Positions 1 through 51,677 of a stretch of DNA of 51,677 nucleotides are shown here, piece after piece. Both the position numbers and the translations under genes were made by a program. The stretch comes from a virus: IMG/VR virus record IMGVR_UViG_3300022602_000142, positions 1 through 51,677 of that record. The stretch is one strand, 5' to 3'. Numbering within the stretch: position 1 is the stretch's first letter; every line of letters starts with the position of its first letter. Below the pieces are notes generated by a model that was not told the DNA's origin, ran no database searches, and was given only the letters and a program-made list of their open reading frames with translations.

Positions 1-377
1 TCGCTAACTTCAATCTGAACATCTCGGTTTGGATATTTTATCGCAATCATACCGTATAAGTCGTCTGCTATCATCTCGCAACTTTTGTAATCCAATTCTA
101 GTGTGGTTGTTGAATAAAGATTCAACAGCCACCTTTTAAACTGAATAAACTCAATATCTCTATCGTTGTGAAATACTTCGACCGACACTTTAAAATGAAA
201 GATATGACGATGTGGGCTTGCTAAAAAACTAACATCTGTTAGATTTGGGTCTGTAGCGGCAGCGGGATAACAATGAATACCTTCACGTTGAAATGTAACC
301 CATATAAGTCGTTTTGCACGATTCATAATACGGTTTCGTTTTTCTGTTAGTGCTTGTTTTACTTGTTCATCACTCAT
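1..377 (-). CDS. Partial QueD/6-pyruvoyl-tetrahydropterin synthase-like T-fold protein (3' end outside window)
   Basis: The frame opens at ATG 377-375 and stays open to the window edge, giving 125 residues without the C terminus. The ATG overlaps the TGA of the upstream 65-aa gene (ATGA). Near residues 55-85 there is a His-rich strand (PHRHIFHFKV) followed by IEFIQFKRWL. This resembles the QueD/PTPS layout of a zinc-binding HxH strand followed by the xDFxxLK strand. QueD makes 6-carboxytetrahydropterin on the way to preQ0, the base a DpdA-type enzyme would insert, and a DpdA-like gene lies two genes upstream in the same operon. The resemblance is weak by eye. A conserved phage protein of unknown function is the alternative. 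Confidence 0.45.
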   Translation of the reverse strand, partial: MSDEQVKQALTEKRNRIMNRAKRLIWVTFQREGIHCYPAAATDPNLTDVSFLASPHRHIFHFKVSVEVFHNDRDIEFIQFKRWLLNLYSTTTLELDYKSCEMIADDLYGMIAIKYPNRDVQIEVS

Positions 378-571
378 AGTTCATCTCCATAGCCAACACG
401 TTCATAATTTTCTTCAAATTGTAAACGATTGTATTGTTTAATTTGCGACACGACCATATCTAATTCATTTCGTAACTGAGTTAACTGAGTAGGTTGTTCA
501 GTTAAACTAATTTCTTTACTAAGAATTCTTTTTTGTTTTTCCAAAGATTCAATTAATTTTGTATAATTCAT
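374..571 (-). CDS. Small hypothetical protein (65 aa), predicted coiled coil
   Basis: I do not recognise this protein. It is highly charged and helical throughout, with Leu/Ile spaced as in a short coiled coil (IESLEKQKRILSKEISL near the N terminus) and an acidic end, GDEL. Its ATG directly abuts the stop of the DpdA-like gene (571/572) and its TGA overlaps the next ATG, so it belongs to the clamp/DpdA operon. It may be a small partner of the DNA-modification enzyme, but only its position suggests this. Confidence 0.6.
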   Translation of the reverse strand: MNYTKLIESLEKQKRILSKEISLTEQPTQLTQLRNELDMVVSQIKQYNRLQFEENYERVGYGDEL

Positions 572-2137
572 TTATTCCTCAATATCAAAAAGTTGTAAAC
601 TATCAGCGTGTATCGTCAATTCTTTCTTTTTAGTAGGCATTTTTTTAGTTTTAGCACTATTAACGCCATCAAACATTTCTTCAAATTTTGTATTACTGTT
701 TATAGCACGTTTTCCTGTATACCCATAACTTCCACTTTGTATTTGTAAAAAGAACTTACTGTGTTTGTCAATTAAATCTAAACTTTTTTGCCTATCATTA
801 AGACTAAAAATCTCGTCAACTAATTGATTAAATTTAACATTTCCAAATTTACAAATCAACATTTTTGGTGTTATTTGAGTATCATATTTGGTATTTGCTT
901 CCTGCACAGCAGCAATATGTTGATATACATTATGAGCCTGTAAAATGGTATAACTCAATGTGTCCCAACTAGTTTTAGTTTCTTTGCCTTGTTGATTGAT
1001 AAACCCATGCCCGCGATAACAAATATCACGTATTAATAGTTTTTCAAGAATTGGGCTATTAGTAAATCTTTTATGTATATTATCTTGTAATACTGCATCG
1101 ACAAATAATCTATTATCTGTAGCATATTTTTTGTCTTCCGCAGTTTTATCCATTCTATAAGACCATTTCTTATTGTGTTCTATAACATTTTCAAAATAAG
1201 CAAGCCCTTTGGCTGCACTTAAAAATGGACTAGCACAATCAAATGTAATTTGTAGTTTTGGGTTTACATATTTGCGCAATGCACGTTGTATGTCACTAAA
1301 AATAACTGCATATTCTAATATGCTTGTGCCCAAACAGTGAATCAAGTCATGCTTGCCTTCTTGTAATAACCCATCGTGTATGATATGTACAAGTCTACGT
1401 AAAGTTAAATGTATATCTGCTTTATTCTGACCACCAAATGCCCAACCATTAAAATGATTTTCTGGGTAGATGTTTGGATCGCAATACTTTTTCATTTCAT
1501 CATACCAATTATCACTTTGTGTATGATTGTGCCCTTGCAACACATTTAAGAATTTACATTTGCCACTACGATTTTTTATAAAGTATTGATTATTAATGTG
1601 CGTAGCAACAATAGCATCTTGTATGGTTTGTATACCATGTAAACTCTTGCCGTTTTTATCAGTTAAATGATAGGTTTCAAGACTTTGACTGGGTATGTCT
1701 AGACACATACCATAATCCATGTATGTGTCCATCCATTTTAATACAGCGATGCGTTTTTCCATAGCACGTGGACAGTTAGGATCTTTCCAATCAGCAGGCC
1801 ATTGACCTTTTAATATTTGAAATCCTCCACTGTCACCCAAACAAAATGTATTTTCTTCACGCTTGCGTACAATACTTTCATTATGATCATCAACAGTTGT
1901 GTCTAAATTAGCATGACCTGCGCTATATAGACCCCATTTATAAGTGAATAATCCATTACTACTGTAATAGTTTAAACGTTCTGTGTCGCCGTTAAACGCA
2001 CTGGGAATACGTGATTGTTCAAAATAGTTTTCACCTTCACGTTGTTTGCCAAGTCCACTAATAAAAAAACTACTAATGGCTGGCAAAAACAATGCCCATT
2101 CAGGATTTTGACTTTGTGTAAGGTCTACTTGTTTCAT
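572..2137 (-). CDS. dpdA: DpdA/TGT-like 7-deazaguanine transglycosylase
   Basis: This 521-aa protein has the tRNA-guanine transglycosylase signature. DSGGFQ lies at residues 102-107 (Asp102 as the base-binding/general-acid residue), GWAFGG at 231-236 matches the TGT GGLAVG loop, and Asp300 in TFDCASPF matches the nucleophile Asp of FDCVLPTR. The C-terminal CxCxxC zinc site of bacterial TGT is not apparent. Together with the phage context this favours the DpdA branch, which exchanges guanine in DNA for a 7-deazaguanine and so protects phage DNA from host nucleases. It sits downstream of the clamp in one operon and upstream of a possible QueD-like gene. Acting on tRNA instead of DNA cannot be excluded. 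Confidence 0.75.
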   Translation of the reverse strand: MKQVDLTQSQNPEWALFLPAISSFFISGLGKQREGENYFEQSRIPSAFNGDTERLNYYSSNGLFTYKWGLYSAGHANLDTTVDDHNESIVRKREENTFCLGDSGGFQILKGQWPADWKDPNCPRAMEKRIAVLKWMDTYMDYGMCLDIPSQSLETYHLTDKNGKSLHGIQTIQDAIVATHINNQYFIKNRSGKCKFLNVLQGHNHTQSDNWYDEMKKYCDPNIYPENHFNGWAFGGQNKADIHLTLRRLVHIIHDGLLQEGKHDLIHCLGTSILEYAVIFSDIQRALRKYVNPKLQITFDCASPFLSAAKGLAYFENVIEHNKKWSYRMDKTAEDKKYATDNRLFVDAVLQDNIHKRFTNSPILEKLLIRDICYRGHGFINQQGKETKTSWDTLSYTILQAHNVYQHIAAVQEANTKYDTQITPKMLICKFGNVKFNQLVDEIFSLNDRQKSLDLIDKHSKFFLQIQSGSYGYTGKRAINSNTKFEEMFDGVNSAKTKKMPTKKKELTIHADSLQLFDIEE

Positions 2138-2478
2138 TGTGTTAATGTTTTTACCATTTCTAATTTTTGTTTAGCAATTTCAATAGTGTCTAATAAGTCT
2201 TTCACTGCTGTATTGGTTTCTGCTAATTTTTTAAACTCAATTTCTTCATTCATTTTCTTTTCTGCCCAGTTTAAAACTTTTGAAGTACGTTCGTCAAGAT
2301 CAACGTTTACATAATTAGGCATTGAGTGCCAATAACTACCTGCATCAATTTCAAAACACATACTGGAGTTATTCCAACGCACTGCTCCTTTAGCAAAAGG
2401 GGTACTTGGTGTACCAGAATATCCTATAGTTTCTTTACTACCACCTTCTGTAATTTTAAAAAGATTGACAGTTATCAT
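2134..2478 (-). CDS. Hypothetical protein (114 aa)
   Basis: I do not recognise this family. The ATG at 2478 (MITVNLFKI) is preferred to the upstream TTG at 2520, because it starts just after the clamp stop (2480) instead of overlapping it. The N-terminal half looks beta-rich with aromatic residues (RWNNSSMCFEIDAGSYW). The C-terminal half is a charged amphipathic helix ending in EMVKTLTQ. The end overlaps the DpdA-like start by 4 nt. Its place between clamp and DpdA suggests an early gene. Confidence 0.65.
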   Translation of the reverse strand: MITVNLFKITEGGSKETIGYSGTPSTPFAKGAVRWNNSSMCFEIDAGSYWHSMPNYVNVDLDERTSKVLNWAEKKMNEEIEFKKLAETNTAVKDLLDTIEIAKQKLEMVKTLTQ

Positions 2479-2479
2479 A

Positions 2480-3196
2480 TTACTTTTGTTGACTTGGCAA
2501 TAAGAATTGATATTCAGCAATACCGCTGTCTACAGTTACTTCAGCAACGCCTTGATCACTAAAGCGAACAGTCTTATCGCCTGGCAAGTTTAAAATGCTA
2601 GCAAATACGCTAACAGGATAACTCCATGCTTTATTAAGTTTGCCACTGCCAGTAGTGAAAATAAAGTTACCACTATGTGTACTTGGATCGCCAAAATATA
2701 CACGAATTTTGTCACCTTCGCTTTTAACAGTAAATGTATTTTCGCTATTATTTGCTGAACTTTGTTTCTTTAATCGTGTAATACCTTCAATGCTTGGAGT
2801 AAATTCTACTGCCCATGTAGCACCTTTGAACTTAACTGGTTTAACTTTTTCTTCTACCATAGCCTTAGACATTAATCGATAGTCGTTAACGAAGTCAGCG
2901 TTCTTAGTTTCAAAGTGAATAGCACAAGGTGCGTCATCTTTTGTAGTTACAGTAATTTCTGCGCTATCATCATAGTCATCAAAACTCAAAATAGTTTTAA
3001 GTGTATTAAGATTTGGCATACCAAATGTGCCAACAAAATCAGCGATTGGATTTTTAAAACTGCCATATACAATTACGGTTTTGTCTTCGGCAAGAGCAGT
3101 AATTTTAGTTTCGCTGTCAGTGCCATCGATCTTAAGTGTGTCAATAACACCTAGACCATTTGTGTGTTGAATCAAATCAAGTAAATTATCTTTCAT
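2480..3196 (-). CDS. 45: DNA polymerase sliding clamp (T4 gp45-like)
   Basis: The protein is 238 aa, close to T4 gp45 (228 aa), and forms two alternating beta-rich halves as expected for one subunit of the trimeric clamp. It ends in a hydrophobic sheet strand, AEYQFLLPS. It lies just downstream of the gp43-like polymerase, next to it as in T4-like replication regions. The clamp gives the polymerase processivity, and in T4 it also activates late transcription, which fits the many late boxes here. The ATG at 3196 has AAAGGA upstream and a sigma70-like promoter (3240-3268). Assignment rests on size, fold pattern and context, with moderate sequence resemblance. Confidence 0.8.
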   Translation of the reverse strand: MKDNLLDLIQHTNGLGVIDTLKIDGTDSETKITALAEDKTVIVYGSFKNPIADFVGTFGMPNLNTLKTILSFDDYDDSAEITVTTKDDAPCAIHFETKNADFVNDYRLMSKAMVEEKVKPVKFKGATWAVEFTPSIEGITRLKKQSSANNSENTFTVKSEGDKIRVYFGDPSTHSGNFIFTTGSGKLNKAWSYPVSVFASILNLPGDKTVRFSDQGVAEVTVDSGIAEYQFLLPSQQK

Positions 3197-3239
3197 GTTT
3201 TTCCTTTGTTGTTAAAATATTCAGGCATCTTATCTGTGT

Positions 3240-3268
3240 ATTATAATGGAATTTATTAAAAAAATCAA
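3240..3268 (-). promoter_or_regulatory. Sigma70-like promoter for the clamp-DpdA operon
   Basis: On the minus strand TTGATT (3268-3263) is followed after exactly 17 nt by TATAAT (3245-3240). The predicted start near 3233 leaves a leader of about 36 nt that carries AAAGGA before the clamp ATG at 3196. Host-polymerase recognition would make this an early promoter. Confidence 0.75.
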
Positions 3269-3276
3269 GCACTTAG

Positions 3277-5991
3277 TTAACCAAATGTAAATAATTCTTC
3301 AAAGTTGTTACTAGTATCAGTTGCTGATTTTAAATCCCAATCTAACACGCCCAATAAGTTGTCGATCTTTTTATCGACTAATGTGTTTTCCATAGTTGCA
3401 TCGTCAAATGGCAATTCAATAAACCATTTAGGCAATCTTAATTCATCTACTGGATACGCAATACTTGTAAAGTTTAATGGGTTGCTGCGTAGTTTACACA
3501 CAACTACTTTCATACCATCAACAATCTTCATACTATAATTGTCCCCATTTACTCTACGCAGATAGTTCCAATTCAATGCTCCTCGAACATGTCCTGGCAT
3601 ATTTGCTTTGCCTGTACTACTATTGGCTTCTAAGTCGCCATACATAGTGAGTTTGTTTACAGACTTGGGGCTACCTTTAGTCCAACTATCTTGTTCACTT
3701 AATTTGATTTTAAAGTCTTTAATCTTTTGTATAATGTCTTCACGACTACTACCAGCAAGTACATTTTCAAGTACATCCATTAAGAACTCTTGAACATACT
3801 TTGGAGTATCTGCTCGTTTAAGATCAAGACCCATTGCTTTGATGTAGCCGCGTTTACCGTTTACATCTAATCTTTTGCCTTCTTTATCAAAGATATTGAT
3901 AGCATAGCGTTTCTTTGTAATGAATAAACTACGATCACCAATTAATTCGCGTCCTGCTTTGATGATTTCTCCGTTCTTTCTTGGCGCATGGAATGCTCGT
4001 TCCATGAAGCCGGGAAAAGTAGCGTTGGTCTGTTCAGCAATGCTGTCATAAATTTGGATAACATTTTCTTTAGTCCACTCCAATTCGCCATTATCTATTT
4101 GCTCCTTAAGTATTGCATATGCGCTAAAATAACAACTATCAGTATCGCCATATACAATAGCAGGACCTTCGTGATTATATTCATTTGTTACAATTTCATT
4201 AATGGTACTCATCATATGTCTAACAATCTGACGACCACTTAATGTAACACTTTGACCTATACGCTTATCATAGAAACGACAGTGTTCATTTAACAATGCA
4301 CCATAAGCACTATTCAATAAAATCTTACGTACTAATTGTCGTTTATCCCAATATGCTCTTTCTTCGGGTGTAGTGCTTTCTTTGAGTTTTTTTTGCATTA
4401 CTTTACGATCACTATACCAACGTGATAGTAGTCCGGGAATTACGCCTTCATTGTCATATCTAAAGATCGTGCCGTTAGCACTTAGAATATATGGCTTATG
4501 ACTATCAAATATCAACTTCCATACTTCTGCTGCACTTTTAACTTCAGTGCGACCATCTTCATAGTCAATAGTGATATCTGTTCCACGTTCTTGTTTCATA
4601 ACGCTGGCATATTCTAGTGCGCCAAATAGTCCTTCCCATAGTTTACTACCGGTCTCCATATCATCATCTTCTTCACTGTATCTTGCCTTTTGTCGTGCTA
4701 ATTCACGCCCTTTCTCAAGCATACACTGATCAGTAAGTGAAGGTCTTAGTTGTCCAACAATTGTTTCTGGAGCCATGTTCAACGCACGAATCACACTGGG
4801 ATACAGACTGTTAATATCAACTGCGCCTACCCATTCATGTATGCCACGTTTAGGATTGGCGACAAACGCACCAGCTGCTGGACTTGTTTCTGTTTTATTT
4901 TCGTCACGCTTTTTCTTATCTGGAATTACAAGCCCACGCTCGTGTGCCTCGTTCATAATAGCCATTTCAATCATTGCTACAGAACCCATAACAGTTGGCA
5001 ATAATACAGTATTTTCATGTGCTAGTTGATTTGCCAATTCTAAGAACTGTAGTTTCTTGTCAATCTTAACAAGCAACATTGTATCCTGACGATTGTATTC
5101 TAAGAATCTTTTGAAGTCTTTATTGTAAAGTTGGTCAAGTGTACCTTCATATTGAGTTTTGTTTTCACCAACTTCCATTTCACCAATAAAGTCTAGTTTA
5201 TAACTATGGCGACTTTCATAGTTGTACTTTTTATACAATTGTAGATAGTCCATGTGTATACGGCCAACTAAGTCATAAGTTGTTTCAACTTTACCAAATC
5301 GTTCATATTCACGTGCTTTTGGCAACTGACCAAGCAAACAGAATTTTCGTGTGTCATCTTTGCTCATTACACGTGTTACACGATTAACAAGATAGGGAAT
5401 ATCGTAACCTTCTGAGTTCCAACCACTGAGTACGTCTGCATCTTCGATTAGTTTGAAGAATGCCTCAAACATATCAATTTCATTGCGAAACATTACAGTG
5501 TTATCAAATTCATTTACAATATCTTGTGCAGTATCATCACTCATACTCTTAGGCGGTATGCATAATGTTACAAGTTGATCTAACCAAGTCAAATACAAAC
5601 TAATTGCTGTGACTTTATTAAATGGATCAGTAGTTGGACTAAAGCCTTTCTCTGGGTCAAAGTCTACTTCAATATCGAAAAATACTGTATGTAGTTTTGG
5701 AGCATCGACTTTTAGATAGTGTTCGCTAAGACAGCGAAACACTACGTTTACATCGCTTTCAAATATCTTTTTATTGCCATGTATACGTCTTTCTTTTTCA
5801 AATTCAGATTTTTTACGTGTACTGAATCTGCTTACACTATCGCCATACATACTACGATACTTGCCTTTTGGATCGGCATAATACATAATATAATTGGCAG
5901 GATACTCGTTATAAGTTCTTTTGCCGTCTTTACGTTCTACGACAAATATCCTATCAGTTTGCCTATCGTGTATTGCATCAATATATGACAT
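3277..5991 (-). CDS. 43: Family B DNA polymerase (T4 gp43-like)
   Basis: At 904 aa it matches T4 gp43 (898 aa). The 3'-5' exonuclease motifs are visible: FFDIE (Asp106/Glu108), SGWNSEGYD near 189-197 and YNRQD at 299-303. Polymerase motif A is VDINSLYPS around Asp392, motif B is KILLNSAYG, and motif C is YGDTDS in the final third. All catalytic acids are present, so the enzyme should polymerise and proofread. Its start overlaps the end of the SGNH gene by 14 nt, so it is probably expressed from the promoter upstream of the DsbA-like gene. No intein or split is seen. Confidence 0.97.
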   Translation of the reverse strand: MSYIDAIHDRQTDRIFVVERKDGKRTYNEYPANYIMYYADPKGKYRSMYGDSVSRFSTRKKSEFEKERRIHGNKKIFESDVNVVFRCLSEHYLKVDAPKLHTVFFDIEVDFDPEKGFSPTTDPFNKVTAISLYLTWLDQLVTLCIPPKSMSDDTAQDIVNEFDNTVMFRNEIDMFEAFFKLIEDADVLSGWNSEGYDIPYLVNRVTRVMSKDDTRKFCLLGQLPKAREYERFGKVETTYDLVGRIHMDYLQLYKKYNYESRHSYKLDFIGEMEVGENKTQYEGTLDQLYNKDFKRFLEYNRQDTMLLVKIDKKLQFLELANQLAHENTVLLPTVMGSVAMIEMAIMNEAHERGLVIPDKKKRDENKTETSPAAGAFVANPKRGIHEWVGAVDINSLYPSVIRALNMAPETIVGQLRPSLTDQCMLEKGRELARQKARYSEEDDDMETGSKLWEGLFGALEYASVMKQERGTDITIDYEDGRTEVKSAAEVWKLIFDSHKPYILSANGTIFRYDNEGVIPGLLSRWYSDRKVMQKKLKESTTPEERAYWDKRQLVRKILLNSAYGALLNEHCRFYDKRIGQSVTLSGRQIVRHMMSTINEIVTNEYNHEGPAIVYGDTDSCYFSAYAILKEQIDNGELEWTKENVIQIYDSIAEQTNATFPGFMERAFHAPRKNGEIIKAGRELIGDRSLFITKKRYAINIFDKEGKRLDVNGKRGYIKAMGLDLKRADTPKYVQEFLMDVLENVLAGSSREDIIQKIKDFKIKLSEQDSWTKGSPKSVNKLTMYGDLEANSSTGKANMPGHVRGALNWNYLRRVNGDNYSMKIVDGMKVVVCKLRSNPLNFTSIAYPVDELRLPKWFIELPFDDATMENTLVDKKIDNLLGVLDWDLKSATDTSNNFEELFTFG

Positions 5992-6589
5992 GATCTTTTA
6001 TCCTATTATAAGTCATTTCTGCTAATAAAGCATGTGTTTTGGGTCCAGGATGTTTTTTATCGTTTGCAGTATCTGTACGAAAATGATCTTGTGGGGAAAA
6101 ATCTGTAATCACACAATTAGAATTTAGATATTCAGGAACTTTAAAATTATGGTAATCATTTATCATGGGTAAACCAAAATTAATAATTTTTTTATTGGTC
6201 AAATATAAATGCGCCGTATAAATGAAAATATAATTTTTTACAATATTATCTTCTTCTACACTTTTATGAGGAATGAGTGGTGGTGATTCAAGTGTAAAGG
6301 GATCATATTTTATACGCATTTGAGTAAAGTACGTTCTATGAAAATATGACCATCCTACTATTACTATATCATCTGTGTTAAAGTCAAAATTTAAAATATC
6401 ATATAAAATACGTATATTACAATTTCCACCTTTTCCCATGTTTACAGTATCGACTTTTAATAAATCACCCAGTAGTTTAGGCCATGCCAAATTACTGGGG
6501 TTAATATTATCATAGTCGTGCGCTTCCCATTGATCAGGCAACGCCCATCCTTTAGTATAGGAACATCCAAATGCTACCAATCTTGGCAT
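5978..6589 (-). CDS. SGNH/GDSL-like hydrolase
   Basis: The 203-aa protein shows the SGNH blocks in order. FGCSYTKG has the nucleophile Ser10, GKGGNCN around 52-58 has the block II Gly, and DKKHPGPKTH has Asp177 and His180 as the rest of the triad. There is no signal peptide. Such enzymes cleave esters of acyl or acetyl groups on glycans or lipids; the substrate here is unknown. The start forms a TAATG overlap with the DsbA-like gene and the end overlaps the polymerase start, so it is embedded in the replication operon. Confidence 0.75.
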   Translation of the reverse strand: MPRLVAFGCSYTKGWALPDQWEAHDYDNINPSNLAWPKLLGDLLKVDTVNMGKGGNCNIRILYDILNFDFNTDDIVIVGWSYFHRTYFTQMRIKYDPFTLESPPLIPHKSVEEDNIVKNYIFIYTAHLYLTNKKIINFGLPMINDYHNFKVPEYLNSNCVITDFSPQDHFRTDTANDKKHPGPKTHALLAEMTYNRIKDHVIY

Positions 6590-6849
6590 TAAATAGTTTT
6601 ACCCACTGTTTCTAAAATAGTATTCAATTCTTCGTTTTCTTTGTTAGTTTCGCCCAATTTCATCTTGTGTGCGACTTTGATAGCCTTTTTAAGTACGCTG
6701 GGTTTAATTTCCAATTCTTCTGCTACTGCTTTGATTGTGTCATTAAGCCCGCCACTTAGTGTTTCAACTTCGTGCATTACAGACAAGCCTTCATTAATCA
6801 ATTGTGTTAATTTAATTTTGGCTTCATTATTAAAACTTCGTTCAGTCAT
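6589..6849 (-). CDS. dsbA: DsbA-like small double-stranded-DNA-binding protein
   Basis: This is an 86-aa helical protein (GLNDTIKAVAEELEIKPSVL, then a lysine-rich helix). It matches the size and the helix-turn-helix-like pattern of T4 DsbA (89 aa), which binds dsDNA and assists late transcription. The ATG at 6849 has a textbook AAGGAG and a sigma70-like promoter. It heads the SGNH-polymerase operon. Identity is by pattern only; another small phage DNA-binding protein is possible. Confidence 0.5.
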   Translation of the reverse strand: MTERSFNNEAKIKLTQLINEGLSVMHEVETLSGGLNDTIKAVAEELEIKPSVLKKAIKVAHKMKLGETNKENEELNTILETVGKTI

Positions 6850-6873
6850 TGTATCTCCTTGAATGTATTAGTT

Positions 6874-6901
6874 ATTATATACAGTTGTGCATAAAAGTCA
6901 A
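6874..6901 (-). promoter_or_regulatory. Sigma70-like promoter for dsbA-SGNH-polymerase operon
   Basis: TTGACT (6901-6896) and TATAAT (6879-6874) lie 16 nt apart on the minus strand. The predicted start near 6867 leaves a short leader with AAGGAG before ATG 6849. The region is divergent: a T4-type late box for the plus-strand genes lies 25 nt away. Confidence 0.75.
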
Positions 6902-6925
6902 ACATTTTAACACCCAGTATTGTAT

Positions 6926-6933
6926 TATAAATA
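6926..6933 (+). promoter_or_regulatory. T4-type late promoter box TATAAATA
   Basis: This is an exact match to the T4 late consensus on the plus strand, and the ATG of the next gene follows after 7 nt (6941). In T4 the transcript begins 6 nt after the box, so the predicted leader here is about 2 nt. Confidence 0.8.
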
Positions 6934-6940
6934 AGAGTCT

Positions 6941-8128
6941 ATGGCAATTATAAAACGCACTGGCATATCTACTCCAATAAAGATTATACCAACAATTAAT
7001 TTAAATTTGGAATCAGGTTTTTATTTTTTATCAATATGGCCAATGGAAAACTACAACTTAGATAATCTAGAACAACAAAAAGATAAAATACATACCATAG
7101 TAATTGATCAGGGAGTCGAATATCAATTTAATCAACTTTATGGTGATGATTTTGGAGTTGCCAAATTAATTAAAAAATACCCAGAAAAGAATTTTATTAT
7201 TATAACTTGTAACTACAAGTATGATTACAACTATATTAATTGGGATGAAAATCCCAATGTTAAAATTTTAGATTACAATGGATATTGGATATGCAAAGCA
7301 TTTTCCGGAATATATGAAAAATGTTTGAATTCAGATGATATTAACATAAAAAATAATTTGGATATTAAAAATAATAACATATGTTTAGATACACCATTAG
7401 AACATTTATTCATAAGTTTAAATAACATTTCTCATGTTCATCGTGCAAGATTAATGGACGAATTGGCTAAAAATAATCTAATAGAAAAAGGTGCGATTTC
7501 ATGGCGAGATGTTACTCGCATGTATGATAACCAAAGAACCGATGAATTGGATAGTGTTAGACATGGGTATGTTTACAAATATTGGAAACCAAAAAGAATG
7601 TATTTGGATCAACCTTTAATAGATTATAGTAACAACGTTGAGCAATATCATATACCAATACAAATAAAAAGTTCATTTGCACAGATTGTTGCCGAATCTA
7701 CTGTTAATCAGGTATTTATTTCGGAAAAAACTACTACTAGTATTTTTTATAATAAAATGTTTATGGTTCTGGGTTGTCAAAACTTTCACGCCAACTTAGT
7801 TGAAATGGGATTCAAAATGTATGAAAATGTGTTTGACTATAGTTTTGATAGCGACCCAGATTATGAAATAAGAGTGGAAAAAATTGTAAAAAATATCAAA
7901 AGATATGAAAATTATTCTATGACAGATTTACAAAAAATTATAAACAGTAATAAATCTATTATTAAATACAACAGAGAGTTGGCTATAGAATATTTACACG
8001 AACGAATTCCCAAAGAAATGTACGATTTAAATGAAACATTGTTATCAAATAAACTTCCCAGACTCTGGGCGGGCTTTATTCCCTATAGCGACATTAATTA
8101 TGTAAAATCAAGTTTTTATGGCGATTAA
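6941..8128 (+). CDS. Putative glycosyltransferase-like phage protein, paralogue of the 33391 and 34686 genes
   Basis: The 395-aa protein has no signal peptide or membrane segment. Its C-terminal third contains SEKTTTSIFYNKMFMVLG followed by a LxxxGFKxYENVFDYSFD block. The two plus-strand proteins at 33391 and 34686 carry the same order (EKIFKPIFFKHPFIL, then LGYKTF, then IDExYDxI). The layout of an EK-containing donor-site-like motif followed by a conserved helix suggests a glycosyltransferase of an unassigned phage family; this is inference. The start follows a T4 late box by 7 nt. Its end overlaps the amidotransferase-like gene by 11 nt. Confidence 0.7.
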   Translation: MAIIKRTGISTPIKIIPTINLNLESGFYFLSIWPMENYNLDNLEQQKDKIHTIVIDQGVEYQFNQLYGDDFGVAKLIKKYPEKNFIIITCNYKYDYNYINWDENPNVKILDYNGYWICKAFSGIYEKCLNSDDINIKNNLDIKNNNICLDTPLEHLFISLNNISHVHRARLMDELAKNNLIEKGAISWRDVTRMYDNQRTDELDSVRHGYVYKYWKPKRMYLDQPLIDYSNNVEQYHIPIQIKSSFAQIVAESTVNQVFISEKTTTSIFYNKMFMVLGCQNFHANLVEMGFKMYENVFDYSFDSDPDYEIRVEKIVKNIKRYENYSMTDLQKIINSNKSIIKYNRELAIEYLHERIPKEMYDLNETLLSNKLPRLWAGFIPYSDINYVKSSFYGD

Positions 8129-8786
8129 AAAAACAAAAAAGCCCAAGAAACCCAAAATATCAGTATTTTTACACCATCCCTATTGTTCGGCGCATTGTGC
8201 TGTAAGTATACACGAGGCGTTGTGGAAAAAATACAATGTTGAACTTTTTCAATTACAAGATTTACACAAGCCCAAAACACTGCGCGGCACTAAAATAATT
8301 TTATTTCCAGGTGGTGCGGGTGACAGTCAAAAGTTTCAAAGAGATATAGTACCACATAAAGAACCAATACTTGAATACATGGATAAACGTGGCAAGTATC
8401 TTGGCATATGTATGGGAGCATACTGGGCTGGGTCATTATATTTTGATTTACTTAAAAATTTAGATGCTGTGCAGTACATTAAAAGACCACGTGCTGATGT
8501 GCGTAGAAGCCATGGCACAACTGCTGAAGTAGATTGGTTAGGACAAACTACTAAAATGTATTTCTATGATGGCTGTGCTATTGTCGGTAACGGACGTAGT
8601 AATGTTATTGCTACATATAAAAATGGTGACACTATGGCATGTATTCAAAATCGAGTTGGCGTTATAGGTTGTCACCCTGAAAGTCTACGCAGTTGGTATC
8701 AAAAGCCCTTCATCGATCCTTTTTGGCATCGTGGGCATCATCACAAATTATTATTAAACTTTACTGATATGTTAATGGAAGTTTAA
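8118..8786 (+). CDS. Class I glutamine-amidotransferase-like protein (biotin-protein-ligase N-terminal-like)
   Basis: This 222-aa protein has a lysine-rich start, then an alpha/beta domain with FPGGAGDSQ (63-71), the nucleophile elbow GICMGAYWAG with Cys98, and GCHPES near 192-197 with the catalytic His and Glu. This Cys-His-Glu set is typical of class I amidotransferase folds. The GGAG and LGICMGAYWAG pattern is closest to the BPL_N-type domain. It overlaps the preceding gene by 11 nt, so the two are coupled. The amidated or hydrolysed substrate is unknown. Confidence 0.65.
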   Translation: MAIKKTKKPKKPKISVFLHHPYCSAHCAVSIHEALWKKYNVELFQLQDLHKPKTLRGTKIILFPGGAGDSQKFQRDIVPHKEPILEYMDKRGKYLGICMGAYWAGSLYFDLLKNLDAVQYIKRPRADVRRSHGTTAEVDWLGQTTKMYFYDGCAIVGNGRSNVIATYKNGDTMACIQNRVGVIGCHPESLRSWYQKPFIDPFWHRGHHHKLLLNFTDMLMEV

Positions 8787-9197
8787 TTATTGAAAGATGT
8801 GGTGATTCTTCTCGCCGTAAATTTTAATATATTTTCCGGAAAGCACGTCCGCCATTACTTCAATAGGACTCCCGGGCCAGCTATCGCCTGGCTTAATCAT
8901 ACCTATTTCACTTTGACGCCAGTGTACAAGTTCATGAAATACTGTGCGTAGTATGTCTACAAGATTGCGATTCTTAGCATAGACCCATACTTTATTATCA
9001 CCTTCTACATGTCGTCCAGTATGATGATTAACCTGAGCATCTTTGGTATCATAACTTAAATCAATCATTGGCATTTTTTGAATGTGTAGTCTTTTACCTG
9101 CCCAGTGAGCAAATTTATTAACTTCTTTTTGTATAAACTCGCCAGCATGACCACTGTCTTCTTTGGCGATTGTATTCATGAATTCTACACTACGCAT
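8787..9197 (-). CDS. HExxH zinc metallopeptidase-like protein with capsid-targeting-like N terminus
   Basis: The 136-aa protein carries HELVHWRQ at about residues 97-104, a standard HExxH zinc site, followed by PIEVMADVLSGKY with a possible third ligand. Size and layout recall minimal SprT/zincin-type proteases. The N terminus MRSVEFMNTIAKE resembles the (I/L)xE-ending peptides of neighbouring late proteins. It overlaps the upstream gene by 8 nt and converges with the plus-strand gene, stop to stop, with no spacer. A packaged or late-acting protease is plausible but unproven. Confidence 0.6.
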   Translation of the reverse strand: MRSVEFMNTIAKEDSGHAGEFIQKEVNKFAHWAGKRLHIQKMPMIDLSYDTKDAQVNHHTGRHVEGDNKVWVYAKNRNLVDILRTVFHELVHWRQSEIGMIKPGDSWPGSPIEVMADVLSGKYIKIYGEKNHHIFQ

Positions 9198-10173
9198 CTA
9201 TAGTTCCCTGTGAAGGTTCTGAAGTTGGTGCTACACTGTTGTAACTCAATGGAAAAGCATTTGCCAATTTTTTTATTTCATCGGTCGCATTATACCCGTC
9301 TCTAACTAAAGGGCTACCGTCCAGTGTTTTAGTTTCACTACTAGCATTTTTAATTAAATCTGCTTTTTGCGCTATAGCATCAGTAATTTGTTTTAATAAT
9401 CCTGGATTAATTTTAGCAAAAGTTTCATCTCTACTTTCATAATCTTGGACAGCATCTTTAATTTGTCTTGTAGCAGCGTGTAATTGCCATTTTTGAAATT
9501 TGTTGCCGCCATTTGATTTATCAAATACATCAATCATCATACCTTGCGTTGCGTATCTGTGAAACCATGTGCTATCACTTGACCCAGTACAAAATCTAGC
9601 AGTAACACCCGCAGCATTGTTGAAAAAATAACAAGCACCATAGTTTAAAGGTATCGATACCCAATATCTGTCATCGTCAATTAATACTATTTCTTTTTTA
9701 TTTTTCTTTGCGGCGTTAATGCGTTCTTCATCTTTTAATCTAGATATTTCAGCATTATAGTACTGCATTCTGTTAATTAATTGTCGTATGGTTTTATATT
9801 GATTTAAATCAGTGTCGGTACTTTTTAATAATTTTCTTTTTAATAATGCGTTATAAGCACCTAACATGTCCACGCCTTCACCTGACAAATCTTCCCAGTT
9901 TAGCGCATTATTGGCATACAGTCTCATTAACCAATCGTCAAATTTGCCCGGGCCACTTAAATCTCCATACATTGAATCTCTTAAACGACTGTCAATTAAA
10001 TCGCTTAATGCTTTTACAACATTATCGTCACTTGGATTTCTGCCTAACTTTACCAATACTTCCTTTGGAAAAGATCTGTCGTGATGTACAGCCAACGCTA
10101 TCATTTTTTTAAGTTTAGGGTCGTTTATTTTTTTATAAACATTTGCTTCTTTAATAATATGTGCTATTTTCAT
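9190..10173 (-). CDS. Putative capsid-targeted phage protein (327 aa)
   Basis: The start MKIAHIIKE|A resembles the T4 capsid-targeting peptide, with the bar marking the possible prohead-protease cut. The middle contains ARFCTGSSDSTWFHRYA followed by MMIDVFDKSNGGNKFQKWQ. I recall this W/FCT...F..YA...DK...KFQ pattern from uncharacterised phage proteins. No catalytic motif is obvious. The gene overlaps the upstream gene by ATGA and the downstream peptidase by 8 nt, so the three form one late operon driven from the box at 11026-11033. Confidence 0.65.
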   Translation of the reverse strand: MKIAHIIKEANVYKKINDPKLKKMIALAVHHDRSFPKEVLVKLGRNPSDDNVVKALSDLIDSRLRDSMYGDLSGPGKFDDWLMRLYANNALNWEDLSGEGVDMLGAYNALLKRKLLKSTDTDLNQYKTIRQLINRMQYYNAEISRLKDEERINAAKKNKKEIVLIDDDRYWVSIPLNYGACYFFNNAAGVTARFCTGSSDSTWFHRYATQGMMIDVFDKSNGGNKFQKWQLHAATRQIKDAVQDYESRDETFAKINPGLLKQITDAIAQKADLIKNASSETKTLDGSPLVRDGYNATDEIKKLANAFPLSYNSVAPTSEPSQGTIDA

Positions 10174-11018
10174 GTTGCTACCAATTCACGTTTTAAGTAG
10201 TATAATATCGTTGACAATTTTTTATAATCACCATTCATAACATCATCTAATATTTTTTCTTTTTCTTGACTGTACACTAATCCAGTTAACGTTACTGCTC
10301 TATTTAAAGCATCTCTTAAAACTTCCCACATGCTACCACCACGATCAGTACTAAATCTATTGGTTTTCAAATCTGTGTATAACATATGTAATTGATCTAG
10401 TCTTTGAATTTTATCTCTCATTAAATCATACGCATCATTTTTTAACATATTCATAGCAACGCCACGAACATCTGCTATAGACTTTTCAACTGTTTTTAAT
10501 AATACAGGTTGAAATTTTTTTGCTAGGTGGCGAATATCATAATCTTTAACAAATTTTTTATTTTTCTCGGTAGACACTGGTAATACAATACGATATGCTT
10601 GTTTAATTTTGCCAACGTGTTCTTTAATAAGGCTTCCAGTGTCTTTTAAATTACCTACGTATGATGCATGACGTTCGCCAGACTGTGTATTATAAGTTTG
10701 TACATTATATCCACCTTGATTTTTCAACTCCATAACAGCAGCACCTACTTCACAAGCAAATATTAACATAACTTTTGAATTGCGGCTATATAGATCGCGC
10801 TCAATGTTTGTTAGTTCTAATTGAGTTTTGTTTATACTTTTTATTGGGACTTGTTTAATATCATGTGGATCGTGGCTTATTTTATATTTTTTGTGTAAGA
10901 TTTTTATTAACTCATTAACACCAGGCGCATCTATTCCTTTGAAATAATTCAATATAGCACTGGCTTCGGTGAGATAGTTTAAAAAATGCCCAAATTGTAC
11001 GGTGTCTTCTACTAACAT
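10170..11018 (-). CDS. Hypothetical late protein with possible internal (LTE|A) cleavage site
   Basis: I do not recognise this 282-aa protein. It is mostly helical, with a hydrophobic core segment (VMLIFACEVGAAVMELK). The first 18 residues end in NYLTE followed by Ala, consistent with the (I/L)xxE prohead-protease pattern of its neighbours, though longer. The ATG at 11018 lies 7 nt after a GATAAATA box, so the predicted transcript has an almost absent leader. It is the first gene of the 8787-11018 operon. Confidence 0.6.
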   Translation of the reverse strand: MLVEDTVQFGHFLNYLTEASAILNYFKGIDAPGVNELIKILHKKYKISHDPHDIKQVPIKSINKTQLELTNIERDLYSRNSKVMLIFACEVGAAVMELKNQGGYNVQTYNTQSGERHASYVGNLKDTGSLIKEHVGKIKQAYRIVLPVSTEKNKKFVKDYDIRHLAKKFQPVLLKTVEKSIADVRGVAMNMLKNDAYDLMRDKIQRLDQLHMLYTDLKTNRFSTDRGGSMWEVLRDALNRAVTLTGLVYSQEKEKILDDVMNGDYKKLSTILYYLKRELVAT

Positions 11019-11025
11019 AATCTAG

Positions 11026-11033
11026 TATTTATC
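11026..11033 (-). promoter_or_regulatory. T4-type late box GATAAATA
   Basis: The minus-strand box differs from TATAAATA at the first base only. Seven nt (CTAGATT) separate it from ATG 11018, so the predicted leader is 2 nt. No Shine-Dalgarno sequence lies between. Confidence 0.7.
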
Positions 11034-11700
11034 AAATTTCGTAATAATCACTATATGACAATACTCGCAAAAACTTATATGTTTGATCTGTTTTAACGCC
11101 AGTTAATTGAAATGTCACACGTGGAGTATGCCCTGCGTTTGCCGTACAATGTGGCACATCACGCCAACGAAATGTAGTAACATGCCCACTACTCCAACCT
11201 GTATATTGATAGTTGCCCATGCTATAAAAGTGCCCTAACTGCCAGTCAGTTAATTGAATTACTATACGCATTACACTATCAGGATCTTCTGGGCACCATT
11301 TTTCTAGTTTATCAATATGTAAGTTCCAAACTTGTCCTGGCAACTGTACATGTACACGATTCATACAATCTTTTAGACCAAACAAGTCACTAATCTTTTG
11401 TAACTTTTCATCAAGTTGCCAGTTTAAATTAGAGATTTTTAAATCTTTGTTTACTCCAATTCTTTCTAAGTCATATTCTTCTTCAACTAAATCTGTGCTA
11501 GGTATAGCATTTTCTTTACCTTTATAACCACGTGTTGCCCATGTGGCACTTACACTATTTTCAATAGCAGTTTTAACAGTATTACTAAAGTCAGACTTTA
11601 GATTACCTAAATGTATCATAGCATCAAAATGTCGATCAAACTTTTGTGTGTTAAAGTGATACTTGCTTTTTGCTACTGTTTTATCCCAACTGCTGTTCAT
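11032..11700 (-). CDS. 2-oxoglutarate/Fe(II) dioxygenase-like protein
   Basis: The 222-aa protein has the metal facial-triad pattern. HID gives His128 and Asp130, and the distal block DVPHCTANAGHTPRV supplies His184 and Arg194 for the 2-oxoglutarate carboxylate. The double-stranded beta-helix strands between (MRIVIQLTDWQLGHFYSMG) resemble aspartyl/asparaginyl-hydroxylase-like folds. It follows the sulfotransferase-like gene with an ATGA overlap and is the last gene of the 11032-14845 cluster, so it may hydroxylate a small molecule or surface component. Substrate unknown. Confidence 0.6.
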   Translation of the reverse strand: MNSSWDKTVAKSKYHFNTQKFDRHFDAMIHLGNLKSDFSNTVKTAIENSVSATWATRGYKGKENAIPSTDLVEEEYDLERIGVNKDLKISNLNWQLDEKLQKISDLFGLKDCMNRVHVQLPGQVWNLHIDKLEKWCPEDPDSVMRIVIQLTDWQLGHFYSMGNYQYTGWSSGHVTTFRWRDVPHCTANAGHTPRVTFQLTGVKTDQTYKFLRVLSYSDYYEI

Positions 11701-12326
11701 ATTACTCCCACAGTTATGTCGTGATCTTTATAGTTTTGATAATACTGTTCATTTGGAACTTGTATGCCTAAATGTGTTGCCAATTCAACATTAGTATTTA
11801 CTTGCGTTGCTTTATACTTGTCCCAGGCAGTTAATATGTCAGCATTTTGTCTGTCAATTTCTTTGCCCATTTGTTTAAGGTCTTTGTAATATTTTGCGTA
11901 ACTTGGATATGTAATAGTAAAGAATCCACAACGCACCCACCAACCCAAACAACTATCATTATTACGATGTACTAACACAATAGGCACTTCAGGAAACATA
12001 GTTTTTAGATAATCAATTTTATGAGCAAAGTAATGACTTTTGATAATGCGAACACCTGAACCAGTAAAAGGTTTATCAAATTCAGTTTCAAAGTTCTCTC
12101 TACGGTCCATAAACAAATGCCAGTCAGTGAAGTAATATCCAAACTCATTATATGGATCAAAGTATGCTCCCAAATGCATTAGTTGTAGTGTGCCGCTAGC
12201 ATCGTGATAATATGTGCGTGCATCACTATAATCACTGCGATCAATACTATCACTATAATAAATGTTTTTACAAACGCTACTCCATTTACTGCCAGGTGCG
12301 CCTGTCATAAAAATATACTTACTCAT
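11697..12326 (-). CDS. Sulfotransferase-like P-loop protein
   Basis: The 209-aa protein begins with TGAPGSKWSS (residues 7-16), like the 5'-phosphosulfate loop of sulfotransferases. Later comes PIVLVHRNNDSCLGWW, matching the 3'-phosphate-binding RxxxxxxxS region of that fold. A His/Asp-rich middle could hold the catalytic base. It overlaps both neighbours by 1-4 nt. Sulfotransferases move sulfate from PAPS to hydroxyls or amines. The acceptor is unknown, and a nucleotide kinase-like role is the alternative. Confidence 0.55.
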   Translation of the reverse strand: MSKYIFMTGAPGSKWSSVCKNIYYSDSIDRSDYSDARTYYHDASGTLQLMHLGAYFDPYNEFGYYFTDWHLFMDRRENFETEFDKPFTGSGVRIIKSHYFAHKIDYLKTMFPEVPIVLVHRNNDSCLGWWVRCGFFTITYPSYAKYYKDLKQMGKEIDRQNADILTAWDKYKATQVNTNVELATHLGIQVPNEQYYQNYKDHDITVGVI

Positions 12327-12970
12327 TACAATCCTCTATCCTTTTTAGGTTTTAACCCCTGCCATACTTGTTCGTCTAACCAATATTCATCTACGTATTT
12401 TACGTACTTGCCATTGGCATCATTGCTTATAAACTTAAGTAAATTACTATTGCCATAATCAATAGGGAAATCTAATATTTTACTTAGATAACGCAAGTAA
12501 TTAACTTTATGTAAAAAGAATGCCTCGTGATCTATATAGTGTACATTTAAATCTAAATTAATTAATAATTGATAGTAATTAATTGCTGTTGGCAGTGTAA
12601 TCTCTTTACGCACACGTTCTTGCTGTAATTGATTTATATTTTGATCACGCACTATAATACCAATGGTTACATCGACATTTAATTCTTTTGCTACTTGTAC
12701 TAACTCAATTATTTTTGGAACTTGCTTTACGCCATTATAAACAAATGGAACACTGACATTAGCAACATAGTAATCATAGTCACTAAAATCAAAATCTCTT
12801 AACTTATCAGGGTTTACCCAATAGTCGGCAAATGGTTCTTGATCGCTGGGTATCCAATATTGTTCTTGTAAATCAGACCAGCCATATACATCAGGATGTA
12901 AACTAAACAATCTACTAAACAAATGATTACCTGAGCCTTGTGGGCCTGTAATTATCAATAATTTTTTCAT
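12326..12970 (-). CDS. P-loop sulfotransferase-like protein, paralogue of the next gene
   Basis: This 214-aa protein starts KLLIITGPQGSGNHLFSRLF, a P-loop-like motif followed by SLHPDVYGW. The neighbour at 12967-13608 has the same order (GPQGAGNHLWSKIF, SLHPLVYGW, then EPFA and a W), so the pair arose by tandem duplication. The conserved acidic LxxxYWxP region and later IGIIVRDQN strand recall sulfotransferase or nucleotide-binding folds. ATGA/TAATG overlaps join it to both sides. The function is inferred at fold level only. Confidence 0.5.
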   Translation of the reverse strand: MKKLLIITGPQGSGNHLFSRLFSLHPDVYGWSDLQEQYWIPSDQEPFADYWVNPDKLRDFDFSDYDYYVANVSVPFVYNGVKQVPKIIELVQVAKELNVDVTIGIIVRDQNINQLQQERVRKEITLPTAINYYQLLINLDLNVHYIDHEAFFLHKVNYLRYLSKILDFPIDYGNSNLLKFISNDANGKYVKYVDEYWLDEQVWQGLKPKKDRGL

Positions 12971-13608
12971 GGTTTGTTATTAAAAATCTTACCTGTTTTA
13001 TTGCCTTCATCTAAGTCATAAGTTTCTACATTATGTATGTATTTTTTGTTTGGATCATCAGATAATATTTCATTTATACGTGTATCATCGTATGCTATAG
13101 GTATATTAAACTTTAAACTTTTTAAGTATTCACTTTTATAAAGATATAGTAATTCATAACTTAAAAATGTTTTATTGTATTTTAATTTATTATATTGTTT
13201 ATAAAAGTAATCCATTGTACTTTGTGTACGTATACGTGTTTGTTGATAATTTAATATGTTTTGATCACGCCCAATAATAGCAAACTCTACATTGATTTTT
13301 AAATTTTCACAGGCTTTAGCAAAACCGTTTGGGCATGGATTCCATATAGGATTAACATCGCTGCCAACAATACCCAATGGGCAACTTATACTTGTGAAAT
13401 AGCAATCACTTTGATCCCAATCAAATTCTTTTAATAAACGATGATCACGCCAACATGCGGCAAAGGGTTCATTAAATCTATGTGGTTCCCAATAATTTTC
13501 TAATAAACTTTTCCATCCATATACAAGTGGATGTAAACTAAAGATTTTGCTCCACAAATGATTGCCTGCGCCTTGTGGACCAAACAATATTAACATACGT
13601 TTTTTCAT
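12967..13608 (-). CDS. P-loop sulfotransferase-like protein, tandem paralogue
   Basis: The ATG at 13608 (MKKRMLILFGPQGAGNHLW) is chosen over a longer upstream frame because it forms an ATGA overlap with the amidotransferase gene and puts the P-loop at the same place as in the paralogue. The protein is 213 aa. It shares GPQGxGNHL, SLHPxVYGW and IGRDQN with the 12326 gene but has diverged strongly elsewhere. It probably acts on a related but different acceptor. No transmembrane or signal segment. Confidence 0.5.
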   Translation of the reverse strand: MKKRMLILFGPQGAGNHLWSKIFSLHPLVYGWKSLLENYWEPHRFNEPFAACWRDHRLLKEFDWDQSDCYFTSISCPLGIVGSDVNPIWNPCPNGFAKACENLKINVEFAIIGRDQNILNYQQTRIRTQSTMDYFYKQYNKLKYNKTFLSYELLYLYKSEYLKSLKFNIPIAYDDTRINEILSDDPNKKYIHNVETYDLDEGNKTGKIFNNKP

Positions 13609-14147
13609 AATATAGACCTTAATTCTGAAGGTAATATGGGATTTTCCATACGTTCGGGATGCCACATCAATCCAAATATATATTTGGTTTTATGACGAAA
13701 CCCTTCTATGCTGCCATCACTTGCCATGGCAATTGGGTATAGGTCTGGTCCTAATTTTTGTATGCTCATATTATGATAACTATTTACTTCGTATTCAGTG
13801 TCTTCCATACTAATCTGATGAACTGTATCCAAATGATTATCTATAATATCGCAGACACCTTCTTCTAAATCGTTTATTAATAATGCGCCATGACATATAC
13901 CAAGTATAGGTATTTTACGTGCATAGCATTGTGCTATTAATCTTGTTTCAATTATTCTACGTTTTGGATGATCATCGCCACCTGTTACAATTAACAGTTG
14001 TATATTATCTAAATTGAATTGATGATCTAGTGAATTTGGGACACAAAAAAGCGTATGATTTTTTAGTAGGCTGTACCAGCCCTGTTCTAAACTATCATAC
14101 GCTCTATTCTTATGAACAAGTGTGCGTTGTGTCAGCGCAATGTTCAT
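13605..14147 (-). CDS. Peptidase C26/PuuD-like class I glutamine amidotransferase
   Basis: Start set at ATG 14147 (TAATG overlap with the ferritin-like gene) instead of the TTG two codons upstream, giving 180 aa. The amidotransferase triad is intact: LGICHGALL with Cys85, and GLMWHPER with His163 and Glu165. VNSYHNMSI near 121-129 matches the gamma-glutamyl hydrolase/PuuD subgroup. It may hydrolyse a gamma-glutamyl bond or feed ammonia to a partner. It lies between a diiron protein and sulfotransferase-like genes in one operon. Confidence 0.75.
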   Translation of the reverse strand: MNIALTQRTLVHKNRAYDSLEQGWYSLLKNHTLFCVPNSLDHQFNLDNIQLLIVTGGDDHPKRRIIETRLIAQCYARKIPILGICHGALLINDLEEGVCDIIDNHLDTVHQISMEDTEYEVNSYHNMSIQKLGPDLYPIAMASDGSIEGFRHKTKYIFGLMWHPERMENPILPSELRSIL

Positions 14148-14845
14148 TACCAACCATATGCTTCAGATACTAAAGCCTTAGCAGCTGGAACTTCCATTGT
14201 GTTTTTGCAACTGATGTCAAATAAGTCTTTACGCATTTGAGCAACTAATGCTGCTACACGTGTTTGTGTGGCTTCATCATTTGCCAATGTTTCTAACTTA
14301 CGTGCACCGATTTTGCTGTGGAAGCCTTCGTCACGTGCGATCATTGCATAGCGTGTGCTAATGAATGAATCTTCAATGCATTCTGCCATTTGATTCCAAA
14401 CGGCTTCAGCACGACCTTCTGCTACTAATTGATATGCTGCTAATGCAGCAGGATCTGTTTCTGCTTCATACTTAGCAAGTAGACTTGCACCTTTTGCTGT
14501 TGGCTTTGCAGCCTCATTAGCAATTGCATCTTCTACGTTGATTTCTGAACCAGTAATGTGTTCAATTACTTCCTTAACTAAACGGAAGTGAACTGCTTCG
14601 TCATAAGCTTGTTTGCTTAATAATTGCAATTCAGATGGGTCTGTGTTTGCTGGAAGAGCGGCTACTTGAGCAGCAATTTCAACCATGTTCATTCTTTCGT
14701 TAACCATACGACCTACAAAGTGTTCAACTAAACTTTCTTGACTTGGGTTACTAGCAAAATATGCTTTAACATTAATTTTACTTGCTTCAAATAAAGCCTC
14801 GTTTTCTGCTACGATCTTGGCAACAAATTCTTTTCCTGTGAGCAT
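14147..14845 (-). CDS. Ferritin-like diiron-carboxylate protein
   Basis: The 232-aa protein is all-helical and Ala-rich, with two ExxH elements spaced as in ferritin-like diiron proteins: YDEAVHFRLV near residues 85-95 and ARDEGFHSKIG near 170-180. There are additional helical Glu residues between them. It lacks ribonucleotide-reductase radical motifs. It could be a diiron oxygenase acting with the neighbouring amidotransferase and 2OG enzyme. The start ATG 14845 has AAGGAG and a long leader from a GATAAATA box at 14910-14917. Confidence 0.65.
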   Translation of the reverse strand: MLTGKEFVAKIVAENEALFEASKINVKAYFASNPSQESLVEHFVGRMVNERMNMVEIAAQVAALPANTDPSELQLLSKQAYDEAVHFRLVKEVIEHITGSEINVEDAIANEAAKPTAKGASLLAKYEAETDPAALAAYQLVAEGRAEAVWNQMAECIEDSFISTRYAMIARDEGFHSKIGARKLETLANDEATQTRVAALVAQMRKDLFDISCKNTMEVPAAKALVSEAYGW

Positions 14846-14909
14846 TGTACAATTCTCCTTTTTGTTCTTGCCTTTTTACGTATGATAAGTAAACTTACTA
14901 TCACAGATA

Positions 14910-14917
14910 TATTTATC
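14910..14917 (-). promoter_or_regulatory. T4-type late box GATAAATA for the 14845-11032 cluster
   Basis: The minus-strand box predicts a start near 14904 and a leader of about 58 nt that ends in AAGGAG before ATG 14845. The leader begins with a weak imperfect inverted repeat (about 14878-14902). Confidence 0.55.
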
Positions 14918-14935
14918 AAATATGGAATTTTTTTA

Positions 14936-15670
14936 ATGAACACTAAAATTTTTAATCTAATCACCAAAAATTTAAATCAAGCCTTTAATTTATCTAAATA
15001 TGCTAATATTTTTATCACAAAAGATACAGAAGTTAACATATTGCCTTGGACACCTGCGCGATATAAAAAATTTAAAAATACAATTTGCGACACGTTAGAC
15101 TTATCTTGTGATTTTAAAGGCACAGTAGAAGACATTGTGAATGAATTAGACATAAAATATAGTCATAGATTTTTTAGTGAGGTATGGAAGCCACAAACTG
15201 AAATTTATACATTTACAGGTTGGGACTTAGTAAATGAAATTAATAGTTCTAATCCAAACGCAGTATTAGATGTTGGATGTGGATATAATCAGTTCAAAGA
15301 TAAAATACAGAATTTAACAGGTATTGATCCCTATAACAGTCACAGTGATTATCAAGTTGATATTCTAGAATACGCTAAAGCCTGCGAACCTCAAACATAT
15401 GATGCTATTATAGCATTAGGCAGTATCAACTTTAACAGCGAGCAAGATATAAGTGATAGAATTGGCGCTTGTGTAAAACTATTGAAACCAAAAGGTAAAA
15501 TTTATTTTAGAGTCAATCCAGGAATACAACATGAAAAGGGCCCTTGGGTCGATGTATTTCCATGGTCCTTTGAGTTTGCTGTCAAATTCGCTAAACAGTA
15601 CCAACTCAACATAGATACCTATAAAAAAGACAGCAACGACAGAATTTATTTTGTCTATCATTCTAAATAA
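14936..15670 (+). CDS. SAM-dependent methyltransferase
   Basis: The start at 14936 (MNTKIFNLITK) is preferred to ATG 14882, because the earlier start would place the opposing gene's promoter inside the coding region and GGA precedes 14936. The 244-aa protein has class I methyltransferase motif I (VLDVGCGYNQF), then TGIDPYN, YDAIIALGSINF and KPKGKIYFRVN in the correct order. Its target is unknown. It is a lone plus-strand gene between two minus-strand operons, and its end overlaps the 61-aa gene on the other strand by 13 nt. Confidence 0.8.
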   Translation: MNTKIFNLITKNLNQAFNLSKYANIFITKDTEVNILPWTPARYKKFKNTICDTLDLSCDFKGTVEDIVNELDIKYSHRFFSEVWKPQTEIYTFTGWDLVNEINSSNPNAVLDVGCGYNQFKDKIQNLTGIDPYNSHSDYQVDILEYAKACEPQTYDAIIALGSINFNSEQDISDRIGACVKLLKPKGKIYFRVNPGIQHEKGPWVDVFPWSFEFAVKFAKQYQLNIDTYKKDSNDRIYFVYHSK

Positions 15671-15843
15671 GTTTGTAAATGTCTGTTAAGATACCATGTA
15701 ACATCGGGATGGTCTTGGCATATACCTTGTAGTAGTGATTCTAAATAACCAACAGTATATGCCAATTTGATATTGTTTGGACCTTCTTTCTTTTCTAACA
15801 ATTTTTCTACAATTGTATGTATTACATCTTTGCTATTCATCAT
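15658..15843 (-). CDS. Small hypothetical protein (61 aa)
   Basis: I do not recognise this protein. It is a compact helical protein (HTIVEKLLEKKEGPN, then YTVGYLESLLQGI). Two tandem ATGs (15843, 15840) follow AGGTG, the second at better spacing. It sits 5 nt after the CHASE2-cyclase stop, so it closes the curli operon transcript. Confidence 0.55.
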   Translation of the reverse strand: MMNSKDVIHTIVEKLLEKKEGPNNIKLAYTVGYLESLLQGICQDHPDVTWYLNRHLQTYLE

Positions 15844-15848
15844 ATCAC

Positions 15849-17900
15849 CTATTTTGATGTTGCTCTATATACGCCATCCCAATTATCTGGAACATCAGTT
15901 TCCATACGCTCAAGCATTAGTTCATAATACTTGTGTAATTCGCCGTTCCAGCCTTTTGCCAACAAACCATCGTTTTTCATACCATTGATGTAAAACTTGG
16001 CAGTTTTCCAATCGCCTTTACGATATGATAACAGAAACTTCTTATGTTTGTCAAGTGCTAGACTGTCATCAAATGGAGCAACTGTGTAAATTTTTACAGG
16101 TTCGGTTTTACCTTTTACCGCAATTAAATCTAATTCAATAACTGTAAATTCATCACAGACTAATTCTGCTGTTCTTGGCCCGAGGATGATTTTGACTCCA
16201 TAGGGTTTGCTTTGTCCTTCCAATCTACTAGCGAGATTGACACCATCCCCGAGACATGTGTAGTCAAAACGTTGAGTGCTACCCATGTTACCAACAACCA
16301 CTGTATCGGTATTAATGCCAAGACCCATACCAAAAGCAGGCACTCCTTCTTTACTAATTTCTTCATTAAATTTCTCCAAATCTTTTAACATTGCTAGACC
16401 TGTGCGCAATGCGTTTTTAGCATGGTCACTGTCATCAAGTGGAGCGTTCCAAAATGCCATTTGAGCATCACCTATGTATTTGTCTAGTGTGCCGTTATTT
16501 TCTAGTATTTTAGCAGTCATTGCTGTCATGTAACGGTTCATGATTTTTGTTAGACCCTGAACATCTTTGCCATAGTGTTCACTGATTGTAGTAAAGCCAC
16601 GAACATCAGTAAACATAATACTAAGTTCACGACTTTCGCCACCAAGTGCTAATAGTTCAGGGTTCTTTTGTAACTTCTCAACCATTGCAGGGCTGAGATA
16701 TGTGCCAAACTGTTTCTTTATTTGTTGCTTTTGCAGGAATTCGCTAACAAACTTGACACCATAGGCATGGAGTGACACAAGGAGTATCGCTCCAATGGGG
16801 AAAGTGATATCAAATAGTAAAAGATGATTACTAAAAATATAGTGGCTAGCATACGCAATGCCAGTAACAATGATAACAACCGATCCCAAACCCACATATA
16901 CATACCTCGTTAATAGTAATAATACTATACCTAACACCAATATAGCAAGTAATTCGGCGCCGTCAGCATAATCTGGGCGACTAATCACAACACCATTCAT
17001 CATAGTGTTTAATAAATGTGCTTGTAGATAATGTGGATACACTGCGCCAATACTTGTTGGTACTGGGTTACTAATGCCCGCAGCAGTTGGGCCCACAATT
17101 ACTACACCGCCATTGAAATCTTTTGGCAAATGTGACAAACTACTAATATTAAAACTTTGACTGTAATCTACCCAAACACGACCCAAATTATCTGTTGTAA
17201 TAGGACCATATTGAGGTATGCGCATTTTTTCAACGCCAAGTTCATTGAGTTTAATTTGTGTTGTAGTGTCACCACTTGCTACACGCAATATTTCCATAGC
17301 AAGACTTGGATATAAGTTACCATCTACACTTGTAATAAGTGGCATTCTGCGTGTAACACCGTCAACTTCTGACAATGTATTAACTGTACCAATGCCCACA
17401 GCATTTTGTTCAAGTACAGGTATGTTAGCAATAATGCCTGGGTACTTTACAATGCGATCTTGAAAGTCACTGTTGATTACAGCAGTACCAGGTTTTCTTG
17501 GAATATTTTTAGTTTTATCACTTGGCACGTTTACTAGTACAACAGGATGTTGATACATAGCACTTGCTAAAGCACTGTCGCCATTTAATCTATCAGGTTC
17601 ACTAAACATAATGTCTAATACTACTAGACCTGCGTTTCTAGCATATAACTCGTTTACGATTTTGGCATATTCAGTTCGTGGCAATGGCCATTGTCCATAC
17701 TTGTTAAGTGCTTCTTCGTCAATGTTTACGATAGTAATAGGACTATCAATTAACGCACTGGGTTCTTTGTTGGCAATAAGCGTATCAAAGTAACGCAAAC
17801 GTATGCTTTCTACAAAATGTGTATCGATTACTCGTACAGTTAGTACAAGTGCTAATGTGAGTAAGGCAGTCCAAGGACTGAGTAGTATTTTCTTTAACAT
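15849..17900 (-). CDS. CHASE2-domain membrane adenylate cyclase (class III)
   Basis: The 683-aa protein has an N-terminal membrane anchor (about residues 8-25), then a CHASE2 extracytoplasmic sensor (about 30-300, with IVNIDEEAL and GLVVLDIMFSE). Three membrane segments follow (about 315-385), then a class III cyclase domain. Both metal Asp residues (432 in FTDVRGF, 478 in KYIGDAQ), Lys474, the TCLGD Thr548, Asn555 and Arg559 are present, so it should be active and prefers ATP by the Lys/Thr pair. It is the downstream gene of the curli-FecR cluster. CHASE2 cyclases neighbouring FecR proteins are known in bacteria; in a phage this is unusual. Confidence 0.92.
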   Translation of the reverse strand: MLKKILLSPWTALLTLALVLTVRVIDTHFVESIRLRYFDTLIANKEPSALIDSPITIVNIDEEALNKYGQWPLPRTEYAKIVNELYARNAGLVVLDIMFSEPDRLNGDSALASAMYQHPVVLVNVPSDKTKNIPRKPGTAVINSDFQDRIVKYPGIIANIPVLEQNAVGIGTVNTLSEVDGVTRRMPLITSVDGNLYPSLAMEILRVASGDTTTQIKLNELGVEKMRIPQYGPITTDNLGRVWVDYSQSFNISSLSHLPKDFNGGVVIVGPTAAGISNPVPTSIGAVYPHYLQAHLLNTMMNGVVISRPDYADGAELLAILVLGIVLLLLTRYVYVGLGSVVIIVTGIAYASHYIFSNHLLLFDITFPIGAILLVSLHAYGVKFVSEFLQKQQIKKQFGTYLSPAMVEKLQKNPELLALGGESRELSIMFTDVRGFTTISEHYGKDVQGLTKIMNRYMTAMTAKILENNGTLDKYIGDAQMAFWNAPLDDSDHAKNALRTGLAMLKDLEKFNEEISKEGVPAFGMGLGINTDTVVVGNMGSTQRFDYTCLGDGVNLASRLEGQSKPYGVKIILGPRTAELVCDEFTVIELDLIAVKGKTEPVKIYTVAPFDDSLALDKHKKFLLSYRKGDWKTAKFYINGMKNDGLLAKGWNGELHKYYELMLERMETDVPDNWDGVYRATSK

Positions 17901-17910
17901 GATCGCAGCC

Positions 17911-18483
17911 TTAATGTCTAATATAACTATAACTACCGCAAATAAGGCAACTTATAGTCATGCTGCCACTGTTACTTACTGTAGGATTGTCCTGTATTAC
18001 AGTAACTGTTGCACCGCTGCTTCCATTGAGTGTTAGACTAAAACTTTTATCTGCTCCTGAATTTCCACTCTGTGTAACATTAACTGTATTAGCACTATTT
18101 AGCGTTCCTGCTGTAGTTGACAGTATGAAGGTGTTGTTACTTGCTCCTGATTGAGTGACACTAATGCCATTGGCATCACCGACAACGCCATTGATTTTTG
18201 CTACATTATTGCCTGAGCCACCTTGTATAACATTAAATGTATTGTTAATACCACTTTGTAAATCTATGCCAGCAATCAATGATCCAGTACCATTTTGTGT
18301 GACAGTAAACGAATTGCCGTCAACCGGGCTCATAAAGCCAGCAGTGATTTTGATATAGTCACCGCTATATTCTTGACTGACATTATATGTGTTATTGTCA
18401 CCAACCTGATTGATATAGATGTTTGGGTTATTCTGAGCAAAACAAGTTAATGGAAACAATAATAGTAATAGTAAGTATTTCAT
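17911..18483 (-). CDS. Curlin-repeat secreted protein
   Basis: The 190-aa protein starts with a signal peptide (MKYLLLLLLFPLTCFA). It then has about six imperfect repeats built on N-x-(V/I)-x-Q-x-G-x-x-N, for example NTFNVIQGGSGNN and NTVNVTQSGNSG, the pattern of curli subunits CsgA/CsgB. It ends with a pair of Cys residues (ISCLICG). It would be exported by Sec and then by the CsgG pore, forming amyloid-like fibres. It starts on the FecR stop (TAATG). A second curlin-like gene lies at 19622. Confidence 0.8.
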   Translation of the reverse strand: MKYLLLLLLFPLTCFAQNNPNIYINQVGDNNTYNVSQEYSGDYIKITAGFMSPVDGNSFTVTQNGTGSLIAGIDLQSGINNTFNVIQGGSGNNVAKINGVVGDANGISVTQSGASNNTFILSTTAGTLNSANTVNVTQSGNSGADKSFSLTLNGSSGATVTVIQDNPTVSNSGSMTISCLICGSYSYIRH

Positions 18484-19613
18484 TAGTTTTGCCTCAATAT
18501 AATTGTACTACTTTTGCCGTCATTGACACGGTTCTTAATAGTCACGCCATTTTCAATCATTGTTATTGTAACACGATCTTGCGTTGTGGTAGTAACACTT
18601 TGGACATCGCTGCCGTCATCACGACTTAATGTTACATTTATTGGGGTGACTAATTTAGTCACATTACTACTTGGAAACCAATCTGGCAATAATTGATTTT
18701 CTGGATTTAACATATTAGATAATAATGCTGCTGCGTCCATACGTAACTGCTCACTTAATATATGAAAGATATCATCTAAAAAGTTTTGCTGTAACAATGA
18801 AATAGCCAATGGATCATCACCCAATGGATTATAATTTGCTAGTTCATTTTTTAAGAAATCTTGTTTAAGATAATCAATATCTAACATGTCACCATTTTGT
18901 CTAATTACATTGGTGTCTTTGCTAACTTCCTGTTGTTTGAATTCTTTGGGTGGGCTAACGATCAATAAGTTATTAATCTGATTAGGATTCAAATTAAGTA
19001 CAACAGGTTTACTGGGAGCAAGTTGTCTACTAACAACTTTTGTACCCATAAAGGGTTTATCTAATGTAACGCTACCTGCGTCATTATAAACATCAATAAC
19101 ACCTGTCTTACAATCGGTTTCTACATTAATATAGTTTGCAGGACAACTTGGCAATAGTATAATACTACTCTCGCCAAACTCATCTACAACTGCGCTGAAA
19201 TCTGTACCACGAACTGCCACAGTGGCTGCGGGTGTGTTAATGTTCACACTGTTAGGATTGTTATGTGCTATAGCGCCACTAGCATAGCGTACTGTGCCAG
19301 CAGCAAACTTTAATCCTAGTTTGTTGGGAGTTTTACCTTTGGGATCATAAACAAAATCATCAATAACAAGTTTGCTATTTTCATTGACTTGTACTTTAGT
19401 ATCATCAACAAATGTAATATCGGCAATGCCTAATGTTGTTTTGATTGTGTCGTTCATTTCAACGCCAGTACCTTTAGTACCTTGTAATGTATTTTTGTCA
19501 CGAACGATTTGTGGAACTGTTTTAACTTGATTTGTAATACTACCCACACTAGCATAAGTGTGGGGTGAGAATATCAATAATAATAAACCCAACCCCACAT
19601 ATCTTTTAGTCAT
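18483..19613 (-). CDS. Secreted FecR-domain protein
   Basis: The 376-aa protein has a signal peptide (to about residue 21, HTYA). It then carries a FecR domain: GVEMNDTIKTTLG, ADITFVDDTKVQVNENS, AGTVRYASGAI and NINTPAATVAVRGTDFSAVV. The last is the typical end of that domain. The C-terminal 180 residues are of unknown type. Standalone periplasmic FecR proteins next to CHASE2 sensors are thought to act in signal detection. Here it lies between two curlin genes, suggesting it senses or anchors the fibre. Confidence 0.85.
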   Translation of the reverse strand: MTKRYVGLGLLLLIFSPHTYASVGSITNQVKTVPQIVRDKNTLQGTKGTGVEMNDTIKTTLGIADITFVDDTKVQVNENSKLVIDDFVYDPKGKTPNKLGLKFAAGTVRYASGAIAHNNPNSVNINTPAATVAVRGTDFSAVVDEFGESSIILLPSCPANYINVETDCKTGVIDVYNDAGSVTLDKPFMGTKVVSRQLAPSKPVVLNLNPNQINNLLIVSPPKEFKQQEVSKDTNVIRQNGDMLDIDYLKQDFLKNELANYNPLGDDPLAISLLQQNFLDDIFHILSEQLRMDAAALLSNMLNPENQLLPDWFPSSNVTKLVTPINVTLSRDDGSDVQSVTTTTQDRVTITMIENGVTIKNRVNDGKSSTIILRQN

Positions 19614-19621
19614 TATAACCT

Positions 19622-20479
19622 CTAGTGTGTATTCGAACTAATGGTAAATGTATTACCGCTGCCCGTACTGTGTAAGTTTATAGTACTATTAAAACTAGTA
19701 CCTAACTGTGTAATGTTTGCGATGTTACTACTACCAGTTAAACTAATTACAAAGGTATGCCCTCCTGAACCTGTACCTCCTTCTTGATCTAATGTTACTT
19801 CGTTGCTTGCGCCTACAATTGTAATACTTGCTGACCCATTGTCATCAGTGGTAGCACTAGTTGTGCCACTTAGATTTACCGCAGTAAGACCTATAGCACT
19901 TCCACCTATACCTTGATTGACAACTACACTGTTATTACCACCACCTGAGATGTCAATATTTTGTGTTATATTGCTACCATTGATAGTAGATATCACACTG
20001 TTATATGAACCACCTGCAGTTGTAATTGTACTGCTGTTCTGACTACCAAGCATAAAGAATTTTAACAGTGAATAATTACCTGTTAATGTAGCAGATAAGT
20101 TATTGCTTTCGCTTTGACCAGTACCGTCGCCGTTACTGTCAATAATCGCATTGCCATTATTACCTGTTAAACTATAGGTGTAATTATTACCATTGCTAAC
20201 TCCATTTGCTGTAGTTGTAGCAATACCCATGCTTAATGTATTACCTGTACCAACTTGGTTTATTGTAACATTATTGTTGTCGCCATTAATAATCGCAGGA
20301 TTGGTACTACCATTACCTGCTCCTGGCAACCCTTGTAAAATATTACCCGCACCATCTTGGTTTACACTTACAGTAGCATTGCTACCAGTTTGACTGATAT
20401 AAATGCTGTTATCTCCTGCAACTGCTGTAACAGTTATTAATAATCCTAAAACTAAGGCCATTAATTTACTGAACTTCAT
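19622..20479 (-). CDS. Curlin-repeat secreted protein, second copy
   Basis: The 285-aa protein has a signal peptide (about residues 1-22, ending AVAG). It then has curlin-type repeats such as NSIYISQTGSNATVSVNQDG, NNVTINQVGTGN, NSVVVNQGIGG and NIANITQLGTS, separated by longer Asn/Gly/Ser/Thr insertions. It is larger and less regular than the 17911 protein, so one may act as nucleator and the other as main subunit by analogy with CsgB/CsgA. It lies 1 nt downstream of csgG. Confidence 0.8.
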   Translation of the reverse strand: MKFSKLMALVLGLLITVTAVAGDNSIYISQTGSNATVSVNQDGAGNILQGLPGAGNGSTNPAIINGDNNNVTINQVGTGNTLSMGIATTTANGVSNGNNYTYSLTGNNGNAIIDSNGDGTGQSESNNLSATLTGNYSLLKFFMLGSQNSSTITTAGGSYNSVISTINGSNITQNIDISGGGNNSVVVNQGIGGSAIGLTAVNLSGTTSATTDDNGSASITIVGASNEVTLDQEGGTGSGGHTFVISLTGSSNIANITQLGTSFNSTINLHSTGSGNTFTISSNTH

Positions 20480-20480
20480 T

Positions 20481-21344
20481 TTATTTTTCCCCAGACACTT
20501 TATTATTGTTATTGGTTGTGTCTACATTTTTATTCCACCAAGATTCTTCAGGGGGTGGCATTGGATATTTGAAATCCCAAATCCCTTTATGTTCACCCTC
20601 TTTTATCAACTCTACAACAGCAGCCTCGATTGCGGTCTTAACTGCTAATGTTCCTGGCTCGTTTATTGTCAAGCCAGTTTCCAACTCAAACGACTGTGTT
20701 CCCTCTCTGAAGAATCTTAAGACAGCAACACTATCTGCCGTTGAGTATATTGTCTTAGTAACTGTAACTGCTACTAAGACTTTACCTGTAGCAACACTTA
20801 CTGCTCTGAGACTAATAACTACTATGTCCTTACTGTACTGTGTACTAGGACCAATGCCTAACCAACGATATGCGTAGCCACCACTTACTGTGCTGCTATC
20901 ATATCCTACAATACCACCTTCTAATATTATTCCTGCGAATAGCATTGGCGGCAATTGTTGAGCATCTTTACCTTCATAAGCATCACGCATTTGTTTAATA
21001 ATGGTGCGCTCTTTAATTAAGTCATCAACATTTGTTCTTTCTACCACATCGAACCATTGACCTTTGCCTACATTTTGTAATGCTTGTATTAAGAATGGTT
21101 CTGCACCTTGTGTAACAGCACTGCTAAAACTAGCATATGTGCCACTGTTTCTGCGTTGACCTGTTAAATCTGTAAATTTATAAACACTTACTATAACTTT
21201 AGGACTTGCTGGAGGAGGTATAATATCAAACTCACGCTGCAACCTATTAGGAGCGACAGTAGGCAATTCCTCTTTAAACATTTTCTGTTGTAACGCACAT
21301 CCAGTTAATGATAGCGTTAGTAATAATATTAATAACTTTTTCAT
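20481..21344 (-). CDS. csgG: Curli secretion lipoprotein CsgG
   Basis: The 287-aa protein has a lipoprotein signal with LTGC (Cys16 becomes the lipidated residue) and the CsgG body. KVIVSVYKFTDLTGQRR is followed by QNVGKGQWFDVVER, GIILEGGIVGYDS and the SVATGKVLVAVTVTKTIYS strand of the pore. CsgG forms the nonameric outer-membrane channel for curli subunits and requires a Gram-negative outer membrane. It overlaps csgF by ATGA. No csgE or csgD is seen in the window. Confidence 0.93.
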   Translation of the reverse strand: MKKLLILLLTLSLTGCALQQKMFKEELPTVAPNRLQREFDIIPPPASPKVIVSVYKFTDLTGQRRNSGTYASFSSAVTQGAEPFLIQALQNVGKGQWFDVVERTNVDDLIKERTIIKQMRDAYEGKDAQQLPPMLFAGIILEGGIVGYDSSTVSGGYAYRWLGIGPSTQYSKDIVVISLRAVSVATGKVLVAVTVTKTIYSTADSVAVLRFFREGTQSFELETGLTINEPGTLAVKTAIEAAVVELIKEGEHKGIWDFKYPMPPPEESWWNKNVDTTNNNNKVSGEK

Positions 21345-21817
21345 GGACCTGTTCCACTTCCTGTTATATTAAATGTGCCTAATGGTACAGTAATTGTTGT
21401 TGTGTTGCCTAAACTATCAGTAATGGTTAATTGAATATTACCGCCAGTGTTTTGCCAAAAGATTGTATTGCCTTGGAAACTAAATGTGCCACTTGTAGCA
21501 CTGCCACCTGCAAACATAGCAGTGGCTAAGTTTTGACTAACTTGTGCTAGTATTCTACTTTCTAAGTTGGCTAGGAATTCGTTTAATGGTGTGTTTTTAG
21601 CATCGTTGATGGCTTGTTGTTGAGCAGCCAATAATGCTTGTTGTATTGCTTGTTGGCGTGTGTATTCTTCGTTCTCAATTGTTAGAACATAGGTGCCGTA
21701 ATTCTGCCCATTAAAACTCGGACTTTTAAATTGAAAGTCTGGCAGTGGCGCACTGTTACTTCTTGTCACTACCCCCAGTAGTAGCAGGAACACTAGTGCT
21801 TGTGTTAGTTTTCTCAT
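21341..21817 (-). CDS. csgF: Curli assembly protein CsgF
   Basis: This 158-aa protein has a signal peptide (to about residue 23). Its mature N terminus, DFQFKSPSFNGQNYG, matches the CsgF segment that inserts into the CsgG pore. A Gln/Ala-rich helix (QQALLAAQQQAIND) and a beta-rich tail follow, giving the usual CsgF size. It is coupled to csgG. AAGGA precedes ATG 21817. Confidence 0.85.
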   Translation of the reverse strand: MRKLTQALVFLLLLGVVTRSNSAPLPDFQFKSPSFNGQNYGTYVLTIENEEYTRQQAIQQALLAAQQQAINDAKNTPLNEFLANLESRILAQVSQNLATAMFAGGSATSGTFSFQGNTIFWQNTGGNIQLTITDSLGNTTTITVPLGTFNITGSGTGP

Positions 21818-21896
21818 CTTTCTTTTCCTTGTTCTTTTCGCTGCTCCACTCTAATTCAAGCAAGAGCACTTTTAAGACTTCTAGTTTTAATTTCAT
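21756..21896 (-). CDS. Possible small ORF overlapping csgF (46 aa)
   Basis: ATG 21896 lies 2 nt after the stop of the 103-aa membrane protein and the frame runs into csgF for 62 nt. It encodes a Leu-rich helix followed by a Lys/Glu tail and a Ser/Thr end. It fills an otherwise empty 81-nt gap and keeps the operon's spacing, but the overlap is long and no family is recognised. Confidence 0.35.
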   Translation of the reverse strand: MKLKLEVLKVLLLELEWSSEKNKEKKDEKTNTSTSVPATTGGSDKK

Positions 21897-21898
21897 GT

Positions 21899-22210
21899 TC
21901 ATTTACTATCAACCTTAACTTTTTCTTTACCACCTTTACCCTGCGCTTTGTTTCTCAATTCTTGTGCGTCACGCAGTATAATAGTAGTATCTAACTTTTG
22001 TTGTAGTCTAATAATATCATTATCCAACATTCTAATTCTGTCAATCAAAGCGATTAGTGTAATGTTACTTTCTTTAAGCACATTCTCAATGTGATTAGTA
22101 ATATAGTTCCATATAAACCATACTAAGTAAAGCAACATAACACTTGATACAATAGGAAAGCCATATTGACTTATTAAATCACCTATTTTTGCTAATGCTT
22201 GTGCTTCCAT
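21899..22210 (-). CDS. Holin-like (UviB/BhlA-type) small membrane protein (103 aa)
   Basis: One N-terminal membrane segment (about residues 15-36, YGFPIVSSVMLLYLVWFIW) is followed by a coiled-coil and a lysine-rich tail. This is the layout of UviB/BhlA-type holin-like proteins. The 93-aa gene at 22383 has the same layout and the same GFPI(V/A)S start to the membrane helix, so the two are probably paralogues. Position next to curli genes could mean a lysis role or a role in moving curli subunits. Confidence 0.55.
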   Translation of the reverse strand: MEAQALAKIGDLISQYGFPIVSSVMLLYLVWFIWNYITNHIENVLKESNITLIALIDRIRMLDNDIIRLQQKLDTTIILRDAQELRNKAQGKGGKEKVKVDSK

Positions 22211-22399
22211 TTACCACGTCACTTTAATCAAATTAACTATTCCATCTACAATCTTGACAACGAATTGCTCATCTTCTTTGACATTAAGTTCTTCTGCTGT
22301 TAACTTCTTGTCAAATACTATGTTGTGCCCTTCGGTCAAGGAAAACTTATACTTGAAAGTAATATCTTCTGATTCCATAGGTTTAGTCTCGTCTTGCAT
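22211..22399 (-). CDS. Small hypothetical protein between two holin-like genes
   Basis: No family recognised. The sequence is a short beta-rich domain (ITFKYKFSLTEGHNIVF, then EQFVVKIVDGIVNLIKV). The start is uncertain: ATG at 22399 has AAGG close upstream, while 22411 and 22378 are alternatives. The upstream TTG is unlikely. It ends one base before the 103-aa gene begins. Confidence 0.5.
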   Translation of the reverse strand: MQDETKPMESEDITFKYKFSLTEGHNIVFDKKLTAEELNVKEDEQFVVKIVDGIVNLIKVTW

Positions 22400-22664
22400 C
22401 GACCTTACCATCTGCTCTAGCGATGCGATCAATGTCTGGTTTAAGTCCTAACAAATTGCTGATAGTCATATCAACACGAATTACATCATTGTTCATGGTT
22501 TTAACACGATTGTCTAATGCTGTAATTATACCCTTTAACCCCATAACCTTGTCACTTACCCCTTTAAGTATGTACTTTACACTTAAAAAGATAAAGAATC
22601 CACTAAGCATGGCACTTGCGATTGGAAATCCTACCTTACCTATTAAATCAAATACTGCTTCCAT
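22383..22664 (-). CDS. Holin-like (UviB/BhlA-type) small membrane protein (93 aa)
   Basis: An N-terminal membrane helix (GFPIASAMLSGFFIFLSVKYI) precedes an amphipathic helix with alternating Ile/Val and charged residues and a basic tail. It is the first gene of the curli transcript behind a GCTAAATA box and has AGGTG before its ATG. Same layout as the 21899 gene. Confidence 0.55.
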   Translation of the reverse strand: MEAVFDLIGKVGFPIASAMLSGFFIFLSVKYILKGVSDKVMGLKGIITALDNRVKTMNNDVIRVDMTISNLLGLKPDIDRIARADGKVDARRD

Positions 22665-22680
22665 TAGTCACCTATATAGC

Positions 22681-22705
22681 AGTAAGCCTCATATAGAGGC
22701 CTACT
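22681..22705. other. Hairpin at the predicted 5' end of the curli transcript
   Basis: AGTAAGCCTC and GAGGCCTACT form a 10-bp stem (one G-U) around the 5-nt loop ATATA. On the minus strand it begins within 1 nt of the start predicted from the GCTAAATA box and has no T-run after it. A 5'-stabilising mRNA hairpin is therefore likelier than a terminator. Confidence 0.5.
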
Positions 22706-22709
22706 GATA

Positions 22710-22717
22710 TATTTAGC
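22710..22717 (-). promoter_or_regulatory. Late-promoter-like box GCTAAATA for the curli operon
   Basis: CTAAATA variants of the T4 box also precede the Dps-like (26800) and glycosyltransferase (36721) genes. Predicted start about 22704, leader about 40 nt with AGGTG. Confidence 0.5.
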
Positions 22718-22745
22718 GTTTTTGGGTTGTTTTAATGTGACGATA

Positions 22746-23114
22746 TTATCTATCGTAAATGCTAGGTTCGCTTAACGGACTGTAATGTTGATGTAATGCT
22801 TTTTTGAAATGCTCTAAATCTTTAATAGCCATGTTTTGCATTTCTTCACGATCATTTGGCTTTAATGAAAGATATTTTTGTAAAAATCTACGTGTTACTG
22901 ATAATGGAATTTGGTGTTTAGTTCCATCTTTAAACTTTACCGAATAGTCACCATCGGTATCCAATGCTTTACGCAACTGCATTATAATATGCGGCACGCT
23001 ATCACTTTCAGGATCTTCTGAATGATCTGGTGTTTCTTCCCAATCTAAAGCACCTTTAGTAACTTCTTTGGGTTTTCGGGTTTTCTTTTCAATTAAAAAT
23101 TCTGTGCTTTTCAT
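22746..23114 (-). CDS. Putative capsid-targeted late protein (122 aa)
   Basis: Start placed at ATG 23114, which gives MKSTEFLIE|KKTRK, very close to the T4 internal-protein leader MKTYQEFIAE|A. The remaining 113 residues are acidic, then basic (SVTRRFLQKYLSL) and unrecognised. The ATG lies 5 nt after an AATAAATA box, so the predicted transcript starts on the ATG. Confidence 0.6.
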   Translation of the reverse strand: MKSTEFLIEKKTRKPKEVTKGALDWEETPDHSEDPESDSVPHIIMQLRKALDTDGDYSVKFKDGTKHQIPLSVTRRFLQKYLSLKPNDREEMQNMAIKDLEHFKKALHQHYSPLSEPSIYDR

Positions 23115-23118
23115 AATA

Positions 23119-23715
23119 CTATTTATTAAAAATACTCCATTCTGTGTAACATACTTCTCTTGAGACTGGCGCACCTCGAACTAATTGATCTACACAATGT
23201 CCAAATGCGTTATTGTGTATTATAACACTATTAGCATAGCAAGGAAAGGTAATTCCATAATTATTGGGTGAATTGCATACGCGCAGTCTACCATCGTATA
23301 ATTTATCGTATTCACTGTCCCAAAAACTATGATGATAAAACACTGCTACCCAAAATTTATTGACATCATTAGTTGGGGGCAATGGATGGTGTTTATGCCA
23401 GTGAACCCCATTATATCGATTATTAACTAACATGTTAAAGTTAGTCATACTAGCATTTAAATTTAAATTTAAAAAAAAGTTTTTTATAATTTTTGCATAT
23501 GACACAAAATCTATGCCTATGTGTGGCTCCCAACTGTCTAAGTCTTTCCAATTTTTTATTCTATAAAAAACTTTTTCATTTGATGTTATATTGGGACCAG
23601 TAAAGTCGTATATTTTTTGTTTGGAAATTTGTAAATTTGAAAATAAATCTTGATCTAACACATCAAGAATTTGAAATATTTTATGATCATCTAGTGTATG
23701 TTCAATTATTTCCAT
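23119..23715 (-). CDS. 2-oxoglutarate/Fe(II) oxygenase-like protein
   Basis: The 198-aa protein has a cupin-like core: HWHKHHP (His105/His107), then WVAVFYHHSFW, DGRLRV and a distal IIHNNAFGHCVDQL block with His173. SREVCYTEW follows, with Arg186 in the 2OG-carboxylate position. This fits phage 2OG-Fe(II) oxygenases of the prolyl-hydroxylase type. It overlaps the YafQ-like gene by 10 nt, and its last codons contain the AATAAATA box of the next gene. Target unknown. Confidence 0.55.
   Translation of the reverse strand: MEIIEHTLDDHKIFQILDVLDQDLFSNLQISKQKIYDFTGPNITSNEKVFYRIKNWKDLDSWEPHIGIDFVSYAKIIKNFFLNLNLNASMTNFNMLVNNRYNGVHWHKHHPLPPTNDVNKFWVAVFYHHSFWDSEYDKLYDGRLRVCNSPNNYGITFPCYANSVIIHNNAFGHCVDQLVRGAPVSREVCYTEWSIFNK
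23120..23127 (-). promoter_or_regulatory. T4-type late box AATAAATA
   Basis: The box sits in the last codons (Asn-Lys-stop) of the 23119 gene. Five nt (GTATT) separate it from ATG 23114, which places the predicted first transcribed base on the A of ATG. Confidence 0.6.
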
Positions 23716-24509
23716 ACATCTTGGTTATGAAGTTTATTTGCCATACTAGACATGGTTTTAAGTTTCATTGGAGTGCCAGTACCTAAATCATCATGCCCAA
23801 AAATTCCAAACAATTTGATGATTGTAGGATTTTTGCCTTCTATGGTATAAACTATACTTAAATCTCTGGTTAAATGTGCATGTCGTAAATTTAATCCACC
23901 ATATGGACTAGCAGGCACACCCAACATTGTATCGCCCTTACCAAATTGTGCAATTGGATTTTGTTTTTTAAAATTGATAAATGCATTTAGACGATCAGTT
24001 AACTTACCATGCTTTTTCATAGTTTCATCAAATAGTGGGCAGGTTAATATTTGTACATTATTATTACTTTCATTTAAATTCCATGAATTTTCTTCAATGG
24101 CTTTTTTAAGTTGGTTGTATACGCTGGGCACTTCACTATATTTGTTTGGTAGATTTTTTAATTGACGGCGAACACCTTTAATGCCTTCTATAATTTCACG
24201 CCATTTATCTTTAGTAAGTTGATCTTCATATTGTTTGCCATATAAAAATCCAGCATCTACTTTTTGTTTAAGTTCTAAAAATTGTTTTTTACGTTCTTTT
24301 AATTTTTTATATTCATGTATTAGCGTTGGCTCTAATTCGCTACGCAATGTATTATAAACAATTTCATTACGTGGATCGTGTTTTTCTACGACTTCAAAAT
24401 AGCCATTAGGGTGTTTTACAACTTTATGCCCTGTAGCATCTGCTGCCTTTTTAGCAACGGACAATGCTATGTATGATCTATTTTCTATAAGAAATTCGTT
24501 CGCTCTCAT
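23706..24509 (-). CDS. Capsid-targeting-like peptide plus YafQ/RelE-like toxin domain
   Basis: The 267-aa protein begins MRANEFLIE|NRS, like the T4 capsid-targeting peptide, followed by a basic helical region (KLKERKKQFLELKQK). The last 90 residues resemble YafQ/RelE mRNA endonucleases: a compact beta fold with LRHAHLTRDLSIVYTIEG followed by KLFGIFGHDDLGTG, close to the YafQ DWxLIYK...TGSHSDLF ending. No antitoxin gene is adjacent. The combination suggests an mRNA-cleaving protein delivered with the genome, which is inference. Confidence 0.6.
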   Translation of the reverse strand: MRANEFLIENRSYIALSVAKKAADATGHKVVKHPNGYFEVVEKHDPRNEIVYNTLRSELEPTLIHEYKKLKERKKQFLELKQKVDAGFLYGKQYEDQLTKDKWREIIEGIKGVRRQLKNLPNKYSEVPSVYNQLKKAIEENSWNLNESNNNVQILTCPLFDETMKKHGKLTDRLNAFINFKKQNPIAQFGKGDTMLGVPASPYGGLNLRHAHLTRDLSIVYTIEGKNPTIIKLFGIFGHDDLGTGTPMKLKTMSSMANKLHNQDVWK

Positions 24510-25288
24510 CTTGGTAACAATGGTCTGTTATGACCTAATGCTCCTTGTCCTTGTAATGATTTACTATCACTTTCTGGCCAGCAATAAATGTAACTGCCAA
24601 ATTCATCACGTACTAACATCCAACGTATACCAGCAGCAGTATACATAGCTATTTCAGCATTATAGCCCGGTATTATATTATTAAAATCTATATTACCTAT
24701 ACCACCTAAGTCTTTACCATTATTACGCAACCAACCCGCTACACTATTAACTTCTAACGGTGTGTTAGGGCCCATGCCGCCTAAATTGCCTATCATTGTA
24801 ATTTCATCTGTTGGTGTATTTGTAAACGTTTGAAATAATCTTTTACCTAATGTGCGAATGCCCCTACTCATATTTCCTGGCAAGTTTGCTACTTTATGCC
24901 ATTTAGGACGTTGTACACCTGCAGTTTGTAATGATTGATTGGCTACACTAGGCAAATTTTCTGTATTTACACGTATATCAGGTAATGTTTCAGGTTCAAC
25001 AGTTGGATATCCTGTATCTTCTGGATCAATTTCAATATCACGCATACGACTTAATAAATCTGCCATACGTTGATTTGGGGCAATTCCGCTTGTTGCTCGT
25101 AATGTATCACTTTGACTTGCTGTAGGTCTGTTAGGTGTTTGTTGTTTTTTAGGTTCTTCTTTTGGTTTAGTAACAGGTTTATCTGCAGGTTTATTAGGGT
25201 TAAGGAGATTATCTAATCCCAAATTCTTTTTTTTAGTTTTTGTATCAGTTTTTGTTTTACGTGCTTCAAGTATTTCATTTATAATCAT
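24506..25288 (-). CDS. Putative capsid-targeted late protein with low-complexity linker (260 aa)
   Basis: The start MIINEILE|ARKTK fits the (I/L)xE rule. Residues 10-70 are Lys/Thr/Pro/Gln-rich and probably disordered. The C-terminal 120 residues form a domain with GNLGGMGPNTPLEVNSVAGW and GIRWMLVRDEFGSYIYCW that I do not recognise. ATGA overlaps link it to the YafQ-like gene and to the 72-aa gene. Confidence 0.6.
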   Translation of the reverse strand: MIINEILEARKTKTDTKTKKKNLGLDNLLNPNKPADKPVTKPKEEPKKQQTPNRPTASQSDTLRATSGIAPNQRMADLLSRMRDIEIDPEDTGYPTVEPETLPDIRVNTENLPSVANQSLQTAGVQRPKWHKVANLPGNMSRGIRTLGKRLFQTFTNTPTDEITMIGNLGGMGPNTPLEVNSVAGWLRNNGKDLGGIGNIDFNNIIPGYNAEIAMYTAAGIRWMLVRDEFGSYIYCWPESDSKSLQGQGALGHNRPLLPR

Positions 25289-25503
25289 CTTTTTTTCACC
25301 CTACTTCTAAAACCAGGCGGCGTACTTAAATCCTTAGGATCTCTGGCAAAAGCTAAATCCATATATTCTTTACTGCCTAACTTTATACCACGATCTTTTA
25401 TTATCTGAGCAATATTAGGACGTTGTTTATCTTTAATATCGCTGATTTTATCTACACCAGCAATACGTTTCCACCTTTCAAGTTCCTTTTCCCAATCGTC
25501 CAT
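25285..25503 (-). CDS. Small basic hypothetical protein (72 aa)
   Basis: A charged helical protein (WEKELERWKRIAGVD) with a basic end (RSRVKKR). No family recognised. Its ATG overlaps the nuclease stop (TAATG) and its TGA overlaps the next ATG. Confidence 0.55.
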   Translation of the reverse strand: MDDWEKELERWKRIAGVDKISDIKDKQRPNIAQIIKDRGIKLGSKEYMDLAFARDPKDLSTPPGFRSRVKKR

Positions 25504-26336
25504 TAGTCATCCTTAGCATTAGCGCCGCATTTAGTTTTCTTAGCACTAGTGAGTTTGCCGTAGTCAATAGGCCATTCTTTACCAATTTCTAATTCTTTGC
25601 CGTTTTTAGGCAACATAATTATTATATTGCTTTCTGTCATAATGTCTTTAACTGGTTTACGAAACTTAGTTAAGTCATTACCTAAATTAGGATATGGAGC
25701 AACGTGTGGGAATTCCCAACCTGCATATTCGCCAGTCTTGTCATTGAACACAACTTTGAAAAATGCATGTGGAACAACTACGCCGTTGCCAATCTTTTTA
25801 TCAGTATTATCATATACTGCACCGCTGATTGCTGTGTAGTTTGTGTTACCCTGTACTACCCAACCACGAAAACTTGTTTCTAATAATTTCCATATACCAC
25901 GATTTAAACTACCTGCTTGTGGTGTCATATTAGTCATTAAGAAACTTTCATATTCAACTTGTTGATCCCAACTTTGATCACCATCTGGTGCCATGTGACC
26001 TTTGTCATATCCTGTTTTAGTATAATCATCAGGTGTTGCGCCACCTTTAACACTATTATCTGCTGTAAATGCATTACTACGTGTTACACAACCTAATGCG
26101 TGATCAGGAGTTAATGTCCATTCTACGTATTCTGGAATTTTACTATCGGCATCATAACCTACAAGATATGCTTGACGGCAAATCTGTGTTAATGTTTTCT
26201 TTGCTACAGGAGCACCATAAATTGCGTGTTCGCTACACTGTGCTGCTGGCAATGGATCACGTTGTGTCCATGCATTACTACTTGAACAATAACTTAATAC
26301 TAATAAGGCACCGATTATATATAAAAGTTTTTTCAT
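25503..26336 (-). CDS. Secreted DNA/RNA non-specific endonuclease (NUC family)
   Basis: A signal peptide (about residues 1-22, MKKLLYIIGALLVLSYCSSS) precedes a NUC-family domain with DKGHMAPDGDQ at 111-121 (catalytic His114). MTNMTPQAGSLNRGIWKLLE follows, supplying the magnesium-binding Asn/Arg/Glu (about Asn145 to Glu153). Serratia-type nucleases cut single- and double-stranded DNA and RNA. With a signal peptide it would act in the periplasm or outside the cell, perhaps degrading incoming competitor DNA or DNA freed on lysis. AAGAGA precedes its ATG. Confidence 0.85.
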   Translation of the reverse strand: MKKLLYIIGALLVLSYCSSSNAWTQRDPLPAAQCSEHAIYGAPVAKKTLTQICRQAYLVGYDADSKIPEYVEWTLTPDHALGCVTRSNAFTADNSVKGGATPDDYTKTGYDKGHMAPDGDQSWDQQVEYESFLMTNMTPQAGSLNRGIWKLLETSFRGWVVQGNTNYTAISGAVYDNTDKKIGNGVVVPHAFFKVVFNDKTGEYAGWEFPHVAPYPNLGNDLTKFRKPVKDIMTESNIIIMLPKNGKELEIGKEWPIDYGKLTSAKKTKCGANAKDD

Positions 26337-26337
26337 T

Positions 26338-26778
26338 TTATTCTCTTGCTGTTTTTAATGTTGCTTTTAACATCCATACCTTTTTAGTATAGAGGTCTTG
26401 CAATTCTGCCATATAATTGGCAATACCCTGTGCATTTTGCTGTGTGGCTAAATCAAACACACGCAAACTTAATTGACTCATTGTTACACTGTTTTCTAAT
26501 AATTCTTTGAACATTAATTCTGCTCGTGGAATCATTGGTTGTTCTTGTATAACACTAAGTTCAATCATACGACTTAAAGTTTCTGGACTGTAAACATCTA
26601 ATGTGCGAATGTATTCAGCAATTACATCAATTGTTTCATATACTTCTTCATAAAATTTATTTAAAAATTTATGATATTGTGGGAAGTTGCTGCCTTCGAT
26701 ATTCCAGTGAAATCCATGTATCTTTGTGTATAAAACAAAGGTACTACCCAATAGCGTTTTTAATTCATCTGCTAACAT
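26338..26778 (-). CDS. Dps/ferritin-like protein
   Basis: The 146-aa protein is a four-helix bundle with HGFHWNIEG (21-29), then HKFLNKFYEEVYETIDVIAEYIR, the Dps ferroxidase signature (HxxxxH/W...D...E). Dps proteins bind iron and coat DNA. Here it lies directly upstream of the nuclease and behind a TCTAAATA late box with AGGA before the ATG. A role in protecting phage DNA from oxidative damage is likely; the basic N-terminal DNA-binding tail of classical Dps is missing. Confidence 0.8.
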   Translation of the reverse strand: MLADELKTLLGSTFVLYTKIHGFHWNIEGSNFPQYHKFLNKFYEEVYETIDVIAEYIRTLDVYSPETLSRMIELSVIQEQPMIPRAELMFKELLENSVTMSQLSLRVFDLATQQNAQGIANYMAELQDLYTKKVWMLKATLKTARE

Positions 26779-26799
26779 ATATCCGTCCTATAATATATG

Positions 26800-26807
26800 T
26801 ATTTAGA
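26800..26807 (-). promoter_or_regulatory. Late-promoter-like box TCTAAATA
   Basis: The minus-strand box lies 21 nt before ATG 26778. The predicted start near 26794 leaves a 16-nt leader containing AGGA. Confidence 0.5.
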
Positions 26808-28086
26808 CAAAAAAATTGTTAAACGTATTAATCAAAGGGCGGTATAAACGGTCGTAGTTGTTGTTATTTTTTCTAAAAACCCAAATTGGCTCTACAAATA
26901 TGCTGTTTTTATCGGCACTAATAATCTTATGTGGTCTTGCTTGCATACGCATTCCTATTTTTCCTAAATAAAATGCATTATTATATGCGCATATATTGTC
27001 TACCATGTCATCACAGAGATTGCCGCGTTTTCCATTACCAATACTGGGTTCTATGATGTTGATCATCATATATCCATCGTCTTTTAAGCAATCATACACA
27101 CAACGATTTACTTTAAAAAAGAAGTCATATTTCCAACTGTCAAACGTTGTATATCTAGACCATGATTGTGTGTCGTGGTTATTGCTGCCATATTTTTCAG
27201 TTTCAAAATATGGTGGACTAGTAAAATAAAAATCAAAATAATTTTGATATTGTGTATAGTCCATGTCTTCGCTTGGTAAATTGTAAATCTCTACCGTTTT
27301 TTTACCAACAACTTTAAAATACTTGTCAGTTTCAATTATTGTTGGATTGCTGCCAAGTAGTCTTTCATACTCAAGACATTGAGTTTTATATGTTTCAAAT
27401 ACTTCAGGATTTGGATCACAGCCAACATATACTTGTGTGCAATTGGTTGCATAAAACCCTGCTAGTCTATCTCCCCAACCACAACTTGTATCTAACACAA
27501 TTTTTGCATTATGATTTTCATATAATGCTTTGGCTACGTTTGGTTTAAATTGCGTAGCAGTATAAGTGCCAATTCTAAACCCACTACGAAAAGTACTTTC
27601 ATTGATATCGCTTTTACCTAATGCGCCTGATCTCCAAAAATGCCAATTCATTTTTTCAAGTTTGTCTATATTGTGCCAAATATCCCATGGACTATCAACT
27701 GAATTACTGCCGCAACGCATACGGTTTTCTTGTTGATAATAATTACTAACCATATTATATACGTGAGATTTGTCAATTACGCCCAGTGGACTATCACTAT
27801 ATTTGTATTTGTAATCAAATTTTTCTAATACAGTATCAAAATGTTTGTATTCACTTAGCATACTGGTATTAACAAATTTCAAAAATAATTTGTCTGCGTC
27901 TGACTGTGGTACTAACTTTAATGGAAATGGCACATTGTTATCAGTGATGTATTTGGCTAACATCTTTTTTATATCATCACGATCATATTGTTGTATAAAT
28001 GCTAGCCAATCACTATTTTTAATATTTGGTATTTTGCGATTGTCAACGTGCGTTGAAATGTATTTGTAGATATCAGAATGAGACAT
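26803..28086 (-). CDS. DNA methyltransferase-like protein (N4/N6 amino-methyltransferase type)
   Basis: The 427-aa protein has an N-terminal helical domain, then SAM-binding motif I (VLDTSCGWGDRLAGF near 197-211), VYVGCDPNPE, and the catalytic motif SPPY (290-293) in DFYFTSPPYFETEKYG. SPPY is the mark of N4-cytosine or N6-adenine DNA methylases. No restriction partner is nearby, so self-protection of phage DNA is probable. It is expressed from a perfect sigma70-like promoter whose predicted start coincides with the ATG (28093-28121). Confidence 0.72.
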   Translation of the reverse strand: MSHSDIYKYISTHVDNRKIPNIKNSDWLAFIQQYDRDDIKKMLAKYITDNNVPFPLKLVPQSDADKLFLKFVNTSMLSEYKHFDTVLEKFDYKYKYSDSPLGVIDKSHVYNMVSNYYQQENRMRCGSNSVDSPWDIWHNIDKLEKMNWHFWRSGALGKSDINESTFRSGFRIGTYTATQFKPNVAKALYENHNAKIVLDTSCGWGDRLAGFYATNCTQVYVGCDPNPEVFETYKTQCLEYERLLGSNPTIIETDKYFKVVGKKTVEIYNLPSEDMDYTQYQNYFDFYFTSPPYFETEKYGSNNHDTQSWSRYTTFDSWKYDFFFKVNRCVYDCLKDDGYMMINIIEPSIGNGKRGNLCDDMVDNICAYNNAFYLGKIGMRMQARPHKIISADKNSIFVEPIWVFRKNNNNYDRLYRPLINTFNNFFV

Positions 28087-28092
28087 TCAATT

Positions 28093-28121
28093 ATTATACG
28101 TTATTTTATTATATTTGTCAA
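28093..28121 (-). promoter_or_regulatory. Consensus sigma70 promoter, start on the ATG
   Basis: TTGACA (28121-28116), 17 nt, TATAAT (28098-28093): full consensus on both hexamers. Six nt (AATTGA) separate the -10 hexamer from ATG 28086, so the expected first base is the A of ATG. Confidence 0.85.
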
Positions 28122-28262
28122 TTACTTATGATTAATCATGTCACTTGCTTTAGTTTTCCAAATATTTGGAAATAGTCCATGTACCAATAATACAAATGCT
28201 ATAGACCATGCTCTTAAAAAATGTTTGAAATAACTCATTTCTACATCTTTTAAGTGACTCAT
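28122..28262 (-). CDS. Small membrane protein (46 aa), DUF6356-like
   Basis: The frame runs from ATG 28262 (AGGA upstream) to TAA 28122. It has one hydrophobic segment (AWSIAFVLLVHGLFP), and the LVHGLFPxxxKTxAS pattern is one I associate with the small DUF6356-type membrane proteins of bacteria and phages. It lies 9 nt after the 28272 gene, so it is cotranscribed with it. Confidence 0.6.
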   Translation of the reverse strand: MSHLKDVEMSYFKHFLRAWSIAFVLLVHGLFPNIWKTKASDMINHK

Positions 28263-28271
28263 ATGTTATTC

Positions 28272-29792
28272 CTAAAACGTTAAACTCATTGTTTTACGTG
28301 TACCTTTTCGTTGAAAGGGCCCGTATTCTTCTTCGTATGTTGCGGGTATACCCACACCGCCTCCACCGCCAATACCTGCGCTGCCACCACCTGCTCCAGT
28401 ACTACTAGTTTCACTTACGAATTCTTTTTTAACTTCTACTTTTACAGTGGGGTGTTTTTCTTTCATGAATGCTAAGGCTTTAAGTAACTCTGAAGTATCA
28501 TTTATTCCAAAATACATAACTGGTCTGTTTTTAATATAAAGTACACGTTTTTGTTGTTTTTTTGGAGGAGTGTATTTGATACCTTCGTCTACACCGTCAC
28601 TTGATTTTACTTTAATTTCAGCATCGGGTTTTTCTTTTTTGTAATCTTTTGCTAACTTGTGTAATTTTTTTACATCGTTACTTGTAGTAATGCTTTTGCC
28701 ATTCACGATTAATGTGTAATATGTTTTTTTAAAGTCAGTTTCTTTTAATCCTGCAGGCTCAGCCTTATAAGGGGTGTAGTTATCAAAACTATCCATTTCT
28801 TCTAAGCCGCTTACTTTAGGCTCATATATACGCCAACCCCCTGGTTGATAACCTACTGGGCTTTCATTTGGTGTTTCACTGATAGCACCGCGAAATTTAC
28901 GACTGCGTAATCCACCATATGGATTTTCTTCTGGAGTGCGTTGTGCTGCGTACTCTCCTGTGGAATCTTCTAATGTTGTTTTACTGCGTCCAGCACCTAA
29001 GGCTGCACCACGTGTATCGCCATCATCAGCAATTGGACTTGTTGCTTCTAATGTATTTCTACTTGCTCGTTCTGCTGCTGCTTTAAACGGTTTAAGTAAT
29101 AATTCTAATGCTTCTTTTGTAGTTCTTTTGTTTGCTAATACCGCATTCCTTGCCTCTACAAAGTCATTTAAATTCATATTATATTTTTTAGCCAATCTGA
29201 ATAATTGTTCTACAATATCATTTAATTCGTTAAAGGTATATCCTTTAATAATTTGTCTAGCAGCAAGATATGCTATATCAGCATCGCTAACTTTACCTTC
29301 AGTGATTGGATCAAGTTTATTAAGAAGTTCTATTGCTTCTTCATGACCATATGTTGTGTAGGGCTGACCTTTAATAGTGAATCTTACAAATCCAGATTGA
29401 TTTCTATCAAGTTCGGCTATGCCAACACCTTTCTTTTTAAATACTGTTTTATCAAAACTAACTGGTCTTTTAACCCAGCCATGCTTTAATAATGCTTTTG
29501 GTATTTCAGCAACACCATGCATATTGCCATAGTCATATGCTTCGGTACGCACATTGTGTGCTTTGCCACTACGATTTGGATTTGGATCTTCTCTGCGTTT
29601 ACGTCTTGCTGCTGTGGCTCTTTTCTTTTTACCTAAACTATGTGCTTTTGCTTGTGGTAAACATTTTGGTTTACCCTCTTTACTACTACCACGCGCACAG
29701 GGACCTTTGATCTTGCCATCTGGCCCAAAACGAACCCACTTTTCTTTAAACCATTTATGTAGGTTTTCTGTGATAATATCATTAATTTTCAT
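28272..29792 (-). CDS. Putative capsid-targeted protein with Cys/Lys-rich N-terminal domain (506 aa)
   Basis: The start MKINDIITE|NLHKW fits the capsid-targeting pattern. Residues 10-85 form a basic, Cys-containing module (FGPDGKIKGPCARGSSKEGK, then KCLPQAKAHSLGKK and ARRKRRE) that I recall from marine phage proteins of unknown role. Two later modules around 350-385 and 410-450 look like small repeated alpha/beta units (TYYTLIVNGKSITTS and KRVLYIKNRPVMYFG). The end is Gly-rich. ATG 29792 lies 6 nt after a GATAAATA box. A nucleic-acid-binding packaged protein is plausible. Confidence 0.6.
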   Translation of the reverse strand: MKINDIITENLHKWFKEKWVRFGPDGKIKGPCARGSSKEGKPKCLPQAKAHSLGKKKRATAARRKRREDPNPNRSGKAHNVRTEAYDYGNMHGVAEIPKALLKHGWVKRPVSFDKTVFKKKGVGIAELDRNQSGFVRFTIKGQPYTTYGHEEAIELLNKLDPITEGKVSDADIAYLAARQIIKGYTFNELNDIVEQLFRLAKKYNMNLNDFVEARNAVLANKRTTKEALELLLKPFKAAAERASRNTLEATSPIADDGDTRGAALGAGRSKTTLEDSTGEYAAQRTPEENPYGGLRSRKFRGAISETPNESPVGYQPGGWRIYEPKVSGLEEMDSFDNYTPYKAEPAGLKETDFKKTYYTLIVNGKSITTSNDVKKLHKLAKDYKKEKPDAEIKVKSSDGVDEGIKYTPPKKQQKRVLYIKNRPVMYFGINDTSELLKALAFMKEKHPTVKVEVKKEFVSETSSTGAGGGSAGIGGGGGVGIPATYEEEYGPFQRKGTRKTMSLTF

Positions 29793-29936
29793 ATATTGTA
29801 TTTATCGAAAGAAAGTAACTTTTGGTTTAACTTAACCCACTGACTGTGTAAGTATGCTGCTTCGTTATAATGTTCTTCTAATTGTAAAAAATTAATTATG
29901 CTATAGTAAATGTCTTTTGATAATACTGATTCAAAT
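29789..29936 (-). pseudogene. 3' part of a frameshifted gene, read in the +1 frame
   Basis: From the TGA at 29931 the +1 frame stays open to TGA 29791-29789. It encodes about 45 residues of ordinary-looking protein (FESVLSKDIYYSIINFLQLE, then HYNEAAYLHSQWVKLNQKLL). Its stop forms an ATGA overlap with the next gene, as genuine neighbours do. It has no start codon of its own, so it is the continuation of the 29931-30158 frame. Confidence 0.6.
29799..29806 (-). promoter_or_regulatory. T4-type late box GATAAATA
   Basis: The box lies in the final codons of the frameshifted gene. Six nt (CAATAT) separate it from ATG 29792, giving a predicted leader of 1 nt. Confidence 0.65.
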
Positions 29937-30158
29937 ATGAATAGGCCAATTTGGATCTGTTCTGTATTTAAATTCTGCTTTTAACCAGTTATTGATGTTT
30001 TCATTTATATAGACGTTATTATATAAAAATGATAGTTTAGAAGTTAAATCTGAAGTTCCAAACAAATTTTTAATTTTGTCATCTAAAAAAAGCATCCACC
30101 TAACATGATTACCCCCACCTCCCCATGGAAATTCTAGTCTTACAGGGAAGTCAAGCAT
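29931..30158 (-). CDS. 5' part of a frameshifted late gene (75 aa before TGA)
   Basis: MLDFPVRLEFPWGGGGNHVR begins a domain that I recall from longer phage proteins carrying an FPWGGGG(N/E)HVRW start and a C-terminal FE...YxxIxxFxxxExxYxxAxxxHxxW block. Here the reading frame meets TGA at 29931-29933 in the context ATT-TGA-A, and the matching C-terminal block follows in the +1 frame to 29789. The cause is a one- or two-base T-run change, a sequencing error or a programmed +1 shift. It starts 3 nt after the 30162 gene stop. Confidence 0.6.
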   Translation of the reverse strand: MLDFPVRLEFPWGGGGNHVRWMLFLDDKIKNLFGTSDLTSKLSFLYNNVYINENINNWLKAEFKYRTDPNWPIHI

Positions 30159-30161
30159 ATT

Positions 30162-32141
30162 TTATTTTTTAAGGCCCTTTAGTATAGAACTTTCGTTCTT
30201 TACACAGTTAGGAACAGTTTTGCCGAACATTTTTTTGTTACCTTCTTTGTGATAACCTTTCCAGCAATTTTCATCTAATTCATCTTCGGCTAAGCCAAAT
30301 GCTTTAAGATTTTGTTTTTCAGTTTTTTCATTGTGTGCTAATGTTTCTGGGCCTGGCGCTTCGCTAAGTTTTGCTAAGTCCTTGGGTGTAAAACTAACAA
30401 CTGGATCATATAATCCATATTTGTTGGCTACAGTATCATTCATTTTAAACTTAGGTAATTTTTTAAGCAATGCTCTAATCTGATTAGCATTTCTTACTAT
30501 GCCAGTTTGTTTAATGTTAAACTCTTTCCATGCTTCGCCATTGCTACTTAAATTTTCTTGGTTCAAAAATACTGTGCCATCTTTACTAATGTCTACAACA
30601 ATTTTTTTAAAATCATCGCTTTCACTTAATCCTGCAGGCCTAACTTTAATTTTACGTTGTGCTTCGCCAGCATCACTGCTACTAAAAATACTTGGTCCTT
30701 CACTTAAATGATTGTATTCCCCGCGGGCTAATCTGTCAACTACGGCTTTAGTAAACGCAGTAACATCACTGCTACCTATTTCTTGCAAATCGTTCCCACC
30801 ATATTCTGCTGCTATGTCATCAACTGCTTGCCCTACTTTTACTGGACCATATTTTGCTAGTAAATCATCGTGCGCATGTAAAATTCTATTAATTATAGCA
30901 TTGCGTATACCATCTACCATTTCTTTCGATTCGTGTAATGAACTACTATCACCTGATTCTAAATAATCAATCATGTCTTGAAATGGCTCGTGCGCTGCTG
31001 TATAGAATGTATTTTCTAAACCACGAACTGCGTCTTTAACATCAGTTAAATGATAATCTAAATCTACCCCAACACTTTTAGCAATATCGTTTATCTCTGC
31101 TAATATTGACATCAATTCATATTCTTGTTGTTTTATAGCTTTAGCAGCATACAAGGCTTTTTGTTGTGCGGCTTTTAATTTAGTTATTTGGTCTGAGTTT
31201 GCTGCTTCGTTTGTTGTACTTAATTTTTTTAATGCACGCTCTATCCCACGTTGACGCATTTTGTCTTTATGTGTTTCACCTGCTTTGTTATATGGATCGC
31301 CCTTTTTACCAGAACTATAACTTGCGCCGGTAGCACTTAATAATTGATCTTCAATATTTTTTGGAATATAACGTTTTACTGTTTCTTTACTTATTTCATT
31401 TACTTGTTTTTCATTTTCTTTAAAAATACCAGTTGGTCTTTCATAACGACCGGTAAATTTATTATATTCATAATCACTTGGATATCTTGGAGTTTGCTCA
31501 CCTGCATATTCTACTTTTACGATTTTTCTATTAGGATATGATTTTTCCCAATTGGCTTCATATTCTTTTGGAAATTCATCGAAATTGGTTTTTGTATATG
31601 CTGTTTTTACAGTAGGGTCATTGCCATCAGTATAACTTATTTTCCAAAGATGATCGCTTTCAAAACTACTTTCGTTTGTTTTCTTTTTGCTGCCCCATTT
31701 GCCGTGGCTTTTACGACACTTAACTAATGCCCCACTGGCATATGCACTGGGCCATACTTTATAACGACTTTTTACTTTATAATAGCAAGCATCTTTTTTT
31801 TCATTAAGTTGGCTTTCATGTACTATTTCGCCACCACATTTAGGACATTTGCTTTCGTCTACTTTATCTTTTAATAAAATTTTTACAACTTCTCTTGCCA
31901 AATCTTTTGTTTTGTTTGGAGTTTTTGCTGAAAGTAATTCAGGGTTTCGCAACATAAACTTGATAATTAAACCACTTAAAAATGTATGCGCATAGTTTGT
32001 GTCAGCAACTTTATCTAAATTAGGCATCATATTGCTGCTTTTAAAAGCATCTGCAACTTGTTTTGCTTTTTTGTTTTCAGGTGCCCATGGGCCTTTTACT
32101 ACCTCGCCTTCTTTTTGTATGCCTTTTAGTATTGAACTCAT
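30162..32141 (-). CDS. Mosaic Cys/Lys-rich late protein (659 aa)
   Basis: Start set at ATG 32141 (MSSILKGIQKE|GEV), which overlaps the upstream stop by ATGA. A longer upstream frame is unlikely. Visible parts are a CPKCGGE knuckle near residue 105 and a basic module (DACYYKVKSRYKVWPSAYAS followed by GALVKCRKSHGKWGSKKK). Charged coiled-coil stretches follow, and a Cys-Lys ending (ENCWKGYHKEG...VPNCVKNES) finishes with SSILKGLKK. The terminal SSILKG repeats the N terminus. I associate these modules with marine phage proteins of unknown role. Packaged DNA-binding protein is a guess. Confidence 0.6.
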   Translation of the reverse strand: MSSILKGIQKEGEVVKGPWAPENKKAKQVADAFKSSNMMPNLDKVADTNYAHTFLSGLIIKFMLRNPELLSAKTPNKTKDLAREVVKILLKDKVDESKCPKCGGEIVHESQLNEKKDACYYKVKSRYKVWPSAYASGALVKCRKSHGKWGSKKKTNESSFESDHLWKISYTDGNDPTVKTAYTKTNFDEFPKEYEANWEKSYPNRKIVKVEYAGEQTPRYPSDYEYNKFTGRYERPTGIFKENEKQVNEISKETVKRYIPKNIEDQLLSATGASYSSGKKGDPYNKAGETHKDKMRQRGIERALKKLSTTNEAANSDQITKLKAAQQKALYAAKAIKQQEYELMSILAEINDIAKSVGVDLDYHLTDVKDAVRGLENTFYTAAHEPFQDMIDYLESGDSSSLHESKEMVDGIRNAIINRILHAHDDLLAKYGPVKVGQAVDDIAAEYGGNDLQEIGSSDVTAFTKAVVDRLARGEYNHLSEGPSIFSSSDAGEAQRKIKVRPAGLSESDDFKKIVVDISKDGTVFLNQENLSSNGEAWKEFNIKQTGIVRNANQIRALLKKLPKFKMNDTVANKYGLYDPVVSFTPKDLAKLSEAPGPETLAHNEKTEKQNLKAFGLAEDELDENCWKGYHKEGNKKMFGKTVPNCVKNESSILKGLKK

Positions 32142-33340
32142 CTTATTGTCCCGTTTAAAAATAACTCTACAATTGTTTGTATATCCATACGTAACGTTTT
32201 TGCTTTGTTTTCGTATTTTAAATTGCCATAAGTTTCTGGCCATTTCTTTTTAATATCATTCATTACACCATATACGCCCATTTGTTCTTTAGATTTGTCT
32301 TTCCCCATATCGCTATAGTTTAAAATCCATCTTATGTATCCTGGTAATTCTCTACGTAATTTTTTATCACCTAAATAAACACCGTCGATCCAATCATGTA
32401 CTTTTAACCAAAAACGTTGTGGATTATCAAACAAAGACATGTCATATTGATTTGTATATTTTGGAGTTGCAAGATTTAAATTTTGTTGTTCTACGCCTTC
32501 ACCGACGCCGCCGGCAGCGATAACACCGCCAGTCATTTCGTTAACACCATCAGCACTTTCTTGTTCCATGCTATCAGCAACGCTATCAAGATAGTCACTT
32601 GCTAATGTAATATAACTTTGTTGCCATGCCATGATGTTTTGGCGTTGACCTAATAATTCATAAATCTTTTTAGCACTCTTTACAGCACTACGCATTTCGC
32701 TACGTGCCATGCTAATTTCGTGATCGTTAAAACCTTGTTCTTCGCTCATAGGCATTTGTTTGCTGACCATGTAATCACTTACACTTGTCATCATTCCTTT
32801 AATTTGTCCAATTTTTTCACTTACCCATTCTGGGAATTGTGTGCTACTCTCTAAATGACTGTATAATTCTTGTGCGTTACGCATAATAGTTTTTAAACTA
32901 TTTTTAACTGTTTCTAATTCGTGATCTGCTTTGTCAGGATCATGTGCGTGAAATCCTGCACGTAATCTTGGGCTTTGTCCTGGAACTAAAATTACATCTT
33001 CTTCACTTAGTGACGCTTCTTTCAATTCAGACGGTTTAATTCCTGCTTTAACAGCAGATACTTTGTCTTTAGGATCTTTAGTTTTTTTATATTTGGCAAT
33101 TAACTTTTTTTGTTCAGGGGTTAATTTGTCTGATTTATTGCCCTCTTGGATACCTTCAAGTACAGGACTATTCATGTATGGGCCTTTTCTTTTCATTTTG
33201 CCGCCCTTTTTAAGCAATTTGCTTACTGGTTCTTGACCACTAACTTTAACGCTTTCACGTTTAATTGCCTTGCCCATGGGTGCTGCTACAGGGGCGATGC
33301 CGCCTGCTACTGTTGTTTCTGTAATGTTCTTTATTTTCAT
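32138..33340 (-). CDS. Putative capsid-targeted late protein (400 aa)
   Basis: The start MKIKNITE|TTVAG fits the capsid-targeting pattern. A basic stretch (KLLKKGGKMKRKGPYM) and NSPVLEGIQEGNK near residues 58-70 echo the SSILKGIQKE start of the next gene. The rest is charged and helical (SEMRSAVKSAKKIYELLG, then DYLDSVADSMEQESADG) with no catalytic motif. A GATAAATA box at 33365-33372 precedes it with a 20-nt leader. Function unknown. Confidence 0.6.
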   Translation of the reverse strand: MKIKNITETTVAGGIAPVAAPMGKAIKRESVKVSGQEPVSKLLKKGGKMKRKGPYMNSPVLEGIQEGNKSDKLTPEQKKLIAKYKKTKDPKDKVSAVKAGIKPSELKEASLSEEDVILVPGQSPRLRAGFHAHDPDKADHELETVKNSLKTIMRNAQELYSHLESSTQFPEWVSEKIGQIKGMMTSVSDYMVSKQMPMSEEQGFNDHEISMARSEMRSAVKSAKKIYELLGQRQNIMAWQQSYITLASDYLDSVADSMEQESADGVNEMTGGVIAAGGVGEGVEQQNLNLATPKYTNQYDMSLFDNPQRFWLKVHDWIDGVYLGDKKLRRELPGYIRWILNYSDMGKDKSKEQMGVYGVMNDIKKKWPETYGNLKYENKAKTLRMDIQTIVELFLNGTIR

Positions 33341-33364
33341 TGCTAAATATCCAAGATTATAGTG

Positions 33365-33372
33365 TATTTATC
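33365..33372 (-). promoter_or_regulatory. T4-type late box GATAAATA
   Basis: The minus-strand box drives the 33340-28122 late operon. The predicted start near 33359 leaves a leader of about 19 nt without a clear Shine-Dalgarno sequence. Confidence 0.6.
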
Positions 33373-33390
33373 ACAATTTAGGTATATTCA

Positions 33391-34686
33391 ATGATAATAA
33401 ATTCAGACGAGGTAGGGTTCGCAAGTTATTGCAGATATCACAAAACCTCTACATTTTATGATAAAAACGTCTATTTGTTATCTGTAAAAAATACCCCAGG
33501 GGTCACTTTGGCAGAAACTATGTTGGAGAATTATGACGTAGAACAATATATACCTCAAGATATATTAAAGTCCATTAGAAATAAAGAATTGATATTGGCC
33601 ATAGATATGCCCTATGAGGCTTTGTATAGTATTATAGATAGGGTATACAACAGTTTAATAATACGTCAACAATTGCCATCTAGCCAAATATTGTTTATTG
33701 GCTCTAGTAAACAGTTGGCTGAGTACAATAAAGAGAAAGCACAGCAATTGCAAATAGAACCAATACACTATGAGTTTTTTAGTTACTGGGAAAAAGAAGA
33801 AAGTTATAGATATAAGAATAACACAAATATTGAGTTTCCAAATACATGTAAATTTACAAAAAAACAGAAAAAGTTTCTATGTTTAAATCGACAATGGCGT
33901 TATCATAGACTGGCTTTGCTTTGTTTATTATATGAAAAAAATCTAGTTGATCAATCTTATTATAGTTTTTTAAATCCCTATAATCTTAGTAGAAAAGACA
34001 AAGCATATGGAAACATAACTGATGAAGGTATGCGTAAAATATATGAAAGTACTGGCGTAGAATTTCATCCTACACTTAAAATTGCTAAAATGCAAACTGT
34101 AGTGGCCGGGCATGTTTATGCAAACACTTGCCCCAATAACACATTAGATGACGTATGGGATATCACATTTAAAGAAACTTTAGATAACTACCCTAATATT
34201 AAAGATAACTTAAATAAAGGGTATAATGTATACAAAAAATTACCATTAAATTTAGATGATACTTCAATAAACCTAAGACACGACAAAAAAGACACACTTT
34301 TTGCACATGCACATACAAATAATATTTTATTGTATCCATATTATAAAAATTCGTTGTTTAGCGTGGTAACTAACACACATTTTGATAGTAAATATCCAAT
34401 TTGGTTAGAAGAAAAAATATTCAAACCCATATTTTTTAAACACCCATTTATATTAGTTGGTACATATAAAAATCTTGAATTTCTTAAATCACTTGGCTAT
34501 AAAACGTTTAGCAATGTAATTGATGAAACATATGATGACATAGTAAATGATGGCGAACGATTGTTATATATTTCAAATGAAATAGAAAGATTATGCAATA
34601 TGAATGAAAGCCAAACTAATGAATTTCTACAAGAATGTCATGACATTGTTGAATACAATTATAAACACTTTATAGAGCAAAATTAA
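33391..34686 (+). CDS. Putative glycosyltransferase-like phage protein, paralogue 2
   Basis: The 431-aa protein shares two blocks with the 34686 gene and, more weakly, with the 6941 gene. These are a N-terminal half with VYNSLIIRQQLPSSQILFIGSS, and a C-terminal EEKIFKPIFFKHPFILVGTY followed by LGYKTFSNVIDETYDDI. A LNRQWRYHRLALL motif lies between (about 165-180). The order of a Lys-rich donor-site-like block and a terminal helix suggests a glycosyltransferase, but no known family is confirmed. AGG precedes ATG 33391. It joins the next gene by TAATG. Confidence 0.65.
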   Translation: MIINSDEVGFASYCRYHKTSTFYDKNVYLLSVKNTPGVTLAETMLENYDVEQYIPQDILKSIRNKELILAIDMPYEALYSIIDRVYNSLIIRQQLPSSQILFIGSSKQLAEYNKEKAQQLQIEPIHYEFFSYWEKEESYRYKNNTNIEFPNTCKFTKKQKKFLCLNRQWRYHRLALLCLLYEKNLVDQSYYSFLNPYNLSRKDKAYGNITDEGMRKIYESTGVEFHPTLKIAKMQTVVAGHVYANTCPNNTLDDVWDITFKETLDNYPNIKDNLNKGYNVYKKLPLNLDDTSINLRHDKKDTLFAHAHTNNILLYPYYKNSLFSVVTNTHFDSKYPIWLEEKIFKPIFFKHPFILVGTYKNLEFLKSLGYKTFSNVIDETYDDIVNDGERLLYISNEIERLCNMNESQTNEFLQECHDIVEYNYKHFIEQN

Positions 34687-35738
34687 TGATCATTAAAAAA
34701 ATAGAATTAGGCAGCACGTGGTATCCATTGGAGCCTAATACCTATTTGACAGAATATGATAGTCTTTATATTTGTGTAAGACGAATAAGAGATATTTTTA
34801 CTATAACTGATGAATTAACTGACCTAGACAAATACCAATTAATTTGTATTGATAATTCATTAGAAGCACACCGTAACGTAATAGATTTGATTTATTCAGA
34901 GTTTGTAATTAAAAGAAATGTTCCAGAACATAAATTGTGTTTTGTTGGGTCTTGTCCAGAATATTATAATGAAATACAAACAGTTGCTAAAAAATATAAT
35001 AAACAATGTATAAAATTTGAAATATTTTATCATTATGAAAGAGCCACTAAATCTATACACCCCAATTTAAATGGAGTAAAGGTTAGCGTAGACAGAAAAA
35101 ATACTGCTATCAAAAAGAAATATATTAATTTAACACGACAGTATAGAACACATAGAACAAATTTATTAAATTATCTGTATCTTAATAACTTGTTAGATTG
35201 TGGATATAATAGTTGCCCCAGTATTAATTTATTTACAAAAGTGCATTTACAATCTGACTTTGTGCCAGGATTAAAAGAAAAACTGCCATTAATTGTAGAC
35301 ACAGACAATTTTAAAATTAATTTGGGATTGATCAGTGAAGACTGTTCTATTAATTTAAATTTACTACGTTTTTTCAAGTCAAGTATGTTTAGTATAATAA
35401 CTGAAACACATTATGAAAACATTGAATACAGAGTTTTATCTGAGAAGATATTTAAATATGTAATTTTTAAACATAGTTTTATATTATTAAGTGTGCCAAA
35501 TAGTTTAAAACTTTTTAAAGCACTGGGATATAAAACATTTTCACCGTATATTAATGAAGAATATGATAATATAATCGATGATACAGAAAGATTTAATTAT
35601 ATTACGCAAGAAATACATAGGTTATGTAATCTAAATGACGATGAAGTGCAAACATTTTTATCTAATGTAAAACCAATTGTCGATTACAACTACGACTTGT
35701 ATATGTCTAAAAACAAATATGTTTATCGTATGATATAA
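34686..35738 (+). CDS. Putative glycosyltransferase-like phage protein, paralogue 3
   Basis: The 350-aa protein is a diverged copy of the preceding gene. It has IYSEFVIKRNVPEHKLCFVGS, LTRQYRTHRTNLLNYL, then SEKIFKYVIFKHSFILLSV and LGYKTFSPYINEEYDNI in the same order, so the two arose by tandem duplication. It lacks signal or membrane segments. The gene ends at a strong bidirectional terminator. Role unknown; surface-glycan or DNA-base glycosylation are possible. Confidence 0.65.
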   Translation: MIIKKIELGSTWYPLEPNTYLTEYDSLYICVRRIRDIFTITDELTDLDKYQLICIDNSLEAHRNVIDLIYSEFVIKRNVPEHKLCFVGSCPEYYNEIQTVAKKYNKQCIKFEIFYHYERATKSIHPNLNGVKVSVDRKNTAIKKKYINLTRQYRTHRTNLLNYLYLNNLLDCGYNSCPSINLFTKVHLQSDFVPGLKEKLPLIVDTDNFKINLGLISEDCSINLNLLRFFKSSMFSIITETHYENIEYRVLSEKIFKYVIFKHSFILLSVPNSLKLFKALGYKTFSPYINEEYDNIIDDTERFNYITQEIHRLCNLNDDEVQTFLSNVKPIVDYNYDLYMSKNKYVYRMI

Positions 35739-35739
35739 A

Positions 35740-35759
35740 AAAGCCCCTTTCGGGGCTTT
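35740..35759. terminator. Bidirectional intrinsic terminator
   Basis: AAAGCCCC-TTTC-GGGGCTTT forms a GC-rich hairpin between the convergent genes ending at 35738 and 35769. T-runs follow on both strands (six T on the minus strand). It is the clearest rho-independent terminator in the window. Confidence 0.92.
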
Positions 35760-35768
35760 CTTACTTTG

Positions 35769-36695
35769 TCACTTTACTTGACCACTTGTATCAACTACAT
35801 TATGTGCTACAGCAACAACCTTTTGATTGCTCTGTTGTGCCTGAACATACATTGGACCAATGTTGTCCATCAAGTACTGTTGGTTTTCCATACAGAATAC
35901 ATAGCTACCACTGTGACGCAACAATACACGTTTGTCAACCCAAATGCGACCACCTAAGTCACGCCAGTTTTCACAGAATGTCCAGTCTTCACTATAAAGA
36001 CGGTTCTGACGAACTGCTGTGTCAAAGTATGTTTTTAAGTATTGGTCATACTTAGGATCTAAACCGATATCATTCTTATATGGTTTAACAGCAGGGTGAC
36101 TATTCATTCTTGCAAATACATCTTTCTTAATCAATAAGAATCCAGTACCTGCTTTGCTGACTTCTTGTAAGCCATCTGGACCTTCTTCTGCACCATCAAA
36201 ACCATTTACTACCCATTTAATTGGCATAGTCTTCATTGGATAAAGACCACCAATTACATCAACTTGACGATTTAACAATACTAATAAGTGCCATGGTTCC
36301 CAGCCAATGTCTGCGTCAATAAACATTAAGTGTGTTGCATCAGGCATGTCTAAGAACTTAGCAGTAAGTGTGTTACGTGCGCGGTTGATTAAACTTTCAT
36401 TTACCATTGTTTCAAGTGTCCAGTCAATGCCCAATTGACGGGCAGTGTTGGCCCACTTAATGAAACTCATAAATGTGCTTTCAGTTAACATTCCACCATA
36501 GCAAGGCATAGCGATATGTACACGTGTGGTACGTAGATAGTCTACGTTTACTTGTACTTGACCTTGTTGCGGTTGACCATCACCGGCTTGTTGCTGTGAT
36601 TGTTCTGCTAACTCTTGTACCTTTTCTACTGGTACAGTTTTTGCTTCTTTTGCTTTTGTTGCCTTTGCAGGCTTCTTTACAGTTTTCTTAACCAT
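35769..36695 (-). CDS. GT-A-type glycosyltransferase
   Basis: The 308-aa protein has a Lys/Ala/Gln-rich disordered N terminus (1-50), then a GT-A core. HIAMPCYGG (60-68) is followed by NRARNTLTAKFL, the DxD motif in MFIDADIGW (Asp127 and Asp129), GGLYP, and the acceptor/metal block SEDWTFCENWRDLGGRIWVD followed by LRHSG. All expected elements of an inverting nucleotide-sugar transferase are visible. Target is unknown; phage glycan or protein is possible. AGAGGA and a TCTAAATA box precede it. Confidence 0.8.
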   Translation of the reverse strand: MVKKTVKKPAKATKAKEAKTVPVEKVQELAEQSQQQAGDGQPQQGQVQVNVDYLRTTRVHIAMPCYGGMLTESTFMSFIKWANTARQLGIDWTLETMVNESLINRARNTLTAKFLDMPDATHLMFIDADIGWEPWHLLVLLNRQVDVIGGLYPMKTMPIKWVVNGFDGAEEGPDGLQEVSKAGTGFLLIKKDVFARMNSHPAVKPYKNDIGLDPKYDQYLKTYFDTAVRQNRLYSEDWTFCENWRDLGGRIWVDKRVLLRHSGSYVFCMENQQYLMDNIGPMYVQAQQSNQKVVAVAHNVVDTSGQVK

Positions 36696-36716
36696 GTATT
36701 CCTCTTATGTTGGTTA

Positions 36717-36746
36717 ATAATATTTAGAATGTTTAAGAGGAGTCAA
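36717..36746 (-). promoter_or_regulatory. Overlapping sigma70-like promoter for the glycosyltransferase
   Basis: TTGACT (36746-36741) and TATTAT (36722-36717) are 18 nt apart and overlap the TCTAAATA box, so the gene may be read early and late. Weaker than the other sigma70-like sites. Confidence 0.4.
36721..36728 (-). promoter_or_regulatory. Late-promoter-like box TCTAAATA
   Basis: The predicted start near 36715 leaves a 20-nt leader with AGAGGA before ATG 36695. Confidence 0.5.
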
Positions 36747-36747
36747 A

Positions 36748-37404
36748 TTATTTTTCTGGCAAATAATCAGCACTATAATCTATATTTTCGCTAATACTGG
36801 GTGAATAGGACATACCCATGTCTATTAATTCTTTAACGTTGTTTGCTAGTTTGATATTCTTTTGTGTAGCAGGATATAAACTCATAACCATAGCAAGTTT
36901 TTGTCTATCAGTAAGGGTTGGCCATTTGTTACGTATTTCAGTTGCGCTTGTAATACCAGGCCCAAATTCTACAGTTGGCAAATATGTCATATATGCATGT
37001 TTACCAAATGGTTGTAGATTTTTACCTGTATATGGCTGAAAGTAACTTGGGGTTCCATCTTTTTTTGTACCACCTGCTTTAGGTGATTCATCTCTATCTT
37101 TTTCACTGCGTACAAAGATTAATACATCACTGTTAGGATCGTATTTATTTGTAATACTCTTTGGTTGAAATGGTTGTTTTTCTTGTACAAAATGCCCTGC
37201 AGGGACACCTGCAACTCTTGCTAATTTTTCTTTGATGTTAAACGGAAAAGTTCTACCTGCTTTTTCTTTTGCACCTGCCATACTATCTGATGCTGCTACG
37301 TATACATCAGCCTTTGGAAATGCTTTTTTGGCTGCTTGATATAATGCTGCGTGTCCCGCATGAAATGGATGAAATCCACCTGGCATTATAACAATCTGTC
37401 TCAT
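36748..37404 (-). CDS. Nucleotidyltransferase (HxGH superfamily)
   Basis: The 218-aa protein starts MRQIVIMPGGFHPFHAGH with the HxGH motif at 15-18. It carries SATEIRNKW near 154-162, the second signature of cytidylyltransferase/NMN-adenylyltransferase folds. The FPF-NIKEKL and GAKEKAGRTF region provides the phosphate loop. It joins a nucleotide to a phosphorylated substrate, but the substrate (nicotinamide mononucleotide or a sugar/alcohol phosphate) cannot be read. Next to a glycosyltransferase, an activated-sugar role is possible. Confidence 0.75.
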   Translation of the reverse strand: MRQIVIMPGGFHPFHAGHAALYQAAKKAFPKADVYVAASDSMAGAKEKAGRTFPFNIKEKLARVAGVPAGHFVQEKQPFQPKSITNKYDPNSDVLIFVRSEKDRDESPKAGGTKKDGTPSYFQPYTGKNLQPFGKHAYMTYLPTVEFGPGITSATEIRNKWPTLTDRQKLAMVMSLYPATQKNIKLANNVKELIDMGMSYSPSISENIDYSADYLPEK

Positions 37405-37405
37405 G

Positions 37406-37798
37406 TTAGTAACTCAATTTAACATAATCAATTACGCCGCTACCAAAATCATATACTACTGCTCTCATCCACACATAACTACCTTGTATGTTTGTGAATA
37501 ATTGTGCATTAGCATTATTTGCTGGGTCGGTGTTAGCAGTAGCATTGGCATCACATACAAGTGTATATGTATTAAACCAATCGTTATCTTGCGGATTACT
37601 TACTAATGTTGCCTCAATAGCAATATTACCAGTTACATTGCCGCAACTAATATTAATTGTTTGTAGACTTTGACTTGCTAGATAGTAACTAGCAGCAGGT
37701 TGCTGATTTCCATATACGTTGTATATGTTTGCTGTACCCTGATTATTATTAGTCCATGCTGTTTCTGGTAAAAGTATAAGTGTAGTAGTTTGTGCCAT
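37406..37798 (-). CDS. Probable virion structural protein (130 aa)
   Basis: A beta-rich, Asn/Thr-rich protein with WFNTYTLVCDANAT and a repeat-like end (SYVWMRAVVYDFGSG). This is typical of phage structural proteins that form trimeric fibre or head-decoration domains. No family identified. TAATG coupling to the upstream 54-aa gene supports cotranslation. Confidence 0.55.
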   Translation of the reverse strand: MAQTTTLILLPETAWTNNNQGTANIYNVYGNQQPAASYYLASQSLQTINISCGNVTGNIAIEATLVSNPQDNDWFNTYTLVCDANATANTDPANNANAQLFTNIQGSYVWMRAVVYDFGSGVIDYVKLSY

Positions 37799-37962
37799 TA
37801 TGCTCTCTCCACTTCGACTAATACATCACTGGCAACTAAGCCCTGTACTACTTCTTCAATAGTATTTGGTAATTCATCAAATCCCACAGATTCGGCATCT
37901 TGGCTATCTTTTACCAATTGACTTAATTTGACTACGAATACTGTTTCAACAATCTTGGCCAT
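37798..37962 (-). CDS. Small acidic protein (54 aa)
   Basis: ATG 37962 has a perfect GGAG at 5 nt spacing. The frame runs to TAA at 37800-37798, overlapping the next ATG. The peptide (MAKIVETVFVVKLSQLVKDS...) is helical and acidic. It fills the space between a GATAAATA late box and the structural gene. No family recognised. Confidence 0.65.
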   Translation of the reverse strand: MAKIVETVFVVKLSQLVKDSQDAESVGFDELPNTIEEVVQGLVASDVLVEVERA

Positions 37963-37981
37963 AAACACTCCATTAATAGAG

Positions 37982-37989
37982 TATTTATC
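37982..37989 (-). promoter_or_regulatory. T4-type late box GATAAATA
   Basis: The predicted start near 37976 leaves a leader of about 14 nt with GGAG before ATG 37962. Confidence 0.65.
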
Positions 37990-37993
37990 TGTT

Positions 37994-38674
37994 TTATGGT
38001 TGTTTCAAACAAGTGTACATTGGGCTTATTTTCCCATCAAAAAGTATGCTTAGATAAGCATATATGCTGGGTTCGTTAAATTCTATAAAATATTTGCCAA
38101 AAATAACATTTGAATGTACTGCAGGAGTAGTAAACGCATGTACTACAGCGGGGCTTATTCTATAATTTGTGTTATTTTTATGGGATTGTACGAATTCTTC
38201 TAAATTTTTAAAAGTTAAACTTTTTGTGTGCCCAGTGGTTACATAAACACGATACTTAAACTTTGGTTCTTTAGCAAAATAAAGATCATATTTTCCTAGA
38301 CCTGCTATACGCTGAGTAAATTTAACATCTGTTTCTATATCAAGTACAGTTTTTAGTTTTTCTAAATCTTCACCATACGCACTAAAAACAAAACTTTCAC
38401 CTCGAAATTTAAATATATACCTATGGTAATTTACCCAGTCTAACAGTTTTTCTAATTTATCAAAATCGTGATTTTCTACTTTTGTATAATCATAATCATC
38501 AGCCAGTTTGAAAATTTTTATAAAGTTATAATGATTTTCAACATGAGTTTTCAAATCTCTTATATTTTTACTTTTGGTGATCCATTGCGCGCCGTTTATG
38601 TTAAACTTTGCACGATAAGGATATCTGTCATAGAATAGTTGTCTACATTCAATTTTCAAATTTAATGATGCCAT
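37994..38674 (-). CDS. Hypothetical protein (226 aa)
   Basis: Start set at ATG 38674 (GGTG upstream) instead of TTG 38683. It overlaps the clpA end by 26 nt. The protein is basic, with Tyr- and Lys-rich strands (FYDRYPYRAKFNI, RYIFKFRGESFVFSAYGEDL) arranged as two or three similar alpha/beta units. No family recognised. Position after clpA and before a late box suggests it is cotranscribed with the chaperone genes. Confidence 0.55.
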   Translation of the reverse strand: MASLNLKIECRQLFYDRYPYRAKFNINGAQWITKSKNIRDLKTHVENHYNFIKIFKLADDYDYTKVENHDFDKLEKLLDWVNYHRYIFKFRGESFVFSAYGEDLEKLKTVLDIETDVKFTQRIAGLGKYDLYFAKEPKFKYRVYVTTGHTKSLTFKNLEEFVQSHKNNTNYRISPAVVHAFTTPAVHSNVIFGKYFIEFNEPSIYAYLSILFDGKISPMYTCLKQP

Positions 38675-40922
38675 CTTCACCAACTACAGCATTTACTTTC
38701 TGTGATACATTAAACTCAATAGTATTATCAACTAAATTTGTTAACACATTGGCATCACGAATACGCTCAAACAATATCTTTTTACTTAATGGCACACGAA
38801 TCAACTCGTCAATCTTACGTGCTAATGGCCTTGCTCCCATCTTACTATCGTATCCTTCTTTAGCAAGATACTCGATAGTTTCTTCATTTAAGTTAAGTGT
38901 GATATTGTGTTTTTCTAACAATGGAGTTTTGATATCCTCAATAAATTTAACAACGATTTTCTTAATGCTTAACATATCAAGTTTGTTAAACTTACATACC
39001 ATGTCCAGACGATTTCTAAACTCTGGCTTAAAGAATTGCTTTAATGCTTTGTCATCTTCACCTGATTTTTCCATAGCACCAAAGCCAATGTTGTTACGTT
39101 CATTATCACTACTGCCCAAGTTACTGGTCAAGATAATAACACAGTTTTTACAACTGACTTCTTTACCATTGCTGCCAGTAATACGTCCCTCATCTAGTAT
39201 TTGTAAGAAGATATTGAATACATCAGGATGTGCTTTTTCAACTTCGTCAAACAACATAATAGCATGTGGATGTTTGCTTAAATCACTAATTAATCGCCCA
39301 CCTTGTACTTGACTATCACCGAAGCCCACATAACCTGGGGGAGGTCCAATCAATGCACTTACAGTATGTTTCTCACTGTATTCACTCATATCATACTTGA
39401 GCAATGGCATATCAAGATTGTTGCTTAATAATTTAGCAAGTTCGGTTTTACCTGTGCCAGTTGGTCCCAAGAATAAGAAACTTGCGATTGGTTTCTTTTC
39501 GTTGGCGATGCCAGCAAAACTTACATAGATACGTTCTAATACCTTATCAACTGTTTCATCTTGGCCATATAGTTTGCTCTTAACGTTTACGTCAAGGCTG
39601 CTGATACGTTCTAAGTTATCACCATTGAGTTTATTAGCAGGCACACCTGTATATTTTTCAATTTGTTGATAGATCATTTCTTTAGTAATGATTGCCCCAT
39701 CATTGCCAAGTACTTTTTGTTTAGCACAAGCAGCGTCTAACAAGTCAATACTTTTATCTGGATTTTTCTTATCACTGATATAACGTGTAGCACCTTCAAC
39801 CGCGGCTTTAATACTTTCATCACTGATGTTTACATTGTGAAATTCATTTAGTCGTGATGCCAAGCCGCTTAGAATACGCACGGTTGTTTCTTCGTTTGGT
39901 TCGTCAACGCTGATCTTATAGAATCTACGCATCAACGCACGATCTTTTTCAAAACTTTCGTAGAACTCTTCCCATGTTGTACTTGCGATTACTTTTAATT
40001 CACCCTTAGTAATAGCAGGCTTTAACATATTAGCAAAGTCTGGTCCGCCTCTTTCACTGCCATTACCAGCACCGCGCATTGTATGTGCCTCGTCAATAAA
40101 GAGAATTGCTTTTTTCTTTACACGTAATGCTTCCAATACGTGCTTGACTTTTTCTTCAAACTCACCACGAAAGCGGCTGCCAGCAAGTAATGCACCAATT
40201 TCTAAACTATAAAGTGTGTGATCTTTTAAGAAGTCTGGAATTTCATTTTTATGAATAGCAAGTGCAATGCCTTCAGCAATAGCAGTTTTACCTACACCTG
40301 GGTCACCAACTAACAATACGTTGCTCTTAAATTTCTTAGCAAGTACGTTAATAATATCATCAATTTCTTTTGTGCGTCCAATTACTGGTTCAATCTTATC
40401 TTGTTTTGCTAACTCACTAAGATTAGTTGTGTATTCCTGTAAGATTTCATCGGCTTGTTTATCTGTAATGTTACTTGTAATAGAGCCGTTGTGTTTATAA
40501 TTTTCTTGCCAAAACTTAGCAAACTCCATTTTAGTTACGCCATACTTTAATAAGAAGTATTGTGCGTGGCTGTGACCTTCAGCAAGAATACTTAAATATA
40601 AATCAATAGTTAATACTTGTTTGCGACCAGTGAACATAACTTGACTAACACTGCGATTGATCACACGTTCTAAACTAGAAGTTTTACGTGGCTGTACATT
40701 AGGTTCTTTAGAAACAATACTTGTTAAACTATCCAAATATACCGATATCTCTAATGCTAATTCATCAACTGCACATCCATAAGATGCCATTACTTTTTTA
40801 AATGGGGGAAATGAAATTAACCCCAATAGTAAATGTTCCACAGTCACATATTGGTGATTGTGTTCTTTTGCATACTCAATGGCATGTTCAATGATATTTT
40901 CAATTTCTGGATTTTGTAACAT
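38649..40922 (-). CDS. clpA: Full-length ClpA unfoldase subunit
   Basis: At 757 aa it equals bacterial ClpA (758). An N-domain (1-140) is followed by AAA1 with Walker A GDPGVGKT (206-213) and FIDEAH, and AAA2 with GPTGTGKT (486-493) and MLFDEVEKAHP. The ClpP-docking loop is kept: NIGFGA, with IGF at 612-614. It therefore could dock on host ClpP and redirect proteolysis, or work alone as a remodelling enzyme. It lies 14 nt after dnaJ, in a short-leader AATAAATA context. Confidence 0.95.
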   Translation of the reverse strand: MLQNPEIENIIEHAIEYAKEHNHQYVTVEHLLLGLISFPPFKKVMASYGCAVDELALEISVYLDSLTSIVSKEPNVQPRKTSSLERVINRSVSQVMFTGRKQVLTIDLYLSILAEGHSHAQYFLLKYGVTKMEFAKFWQENYKHNGSITSNITDKQADEILQEYTTNLSELAKQDKIEPVIGRTKEIDDIINVLAKKFKSNVLLVGDPGVGKTAIAEGIALAIHKNEIPDFLKDHTLYSLEIGALLAGSRFRGEFEEKVKHVLEALRVKKKAILFIDEAHTMRGAGNGSERGGPDFANMLKPAITKGELKVIASTTWEEFYESFEKDRALMRRFYKISVDEPNEETTVRILSGLASRLNEFHNVNISDESIKAAVEGATRYISDKKNPDKSIDLLDAACAKQKVLGNDGAIITKEMIYQQIEKYTGVPANKLNGDNLERISSLDVNVKSKLYGQDETVDKVLERIYVSFAGIANEKKPIASFLFLGPTGTGKTELAKLLSNNLDMPLLKYDMSEYSEKHTVSALIGPPPGYVGFGDSQVQGGRLISDLSKHPHAIMLFDEVEKAHPDVFNIFLQILDEGRITGSNGKEVSCKNCVIILTSNLGSSDNERNNIGFGAMEKSGEDDKALKQFFKPEFRNRLDMVCKFNKLDMLSIKKIVVKFIEDIKTPLLEKHNITLNLNEETIEYLAKEGYDSKMGARPLARKIDELIRVPLSKKILFERIRDANVLTNLVDNTIEFNVSQKVNAVVGEDGIIKFEN

Positions 40923-40933
40923 AGTTCTCTCTG

Positions 40934-40941
40934 TATTTATT
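40934..40941 (-). promoter_or_regulatory. T4-type late box AATAAATA before clpA
   Basis: Eleven nt (CAGAGAGAACT) separate the box from ATG 40922, so the predicted leader is about 6 nt, too short for a normal Shine-Dalgarno sequence. Confidence 0.5.
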
Positions 40942-41728
40942 TAAAACGTTTTATCGCATCTATCAAATTACTATCAATATTATCAGGAATGTAAGGCTTA
41001 AGCAATATAATCTGGTCGCCATATAACCCACTATTCATTATGGGCATACCAAAACCGCCTAATTTTAATTGACTATGTGGCTGTGTTCCAGGTTTTACAT
41101 TTACATTAAGAGTCTTACCCGAAATAGTTGTAAATTCAAAATTGCTGCCAACAATCAAATCAAAAACACTAATACTGTGGTTACATACTAAATTGTTTTC
41201 GTGACGTTCAAAACGCAAATCGGGCATAACAAAAAATTCTACTAATAATGTAGCATTATCTATCAACCCATCATATCGCAACTGCTGCCCACTCATTATA
41301 CCTTTTGGAATATCTACACTAATGGGAGTAGTATTTGTTTGTGTTTGTACGTTTAAATATTGTTTTGAGCCATTAAATGCATCTTGTAATGACACATTAA
41401 GTCTTGTTCTATATGTAGGTTTACTATTGCGTTGTTGCCCAAAGGGACTTCTGCCGCCAAATGCACTAGCAAATAAATCATTTAAATCGAACCCCTGCTG
41501 ACTAAAATGAAAGCCACCTGGCATTCCCTGCATTTGTGGGCGTGGATTATCATACAAGTTACGTTTTTGTGGGTCGCTTAATGTATCATAAGCAGTTTGT
41601 ATTTCTTGAAATTTTACTGTGTCACCGCCCTTATCAGGATGATGTTGACTAGCCAATTTACGATAGGCTTTTTTAATTTGATCTTGTGTTGCGTCTTTAT
41701 TAACGCCCAATACTGAATAATAATCCAT
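40937..41728 (-). CDS. dnaJ: DnaJ/CbpA-type co-chaperone
   Basis: The 263-aa protein has a J-domain with HPD at about residue 30, then a Gly/Phe-rich stretch ([22 protein letters not shown]) and C-terminal substrate-binding beta domains, but no CXXCXGXG zinc repeats. It is thus class B (CbpA-like). It would stimulate host DnaK. The promoter TTGACA-N17-TAGAAT lies so close that the transcript should start at the ATG. Confidence 0.9.
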
Positions 41729-41733
41729 ACATT

Positions 41734-41762
41734 ATTCTATCAAATATAATAGGATTTGTCAA
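41734..41762 (-). promoter_or_regulatory. Strong sigma70 promoter, start on the dnaJ ATG
   Basis: TTGACA (41762-41757), 17 nt, TAGAAT (41739-41734). Five nt separate the -10 hexamer from ATG 41728, leaving no room for a leader. Confidence 0.8.
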
Positions 41763-42002
41763 TTATTGTTGTGGGGGAGGATTGGGTGGGCTAGCGAATT
41801 TTTCTGATGCTGTAAAACCCAAACCTGCGATAACAATATACATCATGCTATTAAACATATTTGGATCGACTGTAAATTTAAAAAACAAATTGGCAATAAA
41901 ACCTACACAACAAAGTGTAAATGAAATTAATGTAACAACTCTTTTGCTTGAGATAGATTTATTATGGCTATCTGCCAACATTGATTTCATCATATCGTTC
42001 AT
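41763..42002 (-). CDS. Holin-like membrane protein (79 aa)
   Basis: A charged N terminus is followed by two membrane helices (about 23-40 and 50-67, VVTLISFTLCCVGFIANLFF and MMYIVIAGLGFTA) and a Pro-rich tail. This is the layout of class II holins. It lies 5' of dnaJ and far from the endolysin at 50462, so holin function is inferred from topology. Confidence 0.55.
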   Translation of the reverse strand: MNDMMKSMLADSHNKSISSKRVVTLISFTLCCVGFIANLFFKFTVDPNMFNSMMYIVIAGLGFTASEKFASPPNPPPQQ

Positions 42003-42544
42003 TAAATCCTCGCAATTGCTTTCAAGTCTTTAATATATGTATCTTCTTCATATAATGATACAGCCTTTAAATTTGCCATTGTACGGTATTCGTTTAATTC
42101 TTTTTCTTGTTTTATTTTTTCTTTGTACAATAAAGGACTAGTTATAATTACATCATTTAAAATTTCAGGGTCGGCTACATATTCTTTATCGTCAACTTTA
42201 ATTTTATATTGATCTGCCTTACGATCAGTTAATGTGTATAAATCTTCTAATAATTCGCAAATTCTTTTTGGCACGCTACTTCTACGTTTCATTTCAGCAA
42301 ATACTAACCATTGCCCTGGTTTATATTCACCAGTACTTACGCTAGCATCCATAACCCAATCATAGCCAACTTCTAGCCATTGTACTAAATCTTGTGCTGC
42401 TGATTTACTGTTTAAAATAAAACTTAAAGTTACAACCTCGCTGTCTTTGCCCATTTTTGCTTTGTATTCATCAACACTAACAACGGGTTCTATTTGTCCG
42501 ACCATATCATGATAATCTAACCCTTCATTGATTATTTTACTCAT
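42002..42544 (-). CDS. Hypothetical protein (180 aa)
   Basis: Start placed at ATG 42544 (MSKIINEGLDYHD) after the upstream stop at 42546, with AGGA nearby. It contains LSFILNSKSAAQDLVQWLEVGYDWV, then WLVFAEMKRRSSVP and a charged coiled C terminus. I do not recognise it. It is coupled to the holin-like gene by TAATG. Confidence 0.6.
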   Translation of the reverse strand: MSKIINEGLDYHDMVGQIEPVVSVDEYKAKMGKDSEVVTLSFILNSKSAAQDLVQWLEVGYDWVMDASVSTGEYKPGQWLVFAEMKRRSSVPKRICELLEDLYTLTDRKADQYKIKVDDKEYVADPEILNDVIITSPLLYKEKIKQEKELNEYRTMANLKAVSLYEEDTYIKDLKAIARI

Positions 42545-42545
42545 A

Positions 42546-43169
42546 TTATAATCCTGGAGGTGTGCCAATTGGATTTGAACCTGCTGGTAATGGACCTGCT
42601 CCTATACCTGCATTTGGGCTACTAAGTTGCTGTTCATCATCTGATTTGATTTCTTGTTTATCTAAATCTTCATCATATGCGTCATCAATGTCGGCTAAGT
42701 CAATTGTTTGACCAGCCAAATCAATGCTGCCTTCTTTAATATCATCCATAAGTTCTAATGGAATAGTAATTTTTACAAACCAAACTTTTTGTGGTTTGAA
42801 TTTTGGATATTTTGTGCCTGGAATAAAATCATCATAATCATTTACAGCAACAGGTACTTCTACCGAACTTTTAGCAAATTCTACTTTGCAACCTAAATTT
42901 AATAAGCGTTTAATAGCACCTGGATCTGGCATCAATTTATAGGGCCACATGAACACGCAAGTACAGTCATATCGTCCTACATTTGGACCCTGTACTAGTT
43001 CACCTAATATCCAGTTTTTGTATGCGTATAAATCAGCATCGTCTAAAACACGCTCAAAGTCTAATAGAATAGACATGGCGCCATCGCTAGTATAAATGCC
43101 CTTAACAGTGCTTACTATACTAACAAAGTCTATATTATTAAAAAAATCGTCTGCAACTTTATGTACCAT
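42546..43169 (-). CDS. Hypothetical late protein (207 aa), leaderless start
   Basis: The ATG at 43169 (MVHKVADDFFNN) is used instead of TTG 43184. The domain includes GAMSILLDFERVLDDADLYA and KVWFVKITIPLELMDD. The tail is acidic, then Pro/Gly-rich (GAGPLPAGSNPIGTPP), and probably disordered. No family recognised, possibly structural. The ATG lies exactly 5 nt after a GATAAATA box. Confidence 0.6.
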   Translation of the reverse strand: MVHKVADDFFNNIDFVSIVSTVKGIYTSDGAMSILLDFERVLDDADLYAYKNWILGELVQGPNVGRYDCTCVFMWPYKLMPDPGAIKRLLNLGCKVEFAKSSVEVPVAVNDYDDFIPGTKYPKFKPQKVWFVKITIPLELMDDIKEGSIDLAGQTIDLADIDDAYDEDLDKQEIKSDDEQQLSSPNAGIGAGPLPAGSNPIGTPPGL

Positions 43170-43174
43170 GTATG

Positions 43175-43182
43175 TATTTATC
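43175..43182 (-). promoter_or_regulatory. T4-type late box GATAAATA, start on the ATG
   Basis: Five nt (CATAC) separate the box from ATG 43169. By T4 numbering the first transcribed base is the A of ATG. Confidence 0.65.
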
Positions 43183-43189
43183 AATAATA

Positions 43190-43471
43190 CTATGGTTTTA
43201 AATCATCCTTTGCTTTAACGCTTACAGGTGCTTCTCGTTCAAGTTGCGCAATAAGACTTGGATAAATTTCTTTATAATATGCGTTGATTTTATCAAAATC
43301 TGTATCTACTTTTGTACCTTCTACAGTACATTTTTCGATCTTTTTTAACCCATAATCTACAATAATATTGCATGTGCTAATATCAGCAGGCTTAATGCGT
43401 TTGCCTGTGCGCACTTCTTCATTGATTTGCCCGCCGGGCTGACGTAAAAACGTTACAAATAAATATCTCAC
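43190..43471 (-). CDS. Hypothetical protein following the clamp loader (93 aa)
   Basis: GTG start in a GTGA overlap with the clamp-loader stop. MRYLFVTFLRQPGGQINEEV begins a small alpha/beta protein with a charged tail. In T4 the small clamp-loader subunit gp62 follows gp44, but this sequence does not look like gp62 (187 aa). I recall similar uncharacterised small proteins in other phages. Confidence 0.55.
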   Translation of the reverse strand: MRYLFVTFLRQPGGQINEEVRTGKRIKPADISTCNIIVDYGLKKIEKCTVEGTKVDTDFDKINAYYKEIYPSLIAQLEREAPVSVKAKDDLKP

Positions 43472-44391
43472 GATGTTAACTCCACTAATGTTGCTGCCAA
43501 TCCTATTTCAGGAATACCAATTAATGGCAGATTTGCTAGACCATTACGAATCGTAATAATAGCATTGTCTTTCTTATCCTGACTGTCACCCCATAAATCA
43601 AGATTGTTATACATCCAAACATAACAATCTTCAATGCGTGTTGGATATAATCCAATATATTGCATTAATTGTTTGCGACCTTCTAATATCTTACCTTTCT
43701 TAAAATACTCAGTTGCTTGTATTAGTATTTCATCTTCACTATTGCCCTCAGCCGCAATTGGGGCAAGATTTCCACTGATGCTTGCTTGTTGTAGTCGATT
43801 TAAACATTTACGTAGATCGGGATATGTAGCGCGTACATATGTATCCAACACATCCAAATCAAATGTAACGTTTTCAGTTACAAGAACGGTTGCTGCACGA
43901 CCTGTAAATTCTGTAATATCAGTTTTAGCAATATGCATTTCATGACAGCGACTTTTAAGTGCTGGAATAATTTTATGTAAGTAGTTACAAGTTAGAATAT
44001 AACGAACTGTGCTGTGATATGCTTCCATATCATTTCGAAGTGCTGCCTGACTGGGCTGTGTTAGATAATCAGCCTCGTCAAGTAATACAACTTTAAATTT
44101 GCCAAACGGCATAGTTTGTACAAAATTGTTAATCTTGTTACGCAAATGATCAATGCCATTCTCACGACTAGCATTGATTTCAAGTATATCCCATTCTTCA
44201 ATTTCTAATTCATTAATAAGCATTTTGGCAAGAGTAGTCTTACCAGTGCCTGGATCACCACTTAATAATAAGTGAGGAATAGTTTCATTACTTAACCAAT
44301 TTAATACCATGTCTTTTTGTGTTTGGTCAACAAAGACATAATCGTCCACAGTGTTGGGACGATATTTTTCTACCCAGAGATTATCTTTCAC
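43468..44391 (-). CDS. 44: Clamp-loader ATPase subunit (T4 gp44-like)
   Basis: The 307-aa protein begins at a GTG with AGGTG upstream. It has Walker A SGDPGTGKTT (44-53), Walker B VVLLDEADYL (about 104-113) and the sensor/arginine-finger region SRCHEMHI (SRC motif). C-terminal helical domains end with a hydrophobic strand. It loads the gp45-like clamp. The terminator just upstream (44410-44453) isolates it from the co-chaperonin gene; a weak promoter must lie in between. Confidence 0.92.
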   Translation of the reverse strand: MKDNLWVEKYRPNTVDDYVFVDQTQKDMVLNWLSNETIPHLLLSGDPGTGKTTLAKMLINELEIEEWDILEINASRENGIDHLRNKINNFVQTMPFGKFKVVLLDEADYLTQPSQAALRNDMEAYHSTVRYILTCNYLHKIIPALKSRCHEMHIAKTDITEFTGRAATVLVTENVTFDLDVLDTYVRATYPDLRKCLNRLQQASISGNLAPIAAEGNSEDEILIQATEYFKKGKILEGRKQLMQYIGLYPTRIEDCYVWMYNNLDLWGDSQDKKDNAIITIRNGLANLPLIGIPEIGLAATLVELTS

Positions 44392-44409
44392 TTATTCACC
44401 TTTATAAAT

Positions 44410-44453
44410 AAAAAACCTATAGTCATGTAATATAATATTACAATAACTATAGG
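44410..44453 (-). terminator. Rho-independent terminator with nested hairpin
   Basis: On the minus strand an 8-bp stem (CCTATAGT with ACTATAGG) encloses a second perfect palindrome, GTAATAT-A-ATATTAC, and is followed by TTTTTT. It ends the transcript of the co-chaperonin gene. The inner palindrome may be a protein-binding site as well. Confidence 0.8.
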
Positions 44454-44472
44454 CATCAATCAACATTAATGG

Positions 44473-44847
44473 CTAAACTTTATCGCCCAATGTATAGTCG
44501 TTTGGTCTTTCGTCTGCTACACAGAGTATGTCTTTTGGATCAACTCTACGAATAATCTTTTCACCTTCTTGATCAGTAATAATTACACCACGACCCCAGC
44601 GACCATGACTTACTAATACCCATTTACCTACATTAATTTCAGGATCATTAAATTCATCACCAAGTGCGTATACTTTAGCCCAACGTGGGCGTATGCCACT
44701 AGACTTCATATCATCGTCAAGTAATACTAATCCACCCTTACTTAAACGTTCTGTAAACTCCATATCGCTTACAATAACATTATCACGTATTGGGCGAAAT
44801 TTACTTAACTCTAATGGTTTAAGATTTTGTTCTTTGTAGGTCTTCAT
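44473..44847 (-). CDS. GroES-like co-chaperonin (T4 gp31-type)
   Basis: The 124-aa protein has the GroES beta-barrel pattern: FRPIRDNVIVSDMEFTERLS near 18-37, then KGGLVLLDDDMKSSGIRPRW (mobile-loop position), KVYALGDEF and GRGVIIT. T4 gp31 plays this role for capsid folding. Length fits gp31 (111 aa). TAATG coupling joins it to the 45224 gene. Sequence resemblance is moderate. Confidence 0.65.
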   Translation of the reverse strand: MKTYKEQNLKPLELSKFRPIRDNVIVSDMEFTERLSKGGLVLLDDDMKSSGIRPRWAKVYALGDEFNDPEINVGKWVLVSHGRWGRGVIITDQEGEKIIRRVDPKDILCVADERPNDYTLGDKV

Positions 44848-45224
44848 TATTTCTTACTTTCCTGTGCTTTAATTTGTTCTACTTCTGCTGCATCATCTTC
44901 ATCTAACATGTCGTTCATTGAATTTATGGCTTCAATTTCTTCTAACGATTGTTTTGGTGCAGGAGTTGCTGCTGCAGGTCTATGCATAGTTTTACCCTGC
45001 GCAGATTTATTACCAACTGTTTTTCCATAAGTTTCACTACGTTTTTGATTAATAGATTTAACAACGTTTCCTTTATTATCAATCAAATCACCACGTGCAT
45101 TAACTTTTAAACCTGATGTCTTTTTGCCATCATGACCAATGCCAACTGCTTGAACTTTTTCGTTCTGTGCCATTAATCTTGCCATATCAACTTTTTTGCC
45201 TTGCGCACTTCTATAAATGCCCAT
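44847..45224 (-). CDS. Hypothetical protein (125 aa) upstream of the co-chaperonin
   Basis: AGGAG precedes ATG 45224. The protein is basic at the N terminus, then contains a DNKGNVVKSINQKRSETYG segment, an Ala/Pro-rich linker and an acidic helical C terminus. No family recognised. Genes 45740-44473 form one operon behind a consensus sigma70 promoter. Confidence 0.55.
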   Translation of the reverse strand: MGIYRSAQGKKVDMARLMAQNEKVQAVGIGHDGKKTSGLKVNARGDLIDNKGNVVKSINQKRSETYGKTVGNKSAQGKTMHRPAAATPAPKQSLEEIEAINSMNDMLDEDDAAEVEQIKAQESKK

Positions 45225-45233
45225 ATAAAACTC

Positions 45234-45740
45234 CTATTTTAAAAATTCTTCAATTGGTATGTCATAATATAATGAATTTATTTTATGTACACCCATTAAA
45301 AATAATACAAAACTGGCCACTGAACTACCTCTGCCCACTCCCCATACGATATTATTATCACGCATTGTATCAACTAGATACTTTAAATATTTTAATAAAT
45401 TAAACATATTTTTTTCTTGATACATTAGTAGTTCGTGACCCGCTCTTTGTAATTCGCTGTCAGTTTTACACTGATCTAAAACAAACTGTGCTATGTCCAT
45501 ATCGTAATATCTTTTGGGCATAAACCAATTGTTTTGTAAACACGTATCAAACTCGCTTACACTCATAGTATTTAATGTATATTTTATAAGTGTTGGCAAA
45601 TTTTCTAATTCTAATGATTGGTCAAACTTTATTTCATCTTCAACGAGAACATTTTTTAATTGTAAATTTGGGTCTGTATAATATAAATTTACTAAATCAT
45701 TTTCGTTGAATATAAGTTGACCATAGATATCGGTACGCAT
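45234..45740 (-). CDS. DnaE (PolIII alpha) palm-fragment-like standalone protein
   Basis: The 168-aa protein contains WGVGRGSSVASFVLFLMGVH, then INSLYYDIPIEEFL, a close match to the DnaE segment GRGSAAGSLVAYxLGIT...Dxxx(Y/L)xLxFERFL. The catalytic Asp residues that follow in DnaE are absent, because the protein ends here. It is therefore not an active polymerase but keeps the fold's nucleotide/primer-contacting strand. It starts on a consensus sigma70 promoter with no leader. A decoy or regulator of host PolIII is conceivable. Confidence 0.7.
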   Translation of the reverse strand: MRTDIYGQLIFNENDLVNLYYTDPNLQLKNVLVEDEIKFDQSLELENLPTLIKYTLNTMSVSEFDTCLQNNWFMPKRYYDMDIAQFVLDQCKTDSELQRAGHELLMYQEKNMFNLLKYLKYLVDTMRDNNIVWGVGRGSSVASFVLFLMGVHKINSLYYDIPIEEFLK

Positions 45741-45746
45741 ACAGTT

Positions 45747-45775
45747 ATTATAACTTTATTTTACTGTTGTGTCAA
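45747..45775 (-). promoter_or_regulatory. Consensus sigma70 promoter, start on the ATG
   Basis: TTGACA (45775-45770), 17 nt, TATAAT (45752-45747), both hexamers perfect. Six nt (AACTGT) then ATG 45740, so the predicted first transcribed base is the A of ATG. Confidence 0.85.
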
Positions 45776-46328
45776 CTGTTTCTTCATTATTTGGGTTTTT
45801 AAAACTTAATTTTACACTTCCCCAACTCATGGGATTTTTCAATTCAATAACATTAGATTTTTCTTTTGGCATATCACAAATACTCATATCGTTACGTGTC
45901 CACCAACCTTTGATTGGTGTCATGGCCTCTGCCAATTCATGTTGCAATTCAAAAGTAATACCATTGCCTAATGCACTTGTAAAATGTATATCAGTTACAA
46001 ATAAATGTCCTTCCATAATCGCATTTAATTTTAATAATACTACCATGGCAACTATTTGATCATATGGCTGTTCTGGGGTCGTGCAAACTTTAAGTCCAGC
46101 ATCTGTATATTTTTGTATAATATCTGTGTTGTCAGCACATACTATTACGCTATCTTCCATAAGAATATCAAGAAAAAAATCTAAACGTGATACAGCAATA
46201 TTTTGTGCGTATGTATCATCAGTATAAACGTTCATAGTAATTTCAAAATTATATAAGTTTACACAAAAGTTATTTTCTAAATTAAGTCCGGTTGCAAAAG
46301 TGCAATTTTTTCTGATTTTAACTTCCAT
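45756..46328 (-). CDS. Hypothetical protein (190 aa)
   Basis: The sequence has alternating strands and helices (VRLDFFLDILMEDSVIVCADN-like pattern, then QIVAMVVLLKLNAIMEGHLF). I recall similar uncharacterised proteins in T4-like marine phages, but no function. Its end contains the sigma70 promoter of the next gene. It starts 1 nt after the 78-aa gene. Confidence 0.55.
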   Translation of the reverse strand: MEVKIRKNCTFATGLNLENNFCVNLYNFEITMNVYTDDTYAQNIAVSRLDFFLDILMEDSVIVCADNTDIIQKYTDAGLKVCTTPEQPYDQIVAMVVLLKLNAIMEGHLFVTDIHFTSALGNGITFELQHELAEAMTPIKGWWTRNDMSICDMPKEKSNVIELKNPMSWGSVKLSFKNPNNEETVDTTVK

Positions 46329-46329
46329 A

Positions 46330-46566
46330 TTATTTTGTTGCTTTGGTTATGTTAATTTGTTCTTGCATGTTTTGTTTCTTAACCAATGCATCCATTTTAA
46401 TTTGATAAGCAGTTTTATAACTGTCAAGTGCCATTAACAATTGATTTACCATTGGTTGATTTCCCATGCGACTAGCAAACGTAAGTTTAGTAGTAAGCTT
46501 ACTTATAATATTCTGAATTTCGTCTAAACTTTTATCTGATAAATCGCCAATAAATGGGTGATTCAT
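46330..46566 (-). CDS. Small helical hypothetical protein (78 aa)
   Basis: MNHPFIGDLSDKSLDEIQNI starts an all-helical protein with a leucine-rich amphipathic pattern. I recall this MNHPFIGDLSD start from other T4-like marine phages, with no known function. It starts 3 nt after the fibre gene stop. Confidence 0.6.
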   Translation of the reverse strand: MNHPFIGDLSDKSLDEIQNIISKLTTKLTFASRMGNQPMVNQLLMALDSYKTAYQIKMDALVKKQNMQEQINITKATK

Positions 46567-46569
46567 AAA

Positions 46570-47880
46570 TTACCAAGGATATAATTCAGTGCGTTTAAAA
46601 ATATCATTACCAGAAACCAATGTGTTCATTGTGCAATTGCTTAATGTACTTACTGTGTTTACTGAAACTTGAGTTCCTGCTATACCATTACTGCGACTAT
46701 ACGCAATTGTGATATTGGCATTTGAGCCGCTTGTGTTAATACTTTTAATATAATATACTTGATTTACATTGATATTACTGTTTGCGACATTTCCTGAAAA
46801 GATAACTGGGCTATTTACTGTAAGATAACTTACGTTGCCAGTAATGCCAATATTGCCAGAAACATTTGTGTTTGCAACTATAGAAGTATAATCAGTGCTG
46901 TTATATGAACCAACACTTACATATAGATAATTTACTGGGTTGGCTTCAAAACTATTTGTAGTTGTGCCTACGTCTACTTGACTTCCACCCACTGATGAAC
47001 TAATTGTAAATGCGCTGCTATTTGAAACAGCATTAACATAATATAAAGTGCCTGCTGTAATATTACTATTACTGCTATCGGTATTACCTGTAAAACGTAT
47101 TGCTAGATCAGGATATAAGTTTGCTGTAGTATAACCAGTGGCAACAACTACATAATTGCCTGTGTTAATAGTATTAGCAATTGTAATTGGTGGTATATTG
47201 TTTACAGCAACAGTACCTGACATATCGCCTGGTAACCCAGTAGGCGGAACTAAACGTGTTTGTACTTGTGTGCTTTCATATGGACGATTTAATGGTGTTA
47301 TGTAAAGTGTATTACCGCAATCAGTTGTACTGATTTGATAATTCAACTGCGTAACGCCATATGGAGGTTTTACAGTAGCAACGTTGCCAATATTAGCATA
47401 ATTTTCAATGATAGTTACGCCATAGTTGTTGTTGCTTGAAACTACTGAACTTGGAAAAATTACATAAGCATTAGCATTACTAAAATTAAATTGTAACTGA
47501 ATATTTTGTTGTGTTTGTGCTGGAGACCAACTGCCAAATTGTAATGTGACATTACTGGCTACTGTGCCATATTGTACATCACCTAAACTTGCGTTAATTA
47601 AAACTGTTCCTGCTAACGCATTGCCCAAATTATATGTAGTTGATCTAAAACTACGTGTACTTGCATTACTAATAAGTGTATTAGCCATGTCATTGCTTAA
47701 TGTACTATTGGCTAAAGCAGATTTTAATACTGCTTTATTTTGTAGGTCAGTGATTTCGCTAGCAGCAATGTTTAAATTTTGCACTATTCCGCTAAAGTTG
47801 TTGCGAAAACCCTGGCTACTTTGATTTTGCCCTGGCACTGGATAATTTACATTTATTCCGTTTGTGTTAATTGTACTCAT
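46570..47880 (-). CDS. Fibre-like virion structural protein (436 aa)
   Basis: The first 75 residues (RNNFSGIVQNLNIAASEITD, then KSALANSTLSNDMANTLI) look like a trimerisation or baseplate-attachment domain. The rest is Asn/Ser/Thr-rich beta repeats (SGNIGITGNVSYLTVNSPV), typical of tail-fibre shafts. An AATAAATA box and AGGA precede ATG 47880. Tail-fibre identity is inferred from composition and neighbours. Confidence 0.65.
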   Translation of the reverse strand: MSTINTNGINVNYPVPGQNQSSQGFRNNFSGIVQNLNIAASEITDLQNKAVLKSALANSTLSNDMANTLISNASTRSFRSTTYNLGNALAGTVLINASLGDVQYGTVASNVTLQFGSWSPAQTQQNIQLQFNFSNANAYVIFPSSVVSSNNNYGVTIIENYANIGNVATVKPPYGVTQLNYQISTTDCGNTLYITPLNRPYESTQVQTRLVPPTGLPGDMSGTVAVNNIPPITIANTINTGNYVVVATGYTTANLYPDLAIRFTGNTDSSNSNITAGTLYYVNAVSNSSAFTISSSVGGSQVDVGTTTNSFEANPVNYLYVSVGSYNSTDYTSIVANTNVSGNIGITGNVSYLTVNSPVIFSGNVANSNINVNQVYYIKSINTSGSNANITIAYSRSNGIAGTQVSVNTVSTLSNCTMNTLVSGNDIFKRTELYPW

Positions 47881-47898
47881 TAATATGTTCCTGTATAG

Positions 47899-47906
47899 TA
47901 TTTATT
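47899..47906 (-). promoter_or_regulatory. T4-type late box AATAAATA
   Basis: The predicted start near 47893 leaves a leader of about 13 nt with AGGA before the fibre-gene ATG at 47880. Confidence 0.55.
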
Positions 47907-50460
47907 ATGGATATGTGTTAGGTAAAATAGTTTTACGTGGGAATAAAACATAAAAATCTTTACTGTCTAATGGATTTGGTACTGGGGTGCCACTTGGTAA
48001 ATCTGTCCATGCAGGTGGAGTTAATGTGTTATTGTAGTCATATGTCATAGATTTATTAACGCTAAATCTATCTATTTCAAAGTTAATTTGATTTAACACA
48101 TATGGCTGAGGGTTACCATTTACATTATAATTTAACCAATTATTTTGTATTTGATATTGTATGTATTCCGCATAACTTACAGTTTGACCGTTAAGGGTAG
48201 TAGTGCCAGGTAATGTATAACATATTACCCATGCTGGAACGAATCCCAATGTCCCACCATTACTTTGCTGACTTGTCATCCATGCTGGCAATAAACTACT
48301 GCTATAAGTTTGACCAAGAACTTGCCCTACACGCTCTCTCATATCAATTAAACTGTTTGGATATAGTTCTTGCGCATGTCCTGGATCTAAACTAGTATAA
48401 TATGTTGGGTTACCATTACTATCAGGGTAGATATAACTTGTATAAATGTCTGTTACGCTAGTATACCATGGTCCCAAAAATAACGGTATAGGTCTAGGCC
48501 ATTCAATACTTTCGGGTATGCTTATACCCTGTGGGTTTACCAAATTATCAATAACGTTACTATATACAACTTCATATATAACATTGCCATTGCTATCTTT
48601 AGCAACAGCAGTGTTGATTTGTCCCAATGTCAAATTTCGCCAATAATGGTTTTGTGTTACTGCTGCTACATATTGATCAAAGTCACTAGCATCAATGCCA
48701 TATGCGTGTACATATGTAACATCAGTGGCTACACCAAAATTAGGATCATCTGGTCTATAAATGAAACTTGGTGGTATAAGAGTTGGATTTTGTAATAATC
48801 CTTCTAAAATCAAACGTTGTTCTAACGGTGGAGCAGCCGTAATATAAAGAGTATCACATGGGTTATCGAACTCTTGATAGACACTCATACTAAAATTTTG
48901 TGTAGATTGAATTAATGGATAGTTGGGTGAATATGCTTTAACAGTAAAATTATATGTTAAAGTAGTGTCAACTGGTGTTAATTCATCTTGTGGTTGCCAA
49001 GCAACATTGCCAACTATTTCTCCATTGCTTAATAAATTTAAATTTGGAGGAAGCGATCCACTTATGATTTCATACTGCAAAGGTATATCACATTCGGCAA
49101 ATACTGAAAATGTACAAGGTGTACCATTAGACAATGTTCCTAAAACTGAAGGACTTAACCACGTAATTGTTCCATTAATATCATTTGCAATTACAAAACT
49201 AAATGTAAAAAATGTTGATTGAACTGTAGGGAAGTTTGCTTTTTGTACTTGTACATCAAAAGTAAATGTATTGATAGTGTTTGGACTTACTACAGGTGTT
49301 CCCGATATCCATCCAGTATAAGGGTCACCAATTAACCCCAATGGCAATCCTATATAGTTATACTTTAAACTATCTCCATCAAAATCGTAGCCAAGTATTT
49401 CAAATTGAAATAACTCACCACTTAATATTGATCCTATATTAGCAGGAACATTAGTTGGATATGTGTTGCCGTTACTATTTTCTGGCAATATATAATATGC
49501 ATAAATTTCAGGATTATTTGTTATATCATAACTTTCTGGTCGTGTGTTAAGAATAGTAGGCACACGTGTATGCGGCGGTAATCCTGGACCTCCTTGACCT
49601 GTTGGAGTATTTTGATTTATAACTGTTATAAAATAACTTTGTAAATCATTACCCAATGGGCTTTGCAATTCTAAACTAAAACTATATGTGGTAATAGTTG
49701 GTTCACCTGCAACGCTATTAGGCAATACAGTTGTTAAAAATCCACTATCGTTGGTTAAAGAAACAATTGGTCCATATTGAGATGTGCTAATAGTAAATTG
49801 TGTGTTGTTAATAATTGAAGCAACGTAATATGTTTGTCCAGGTATAATATTACCAAATGAAGTTCCTGTAAATGTAATTTGTCTTCCAACAACAAACCCT
49901 GATGTACTTACTACTGTAATACTATTGTTTATACTGCTAGTAACAGTAGCATAAGTTACAACTGTTTCAAAATTAATATAGGTAACTGGGGGATTAGGAT
50001 ACCCTCGTATAATGCCATATTCATTTATTTCTAATCCTGGAGGTAAATTACCCTGTATTAATCCAATCGTAACAGGATTACTACTTACTGGGTTACTGTA
50101 AAGTATAGGATATTCTACCCAAAGACTGTCAAGAGTTGTTAATATCTGTCCTGCAGGAGTAGTAAACGCTGGGCTTGGAGCCGCTGCTATTGTAATTGTA
50201 AAGGTTCTATCTTGTATATTACCTAAATTATCTGTAACTCGTATAGCAAAAGGATAAGTTGTAACTATGCTAACAGTTGGCTCATTACCTAATAACAAGC
50301 CATTTGAATTTAAAGTAACCCCAGGTGGAAGTGTGCCACTTAACAATGTATATGTAAGTGTGGTTGCTGGTGCAACAGCACTAGCAGAAAATTGAAATAC
50401 AATAGAAGTTTGAAAAATTCCTATTGATCCTGCTGGCGTATTCCAAACTGGGGCTGTCAT
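47905..50460 (-). CDS. Large Ig-like-domain virion adhesin or baseplate protein (851 aa)
   Basis: The protein contains several putative Ig (He_PIG-like) repeats. Each has a LPPG(V/L)xLxxNGxxxG turn and a Y-F-x-(I/V)-x(V/A)-x-D/Q strand, for example at residues 43-85 (SGTLPPGVTLNSNGLLLGNE), near 140, 360 and 470. The last 250 residues are aromatic- and Pro-rich and distinct. Ig modules on phage surface proteins often bind cell-surface carbohydrates. It is coupled to the endolysin gene upstream by 1 nt. Confidence 0.75.
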   Translation of the reverse strand: MTAPVWNTPAGSIGIFQTSIVFQFSASAVAPATTLTYTLLSGTLPPGVTLNSNGLLLGNEPTVSIVTTYPFAIRVTDNLGNIQDRTFTITIAAAPSPAFTTPAGQILTTLDSLWVEYPILYSNPVSSNPVTIGLIQGNLPPGLEINEYGIIRGYPNPPVTYINFETVVTYATVTSSINNSITVVSTSGFVVGRQITFTGTSFGNIIPGQTYYVASIINNTQFTISTSQYGPIVSLTNDSGFLTTVLPNSVAGEPTITTYSFSLELQSPLGNDLQSYFITVINQNTPTGQGGPGLPPHTRVPTILNTRPESYDITNNPEIYAYYILPENSNGNTYPTNVPANIGSILSGELFQFEILGYDFDGDSLKYNYIGLPLGLIGDPYTGWISGTPVVSPNTINTFTFDVQVQKANFPTVQSTFFTFSFVIANDINGTITWLSPSVLGTLSNGTPCTFSVFAECDIPLQYEIISGSLPPNLNLLSNGEIVGNVAWQPQDELTPVDTTLTYNFTVKAYSPNYPLIQSTQNFSMSVYQEFDNPCDTLYITAAPPLEQRLILEGLLQNPTLIPPSFIYRPDDPNFGVATDVTYVHAYGIDASDFDQYVAAVTQNHYWRNLTLGQINTAVAKDSNGNVIYEVVYSNVIDNLVNPQGISIPESIEWPRPIPLFLGPWYTSVTDIYTSYIYPDSNGNPTYYTSLDPGHAQELYPNSLIDMRERVGQVLGQTYSSSLLPAWMTSQQSNGGTLGFVPAWVICYTLPGTTTLNGQTVSYAEYIQYQIQNNWLNYNVNGNPQPYVLNQINFEIDRFSVNKSMTYDYNNTLTPPAWTDLPSGTPVPNPLDSKDFYVLFPRKTILPNTYP

Positions 50461-50461
50461 C

Positions 50462-51079
50462 TTATCCTTGTAGTATAGCTAAGGCTGCGTTATACTTTGC
50501 TGTTCTATCATCAAGGCCAATTGTACCACCATTGATACGCTTAGTCATTGTTAAGATATCACCTTTATCAGCAATGTCATTAAGACCATGTGTATTCCAG
50601 AACCAAGCAGCACTGGCTACAGCGCCTTCTGTTGTTTCTAAAAATGCTACGGTGTCATCTAATGATTTGCCTAATGATGCTGCGAATTTAGTATAATTGT
50701 CTTTGCCAGTTAATTGAATTAGTCCGCGACCACAAAATTTGTAACCGTCGCCACTTGCTTCATCGCCATTGCCCATACGACTTGCGTATACTTTGTTAGC
50801 AATCTTTTGTGGATTACGAGCATAAGCATTTGCTGTGTCGGCATCTGGGAAATACTTGTGGAATATCTTTTGTAAACCATCAGCACTATAGTTTAAGTTT
50901 TCTTTAACAAAGTTAAAGTCACCACTTTCGTGTGCTACTTGTGCTAAAAAACCTGCCATGCGTTGTGGTGTGTTAATACTATAGTTTGCGCATTCTGTGT
51001 TTAATGCGTCAACAAACTTTGCTAATGTGTCGTGATTTGTTTTTGGACACAATTTTTGTAATAAATCTACTGTTACCAT
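50462..51079 (-). CDS. GH19 chitinase-type endolysin
   Basis: The 205-aa protein has the GH19 lysozyme/chitinase core. AQVAHESGDF has the catalytic Glu51, followed by GDGYKFCGRGLIQLTGKDNY (substrate-binding Gly-rich block) and WFWNTHGLNDIADKG. Ending is RINGG...LDDRTAKYNAAL. It cleaves peptidoglycan glycan strands at lysis. No signal peptide, so a holin is needed; holin-like genes occur at 41763 and in the curli operon. AAGGAG precedes its ATG. Confidence 0.9.
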   Translation of the reverse strand: MVTVDLLQKLCPKTNHDTLAKFVDALNTECANYSINTPQRMAGFLAQVAHESGDFNFVKENLNYSADGLQKIFHKYFPDADTANAYARNPQKIANKVYASRMGNGDEASGDGYKFCGRGLIQLTGKDNYTKFAASLGKSLDDTVAFLETTEGAVASAAWFWNTHGLNDIADKGDILTMTKRINGGTIGLDDRTAKYNAALAILQG

Positions 51080-51097
51080 TGGATATGTTCTCCTTTA

Positions 51098-51677
51098 TTA
51101 TCCGTAAGTTGCGTTCAATGTATACCACTGTGTAGTAGTTACTGATTGAAAATCAAGTCTGCCGCCTGCTGCTAATGAATACGCAACATTTGCACCTAAG
51201 TTGTTAATTTGTCCATTAACTGCTGGGTATACAGCCAACGCATTTGCAGAAGTATTTATAATTGTAATACGTATGCCTGCAGTTGGTGTTGGGAACACTA
51301 CTCCACTTCCGCTTGCTACAGTTGATACAACATTTATTTGAGATGTAATTGCTGTGGCATTACTTTGTACAGTTCCTGCTGCACTTATGTTTGTAGTTAC
51401 ACTTGGTACAAAGTATCCAGTGTTTGCGATGACACTAGGTCCTGTAATATTACCACTACTGTTTAACGAAGTTAATGTTCCTACACTTGTAATGTTTGGT
51501 TGTGCCGCGCTTGATACTGTAGCCGCATAACTTGTTGTTGGGATACTCAATGTACCAGTGACATTAGACCCTGTTAAGCTAGTTAACCCAGAACCATTAG
51601 CATACAATACCATTGATGCAGTATTGACTGTTGAAGTTACATTCAAAAGTGTTGTTGCAAAAGAAACTGACCAACCA
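51098..51677 (-). CDS. C-terminal part of a fibre-like structural protein (5' end outside window)
   Basis: The frame is open to the window edge; the TTG at 51646 is an internal codon, not a real start. It carries Asn/Thr/Ser/Gly-rich repeats (SGNITGPSVIANTGYFVPS) and a C-terminal domain (GIRITIINTSANALAVYPA followed by LAAGGRLDFQSVTTTQWYTL). This pattern is typical of phage fibre tips or tail-associated proteins. The gene ends 18 nt before the endolysin start. Confidence 0.7.
   Translation of the reverse strand, partial: GWSVSFATTLLNVTSTVNTASMVLYANGSGLTSLTGSNVTGTLSIPTTSYAATVSSAAQPNITSVGTLTSLNSSGNITGPSVIANTGYFVPSVTTNISAAGTVQSNATAITSQINVVSTVASGSGVVFPTPTAGIRITIINTSANALAVYPAVNGQINNLGANVAYSLAAGGRLDFQSVTTTQWYTLNATYG

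Follow-up and report, generated by a model that had tools for sequence, protein, structure and literature searches.

Predicted capsid-targeting leaders of the T4 kind on diverse proteins, and candidate modular cargo polyproteins, in a freshwater giant phage and its relatives

The T4 prohead protease gp21 is reported to recognize exactly L/I-X-E and to cleave behind the Glu; among T4 virion components, the shortest propeptide has 7 residues (Alt) and the longest 65 (gp23) (PMC9026906). The T4 internal proteins IPI, IPII, and IPIII, together with Alt, are unrelated proteins that carry a short N-terminal leader ending in (I/L)xE, with the core EF(I/L)xE (T4 MKTYQEFIAE). Among virion-carried proteins with a first role on the host, T4 is known to have an RNA-polymerase modifier and inhibitors of type IV restriction. 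For targeting in T4 the Tyr4 position of the leader matters, and Asp in place of the last Glu stops cleavage and leaves targeting intact. In the jumbo phages phiKZ and SPN3US, a protease related to gp21 cleaves head cargo behind Glu, and a role like that of capsid-targeting sequences (CTS) has been proposed for the propeptides, several of which exceed 100 residues (PMC5694885). The polyvalent proteins of Iyer et al. (2017, PMC5512222) are long chains of unrelated domains with predicted injection. The exchangeable internal-protein loci of T-even phages, as far as they are described where Repoila et al. (1994) is cited in PMC12373910, combine diverse cargo with a constant leader.

We analyzed a 51,677-base IMG/VR virus fragment (hereafter the window) from an uncultured freshwater giant virus of bacteria. 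The isolated-phage DNA polymerases nearest to that of the window are from Phosso, Atu_ph07, CBB, GAP32, 121Q, and K64-1 (42 to 49% identity), all giant myoviruses of the T4 superfamily, and the gp23 of the related contig G004 is nearest to those of Vibrio phage 2.275.O and PA5oct-like phages (66 to 67% identity). Nine mostly unrelated genes of the window, two of them with degenerate peptides, make up the leader set (Table 1). Their leaders are probably T4-kind capsid-targeting peptides on proteins that are predicted to be packaged, cut, and probably injected.

The closest known kinds are the T4 CTS proteins and the polyvalent proteins, and sequence comparison supports membership in the T4 CTS kind. 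The original prediction of T4-like leaders is supported: the window leaders resemble those of T4 in length, EF(I/L)xE core, and cut motif. Late boxes, a gp21-family protease with a conserved triad (in relatives), and ADP-ribosyltransferase cargo (Alt in T4, ART-PolyVal in relatives) are also shared. In contrast to the 10-residue T4 leader, those seen here usually have 9 residues and are of the MRAxEF type, and Tyr4 is not conserved in window-type leaders. Seven to nine leader genes occur in a 51.7-kb fragment, the cargo classes are wider and include polyprotein fusions, and packaging is predicted. Leader-bearing relatives share with polyvalent proteins the PolyVal ADP-ribosyltransferase and kinase domains; long chains of unrelated domains and ParB-like, acetyltransferase, and peptidase-like modules are further points in common. 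However, the modules here abut Glu-ending sites and a repeated linker, the predicted cutter is of the gp21 type rather than an embedded metallopeptidase, and small basic Cys modules dominate. Unlike the long propeptides of phiKZ and SPN3US, leaders here have 8 to 18 residues, as in T4. The difference from the T-even loci, within what the citing source says of them, is that polyprotein breakpoints cluster here at an intragenic linker conserved in DNA.

Table 1. Leader genes, late-type boxes, and other features located in the window and in Atu_ph07
Feature	Position	Strand	Leader or sequence	Remarks
B-family DNA polymerase	3277-5991			Close relatives in many viral contigs, including the 335,035-base contig G004
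136-aa HExxH metallopeptidase-like protein	8787-9197	-	MRSVEFMNTIAKE (degenerate)	Close relatives MRTQEFMHTLADD
327-aa protein, unknown fold	9190-10173	-	MKIAHIIKE	G005 homologue, 45% identical, MRAIHFLTE
282-aa protein	10170-11018	-	MLVEDTVQFGHFLNYLTE followed by AS	Longer leader; late box directly upstream
Late-type promoter box	11026-11033	-	GATAAATA	Precedes 10170-11018
122-aa protein	22746-23114	-	MKSTEFLIE	Homologues MRSNEFLIE (G001), MKINELFE (G002)
Late-type box	23120-23127	-	AATAAATA	Precedes 22746-23114
267-aa protein	23706-24509	-	MRANEFLIE	G001 homologue MKPFEFISE
260-aa protein	24506-25288	-	MIINEILE	
506-aa modular protein	28272-29792	-	MKINDIITE	Leader abuts basic Cys-containing module NLHKWFKEKWVRFGPDGKIKGPCAR
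Late-type box	29799-29806	-	GATAAATA	Precedes 28272-29792
659-aa modular polyprotein	30162-32141	-	MSSILKGIQKE	Ends in NESSILKGLKK
400-aa protein	32138-33340	-	MKIKNITE	Homologues MKINDIFE (G002), MRATDLME (G003), MKINQIILE (G004)
Late-type box	33365-33372	-	GATAAATA	Precedes 32138-33340
Atu_ph07 gp054-gp063 tandem array	L141:1844-10592			

The original prediction listed eight peptides, and every one is the N terminus of a minus-strand open frame where it had been placed. The exact T4 gp21 motif, (I/L)xE ending at residue 8 or 9, closes six of the eight and is absent from the two that the prediction had called less clear, the 8787 peptide (AKE) and MSSILKGIQKE (QKE). A leader gene absent from that list, 10170-11018, has an 18-residue leader, and an N-terminal peptide of about 7 to 20 residues ending in L/I-x-E is found in this gene and in the same six. 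The proteins are unrelated, as had been stated: once the leaders are removed, no mature part matches another at E<0.1. Few loci were recovered when relatives of the 23706 and 9190 proteins were searched. The AlphaFold model of the 8787-9197 protein (pLDDT 82) came nearest in the PDB to Wss1, selecase, and IrrE-type zincins, all weak matches (E 0.07 and above). Its peptidase domain, a separate gene in the window, stands in G002, G003, and G005 behind differing N-terminal modules, each with its own leader, and is fused in some leader proteins (L328). The frame 42002-42544 (MSKIINE/GLDYHDM) was considered for its INE ending and excluded because it lies within the replication cluster and the starts of its homologues vary.

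A broad motif, M.{2,9}[IL].{1,2}E, was set aside: 20 of 63 window genes match it, and chance would give nearly as many (13 expected). One cleaner test used the published T4 rule alone, recording the end position of [IL]xE along each N terminus in the window and five relatives. At residue 9 there were 36 genes against a background of 8.3, and for residues 8 and 9 pooled, 51 against 16.5 expected (p=4e-12). In the window alone, 7 of 61 genes have an (I/L)xE that closes at one of these two residues, where 0.9 were expected (p=3.6e-5), a count that takes in any gene and not just the listed leader genes. A stricter regular expression was fixed on the six genomes and then run on 567 non-redundant genes from other loci, dissimilar to the design set. 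It matched 53 of the 567 N termini and 3 of 3398 internal methionines (p=4e-42), and (I/L)xE at residue 9 was found in 57 held-out genes versus 8. Since the expression was designed after the six genomes had been viewed, unbiased evidence comes from the held-out and a-priori tests alone. Leader-type and polB genes served as anchors for choosing the held-out loci, so the 9% leader frequency is regional rather than genome-wide; the motif test is unaffected.

The consensus from 101 non-redundant 9-residue leaders is M-(R/K)-(A/I)-x-E-F-(I/L)-x-E. Seventy leaders of the form MRAxEF(I/L)xE are encoded by 69 distinct DNA sequences, so the leader is conserved as a peptide, under selection at the protein level. 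The same scan recovered T4 IPII, IPIII, gp21, gp22, and gp24; CBB has almost no leaders of the window type, although gp21 is present. Several of the genes had been said to lie behind late boxes, and a late-type box (NATAAATA) does stand just upstream of four of the nine (22746, 28272, 32138, and 10170). Such boxes are commoner before leader genes than before other genes, both in relatives (9/25 versus 99/827, p=0.002) and in the held-out loci (15/53 versus 60/514, p=0.002).

A gp21-like prohead protease, for which the original prediction had suggested a search, was not found within the 51.7-kb window and is encoded by relatives. Genes of this family were found in G004, PA5oct, Atu_ph07, CBB, and T4, and in 10 of 12 further contigs of 244 to 525 kb carrying leader or polyprotein genes. 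An alignment of the G004, PA5oct, CBB, and T4 proteins shows conservation of His, Ser, and Asp at the catalytic positions of T4 gp21. G004 encodes both gp21 and gp23, with a gp22-like gene adjoining. Its gp22-like scaffold contains 23 [IL]xE motifs versus 7.8 in shuffles (z 6.3), T4 gp22 has 16 versus 5.8, and the PA5oct counterpart has 19 versus 8.8; in window polymerase and Clp proteins the count is at expectation. The richness of the scaffolds in [IL]xE supports its use as the cleavage motif in this lineage. Read by eye, the precursor of the major capsid protein of G004 has KKQLLAE/STAG at the expected place of a T4-like cut (slash).

Isolated phages link some leaders to virions. PA5oct gp333 begins with MKINDIITE, a 9-mer identical to the 28272 leader; it is annotated as a virion protein detected by ESI-MS/MS, and its gene lies between portal and protease. 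PA5oct gp246 (MKIKDILVE) and gp104 (MKILEFNLTE) were also detected by mass spectrometry, and gp075 and gp110 were not. Under a loose definition, PA5oct leader genes were not enriched among the MS-detected proteins (3/7 versus 53/153, p=0.47). In Atu_ph07, most members of the tandem array gp053-gp063 have M(R/K)WxQLxE-type leaders and a YRGM motif. The array sits inside the virion-rich cluster CDS 31-76, which contributes 29 proteins to the virions (PMC6102473), a placement at the level of the cluster and not of each gene. No Pfam family confirms an ADP-ribosyltransferase in this array. A tblastn search with the full 28272 protein found nothing in isolated phages, and single modules used as queries found cyanophage homologues, near neck, terminase, and portal genes. 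Two of these phages, the marine P-SSM2 and ACG-2014d, combine the small basic modules in one protein (L346:8635-9450, L347:8902-10101).

Cargo domains in relatives are, by profile matches, of effector type. Pfam searches of leader-bearing relatives identified ART-PolyVal (2e-15, L328), AAA_33/zeta-toxin-like (L015), Kinase-PolyVal, GNAT, amidoligase, and cell-wall hydrolase domains, and those of G003 and G004 found GP88, ASCH, and more GNAT and amidoligase domains.

The window genes spanning 28272-32141 are predicted members of a modular cargo-polyprotein class, which goes beyond what had originally been noticed. The NLHKWFKEKWVRFGPDGKIKGPCAR module of 28272-29792 has a charge of +17 over 75 aa. 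The 30162-32141 protein contains a KKDACYYKVK module (a match to DUF5872 in relatives), a CWKGY module, other segments, and several internal (I/L)xE sites. Modules of the two proteins are fused into one chain in G002, G003, and G004, and their relatives hold several disparate domains per chain, including GNAT and zinc-ribbon domains (Pfam) and ParB-like domains (as read from the sequence). Polyprotein modules abut (I/L/M)xE sites or a QGVAEG linker. In 46 of 47 distinct contexts of the NLHKWFKEKW module, the residue that precedes its N/D is Glu, and in the other the Glu is one residue further back, both at the N terminus (as in the window) and inside chains; the KKDACYYKVK module is preceded by (I/L/M)xE in 34 of 34. 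Chains are joined by ESSI(L/M)xG(L/I)..E, the internal form of MSSILKGIQKE, and by QGVAEG. The proteins of L113, L197, and L216 start with MSSILKG and repeat ESSI(L/M)xG(L/I)..E internally.

The linker is conserved in DNA as well as in protein. GVAE occurs 126 times against 11.7 expected, with up to 11 in one ORF, and its frame is open at 66 of 66 local core sites. QGVAEG is encoded by the 18-mer CAAGGTGTGGCGGAAGGC in 26 of 43 cases, with GTG used at 81% (background 11%) and GCG at 95% (background 9%). The exact 18-mer is present in at least 120 stretches of viral contigs; its 26 scattered matches in 257 Gb of bacterial and cellular genomes are compatible with chance. Homology breakpoints fall on linkers in both partner chains in 266 of 2167 cases, versus a mean of 6.3 for random pseudo-linkers. 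Because it is conserved at the DNA level, kept in one frame, and a site where breakpoints cluster, the linker behaves as a recombination seam. Early (I/L)xE is found in 36 of 83 linker genes versus 157 of 947 others (p=5e-8), and in some linker genes the leader is fused straight to the linker, e.g., L411 MRATEFIIEGVAEG. The conserved DNA form was not found in the window, where 28272-29792 has a single GVAE at about 29516 in another form. We infer that the prohead protease cleaves the linker, in which VAE departs from the strict L/I-X-E rule. No embedded peptidase was found in the polyproteins scanned by Pfam, and the string GVAEG occurs in one paper of the collection searched, an unrelated one. 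Linker motifs reach 12 per ORF in relatives. The polyproteins L235:3436-6702, L228:1-2922, and L223:1-1950 carry 5 to 12; L228 and L223 have common modules in differing order, L228 has a weak match to ribosome-modulation factor, and L235 has zinc-ribbon matches.

A leader pattern produced by chance, from AT-rich codons and a permissive motif, is extremely improbable. The broad motif is indeed common, yet chance is strongly rejected by the a-priori test and by the stricter one, held-out genes included. Chance is refuted as a full explanation, and it may account for single weak members, e.g., MRSVEFMNTIAKE. In favor of an N-terminal signal with another purpose, such as membrane or nucleoid localization, a degradation tag, or a translation start context, many proteins carry the peptide, and some PA5oct leader proteins are not MS-tagged. 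Such a signal is nevertheless improbable given the conservation at the protein level with an invariant Glu ending (I/L)xE, the saturation of the scaffold with this motif, its presence at the end of the major capsid pro-region, and the Glu-ending sites at module borders inside polyproteins.

Head-targeted, processed proteins might also be structural core or DNA-condensing components that stay in the head rather than injected effectors. Small size and strong basicity (+17/75 aa and +11/43 aa) mark the modules with the best conservation, like a DNA-binding core component; PA5oct gp333 is located among head genes, and the cyanophage module homologues among those for neck, terminase, and portal. 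An effector role is no more likely than a structural or DNA-binding one in the head for several of the cargoes. As a general account, however, a purely structural role seems unlikely, since it is hard to see one for cargo of the ADP-ribosyltransferase, kinase, zeta-toxin-like, acetyltransferase, and peptidase types, and T4 internal proteins are basic yet also injected (PMC9026906, PMC12373910).

If the leaders are capsid-targeting peptides on injected cargo, as we favor, then late in infection M(R/K)xx(E/D)(F/I/L)(I/L)xE would direct each protein into the prohead core, and a gp21-type phage protease would then cut after the leader's Glu. The mature proteins would remain in the head with the DNA, with probable ejection into the next host. 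The system would be enlarged here, with the leader on many differing enzymes and basic DNA-binding-like modules, and with some cargo fused into polyproteins in which additional Glu-ending sites lie between the modules. Similar cargo strung into linker-joined polyproteins in related giant phages suggests a larger, exchangeable injected arsenal than is known. More tentatively, giant T4-superfamily phages may join dozens of effector or DNA-binding modules via an 18-bp linker that is both a swap seam and a protease cut site, so that one leader loads many injected proteins.

Such leaders would allow prediction, from sequence, of which giant-phage genes are virion-carried and act first on the host. 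The consensus is specific enough to list candidates across large numbers of metagenomic phages, and the cargo behind it already includes ADP-ribosyltransferases, kinases, and toxin-like kinases. Linker-joined polyproteins, if true, would give phages a new way of packaging many effectors together, and the mechanism of exchange would be visible; the leader with its cognate protease could be a packaging tag for other phages.

Other genes of the window lie among or near the leader genes. A DNA/RNA non-specific endonuclease (25503-26336, 4e-38) with a signal-peptide-like N terminus is within the leader-gene run, and a ferritin-like protein (26338-26778) is encoded behind a run of leader genes. A curli-type cluster at 17911-21817, unusual cargo for a phage, encodes CsgG (1.4e-44), CsgF (1.4e-16), a curlin-repeat protein (weak match), and a FecR-domain protein, and it adjoins a gene for a CHASE2 and adenylate/guanylate cyclase protein (15849-17900).

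Follow-up and report, generated by a model that had tools for sequence, protein, structure and literature searches.

A phage-borne curli secretion cassette joined to a FecR-domain protein, a CHASE2 adenylate cyclase and two small membrane proteins in a jumbo phage

Why would a phage carry a curli secretion pore, fibre subunits, a FecR-domain protein and a membrane adenylate cyclase side by side? The question is raised by a viral DNA stretch of 51,677 nt (IMG/VR record IMGVR_UViG_3300022602_000142, positions 1 to 51,677), referred to here as the window. A reading of the sequence alone had named six such genes as one minus-strand operon embedded between phage genes, and all six were located on that strand (Table 1). 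The operon is as tight as proposed and lies in a phage setting: the genes for CsgF and CsgG overlap by 4 nt and those for the FecR protein and curlin-2 by 1 nt, while the remaining core gaps are 1–10 nt. Two further genes, SM1 and SM2, lie within the same range but had not been named. They precede the core six and were also assigned to the cassette. Judged by sequence comparison, the locus is a type VIII secretion (curli) cassette that is carried by a jumbo phage and joined to a FecR/CHASE2-cyclase/SM1-SM2 unit, the identity of the cassette being near certain.

Table 1. Genes of the cassette in the window, in order of transcription.
Gene	Coordinates	Strand	Features
SM1	22383..22664	-	93 aa; a single predicted TM helix followed by a conserved amphipathic segment that ends DGKxDARRD; phrog_18771; first of paralogous pair
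SM2	21899..22210	-	103 aa; a single predicted TM helix followed by ALIDRIRMLDNDxIRL; second of paralogous pair
CsgF (T8SS chaperone)	21341..21817	-	signal peptide; FQFxxPxFxG N-terminal motif of E. coli CsgF kept; PF10614
CsgG outer-membrane curli pore lipoprotein	20481..21344	-	lipobox LTGC; PF03783; PDB 3x2r/4uv3
Curlin-1	19622..20479	-	signal peptide and repeated strand-x-Q-x-G motifs; predicted repetitive beta-strand fold; PF07012
Secreted FecR-domain protein	18483..19613	-	signal peptide; FecR fold 24-193; beta-rich C-terminus; Pfam and AF2
Curlin-2	17911..18483	-	190 aa; signal peptide; five strand-x-Q-x-G motifs; PF07012 just below cut-off
CHASE2 adenylate cyclase	15849..17900	-	683 aa; TM, extracytoplasmic CHASE2, TM cluster 318-385, class III catalytic domain

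The gene identities given in the sequence-only reading were borne out by Pfam searches. CsgF (61.3 bits, cut-off 25.8), CsgG (152.4, cut-off 20.8), the FecR protein (PF04773, 38.6, cut-off 24), curlin-1 (22.5, cut-off 20.7) and both the CHASE2 (149.3, cut-off 26.3) and class III cyclase domains (66.2, cut-off 21.9) scored above the cut-offs; curlin-2, with 19.8 bits, fell just short of the curated value of 20.7. The CsgG structures in the PDB were matched with E-values of 1e-38 to 1e-40 (best 1.8e-40), CsgF matched its counterpart 6l7a weakly, and the cyclase also matched adenylate cyclase structures. The repeat proteins, previously called curlins, indeed match both the profiles for curlin and the solved fibres of CsgA and R15.5, the profile search with curlin-1 identifying 8c50 (E 5.5e-16) and CsgA 8enq (E 1.1e-5). 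A structure model of curlin-1 (pLDDT 80.5) predicts a repetitive beta-strand fold; Foldseek comparison of this model with the PDB gave no match under E 0.001, although the sequence profile search did find matches. All structure predictions were built from window and IMG/VR sequences only. A CsgE periplasmic gate was found in none of 14 records, including the complete HTVC008M and Melnitz. We do not regard CsgE as essential, because bacteria outside Gammaproteobacteria may also be without it (PMC9599517).

That the membrane cyclase is intact could be confirmed at the level of its active site, where all six residues are present: D432, K474, D478, T548, N555 and R559, covering the two metal Asp, the adenine Lys and Thr/Asp, and the transition-state Asn and Arg. 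The site is complete in 94 of 126 viral cyclases, that of the window included. A Ser replaces the transition-state Asn in 32 of the 126, among them Melnitz, and for this reason cAMP output may have been lost in some of these Ser-bearing proteins, Melnitz's included.

Co-occurrence of these genes in other phages had been predicted and was found. In IMG/VR loci retrieved by CsgG alone and extending at least 6 kb downstream, FecR is present in 44/44, curlin in 44/44 and the cyclase in 43/44, so the grouping is not due to chance. The suggestion of a distinct new system did not hold, as the gene set and the order SM1-SM2-CsgF-CsgG-curlin-FecR-curlin-cyclase are identical in Melnitz and HTVC008M. 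The cassette was described in 2022 in pelagic podo- and myophages, and superinfection defence and aggregation were already proposed at that time (PMC9599517). The DNA polymerase places the window in a jumbo-phage lineage, not among the pelagic myo- or podophages: it is 53–73% identical to that of nine CsgG-bearing contigs of 259–349 kb, and nearest to the jumbo phages Sinorhizobium phage Phosso and Agrobacterium phage Atu_ph07. Our literature search found no paper on curli in jumbo phages, and none naming CsgG, CHASE2 and FecR together with phage.

A second viral cassette shares part of this gene set. It encodes a giant FecR adhesin that has no signal peptide, together with OEP, HlyD, the CHASE2 cyclase, SM1 and SM2, and is referred to as the T1SS sister cassette. 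SM1 and SM2, small paralogous predicted membrane proteins, accompany the curli cassette almost without exception, in varying position and orientation. CsgG is present in all 16 large contigs retrieved by SM1 or SM2, and in a set of 50,697 phage records SM1 occurs only in the six that bear the cassette. The two are probably the ‘histidine kinases’ of PMC9599517; no kinase match (HisKA or HATPase) was obtained in Pfam, NCBIfam or PHROGs. Their match to a holin-labelled PHROG is weak (E 9e-5 and 2e-4). General phage holins were rejected as the main reading, since nearly all SM pairs with flanking room adjoin the cassette or its T1SS sister.

The role of the FecR protein is central to any interpretation. 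Apart from the signal peptide it has no TM helix, and no anti-sigma domain is among its Pfam matches. The AF2 layout comprises the FecR fold (24–193), a disordered linker (about 215–281), a helix and a C-terminal beta-rich region (318–375), and the C-terminus ends in a curlin-like strand-x-Q motif. Such an ending occurs in 71 of 87 viral FecR proteins, compared with 4/71 bacterial FecR proteins not beside curli and 24/1420 other ORFs. By hhalign, the similarity of the tails to the curlin profile is marginal (P 0.003, probability 10%), and no single tail was significant with a curlin HMM. The putative curlin-like character of the tail thus draws on motif enrichment together with a marginal profile match. 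Foldseek matched the model to the periplasmic domain of PupR (E 2.3e-4) and, weakly, to 5ix9, the membrane-anchoring domain of the Marinomonas primoryensis adhesin (E 0.076, prob 1.00, TM 0.71 of target); by sequence, 5ix9 was matched with E 0.07. Taken by itself, the 5ix9 match is weak. The adhesin of the T1SS sister cassette has the FecR domain as its own N-terminus, so that the domain is physically part of the secreted fibre. Because the same FecR domain, the cyclase and SM1/SM2 there accompany a type I secretion set and a giant adhesin, the FecR protein probably anchors fibres from the periplasm, by analogy with adhesin retention domains (for the principle see PMC6890996 and PMC13090378). 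The FecR domain named in the sequence-only reading stands, but the sensor role attached to it is doubtful for an exported protein without TM or anti-sigma part, whose layout, like the sister cassette, favours an anchor.

The FecR protein may instead be read as a classical transducer which senses iron or fibre state and signals via a sigma factor or the CHASE2 cyclase, without a structural role (PMC9599517 and the reading cited above). The domain score and the PupR-like fold agree with this, as does the finding that several bacteria without curli have a FecR gene in the neighbourhood of a CHASE2-cyclase gene. The signal peptide, the missing TM helix and anti-sigma domain, the curlin-like tail and the position of the FecR domain on the T1SS adhesin all speak against it, and we consider it unlikely. 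For pelagimyophages and Melnitz, CsgG-CsgF has been proposed to act as a pore only (PMC7029224, PMC9004378), either taking up large molecules or serving as a pinholin-like outer-membrane hole timed to aid lysis, with SM1/SM2 as holin-like helpers. The holin-labelled PHROG match and the absent CsgE gate fit such a pore. However, that proposal presumed the subunits to be missing, whereas curlin-repeat genes occur in 98/98 loci with room and in the deposited Melnitz record itself, and the curlins match solved curli fibres. SM1/SM2 track FecR/CHASE2 cassettes rather than lysis genes and are found with the T1SS cassette as well, and the endolysin gene of the window lies 28 kb from the cassette. We judge a pore alone to be improbable.

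Still less credible is the view that the cassette rides along passively in a variable host-interaction island and is maintained by phage–phage recombination, not by joint function. The trees of CsgG and the cyclase do conflict (Melnitz pairs with HTVC008M for CsgG, not for the cyclase), and SM1/SM2 change place and orientation between loci; but all parts and their translational coupling are retained near-perfectly across very divergent phages, and the catalytic residues are intact in most cyclases.

We favour a mechanism in which the fibre is tethered and its presence reported, to which, as a whole, we give a probability of about 0.5. During infection, CsgG-CsgF would make an outer-membrane pore through which curlin-1 and curlin-2 are exported to polymerise at the cell surface. 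The folded FecR domain would hold its protein in the periplasm in the way adhesin retention domains are held, its linker threading the pore and its curlin-like tail templating or anchoring the fibre. On the periplasmic side, CHASE2 of the inner-membrane cyclase would sense that the anchor is occupied or loaded and alter host cAMP, SM1/SM2 acting alongside the cyclase in the inner membrane. The coat would most likely change the surface of the infected cell, excluding rival phages or clumping cells; this purpose, like the role of SM1/SM2, we infer. The marginal similarity of tail and curlin, the weak 5ix9 match, the Ser-bearing cyclases and the lack of CsgE count against the mechanism, as does the observation that Melnitz-infected cells in culture did not clump (PMC9004378).

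Ordinary alphaproteobacterial curli loci, read up to about 10 kb on each side with several ending at contig ends, contained FecR or the CHASE2 cyclase in 0/16 cases. The only full chromosomal copies found, in two Caulobacteraceae MAGs (L188, L189), are nested inside phage clades. A tree keeping the viral sequences together was rejected (AU p 0.002 for CsgG, 2e-5 for the cyclase), in a test with quick trees, groups named after the tree was seen and both MAGs from one sampling. The nesting and this rejection make the two MAGs look like recipients, not donors. A donor bacterium for the cassette was considered and rejected on the absence of FecR and cyclase from the ordinary loci and on the nesting of both MAGs. 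Six short MAG-binned contigs (L184-L187, L192, L213), which bear the cassette or its T1SS sister, were treated as probable phage contigs.

A broader proposal, which we hold tentatively and at slightly under even odds, is that the FecR domain, CHASE2 cyclase, SM1 and SM2 constitute a self-contained ‘anchor-and-report’ unit which large phages plug into different machines for surface-fibre export, namely the curli T8SS or the T1SS of a giant adhesin. The fibre would be tethered by the FecR domain as a periplasmic stop, the cyclase would report fibre presence as host cAMP, and the full curli version would have moved from phages into a Caulobacteraceae chromosome, where a bacterium would retain a phage-built fibre system. 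The cassette was known already; what the comparison adds is a testable mechanism for auxiliary genes that had looked like an odd list. In it, the FecR protein has a specific proposed job as fibre anchor, while SM1/SM2, both near-obligate partners of the cassette, lose the kinase label. Newly seen are the presence of the cassette in jumbo phages and its viral counterpart organised around a type I adhesin. Fibres tethered under a cAMP-linked sensor, if real, would matter for superinfection exclusion, for how planktonic bacteria aggregate and for phage rewiring of host signalling.

The closest known system is the T8SS cassette of pelagiphages (HTVC008M, Melnitz and HTVC023P-type podophages; PMC7029224, PMC9004378, PMC9599517), which matches in gene content and gene order, down to the two small genes upstream. 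The cassette proteins of the window are 36–48% identical to theirs, and its phage differs in being of the jumbo lineage, with a polymerase about 30% identical to that of pelagimyophages. The pelagiphage papers apparently label SM1/SM2 histidine kinase, as we infer, and FecR iron regulator; the sequences analysed here support neither. Ordinary alphaproteobacterial curli operons (csgF-csgG-curlins) have adjacent CsgF, CsgG and curlin genes, as in the window, but are without the FecR and cyclase genes. With FecR/PupR anti-sigma transducers the window protein has the periplasmic FecR fold in common, but it is exported and lacks the TM and cytoplasmic anti-sigma parts. In adhesins of the LapA and M. 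primoryensis type, a folded domain that may be FecR-like is kept in the periplasm at the outer-membrane channel of the T1SS, with a linker through the pore and repeats outside. The viral T1SS sister cassette shows this layout; the window instead has CsgG as outer-membrane channel and curlin repeats.

The cassette of the 51,677-base virus record forms a single run of genes on the minus strand (see table). The sequence-only reading had placed CsgF, CsgG, two curlin-repeat proteins, a FecR-domain protein and a membrane adenylate cyclase in one operon, and Pfam domains (curlin-2 narrowly excepted) and tight junctions confirm this arrangement: from csgF to the cyclase gene there are only overlaps of up to 4 nt or gaps of at most 10 nt. 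The spacing is 172 nt between SM1 and SM2 and 81 nt between SM2 and csgF. The assignment of the repeat proteins to the curlins was likewise upheld, as a profile search matched curlin-1 to solved curlin fibres (8c50, E 5.5e-16; CsgA 8enq, E 1.1e-5). The predicted model of curlin-1 consists of short strands in series with tight turns between them.

Just downstream of the cassette, a ferritin-like protein with weak similarity to the ribonucleotide reductase small chain is encoded next to a class-I glutamine amidotransferase/peptidase C26. Elsewhere, a sub-cut-off AntA-like antirepressor match lies among several large proteins that resemble known families little or not at all, and next to the endolysin gene is one for an 851-residue product, probably a virion or surface protein, that carries putative Ig (He_PIG) domains.

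Coordinates of features discussed in the text (window positions unless a contig is named)
Feature	Position	Strand	Remark
DNA polymerase	3277-5991		
Glutamine amidotransferase/peptidase C26	13605-14153	minus	
Ferritin-like protein	14147-14845	minus	
CHASE2 adenylate cyclase	15849-17900	minus	Pfam, above curated cut-off; transcribed last
Curlin-2	17911-18483	minus	Pfam, 0.9 bits below curated cut-off
FecR-domain protein	18483-19613	minus	Pfam, above curated cut-off
Curlin-1	19622-20479	minus	Pfam, above curated cut-off
CsgG	20481-21344	minus	Pfam, above curated cut-off
CsgF	21341-21817	minus	Pfam, above curated cut-off
SM2	21899-22210	minus	transcribed second
SM1	22383-22664	minus	transcribed first
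AntA-like match	32138-33340	minus	sub-cut-off
He_PIG-domain protein	47905-50460	minus	
Endolysin	50462-51079		
Rearranged jumbo-contig cassette	L146:9998-16444		
Chromosomal cassette	L188:7019-13076		Caulobacteraceae MAG
Chromosomal cassette	L189:7062-13082		Caulobacteraceae MAG
Sister cassette	L192:5210-15365		MAG-binned contig

The suggestion that this set is a distinct system did not hold. HTVC008M and Melnitz carry all eight cassette genes in an order identical to that of the window, and the full set ('HK'-CsgF-CsgG-CsgA/B-FecR-CsgA/B-AC) was described in podo- and myophages in 2022, with defence against superinfection and sibling capture as proposed functions (PMC9599517). csgF and csgG had been reported in 2020 with unknown neighbours (PMC7029224); in 2022 the fibre subunits were thought to be missing and a lysis pore was proposed (PMC9004378). 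Two curlin-repeat proteins are annotated in the Melnitz record. Clumping was not seen in Melnitz cultures (PMC9004378). Our literature search of open PMC papers found none on curli in jumbo phages.

The closest isolates by DNA polymerase are the jumbo phages Phosso and Atu_ph07 (47–49% identity); jumbo phages, among others, also match the ATP-dependent protease. Among CsgG-bearing IMG/VR records, the polymerase is 53–73% identical to those of nine contigs of 259–349 kb (G001, G002, G805, G806, G807, G809–G812), 65% to that of G008 (121 kb) and 93% to that of G011 (57 kb), but only about 30% to those of HTVC008M, Melnitz and their relatives. On these polymerase relationships, the window is a piece of a jumbo phage and not of a pelagimyophage.

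The co-occurrence of csgG, CHASE2-cyclase and FecR genes that had been predicted for other phages was found, in loci that are related to one another and hence do not count as independent events. The order SM-SM-CsgF-CsgG-curlin-FecR-(curlin)-AC recurs with few exceptions in 160 IMG/VR loci. Where at least 6 kb of downstream sequence was available, loci retrieved by CsgG alone encode FecR (44/44), curlin (44/44) and the cyclase (43/44); conversely, 48 of 53 loci retrieved by the cyclase alone have CsgG. Two of the remaining five have curli genes about 19 kb away (CsgG, L144 record) or on the opposite strand (L146). In 81 of 84 cases the stop codon of the FecR gene overlaps the start codon of curlin-2, and CsgE was absent from all 14 records examined. 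In jumbo contigs of this rearranged type (L144, L145, L146), the cyclase gene is split from csgFG (by about 19 kb on a 329 kb contig) or convergent to CsgF-CsgG-curlin-FecR-SM1-SM2; the SM pair nevertheless keeps its place close to the cyclase gene. One Rhodobacteraceae MAG bin (L307–L310 in G030) holds four curli cassettes that differ from one another and each include SM genes; most likely these are phage contigs contaminating the bin.

One or two short 'histidine kinases' are said always to precede the cassette (PMC9599517). Judged by gene position, not by the sequences of that paper, these should be SM1 (93 residues) and SM2 (103 residues). Each has a single hydrophobic helix, and no kinase domain was found in Pfam, NCBIfam or PHROGs. 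When IMG/VR was scanned with SM1 and SM2 separately, csgF/csgG were present in 75 of the 86 loci that offered 8 kb or more of room; 10 more had a convergent adjoining CHASE2 cyclase, and one had neither. All 16 large contigs drawn from these scans encode CsgG, and in the phage set (50,697 records) SM1 is confined to the six cassette carriers.

FecR and cyclase are absent from all 16 ordinary alphaproteobacterial curli loci (read for at most about 10 kb to either side, with some truncated at the end of the contig), and in several bacteria FecR lies close to a CHASE2 cyclase with no curli genes alongside; both building blocks are thus cellular. The combined set is essentially restricted to viruses among the loci found, the exceptions being L188 and L189 (two of seven genomes of the genus, two of 390 of the family). 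Here, a csgF-csgG-curlin-curlin-FecR-cyclase operon without the SM1/SM2 pair is surrounded by clear bacterial genes. Its CsgG and cyclase are nested within viral clades, several members of which adjoin phage polymerase, primase or NrdAB genes, and for both trees a topology uniting the viral rows was rejected, with groups named after the trees had been seen. Tree position thus makes phage-to-bacterium transfer likely.

All six catalytic and base-specifying residues are present in the window cyclase. Ser replaces the transition-state Asn in 32 of 126 viral CHASE2 cyclases, including that of Melnitz, and the activity of these variants may differ. Asp at the Thr/Asp adenine site is equally frequent; both occur together in at least two of the cyclases.

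The FecR-domain protein has a signal peptide but neither a further membrane helix nor an anti-sigma domain. An AlphaFold2 model built from 22 relatives has a confident FecR fold (24–193), then a disordered linker (about 215–281) and a helix, and a C-terminal region of six strands (318–375) that is again modelled with confidence. Its top Foldseek match is the PupR periplasmic domain (E 2e-4). In fourth place is 5ix9, the M. primoryensis adhesin's membrane-anchoring domain (E 0.076, rmsd 1.4 over 62 columns, TM 0.71 of target), which is also the top, albeit weak, sequence-profile match (E 0.07). The tail ends in strand-x-Q in 71 of 87 distinct viral FecR proteins (6.7 expected from shuffled tails), compared with 4 of 71 bacterial FecR proteins not beside curli and 24 of 1420 other viral ORFs. 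When profiles are compared, it aligns marginally to the last curlin-1 repeat (P 0.003, probability 10%).

A sister cassette on L192, a probable phage contig, has FecR, cyclase, SM1 and SM2 but, in place of curli, a type I secretion (T1SS) set with a giant adhesin. The FecR domain lies near the N-terminus of this adhesin, a 1,317-residue protein that lacks a signal peptide; after its gene come those for a TolC-like outer-membrane protein (OEP), a 248-residue protein that partially matches an ABC-transporter PHROG, an HlyD-type adaptor, the cyclase, SM1 and SM2. IMG/VR holds 302 relatives of this cyclase. Where loci had room, SM1 and SM2 were found in 68/80, upstream FecR in 8/8, and OEP with HlyD in 7/8; among the cultured isolates of the phage set, none encodes the OEP. 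The contigs reach 103–172 kb, one with a T4-type baseplate gene close by. Other marine viral contigs with such a cassette are L492, L504, L514, L527, L530, L532 and L575. The giant FecR proteins (1,005–1,696 residues) share the signature VIDDFVYDP...SGQIAK...VRGT with the curli-type FecR. T1SS-type and curli units adjoin on several contigs (L488, L551); back-to-back units also occur on L563 and L565, and some loci have two CHASE2 cyclases. By this recurrence in sequence, FecR domain, CHASE2 cyclase and SM1/SM2 form a common core around which the export machine is exchangeable.

We propose that the curlins would be exported and polymerise on the surface of the infected cell, with FecR as an anchor held at the pore, the cyclase as reporter and the SM pair as its membrane partner; the phage would benefit from a changed host cell surface. 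T1SS adhesins that possess a retention domain keep this N-terminal domain in the periplasm, and it holds the fibre in the outer-membrane channel (PMC6890996, PMC13090378). The giants of the sister cassette bear their FecR domain near the N-terminus, and by analogy FecR would serve as the anchor in the curli cassette.

Follow-up and report, generated by a model that had tools for sequence, protein, structure and literature searches.

A CHASE2-Class IIIb Nucleotide Cyclase Encoded at the End of a Phage-Borne Curli Cassette

Introduction

Why would a T4-like phage carry a membrane cyclase with an extracytoplasmic sensor domain, and what could such an enzyme do among curli genes? This question was raised by the open reading frame at 15849-17900 of the window studied here, namely the whole stretch of 51,677 nucleotides that was analysed. 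The original prediction regarded the frame as an intact CHASE2 cyclase encoded by a phage and as a new way to steer host physiology.

Curli genes of pelagimyophages were described by Zaragoza-Solas et al. in 2020, and curli, FecR and cyclase genes of pelagiphages by Wittmers et al. in 2022. The earlier report described a curli operon in which the cyclase was not included (PMC7029224), and the later one described FecR, an adenylate cyclase and a "histidine kinase" together with the curli genes, with transcripts found in metatranscriptomes (PMC9599517). In the 2022 paper on the phage Melnitz, a lysis role (pinholin or secretin) was proposed for CsgGF, and the cyclase was not mentioned (PMC9004378).

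Results

Phage Origin of the Window

The window is an IMG/VR virus record, and the cassette that contains the cyclase is flanked by T4-type DNA polymerase and sliding clamp genes on one side and by a clamp loader gene on the other. Relatives of the cyclase are encoded in at least 587 IMG/VR stretches, and the best 80 of these lie on contigs of up to 344 kb; most of the virus records compared are fragments. The source was confirmed as a real T4-like phage, and the claim that the cyclase is phage-encoded was borne out. Elsewhere, the window encodes a Clp-type AAA+ ATPase (757 aa, with Clp_N) adjoining a DnaJ homologue (38649-41728), a ferritin-like protein of Dps-type length (26338-26778), and a non-specific DNA/RNA endonuclease (PF01223; 25503-26336), which has a lipoprotein-like N-terminus and is probably exported.

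Active Site and Predicted Structure of the Cyclase

A Pfam search identified CHASE2 (PF05226) at residues 16-328 (E=2e-43) and Guanylate_cyc at residues 424-606 (E=3.6e-18) of the cyclase. The metal-binding Asp pair is D432 and D478, the purine-specifying Lys/Thr pair is K474 and T548, and the transition-state Asn/Arg pair is N555 and R559; all six matched their counterparts in CyaC when the sequence was aligned to 1wc1 with HMMER. The cyclase is intact as predicted, with both Pfam domains and every class III catalytic position present. We concluded that this frame apparently encodes a working membrane cyclase whose active site is of the class IIIb adenylate cyclase type and whose predicted product, from K474/T548, is cAMP.

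Structural modelling, which had been suggested as a check, gave an AlphaFold model with a mean pLDDT of 86, in which the low-confidence stretch was the loop at 538-546. In the model, a single transmembrane (TM) helix at the N-terminus is followed by an extracytoplasmic domain of mixed alpha/beta structure, and three further TM helices precede the cyclase domain; the TM/helix spans are 9-25, 312-330, 334-359 and 366-398. From the PF05226 match and the model, the CHASE2 domain sits between the N-terminal TM helix and the three TM helices, so the presence of an extracytoplasmic sensor domain on a membrane-bound cyclase is well supported. The fold search used the whole model, and the structures listed cover the cyclase domain only; the closest solved fold was CyaB 3r5g (Z 22.7, 186 aligned residues, rmsd 2.6 Å), and CyaC 1wc1 also matched (Z 21.8, 183 residues, 2.2 Å). 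For the CHASE2 part, no significant sequence match was found in the PDB.

Conservation of and Selection on the Cyclase

Residues D432, K474, D478 and R559 were kept in 83/83 viral homologues, T548 in 78/83 and N555 in 79/83. The exceptions at the latter two positions were a Melnitz-like group (T to D and N to S) and HTVC008M (T to S). Cyclases of the Melnitz-like group, in which Asp replaces the purine-specifying Thr and Ser replaces the Asn of the transition-state pair, are encoded at L082:8932-10983 and in L067, L078 and L081; these substitutions suggest an altered activity or substrate, and activity may therefore differ between lineages. Among 20 close pairs, dN/dS of the cyclase domain was 0.014-0.09 where dS was computable, so the conservation of the active site is far beyond chance, and the whole-gene values were 0.05-0.16. 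These ratios indicate that the catalytic domain is under strong purifying selection, and since the catalytic residues are also kept, a degenerate relic was rejected, in agreement with the original prediction.

Gene Content and Linkage of the Cassette

A type VIII (curli) gene set carried by the phage ends with the cyclase, in the order CsgF-CsgG-curlin-FecR-curlin-cyclase (Table 1). The original prediction gave neither the strand of the cyclase nor these neighbouring genes. The window CsgG was 48% identical to the CsgG of Melnitz, and no anti-sigma N-terminal region was seen by eye in the FecR-domain protein. The periplasmic gate CsgE (PF10627) had no match in 14 phage records, and the E. coli control was positive.

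Table 1. Features of the cyclase-curli cassette and its upstream region in the window.
Coordinates	Strand	Feature	Evidence and remarks
15849..17900	-	CHASE2-class IIIb nucleotide cyclase, 683 aa	ATG start; N-terminal TM, CHASE2, 3 TM, catalytic domain, C-terminal tail
17911..18483	-	Curlin-repeat protein 2, 190 aa, N-terminus resembling a signal peptide	Curlin_rpt 19.8 bits, slightly below the cut-off of 20.7; position conserved
18483..19613	-	Exported FecR-domain protein, 376 aa	PF04773 E=1.5e-9; phrog_37870; signal peptide read by eye
19622..20479	-	Curlin-repeat protein 1, 285 aa	Curlin_rpt 22.5 bits, above the cut-off
20481..21344	-	CsgG outer-membrane curli pore	PF03783 E=1.4e-44; lipobox LTGC read by eye
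21341..21817	-	CsgF	PF10614 E=1.4e-16
21899..22210	-	Small one-TM coiled-coil protein	phrog_18771 1e-23; phrog_4898 holin 8.7e-5 (weak)
22383..22664	-	Second small one-TM coiled-coil protein, paralogue	phrog_18771 7.4e-28
23120..23126	-	T4-late-type box ATAAATA, tentative	Precedes the gene run leading into the cassette

CsgG was present in 40/40 fully flanked viral cyclase loci of IMG/VR, which have 7.5 kb or more on the upstream side and 7 kb or more on the downstream side, and the order CsgF-CsgG-curlin-FecR was found in 66 of the 69 viral loci with CsgG. Since both locus sets were chosen by the cyclase, a reverse count was made from CsgG, in which 25/30 CsgG loci with at least 6 kb downstream had a cyclase within 10 kb. 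Among the remaining five records, four encode a cyclase elsewhere, at a distance from CsgG that the coordinates put at about 17-21 kb, and the last is a fragment of 30 kb. The cyclase lies on the strand opposite CsgG in 10/69 viral loci, and a single shared transcript is therefore not universal. We concluded that the unit is the whole curli cassette and not the lone cyclase.

Head of the Operon, Tail ORF and Late-Type Boxes

A pair of phrog_18771 proteins heads the operon in the window, Melnitz and HTVC008M, at the position of the published "histidine kinase" (PMC9599517), and relatives of these small proteins adjoin the cassette in many viral loci. Searches of 14 phage records gave no histidine kinase ATPase domain above the cut-off, and a histidine kinase at the operon head was rejected. 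Immediately upstream of CsgF, 28 viral loci (for example L035:17128-17499, L031:16795-17166 and L007:2044-2439) have a short stand-alone ORF (about 100-135 aa) whose product is homologous to the cyclase's C-terminal tail and had no match in Pfam, PHROG or the phage records.

The box ATAAATA is rarer than chance in the window (15 observed and 41 expected), and 9 of the 15 lie at most 64 nt upstream of a gene start. The 15 sites include those at 47899-47905, 40934-40940 and 29799-29805, and most of these ATAAATA(C) boxes lie just before gene starts, as T4-like late promoters would. Late expression of the cassette from such boxes is only suggestive.

cAMP Receptor and Sigma Partner

The cNMP-binding domain (PF00027) was absent in 19 phage records, including six contigs larger than 260 kb and two complete genomes, and 10/14 control genomes were positive. 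A phage-encoded cAMP receptor was rejected on this basis, and any effect of the cyclase must therefore run via a host receptor. ECF sigma region 4 (PF08281) had no match in 14 phage records, with 13/14 control genomes positive. A role of FecR as an iron/sigma regulator was accordingly rejected, with a host sigma factor being possible, and FecR therefore looks like a periplasmic partner.

Bacterial Relatives

FecR was encoded directly upstream of a CHASE2 protein in 19 of the 68 bacterial loci scanned, and the output domains varied. In a Burkholderia biofilm operon (BiofilmReg), a LysM/FecR gene adjoins a CHASE2 kinase (PMC5192318), and in S. meliloti, the outer-membrane barrel NsrA senses a plant-protein signal and CHASE2 cyclases then raise cAMP (PMC13001267).

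The phage cyclases form a strongly supported clade with the cyclase of Hyphomonas sp. TMED17 and a few bacteria-binned contigs, which look phage-derived; except for these, the clade is separate from the sampled bacterial CHASE2 cyclases, a sample that does not include the S. meliloti proteins. TMED17 carries CsgF-CsgG-curlin-FecR-CHASE2 cyclase among cellular genes on a 705-kb contig (L084:5942-12037), and it is one exception to the published statement that bacterial curli operons lack FecR and cyclase. Neither FecR nor a cyclase was found near the curli genes in any of the 20 other alphaproteobacterial curli loci fetched. The TMED17 CsgG is sister to the phage CsgG of L005/L009 (100/99), apart from the curli CsgG of its own family, and the operon is probably a phage-type cassette. 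A bacterial donor lineage was not accepted, as this single bacterial operon has a phage-type CsgG and gives no direction of transfer.

Discussion

Considering the above results, we propose with moderate confidence that the cyclase forms the sensing and output end of the phage's type VIII (curli) cassette, with its cAMP read by host proteins. CsgG and CsgF would form an outer-membrane pore during infection, through which the curlin-repeat proteins would be exported, and the periplasmic FecR protein and the CHASE2 domain may act as a sensory pair, as they apparently do in bacteria, a coupling that the bacterial parallels suggest for the phage. CHASE2 would then read the state of the periplasm or curli assembly and switch the cytoplasmic cyclase dimer, resulting in cAMP, which may be read by a CRP-type regulator or another receptor of the host and may adjust the infected cell during assembly of the new surface structure. 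Candidate benefits to the phage are aggregation, exclusion of other phages, uptake and lysis timing. The domains, the catalytic residues, the model, dN/dS, the csg linkage and the bacterial FecR-CHASE2 parallels support this proposal; the absence of PF00027 and CsgE, the Melnitz-like substitutions and the loci with an opposite-strand cyclase stand against it.

Among the alternatives, the cyclase could be an independent metabolic hijack gene, whose cAMP shifts host carbon metabolism via CRP and which only hitch-hikes beside the curli genes. The intact adenylate-type active site, a late-type ATAAATA box of its own at most 100 nt upstream of the cyclase in 14/80 viral loci, and the strand opposite to csg in some loci are consistent with this. 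However, the linkage to csg is near-obligate across divergent phages, with CsgG in every fully flanked cyclase locus, and constitutive cAMP needs no periplasmic sensor domain, so we consider this explanation rather unlikely.

It is also doubtful, and somewhat more so, that the cassette is a lysis-timing or pore device controlled by cAMP and the holin-like small proteins. The pinholin or secretin role proposed for the CsgGF of Melnitz (PMC9004378) and the two weakly holin-similar phrog_18771 proteins at the operon head of the window, Melnitz and HTVC008M point in this direction, but the holin match is weak (E about 1e-4), and lysis alone leaves the curlin-repeat and FecR genes unexplained.

More speculatively, and at a low probability, the cassette might be a phage-made sensing circuit. 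The exported curli/FecR parts would register something happening at the cell surface, such as damage to the envelope, the presence of nearby cells or infection by a second phage, and the CHASE2 cyclase would respond with a pulse of cAMP. This pulse would set the time of lysis or shut other phages out of the cell, and the stand-alone tail protein, where present, would act as a regulator.

A role in nucleotide-based phage defence or counter-defence, either Pycsar-like or as a decoy ligand for such effectors, is highly improbable. PADLOC PycC models do match the cyclase domain (best 4.5e-24), but the match is confined to the fold that class III cyclases have in common. The annotated neighbours scanned include no recognisable effector, Pycsar systems are not characterised by a CHASE2 architecture or by linkage to curli genes, and K474/T548 predict ATP. 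Finally, CHASE2 cyclases are common in bacteria, but cellular contamination or a decaying passenger gene is hardly credible and was refuted by the T4-type genes on both sides of the cassette, the long contigs that carry relatives, the same operon in two cultured phages, and a catalytic-domain dN/dS below 0.1.

To return to the proposed sensor-output role, a cyclase that probably senses the envelope is retained intact and under strong selection by many phages (relatives in at least 587 IMG/VR stretches), almost always with a curli pore next to it. Why phages carry curli genes therefore becomes testable through a simple assay, which would ask whether cAMP levels during infection depend on the pore or on FecR. 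Our findings count against reading FecR as an iron regulator and favour a long-standing pairing of FecR with CHASE2 in bacteria. The cyclase is already annotated in Pelagibacter phage HTVC008M and Methylophilales phage Melnitz, and the gene cluster was published in 2022 (PMC9599517), so a "new way to steer host physiology" was overstated. What is new is that the cassette occurs in T4-like phages of much greater size. Further additions are the tests of residues and selection, the lack of a cNMP-receptor gene in the 19 phage records, one bacterial chromosome (TMED17) with a probable phage-type cassette, the stand-alone cyclase-tail ORF, and the identification of the small holin-like proteins that head the operon.

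Compared with known systems, the phage cassette lacks the CsgE of the canonical type VIII secretion system and the partner ECF sigma factor of FecI/FecR cell-surface signalling, in each case as judged from 14 phage records. It shares CsgF, CsgG and curlin proteins with the canonical curli operons of Alphaproteobacteria, whereas, among the loci fetched, FecR and a cyclase are nearby only in Hyphomonas sp. TMED17. The Burkholderia BiofilmReg operon (PMC5192318) likewise encodes an exported FecR-domain protein beside a CHASE2 sensor in a surface/biofilm setting, but its output is a kinase and a response regulator, and it has no curli genes. The bacterial CHASE2 adenylate cyclases CyaD1, CyaD2 and CyaK of S. 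meliloti have the same domain architecture, predicted topology and class III output as the window cyclase. Melnitz (MZ577097; PMC9004378) has the same six-gene order and a cyclase 40% identical over 96% of the query, which differs in having Asp for Thr548 and Ser for Asn555. HTVC008M (NC_020484; PMC9599517) has the same six genes in the same order, with the cyclase last and 39% identical over 85% of the query, whereas the window, compared with that pelagiphage cluster, belongs to another and larger kind of T4-like phage, with relatives reaching 344 kb.
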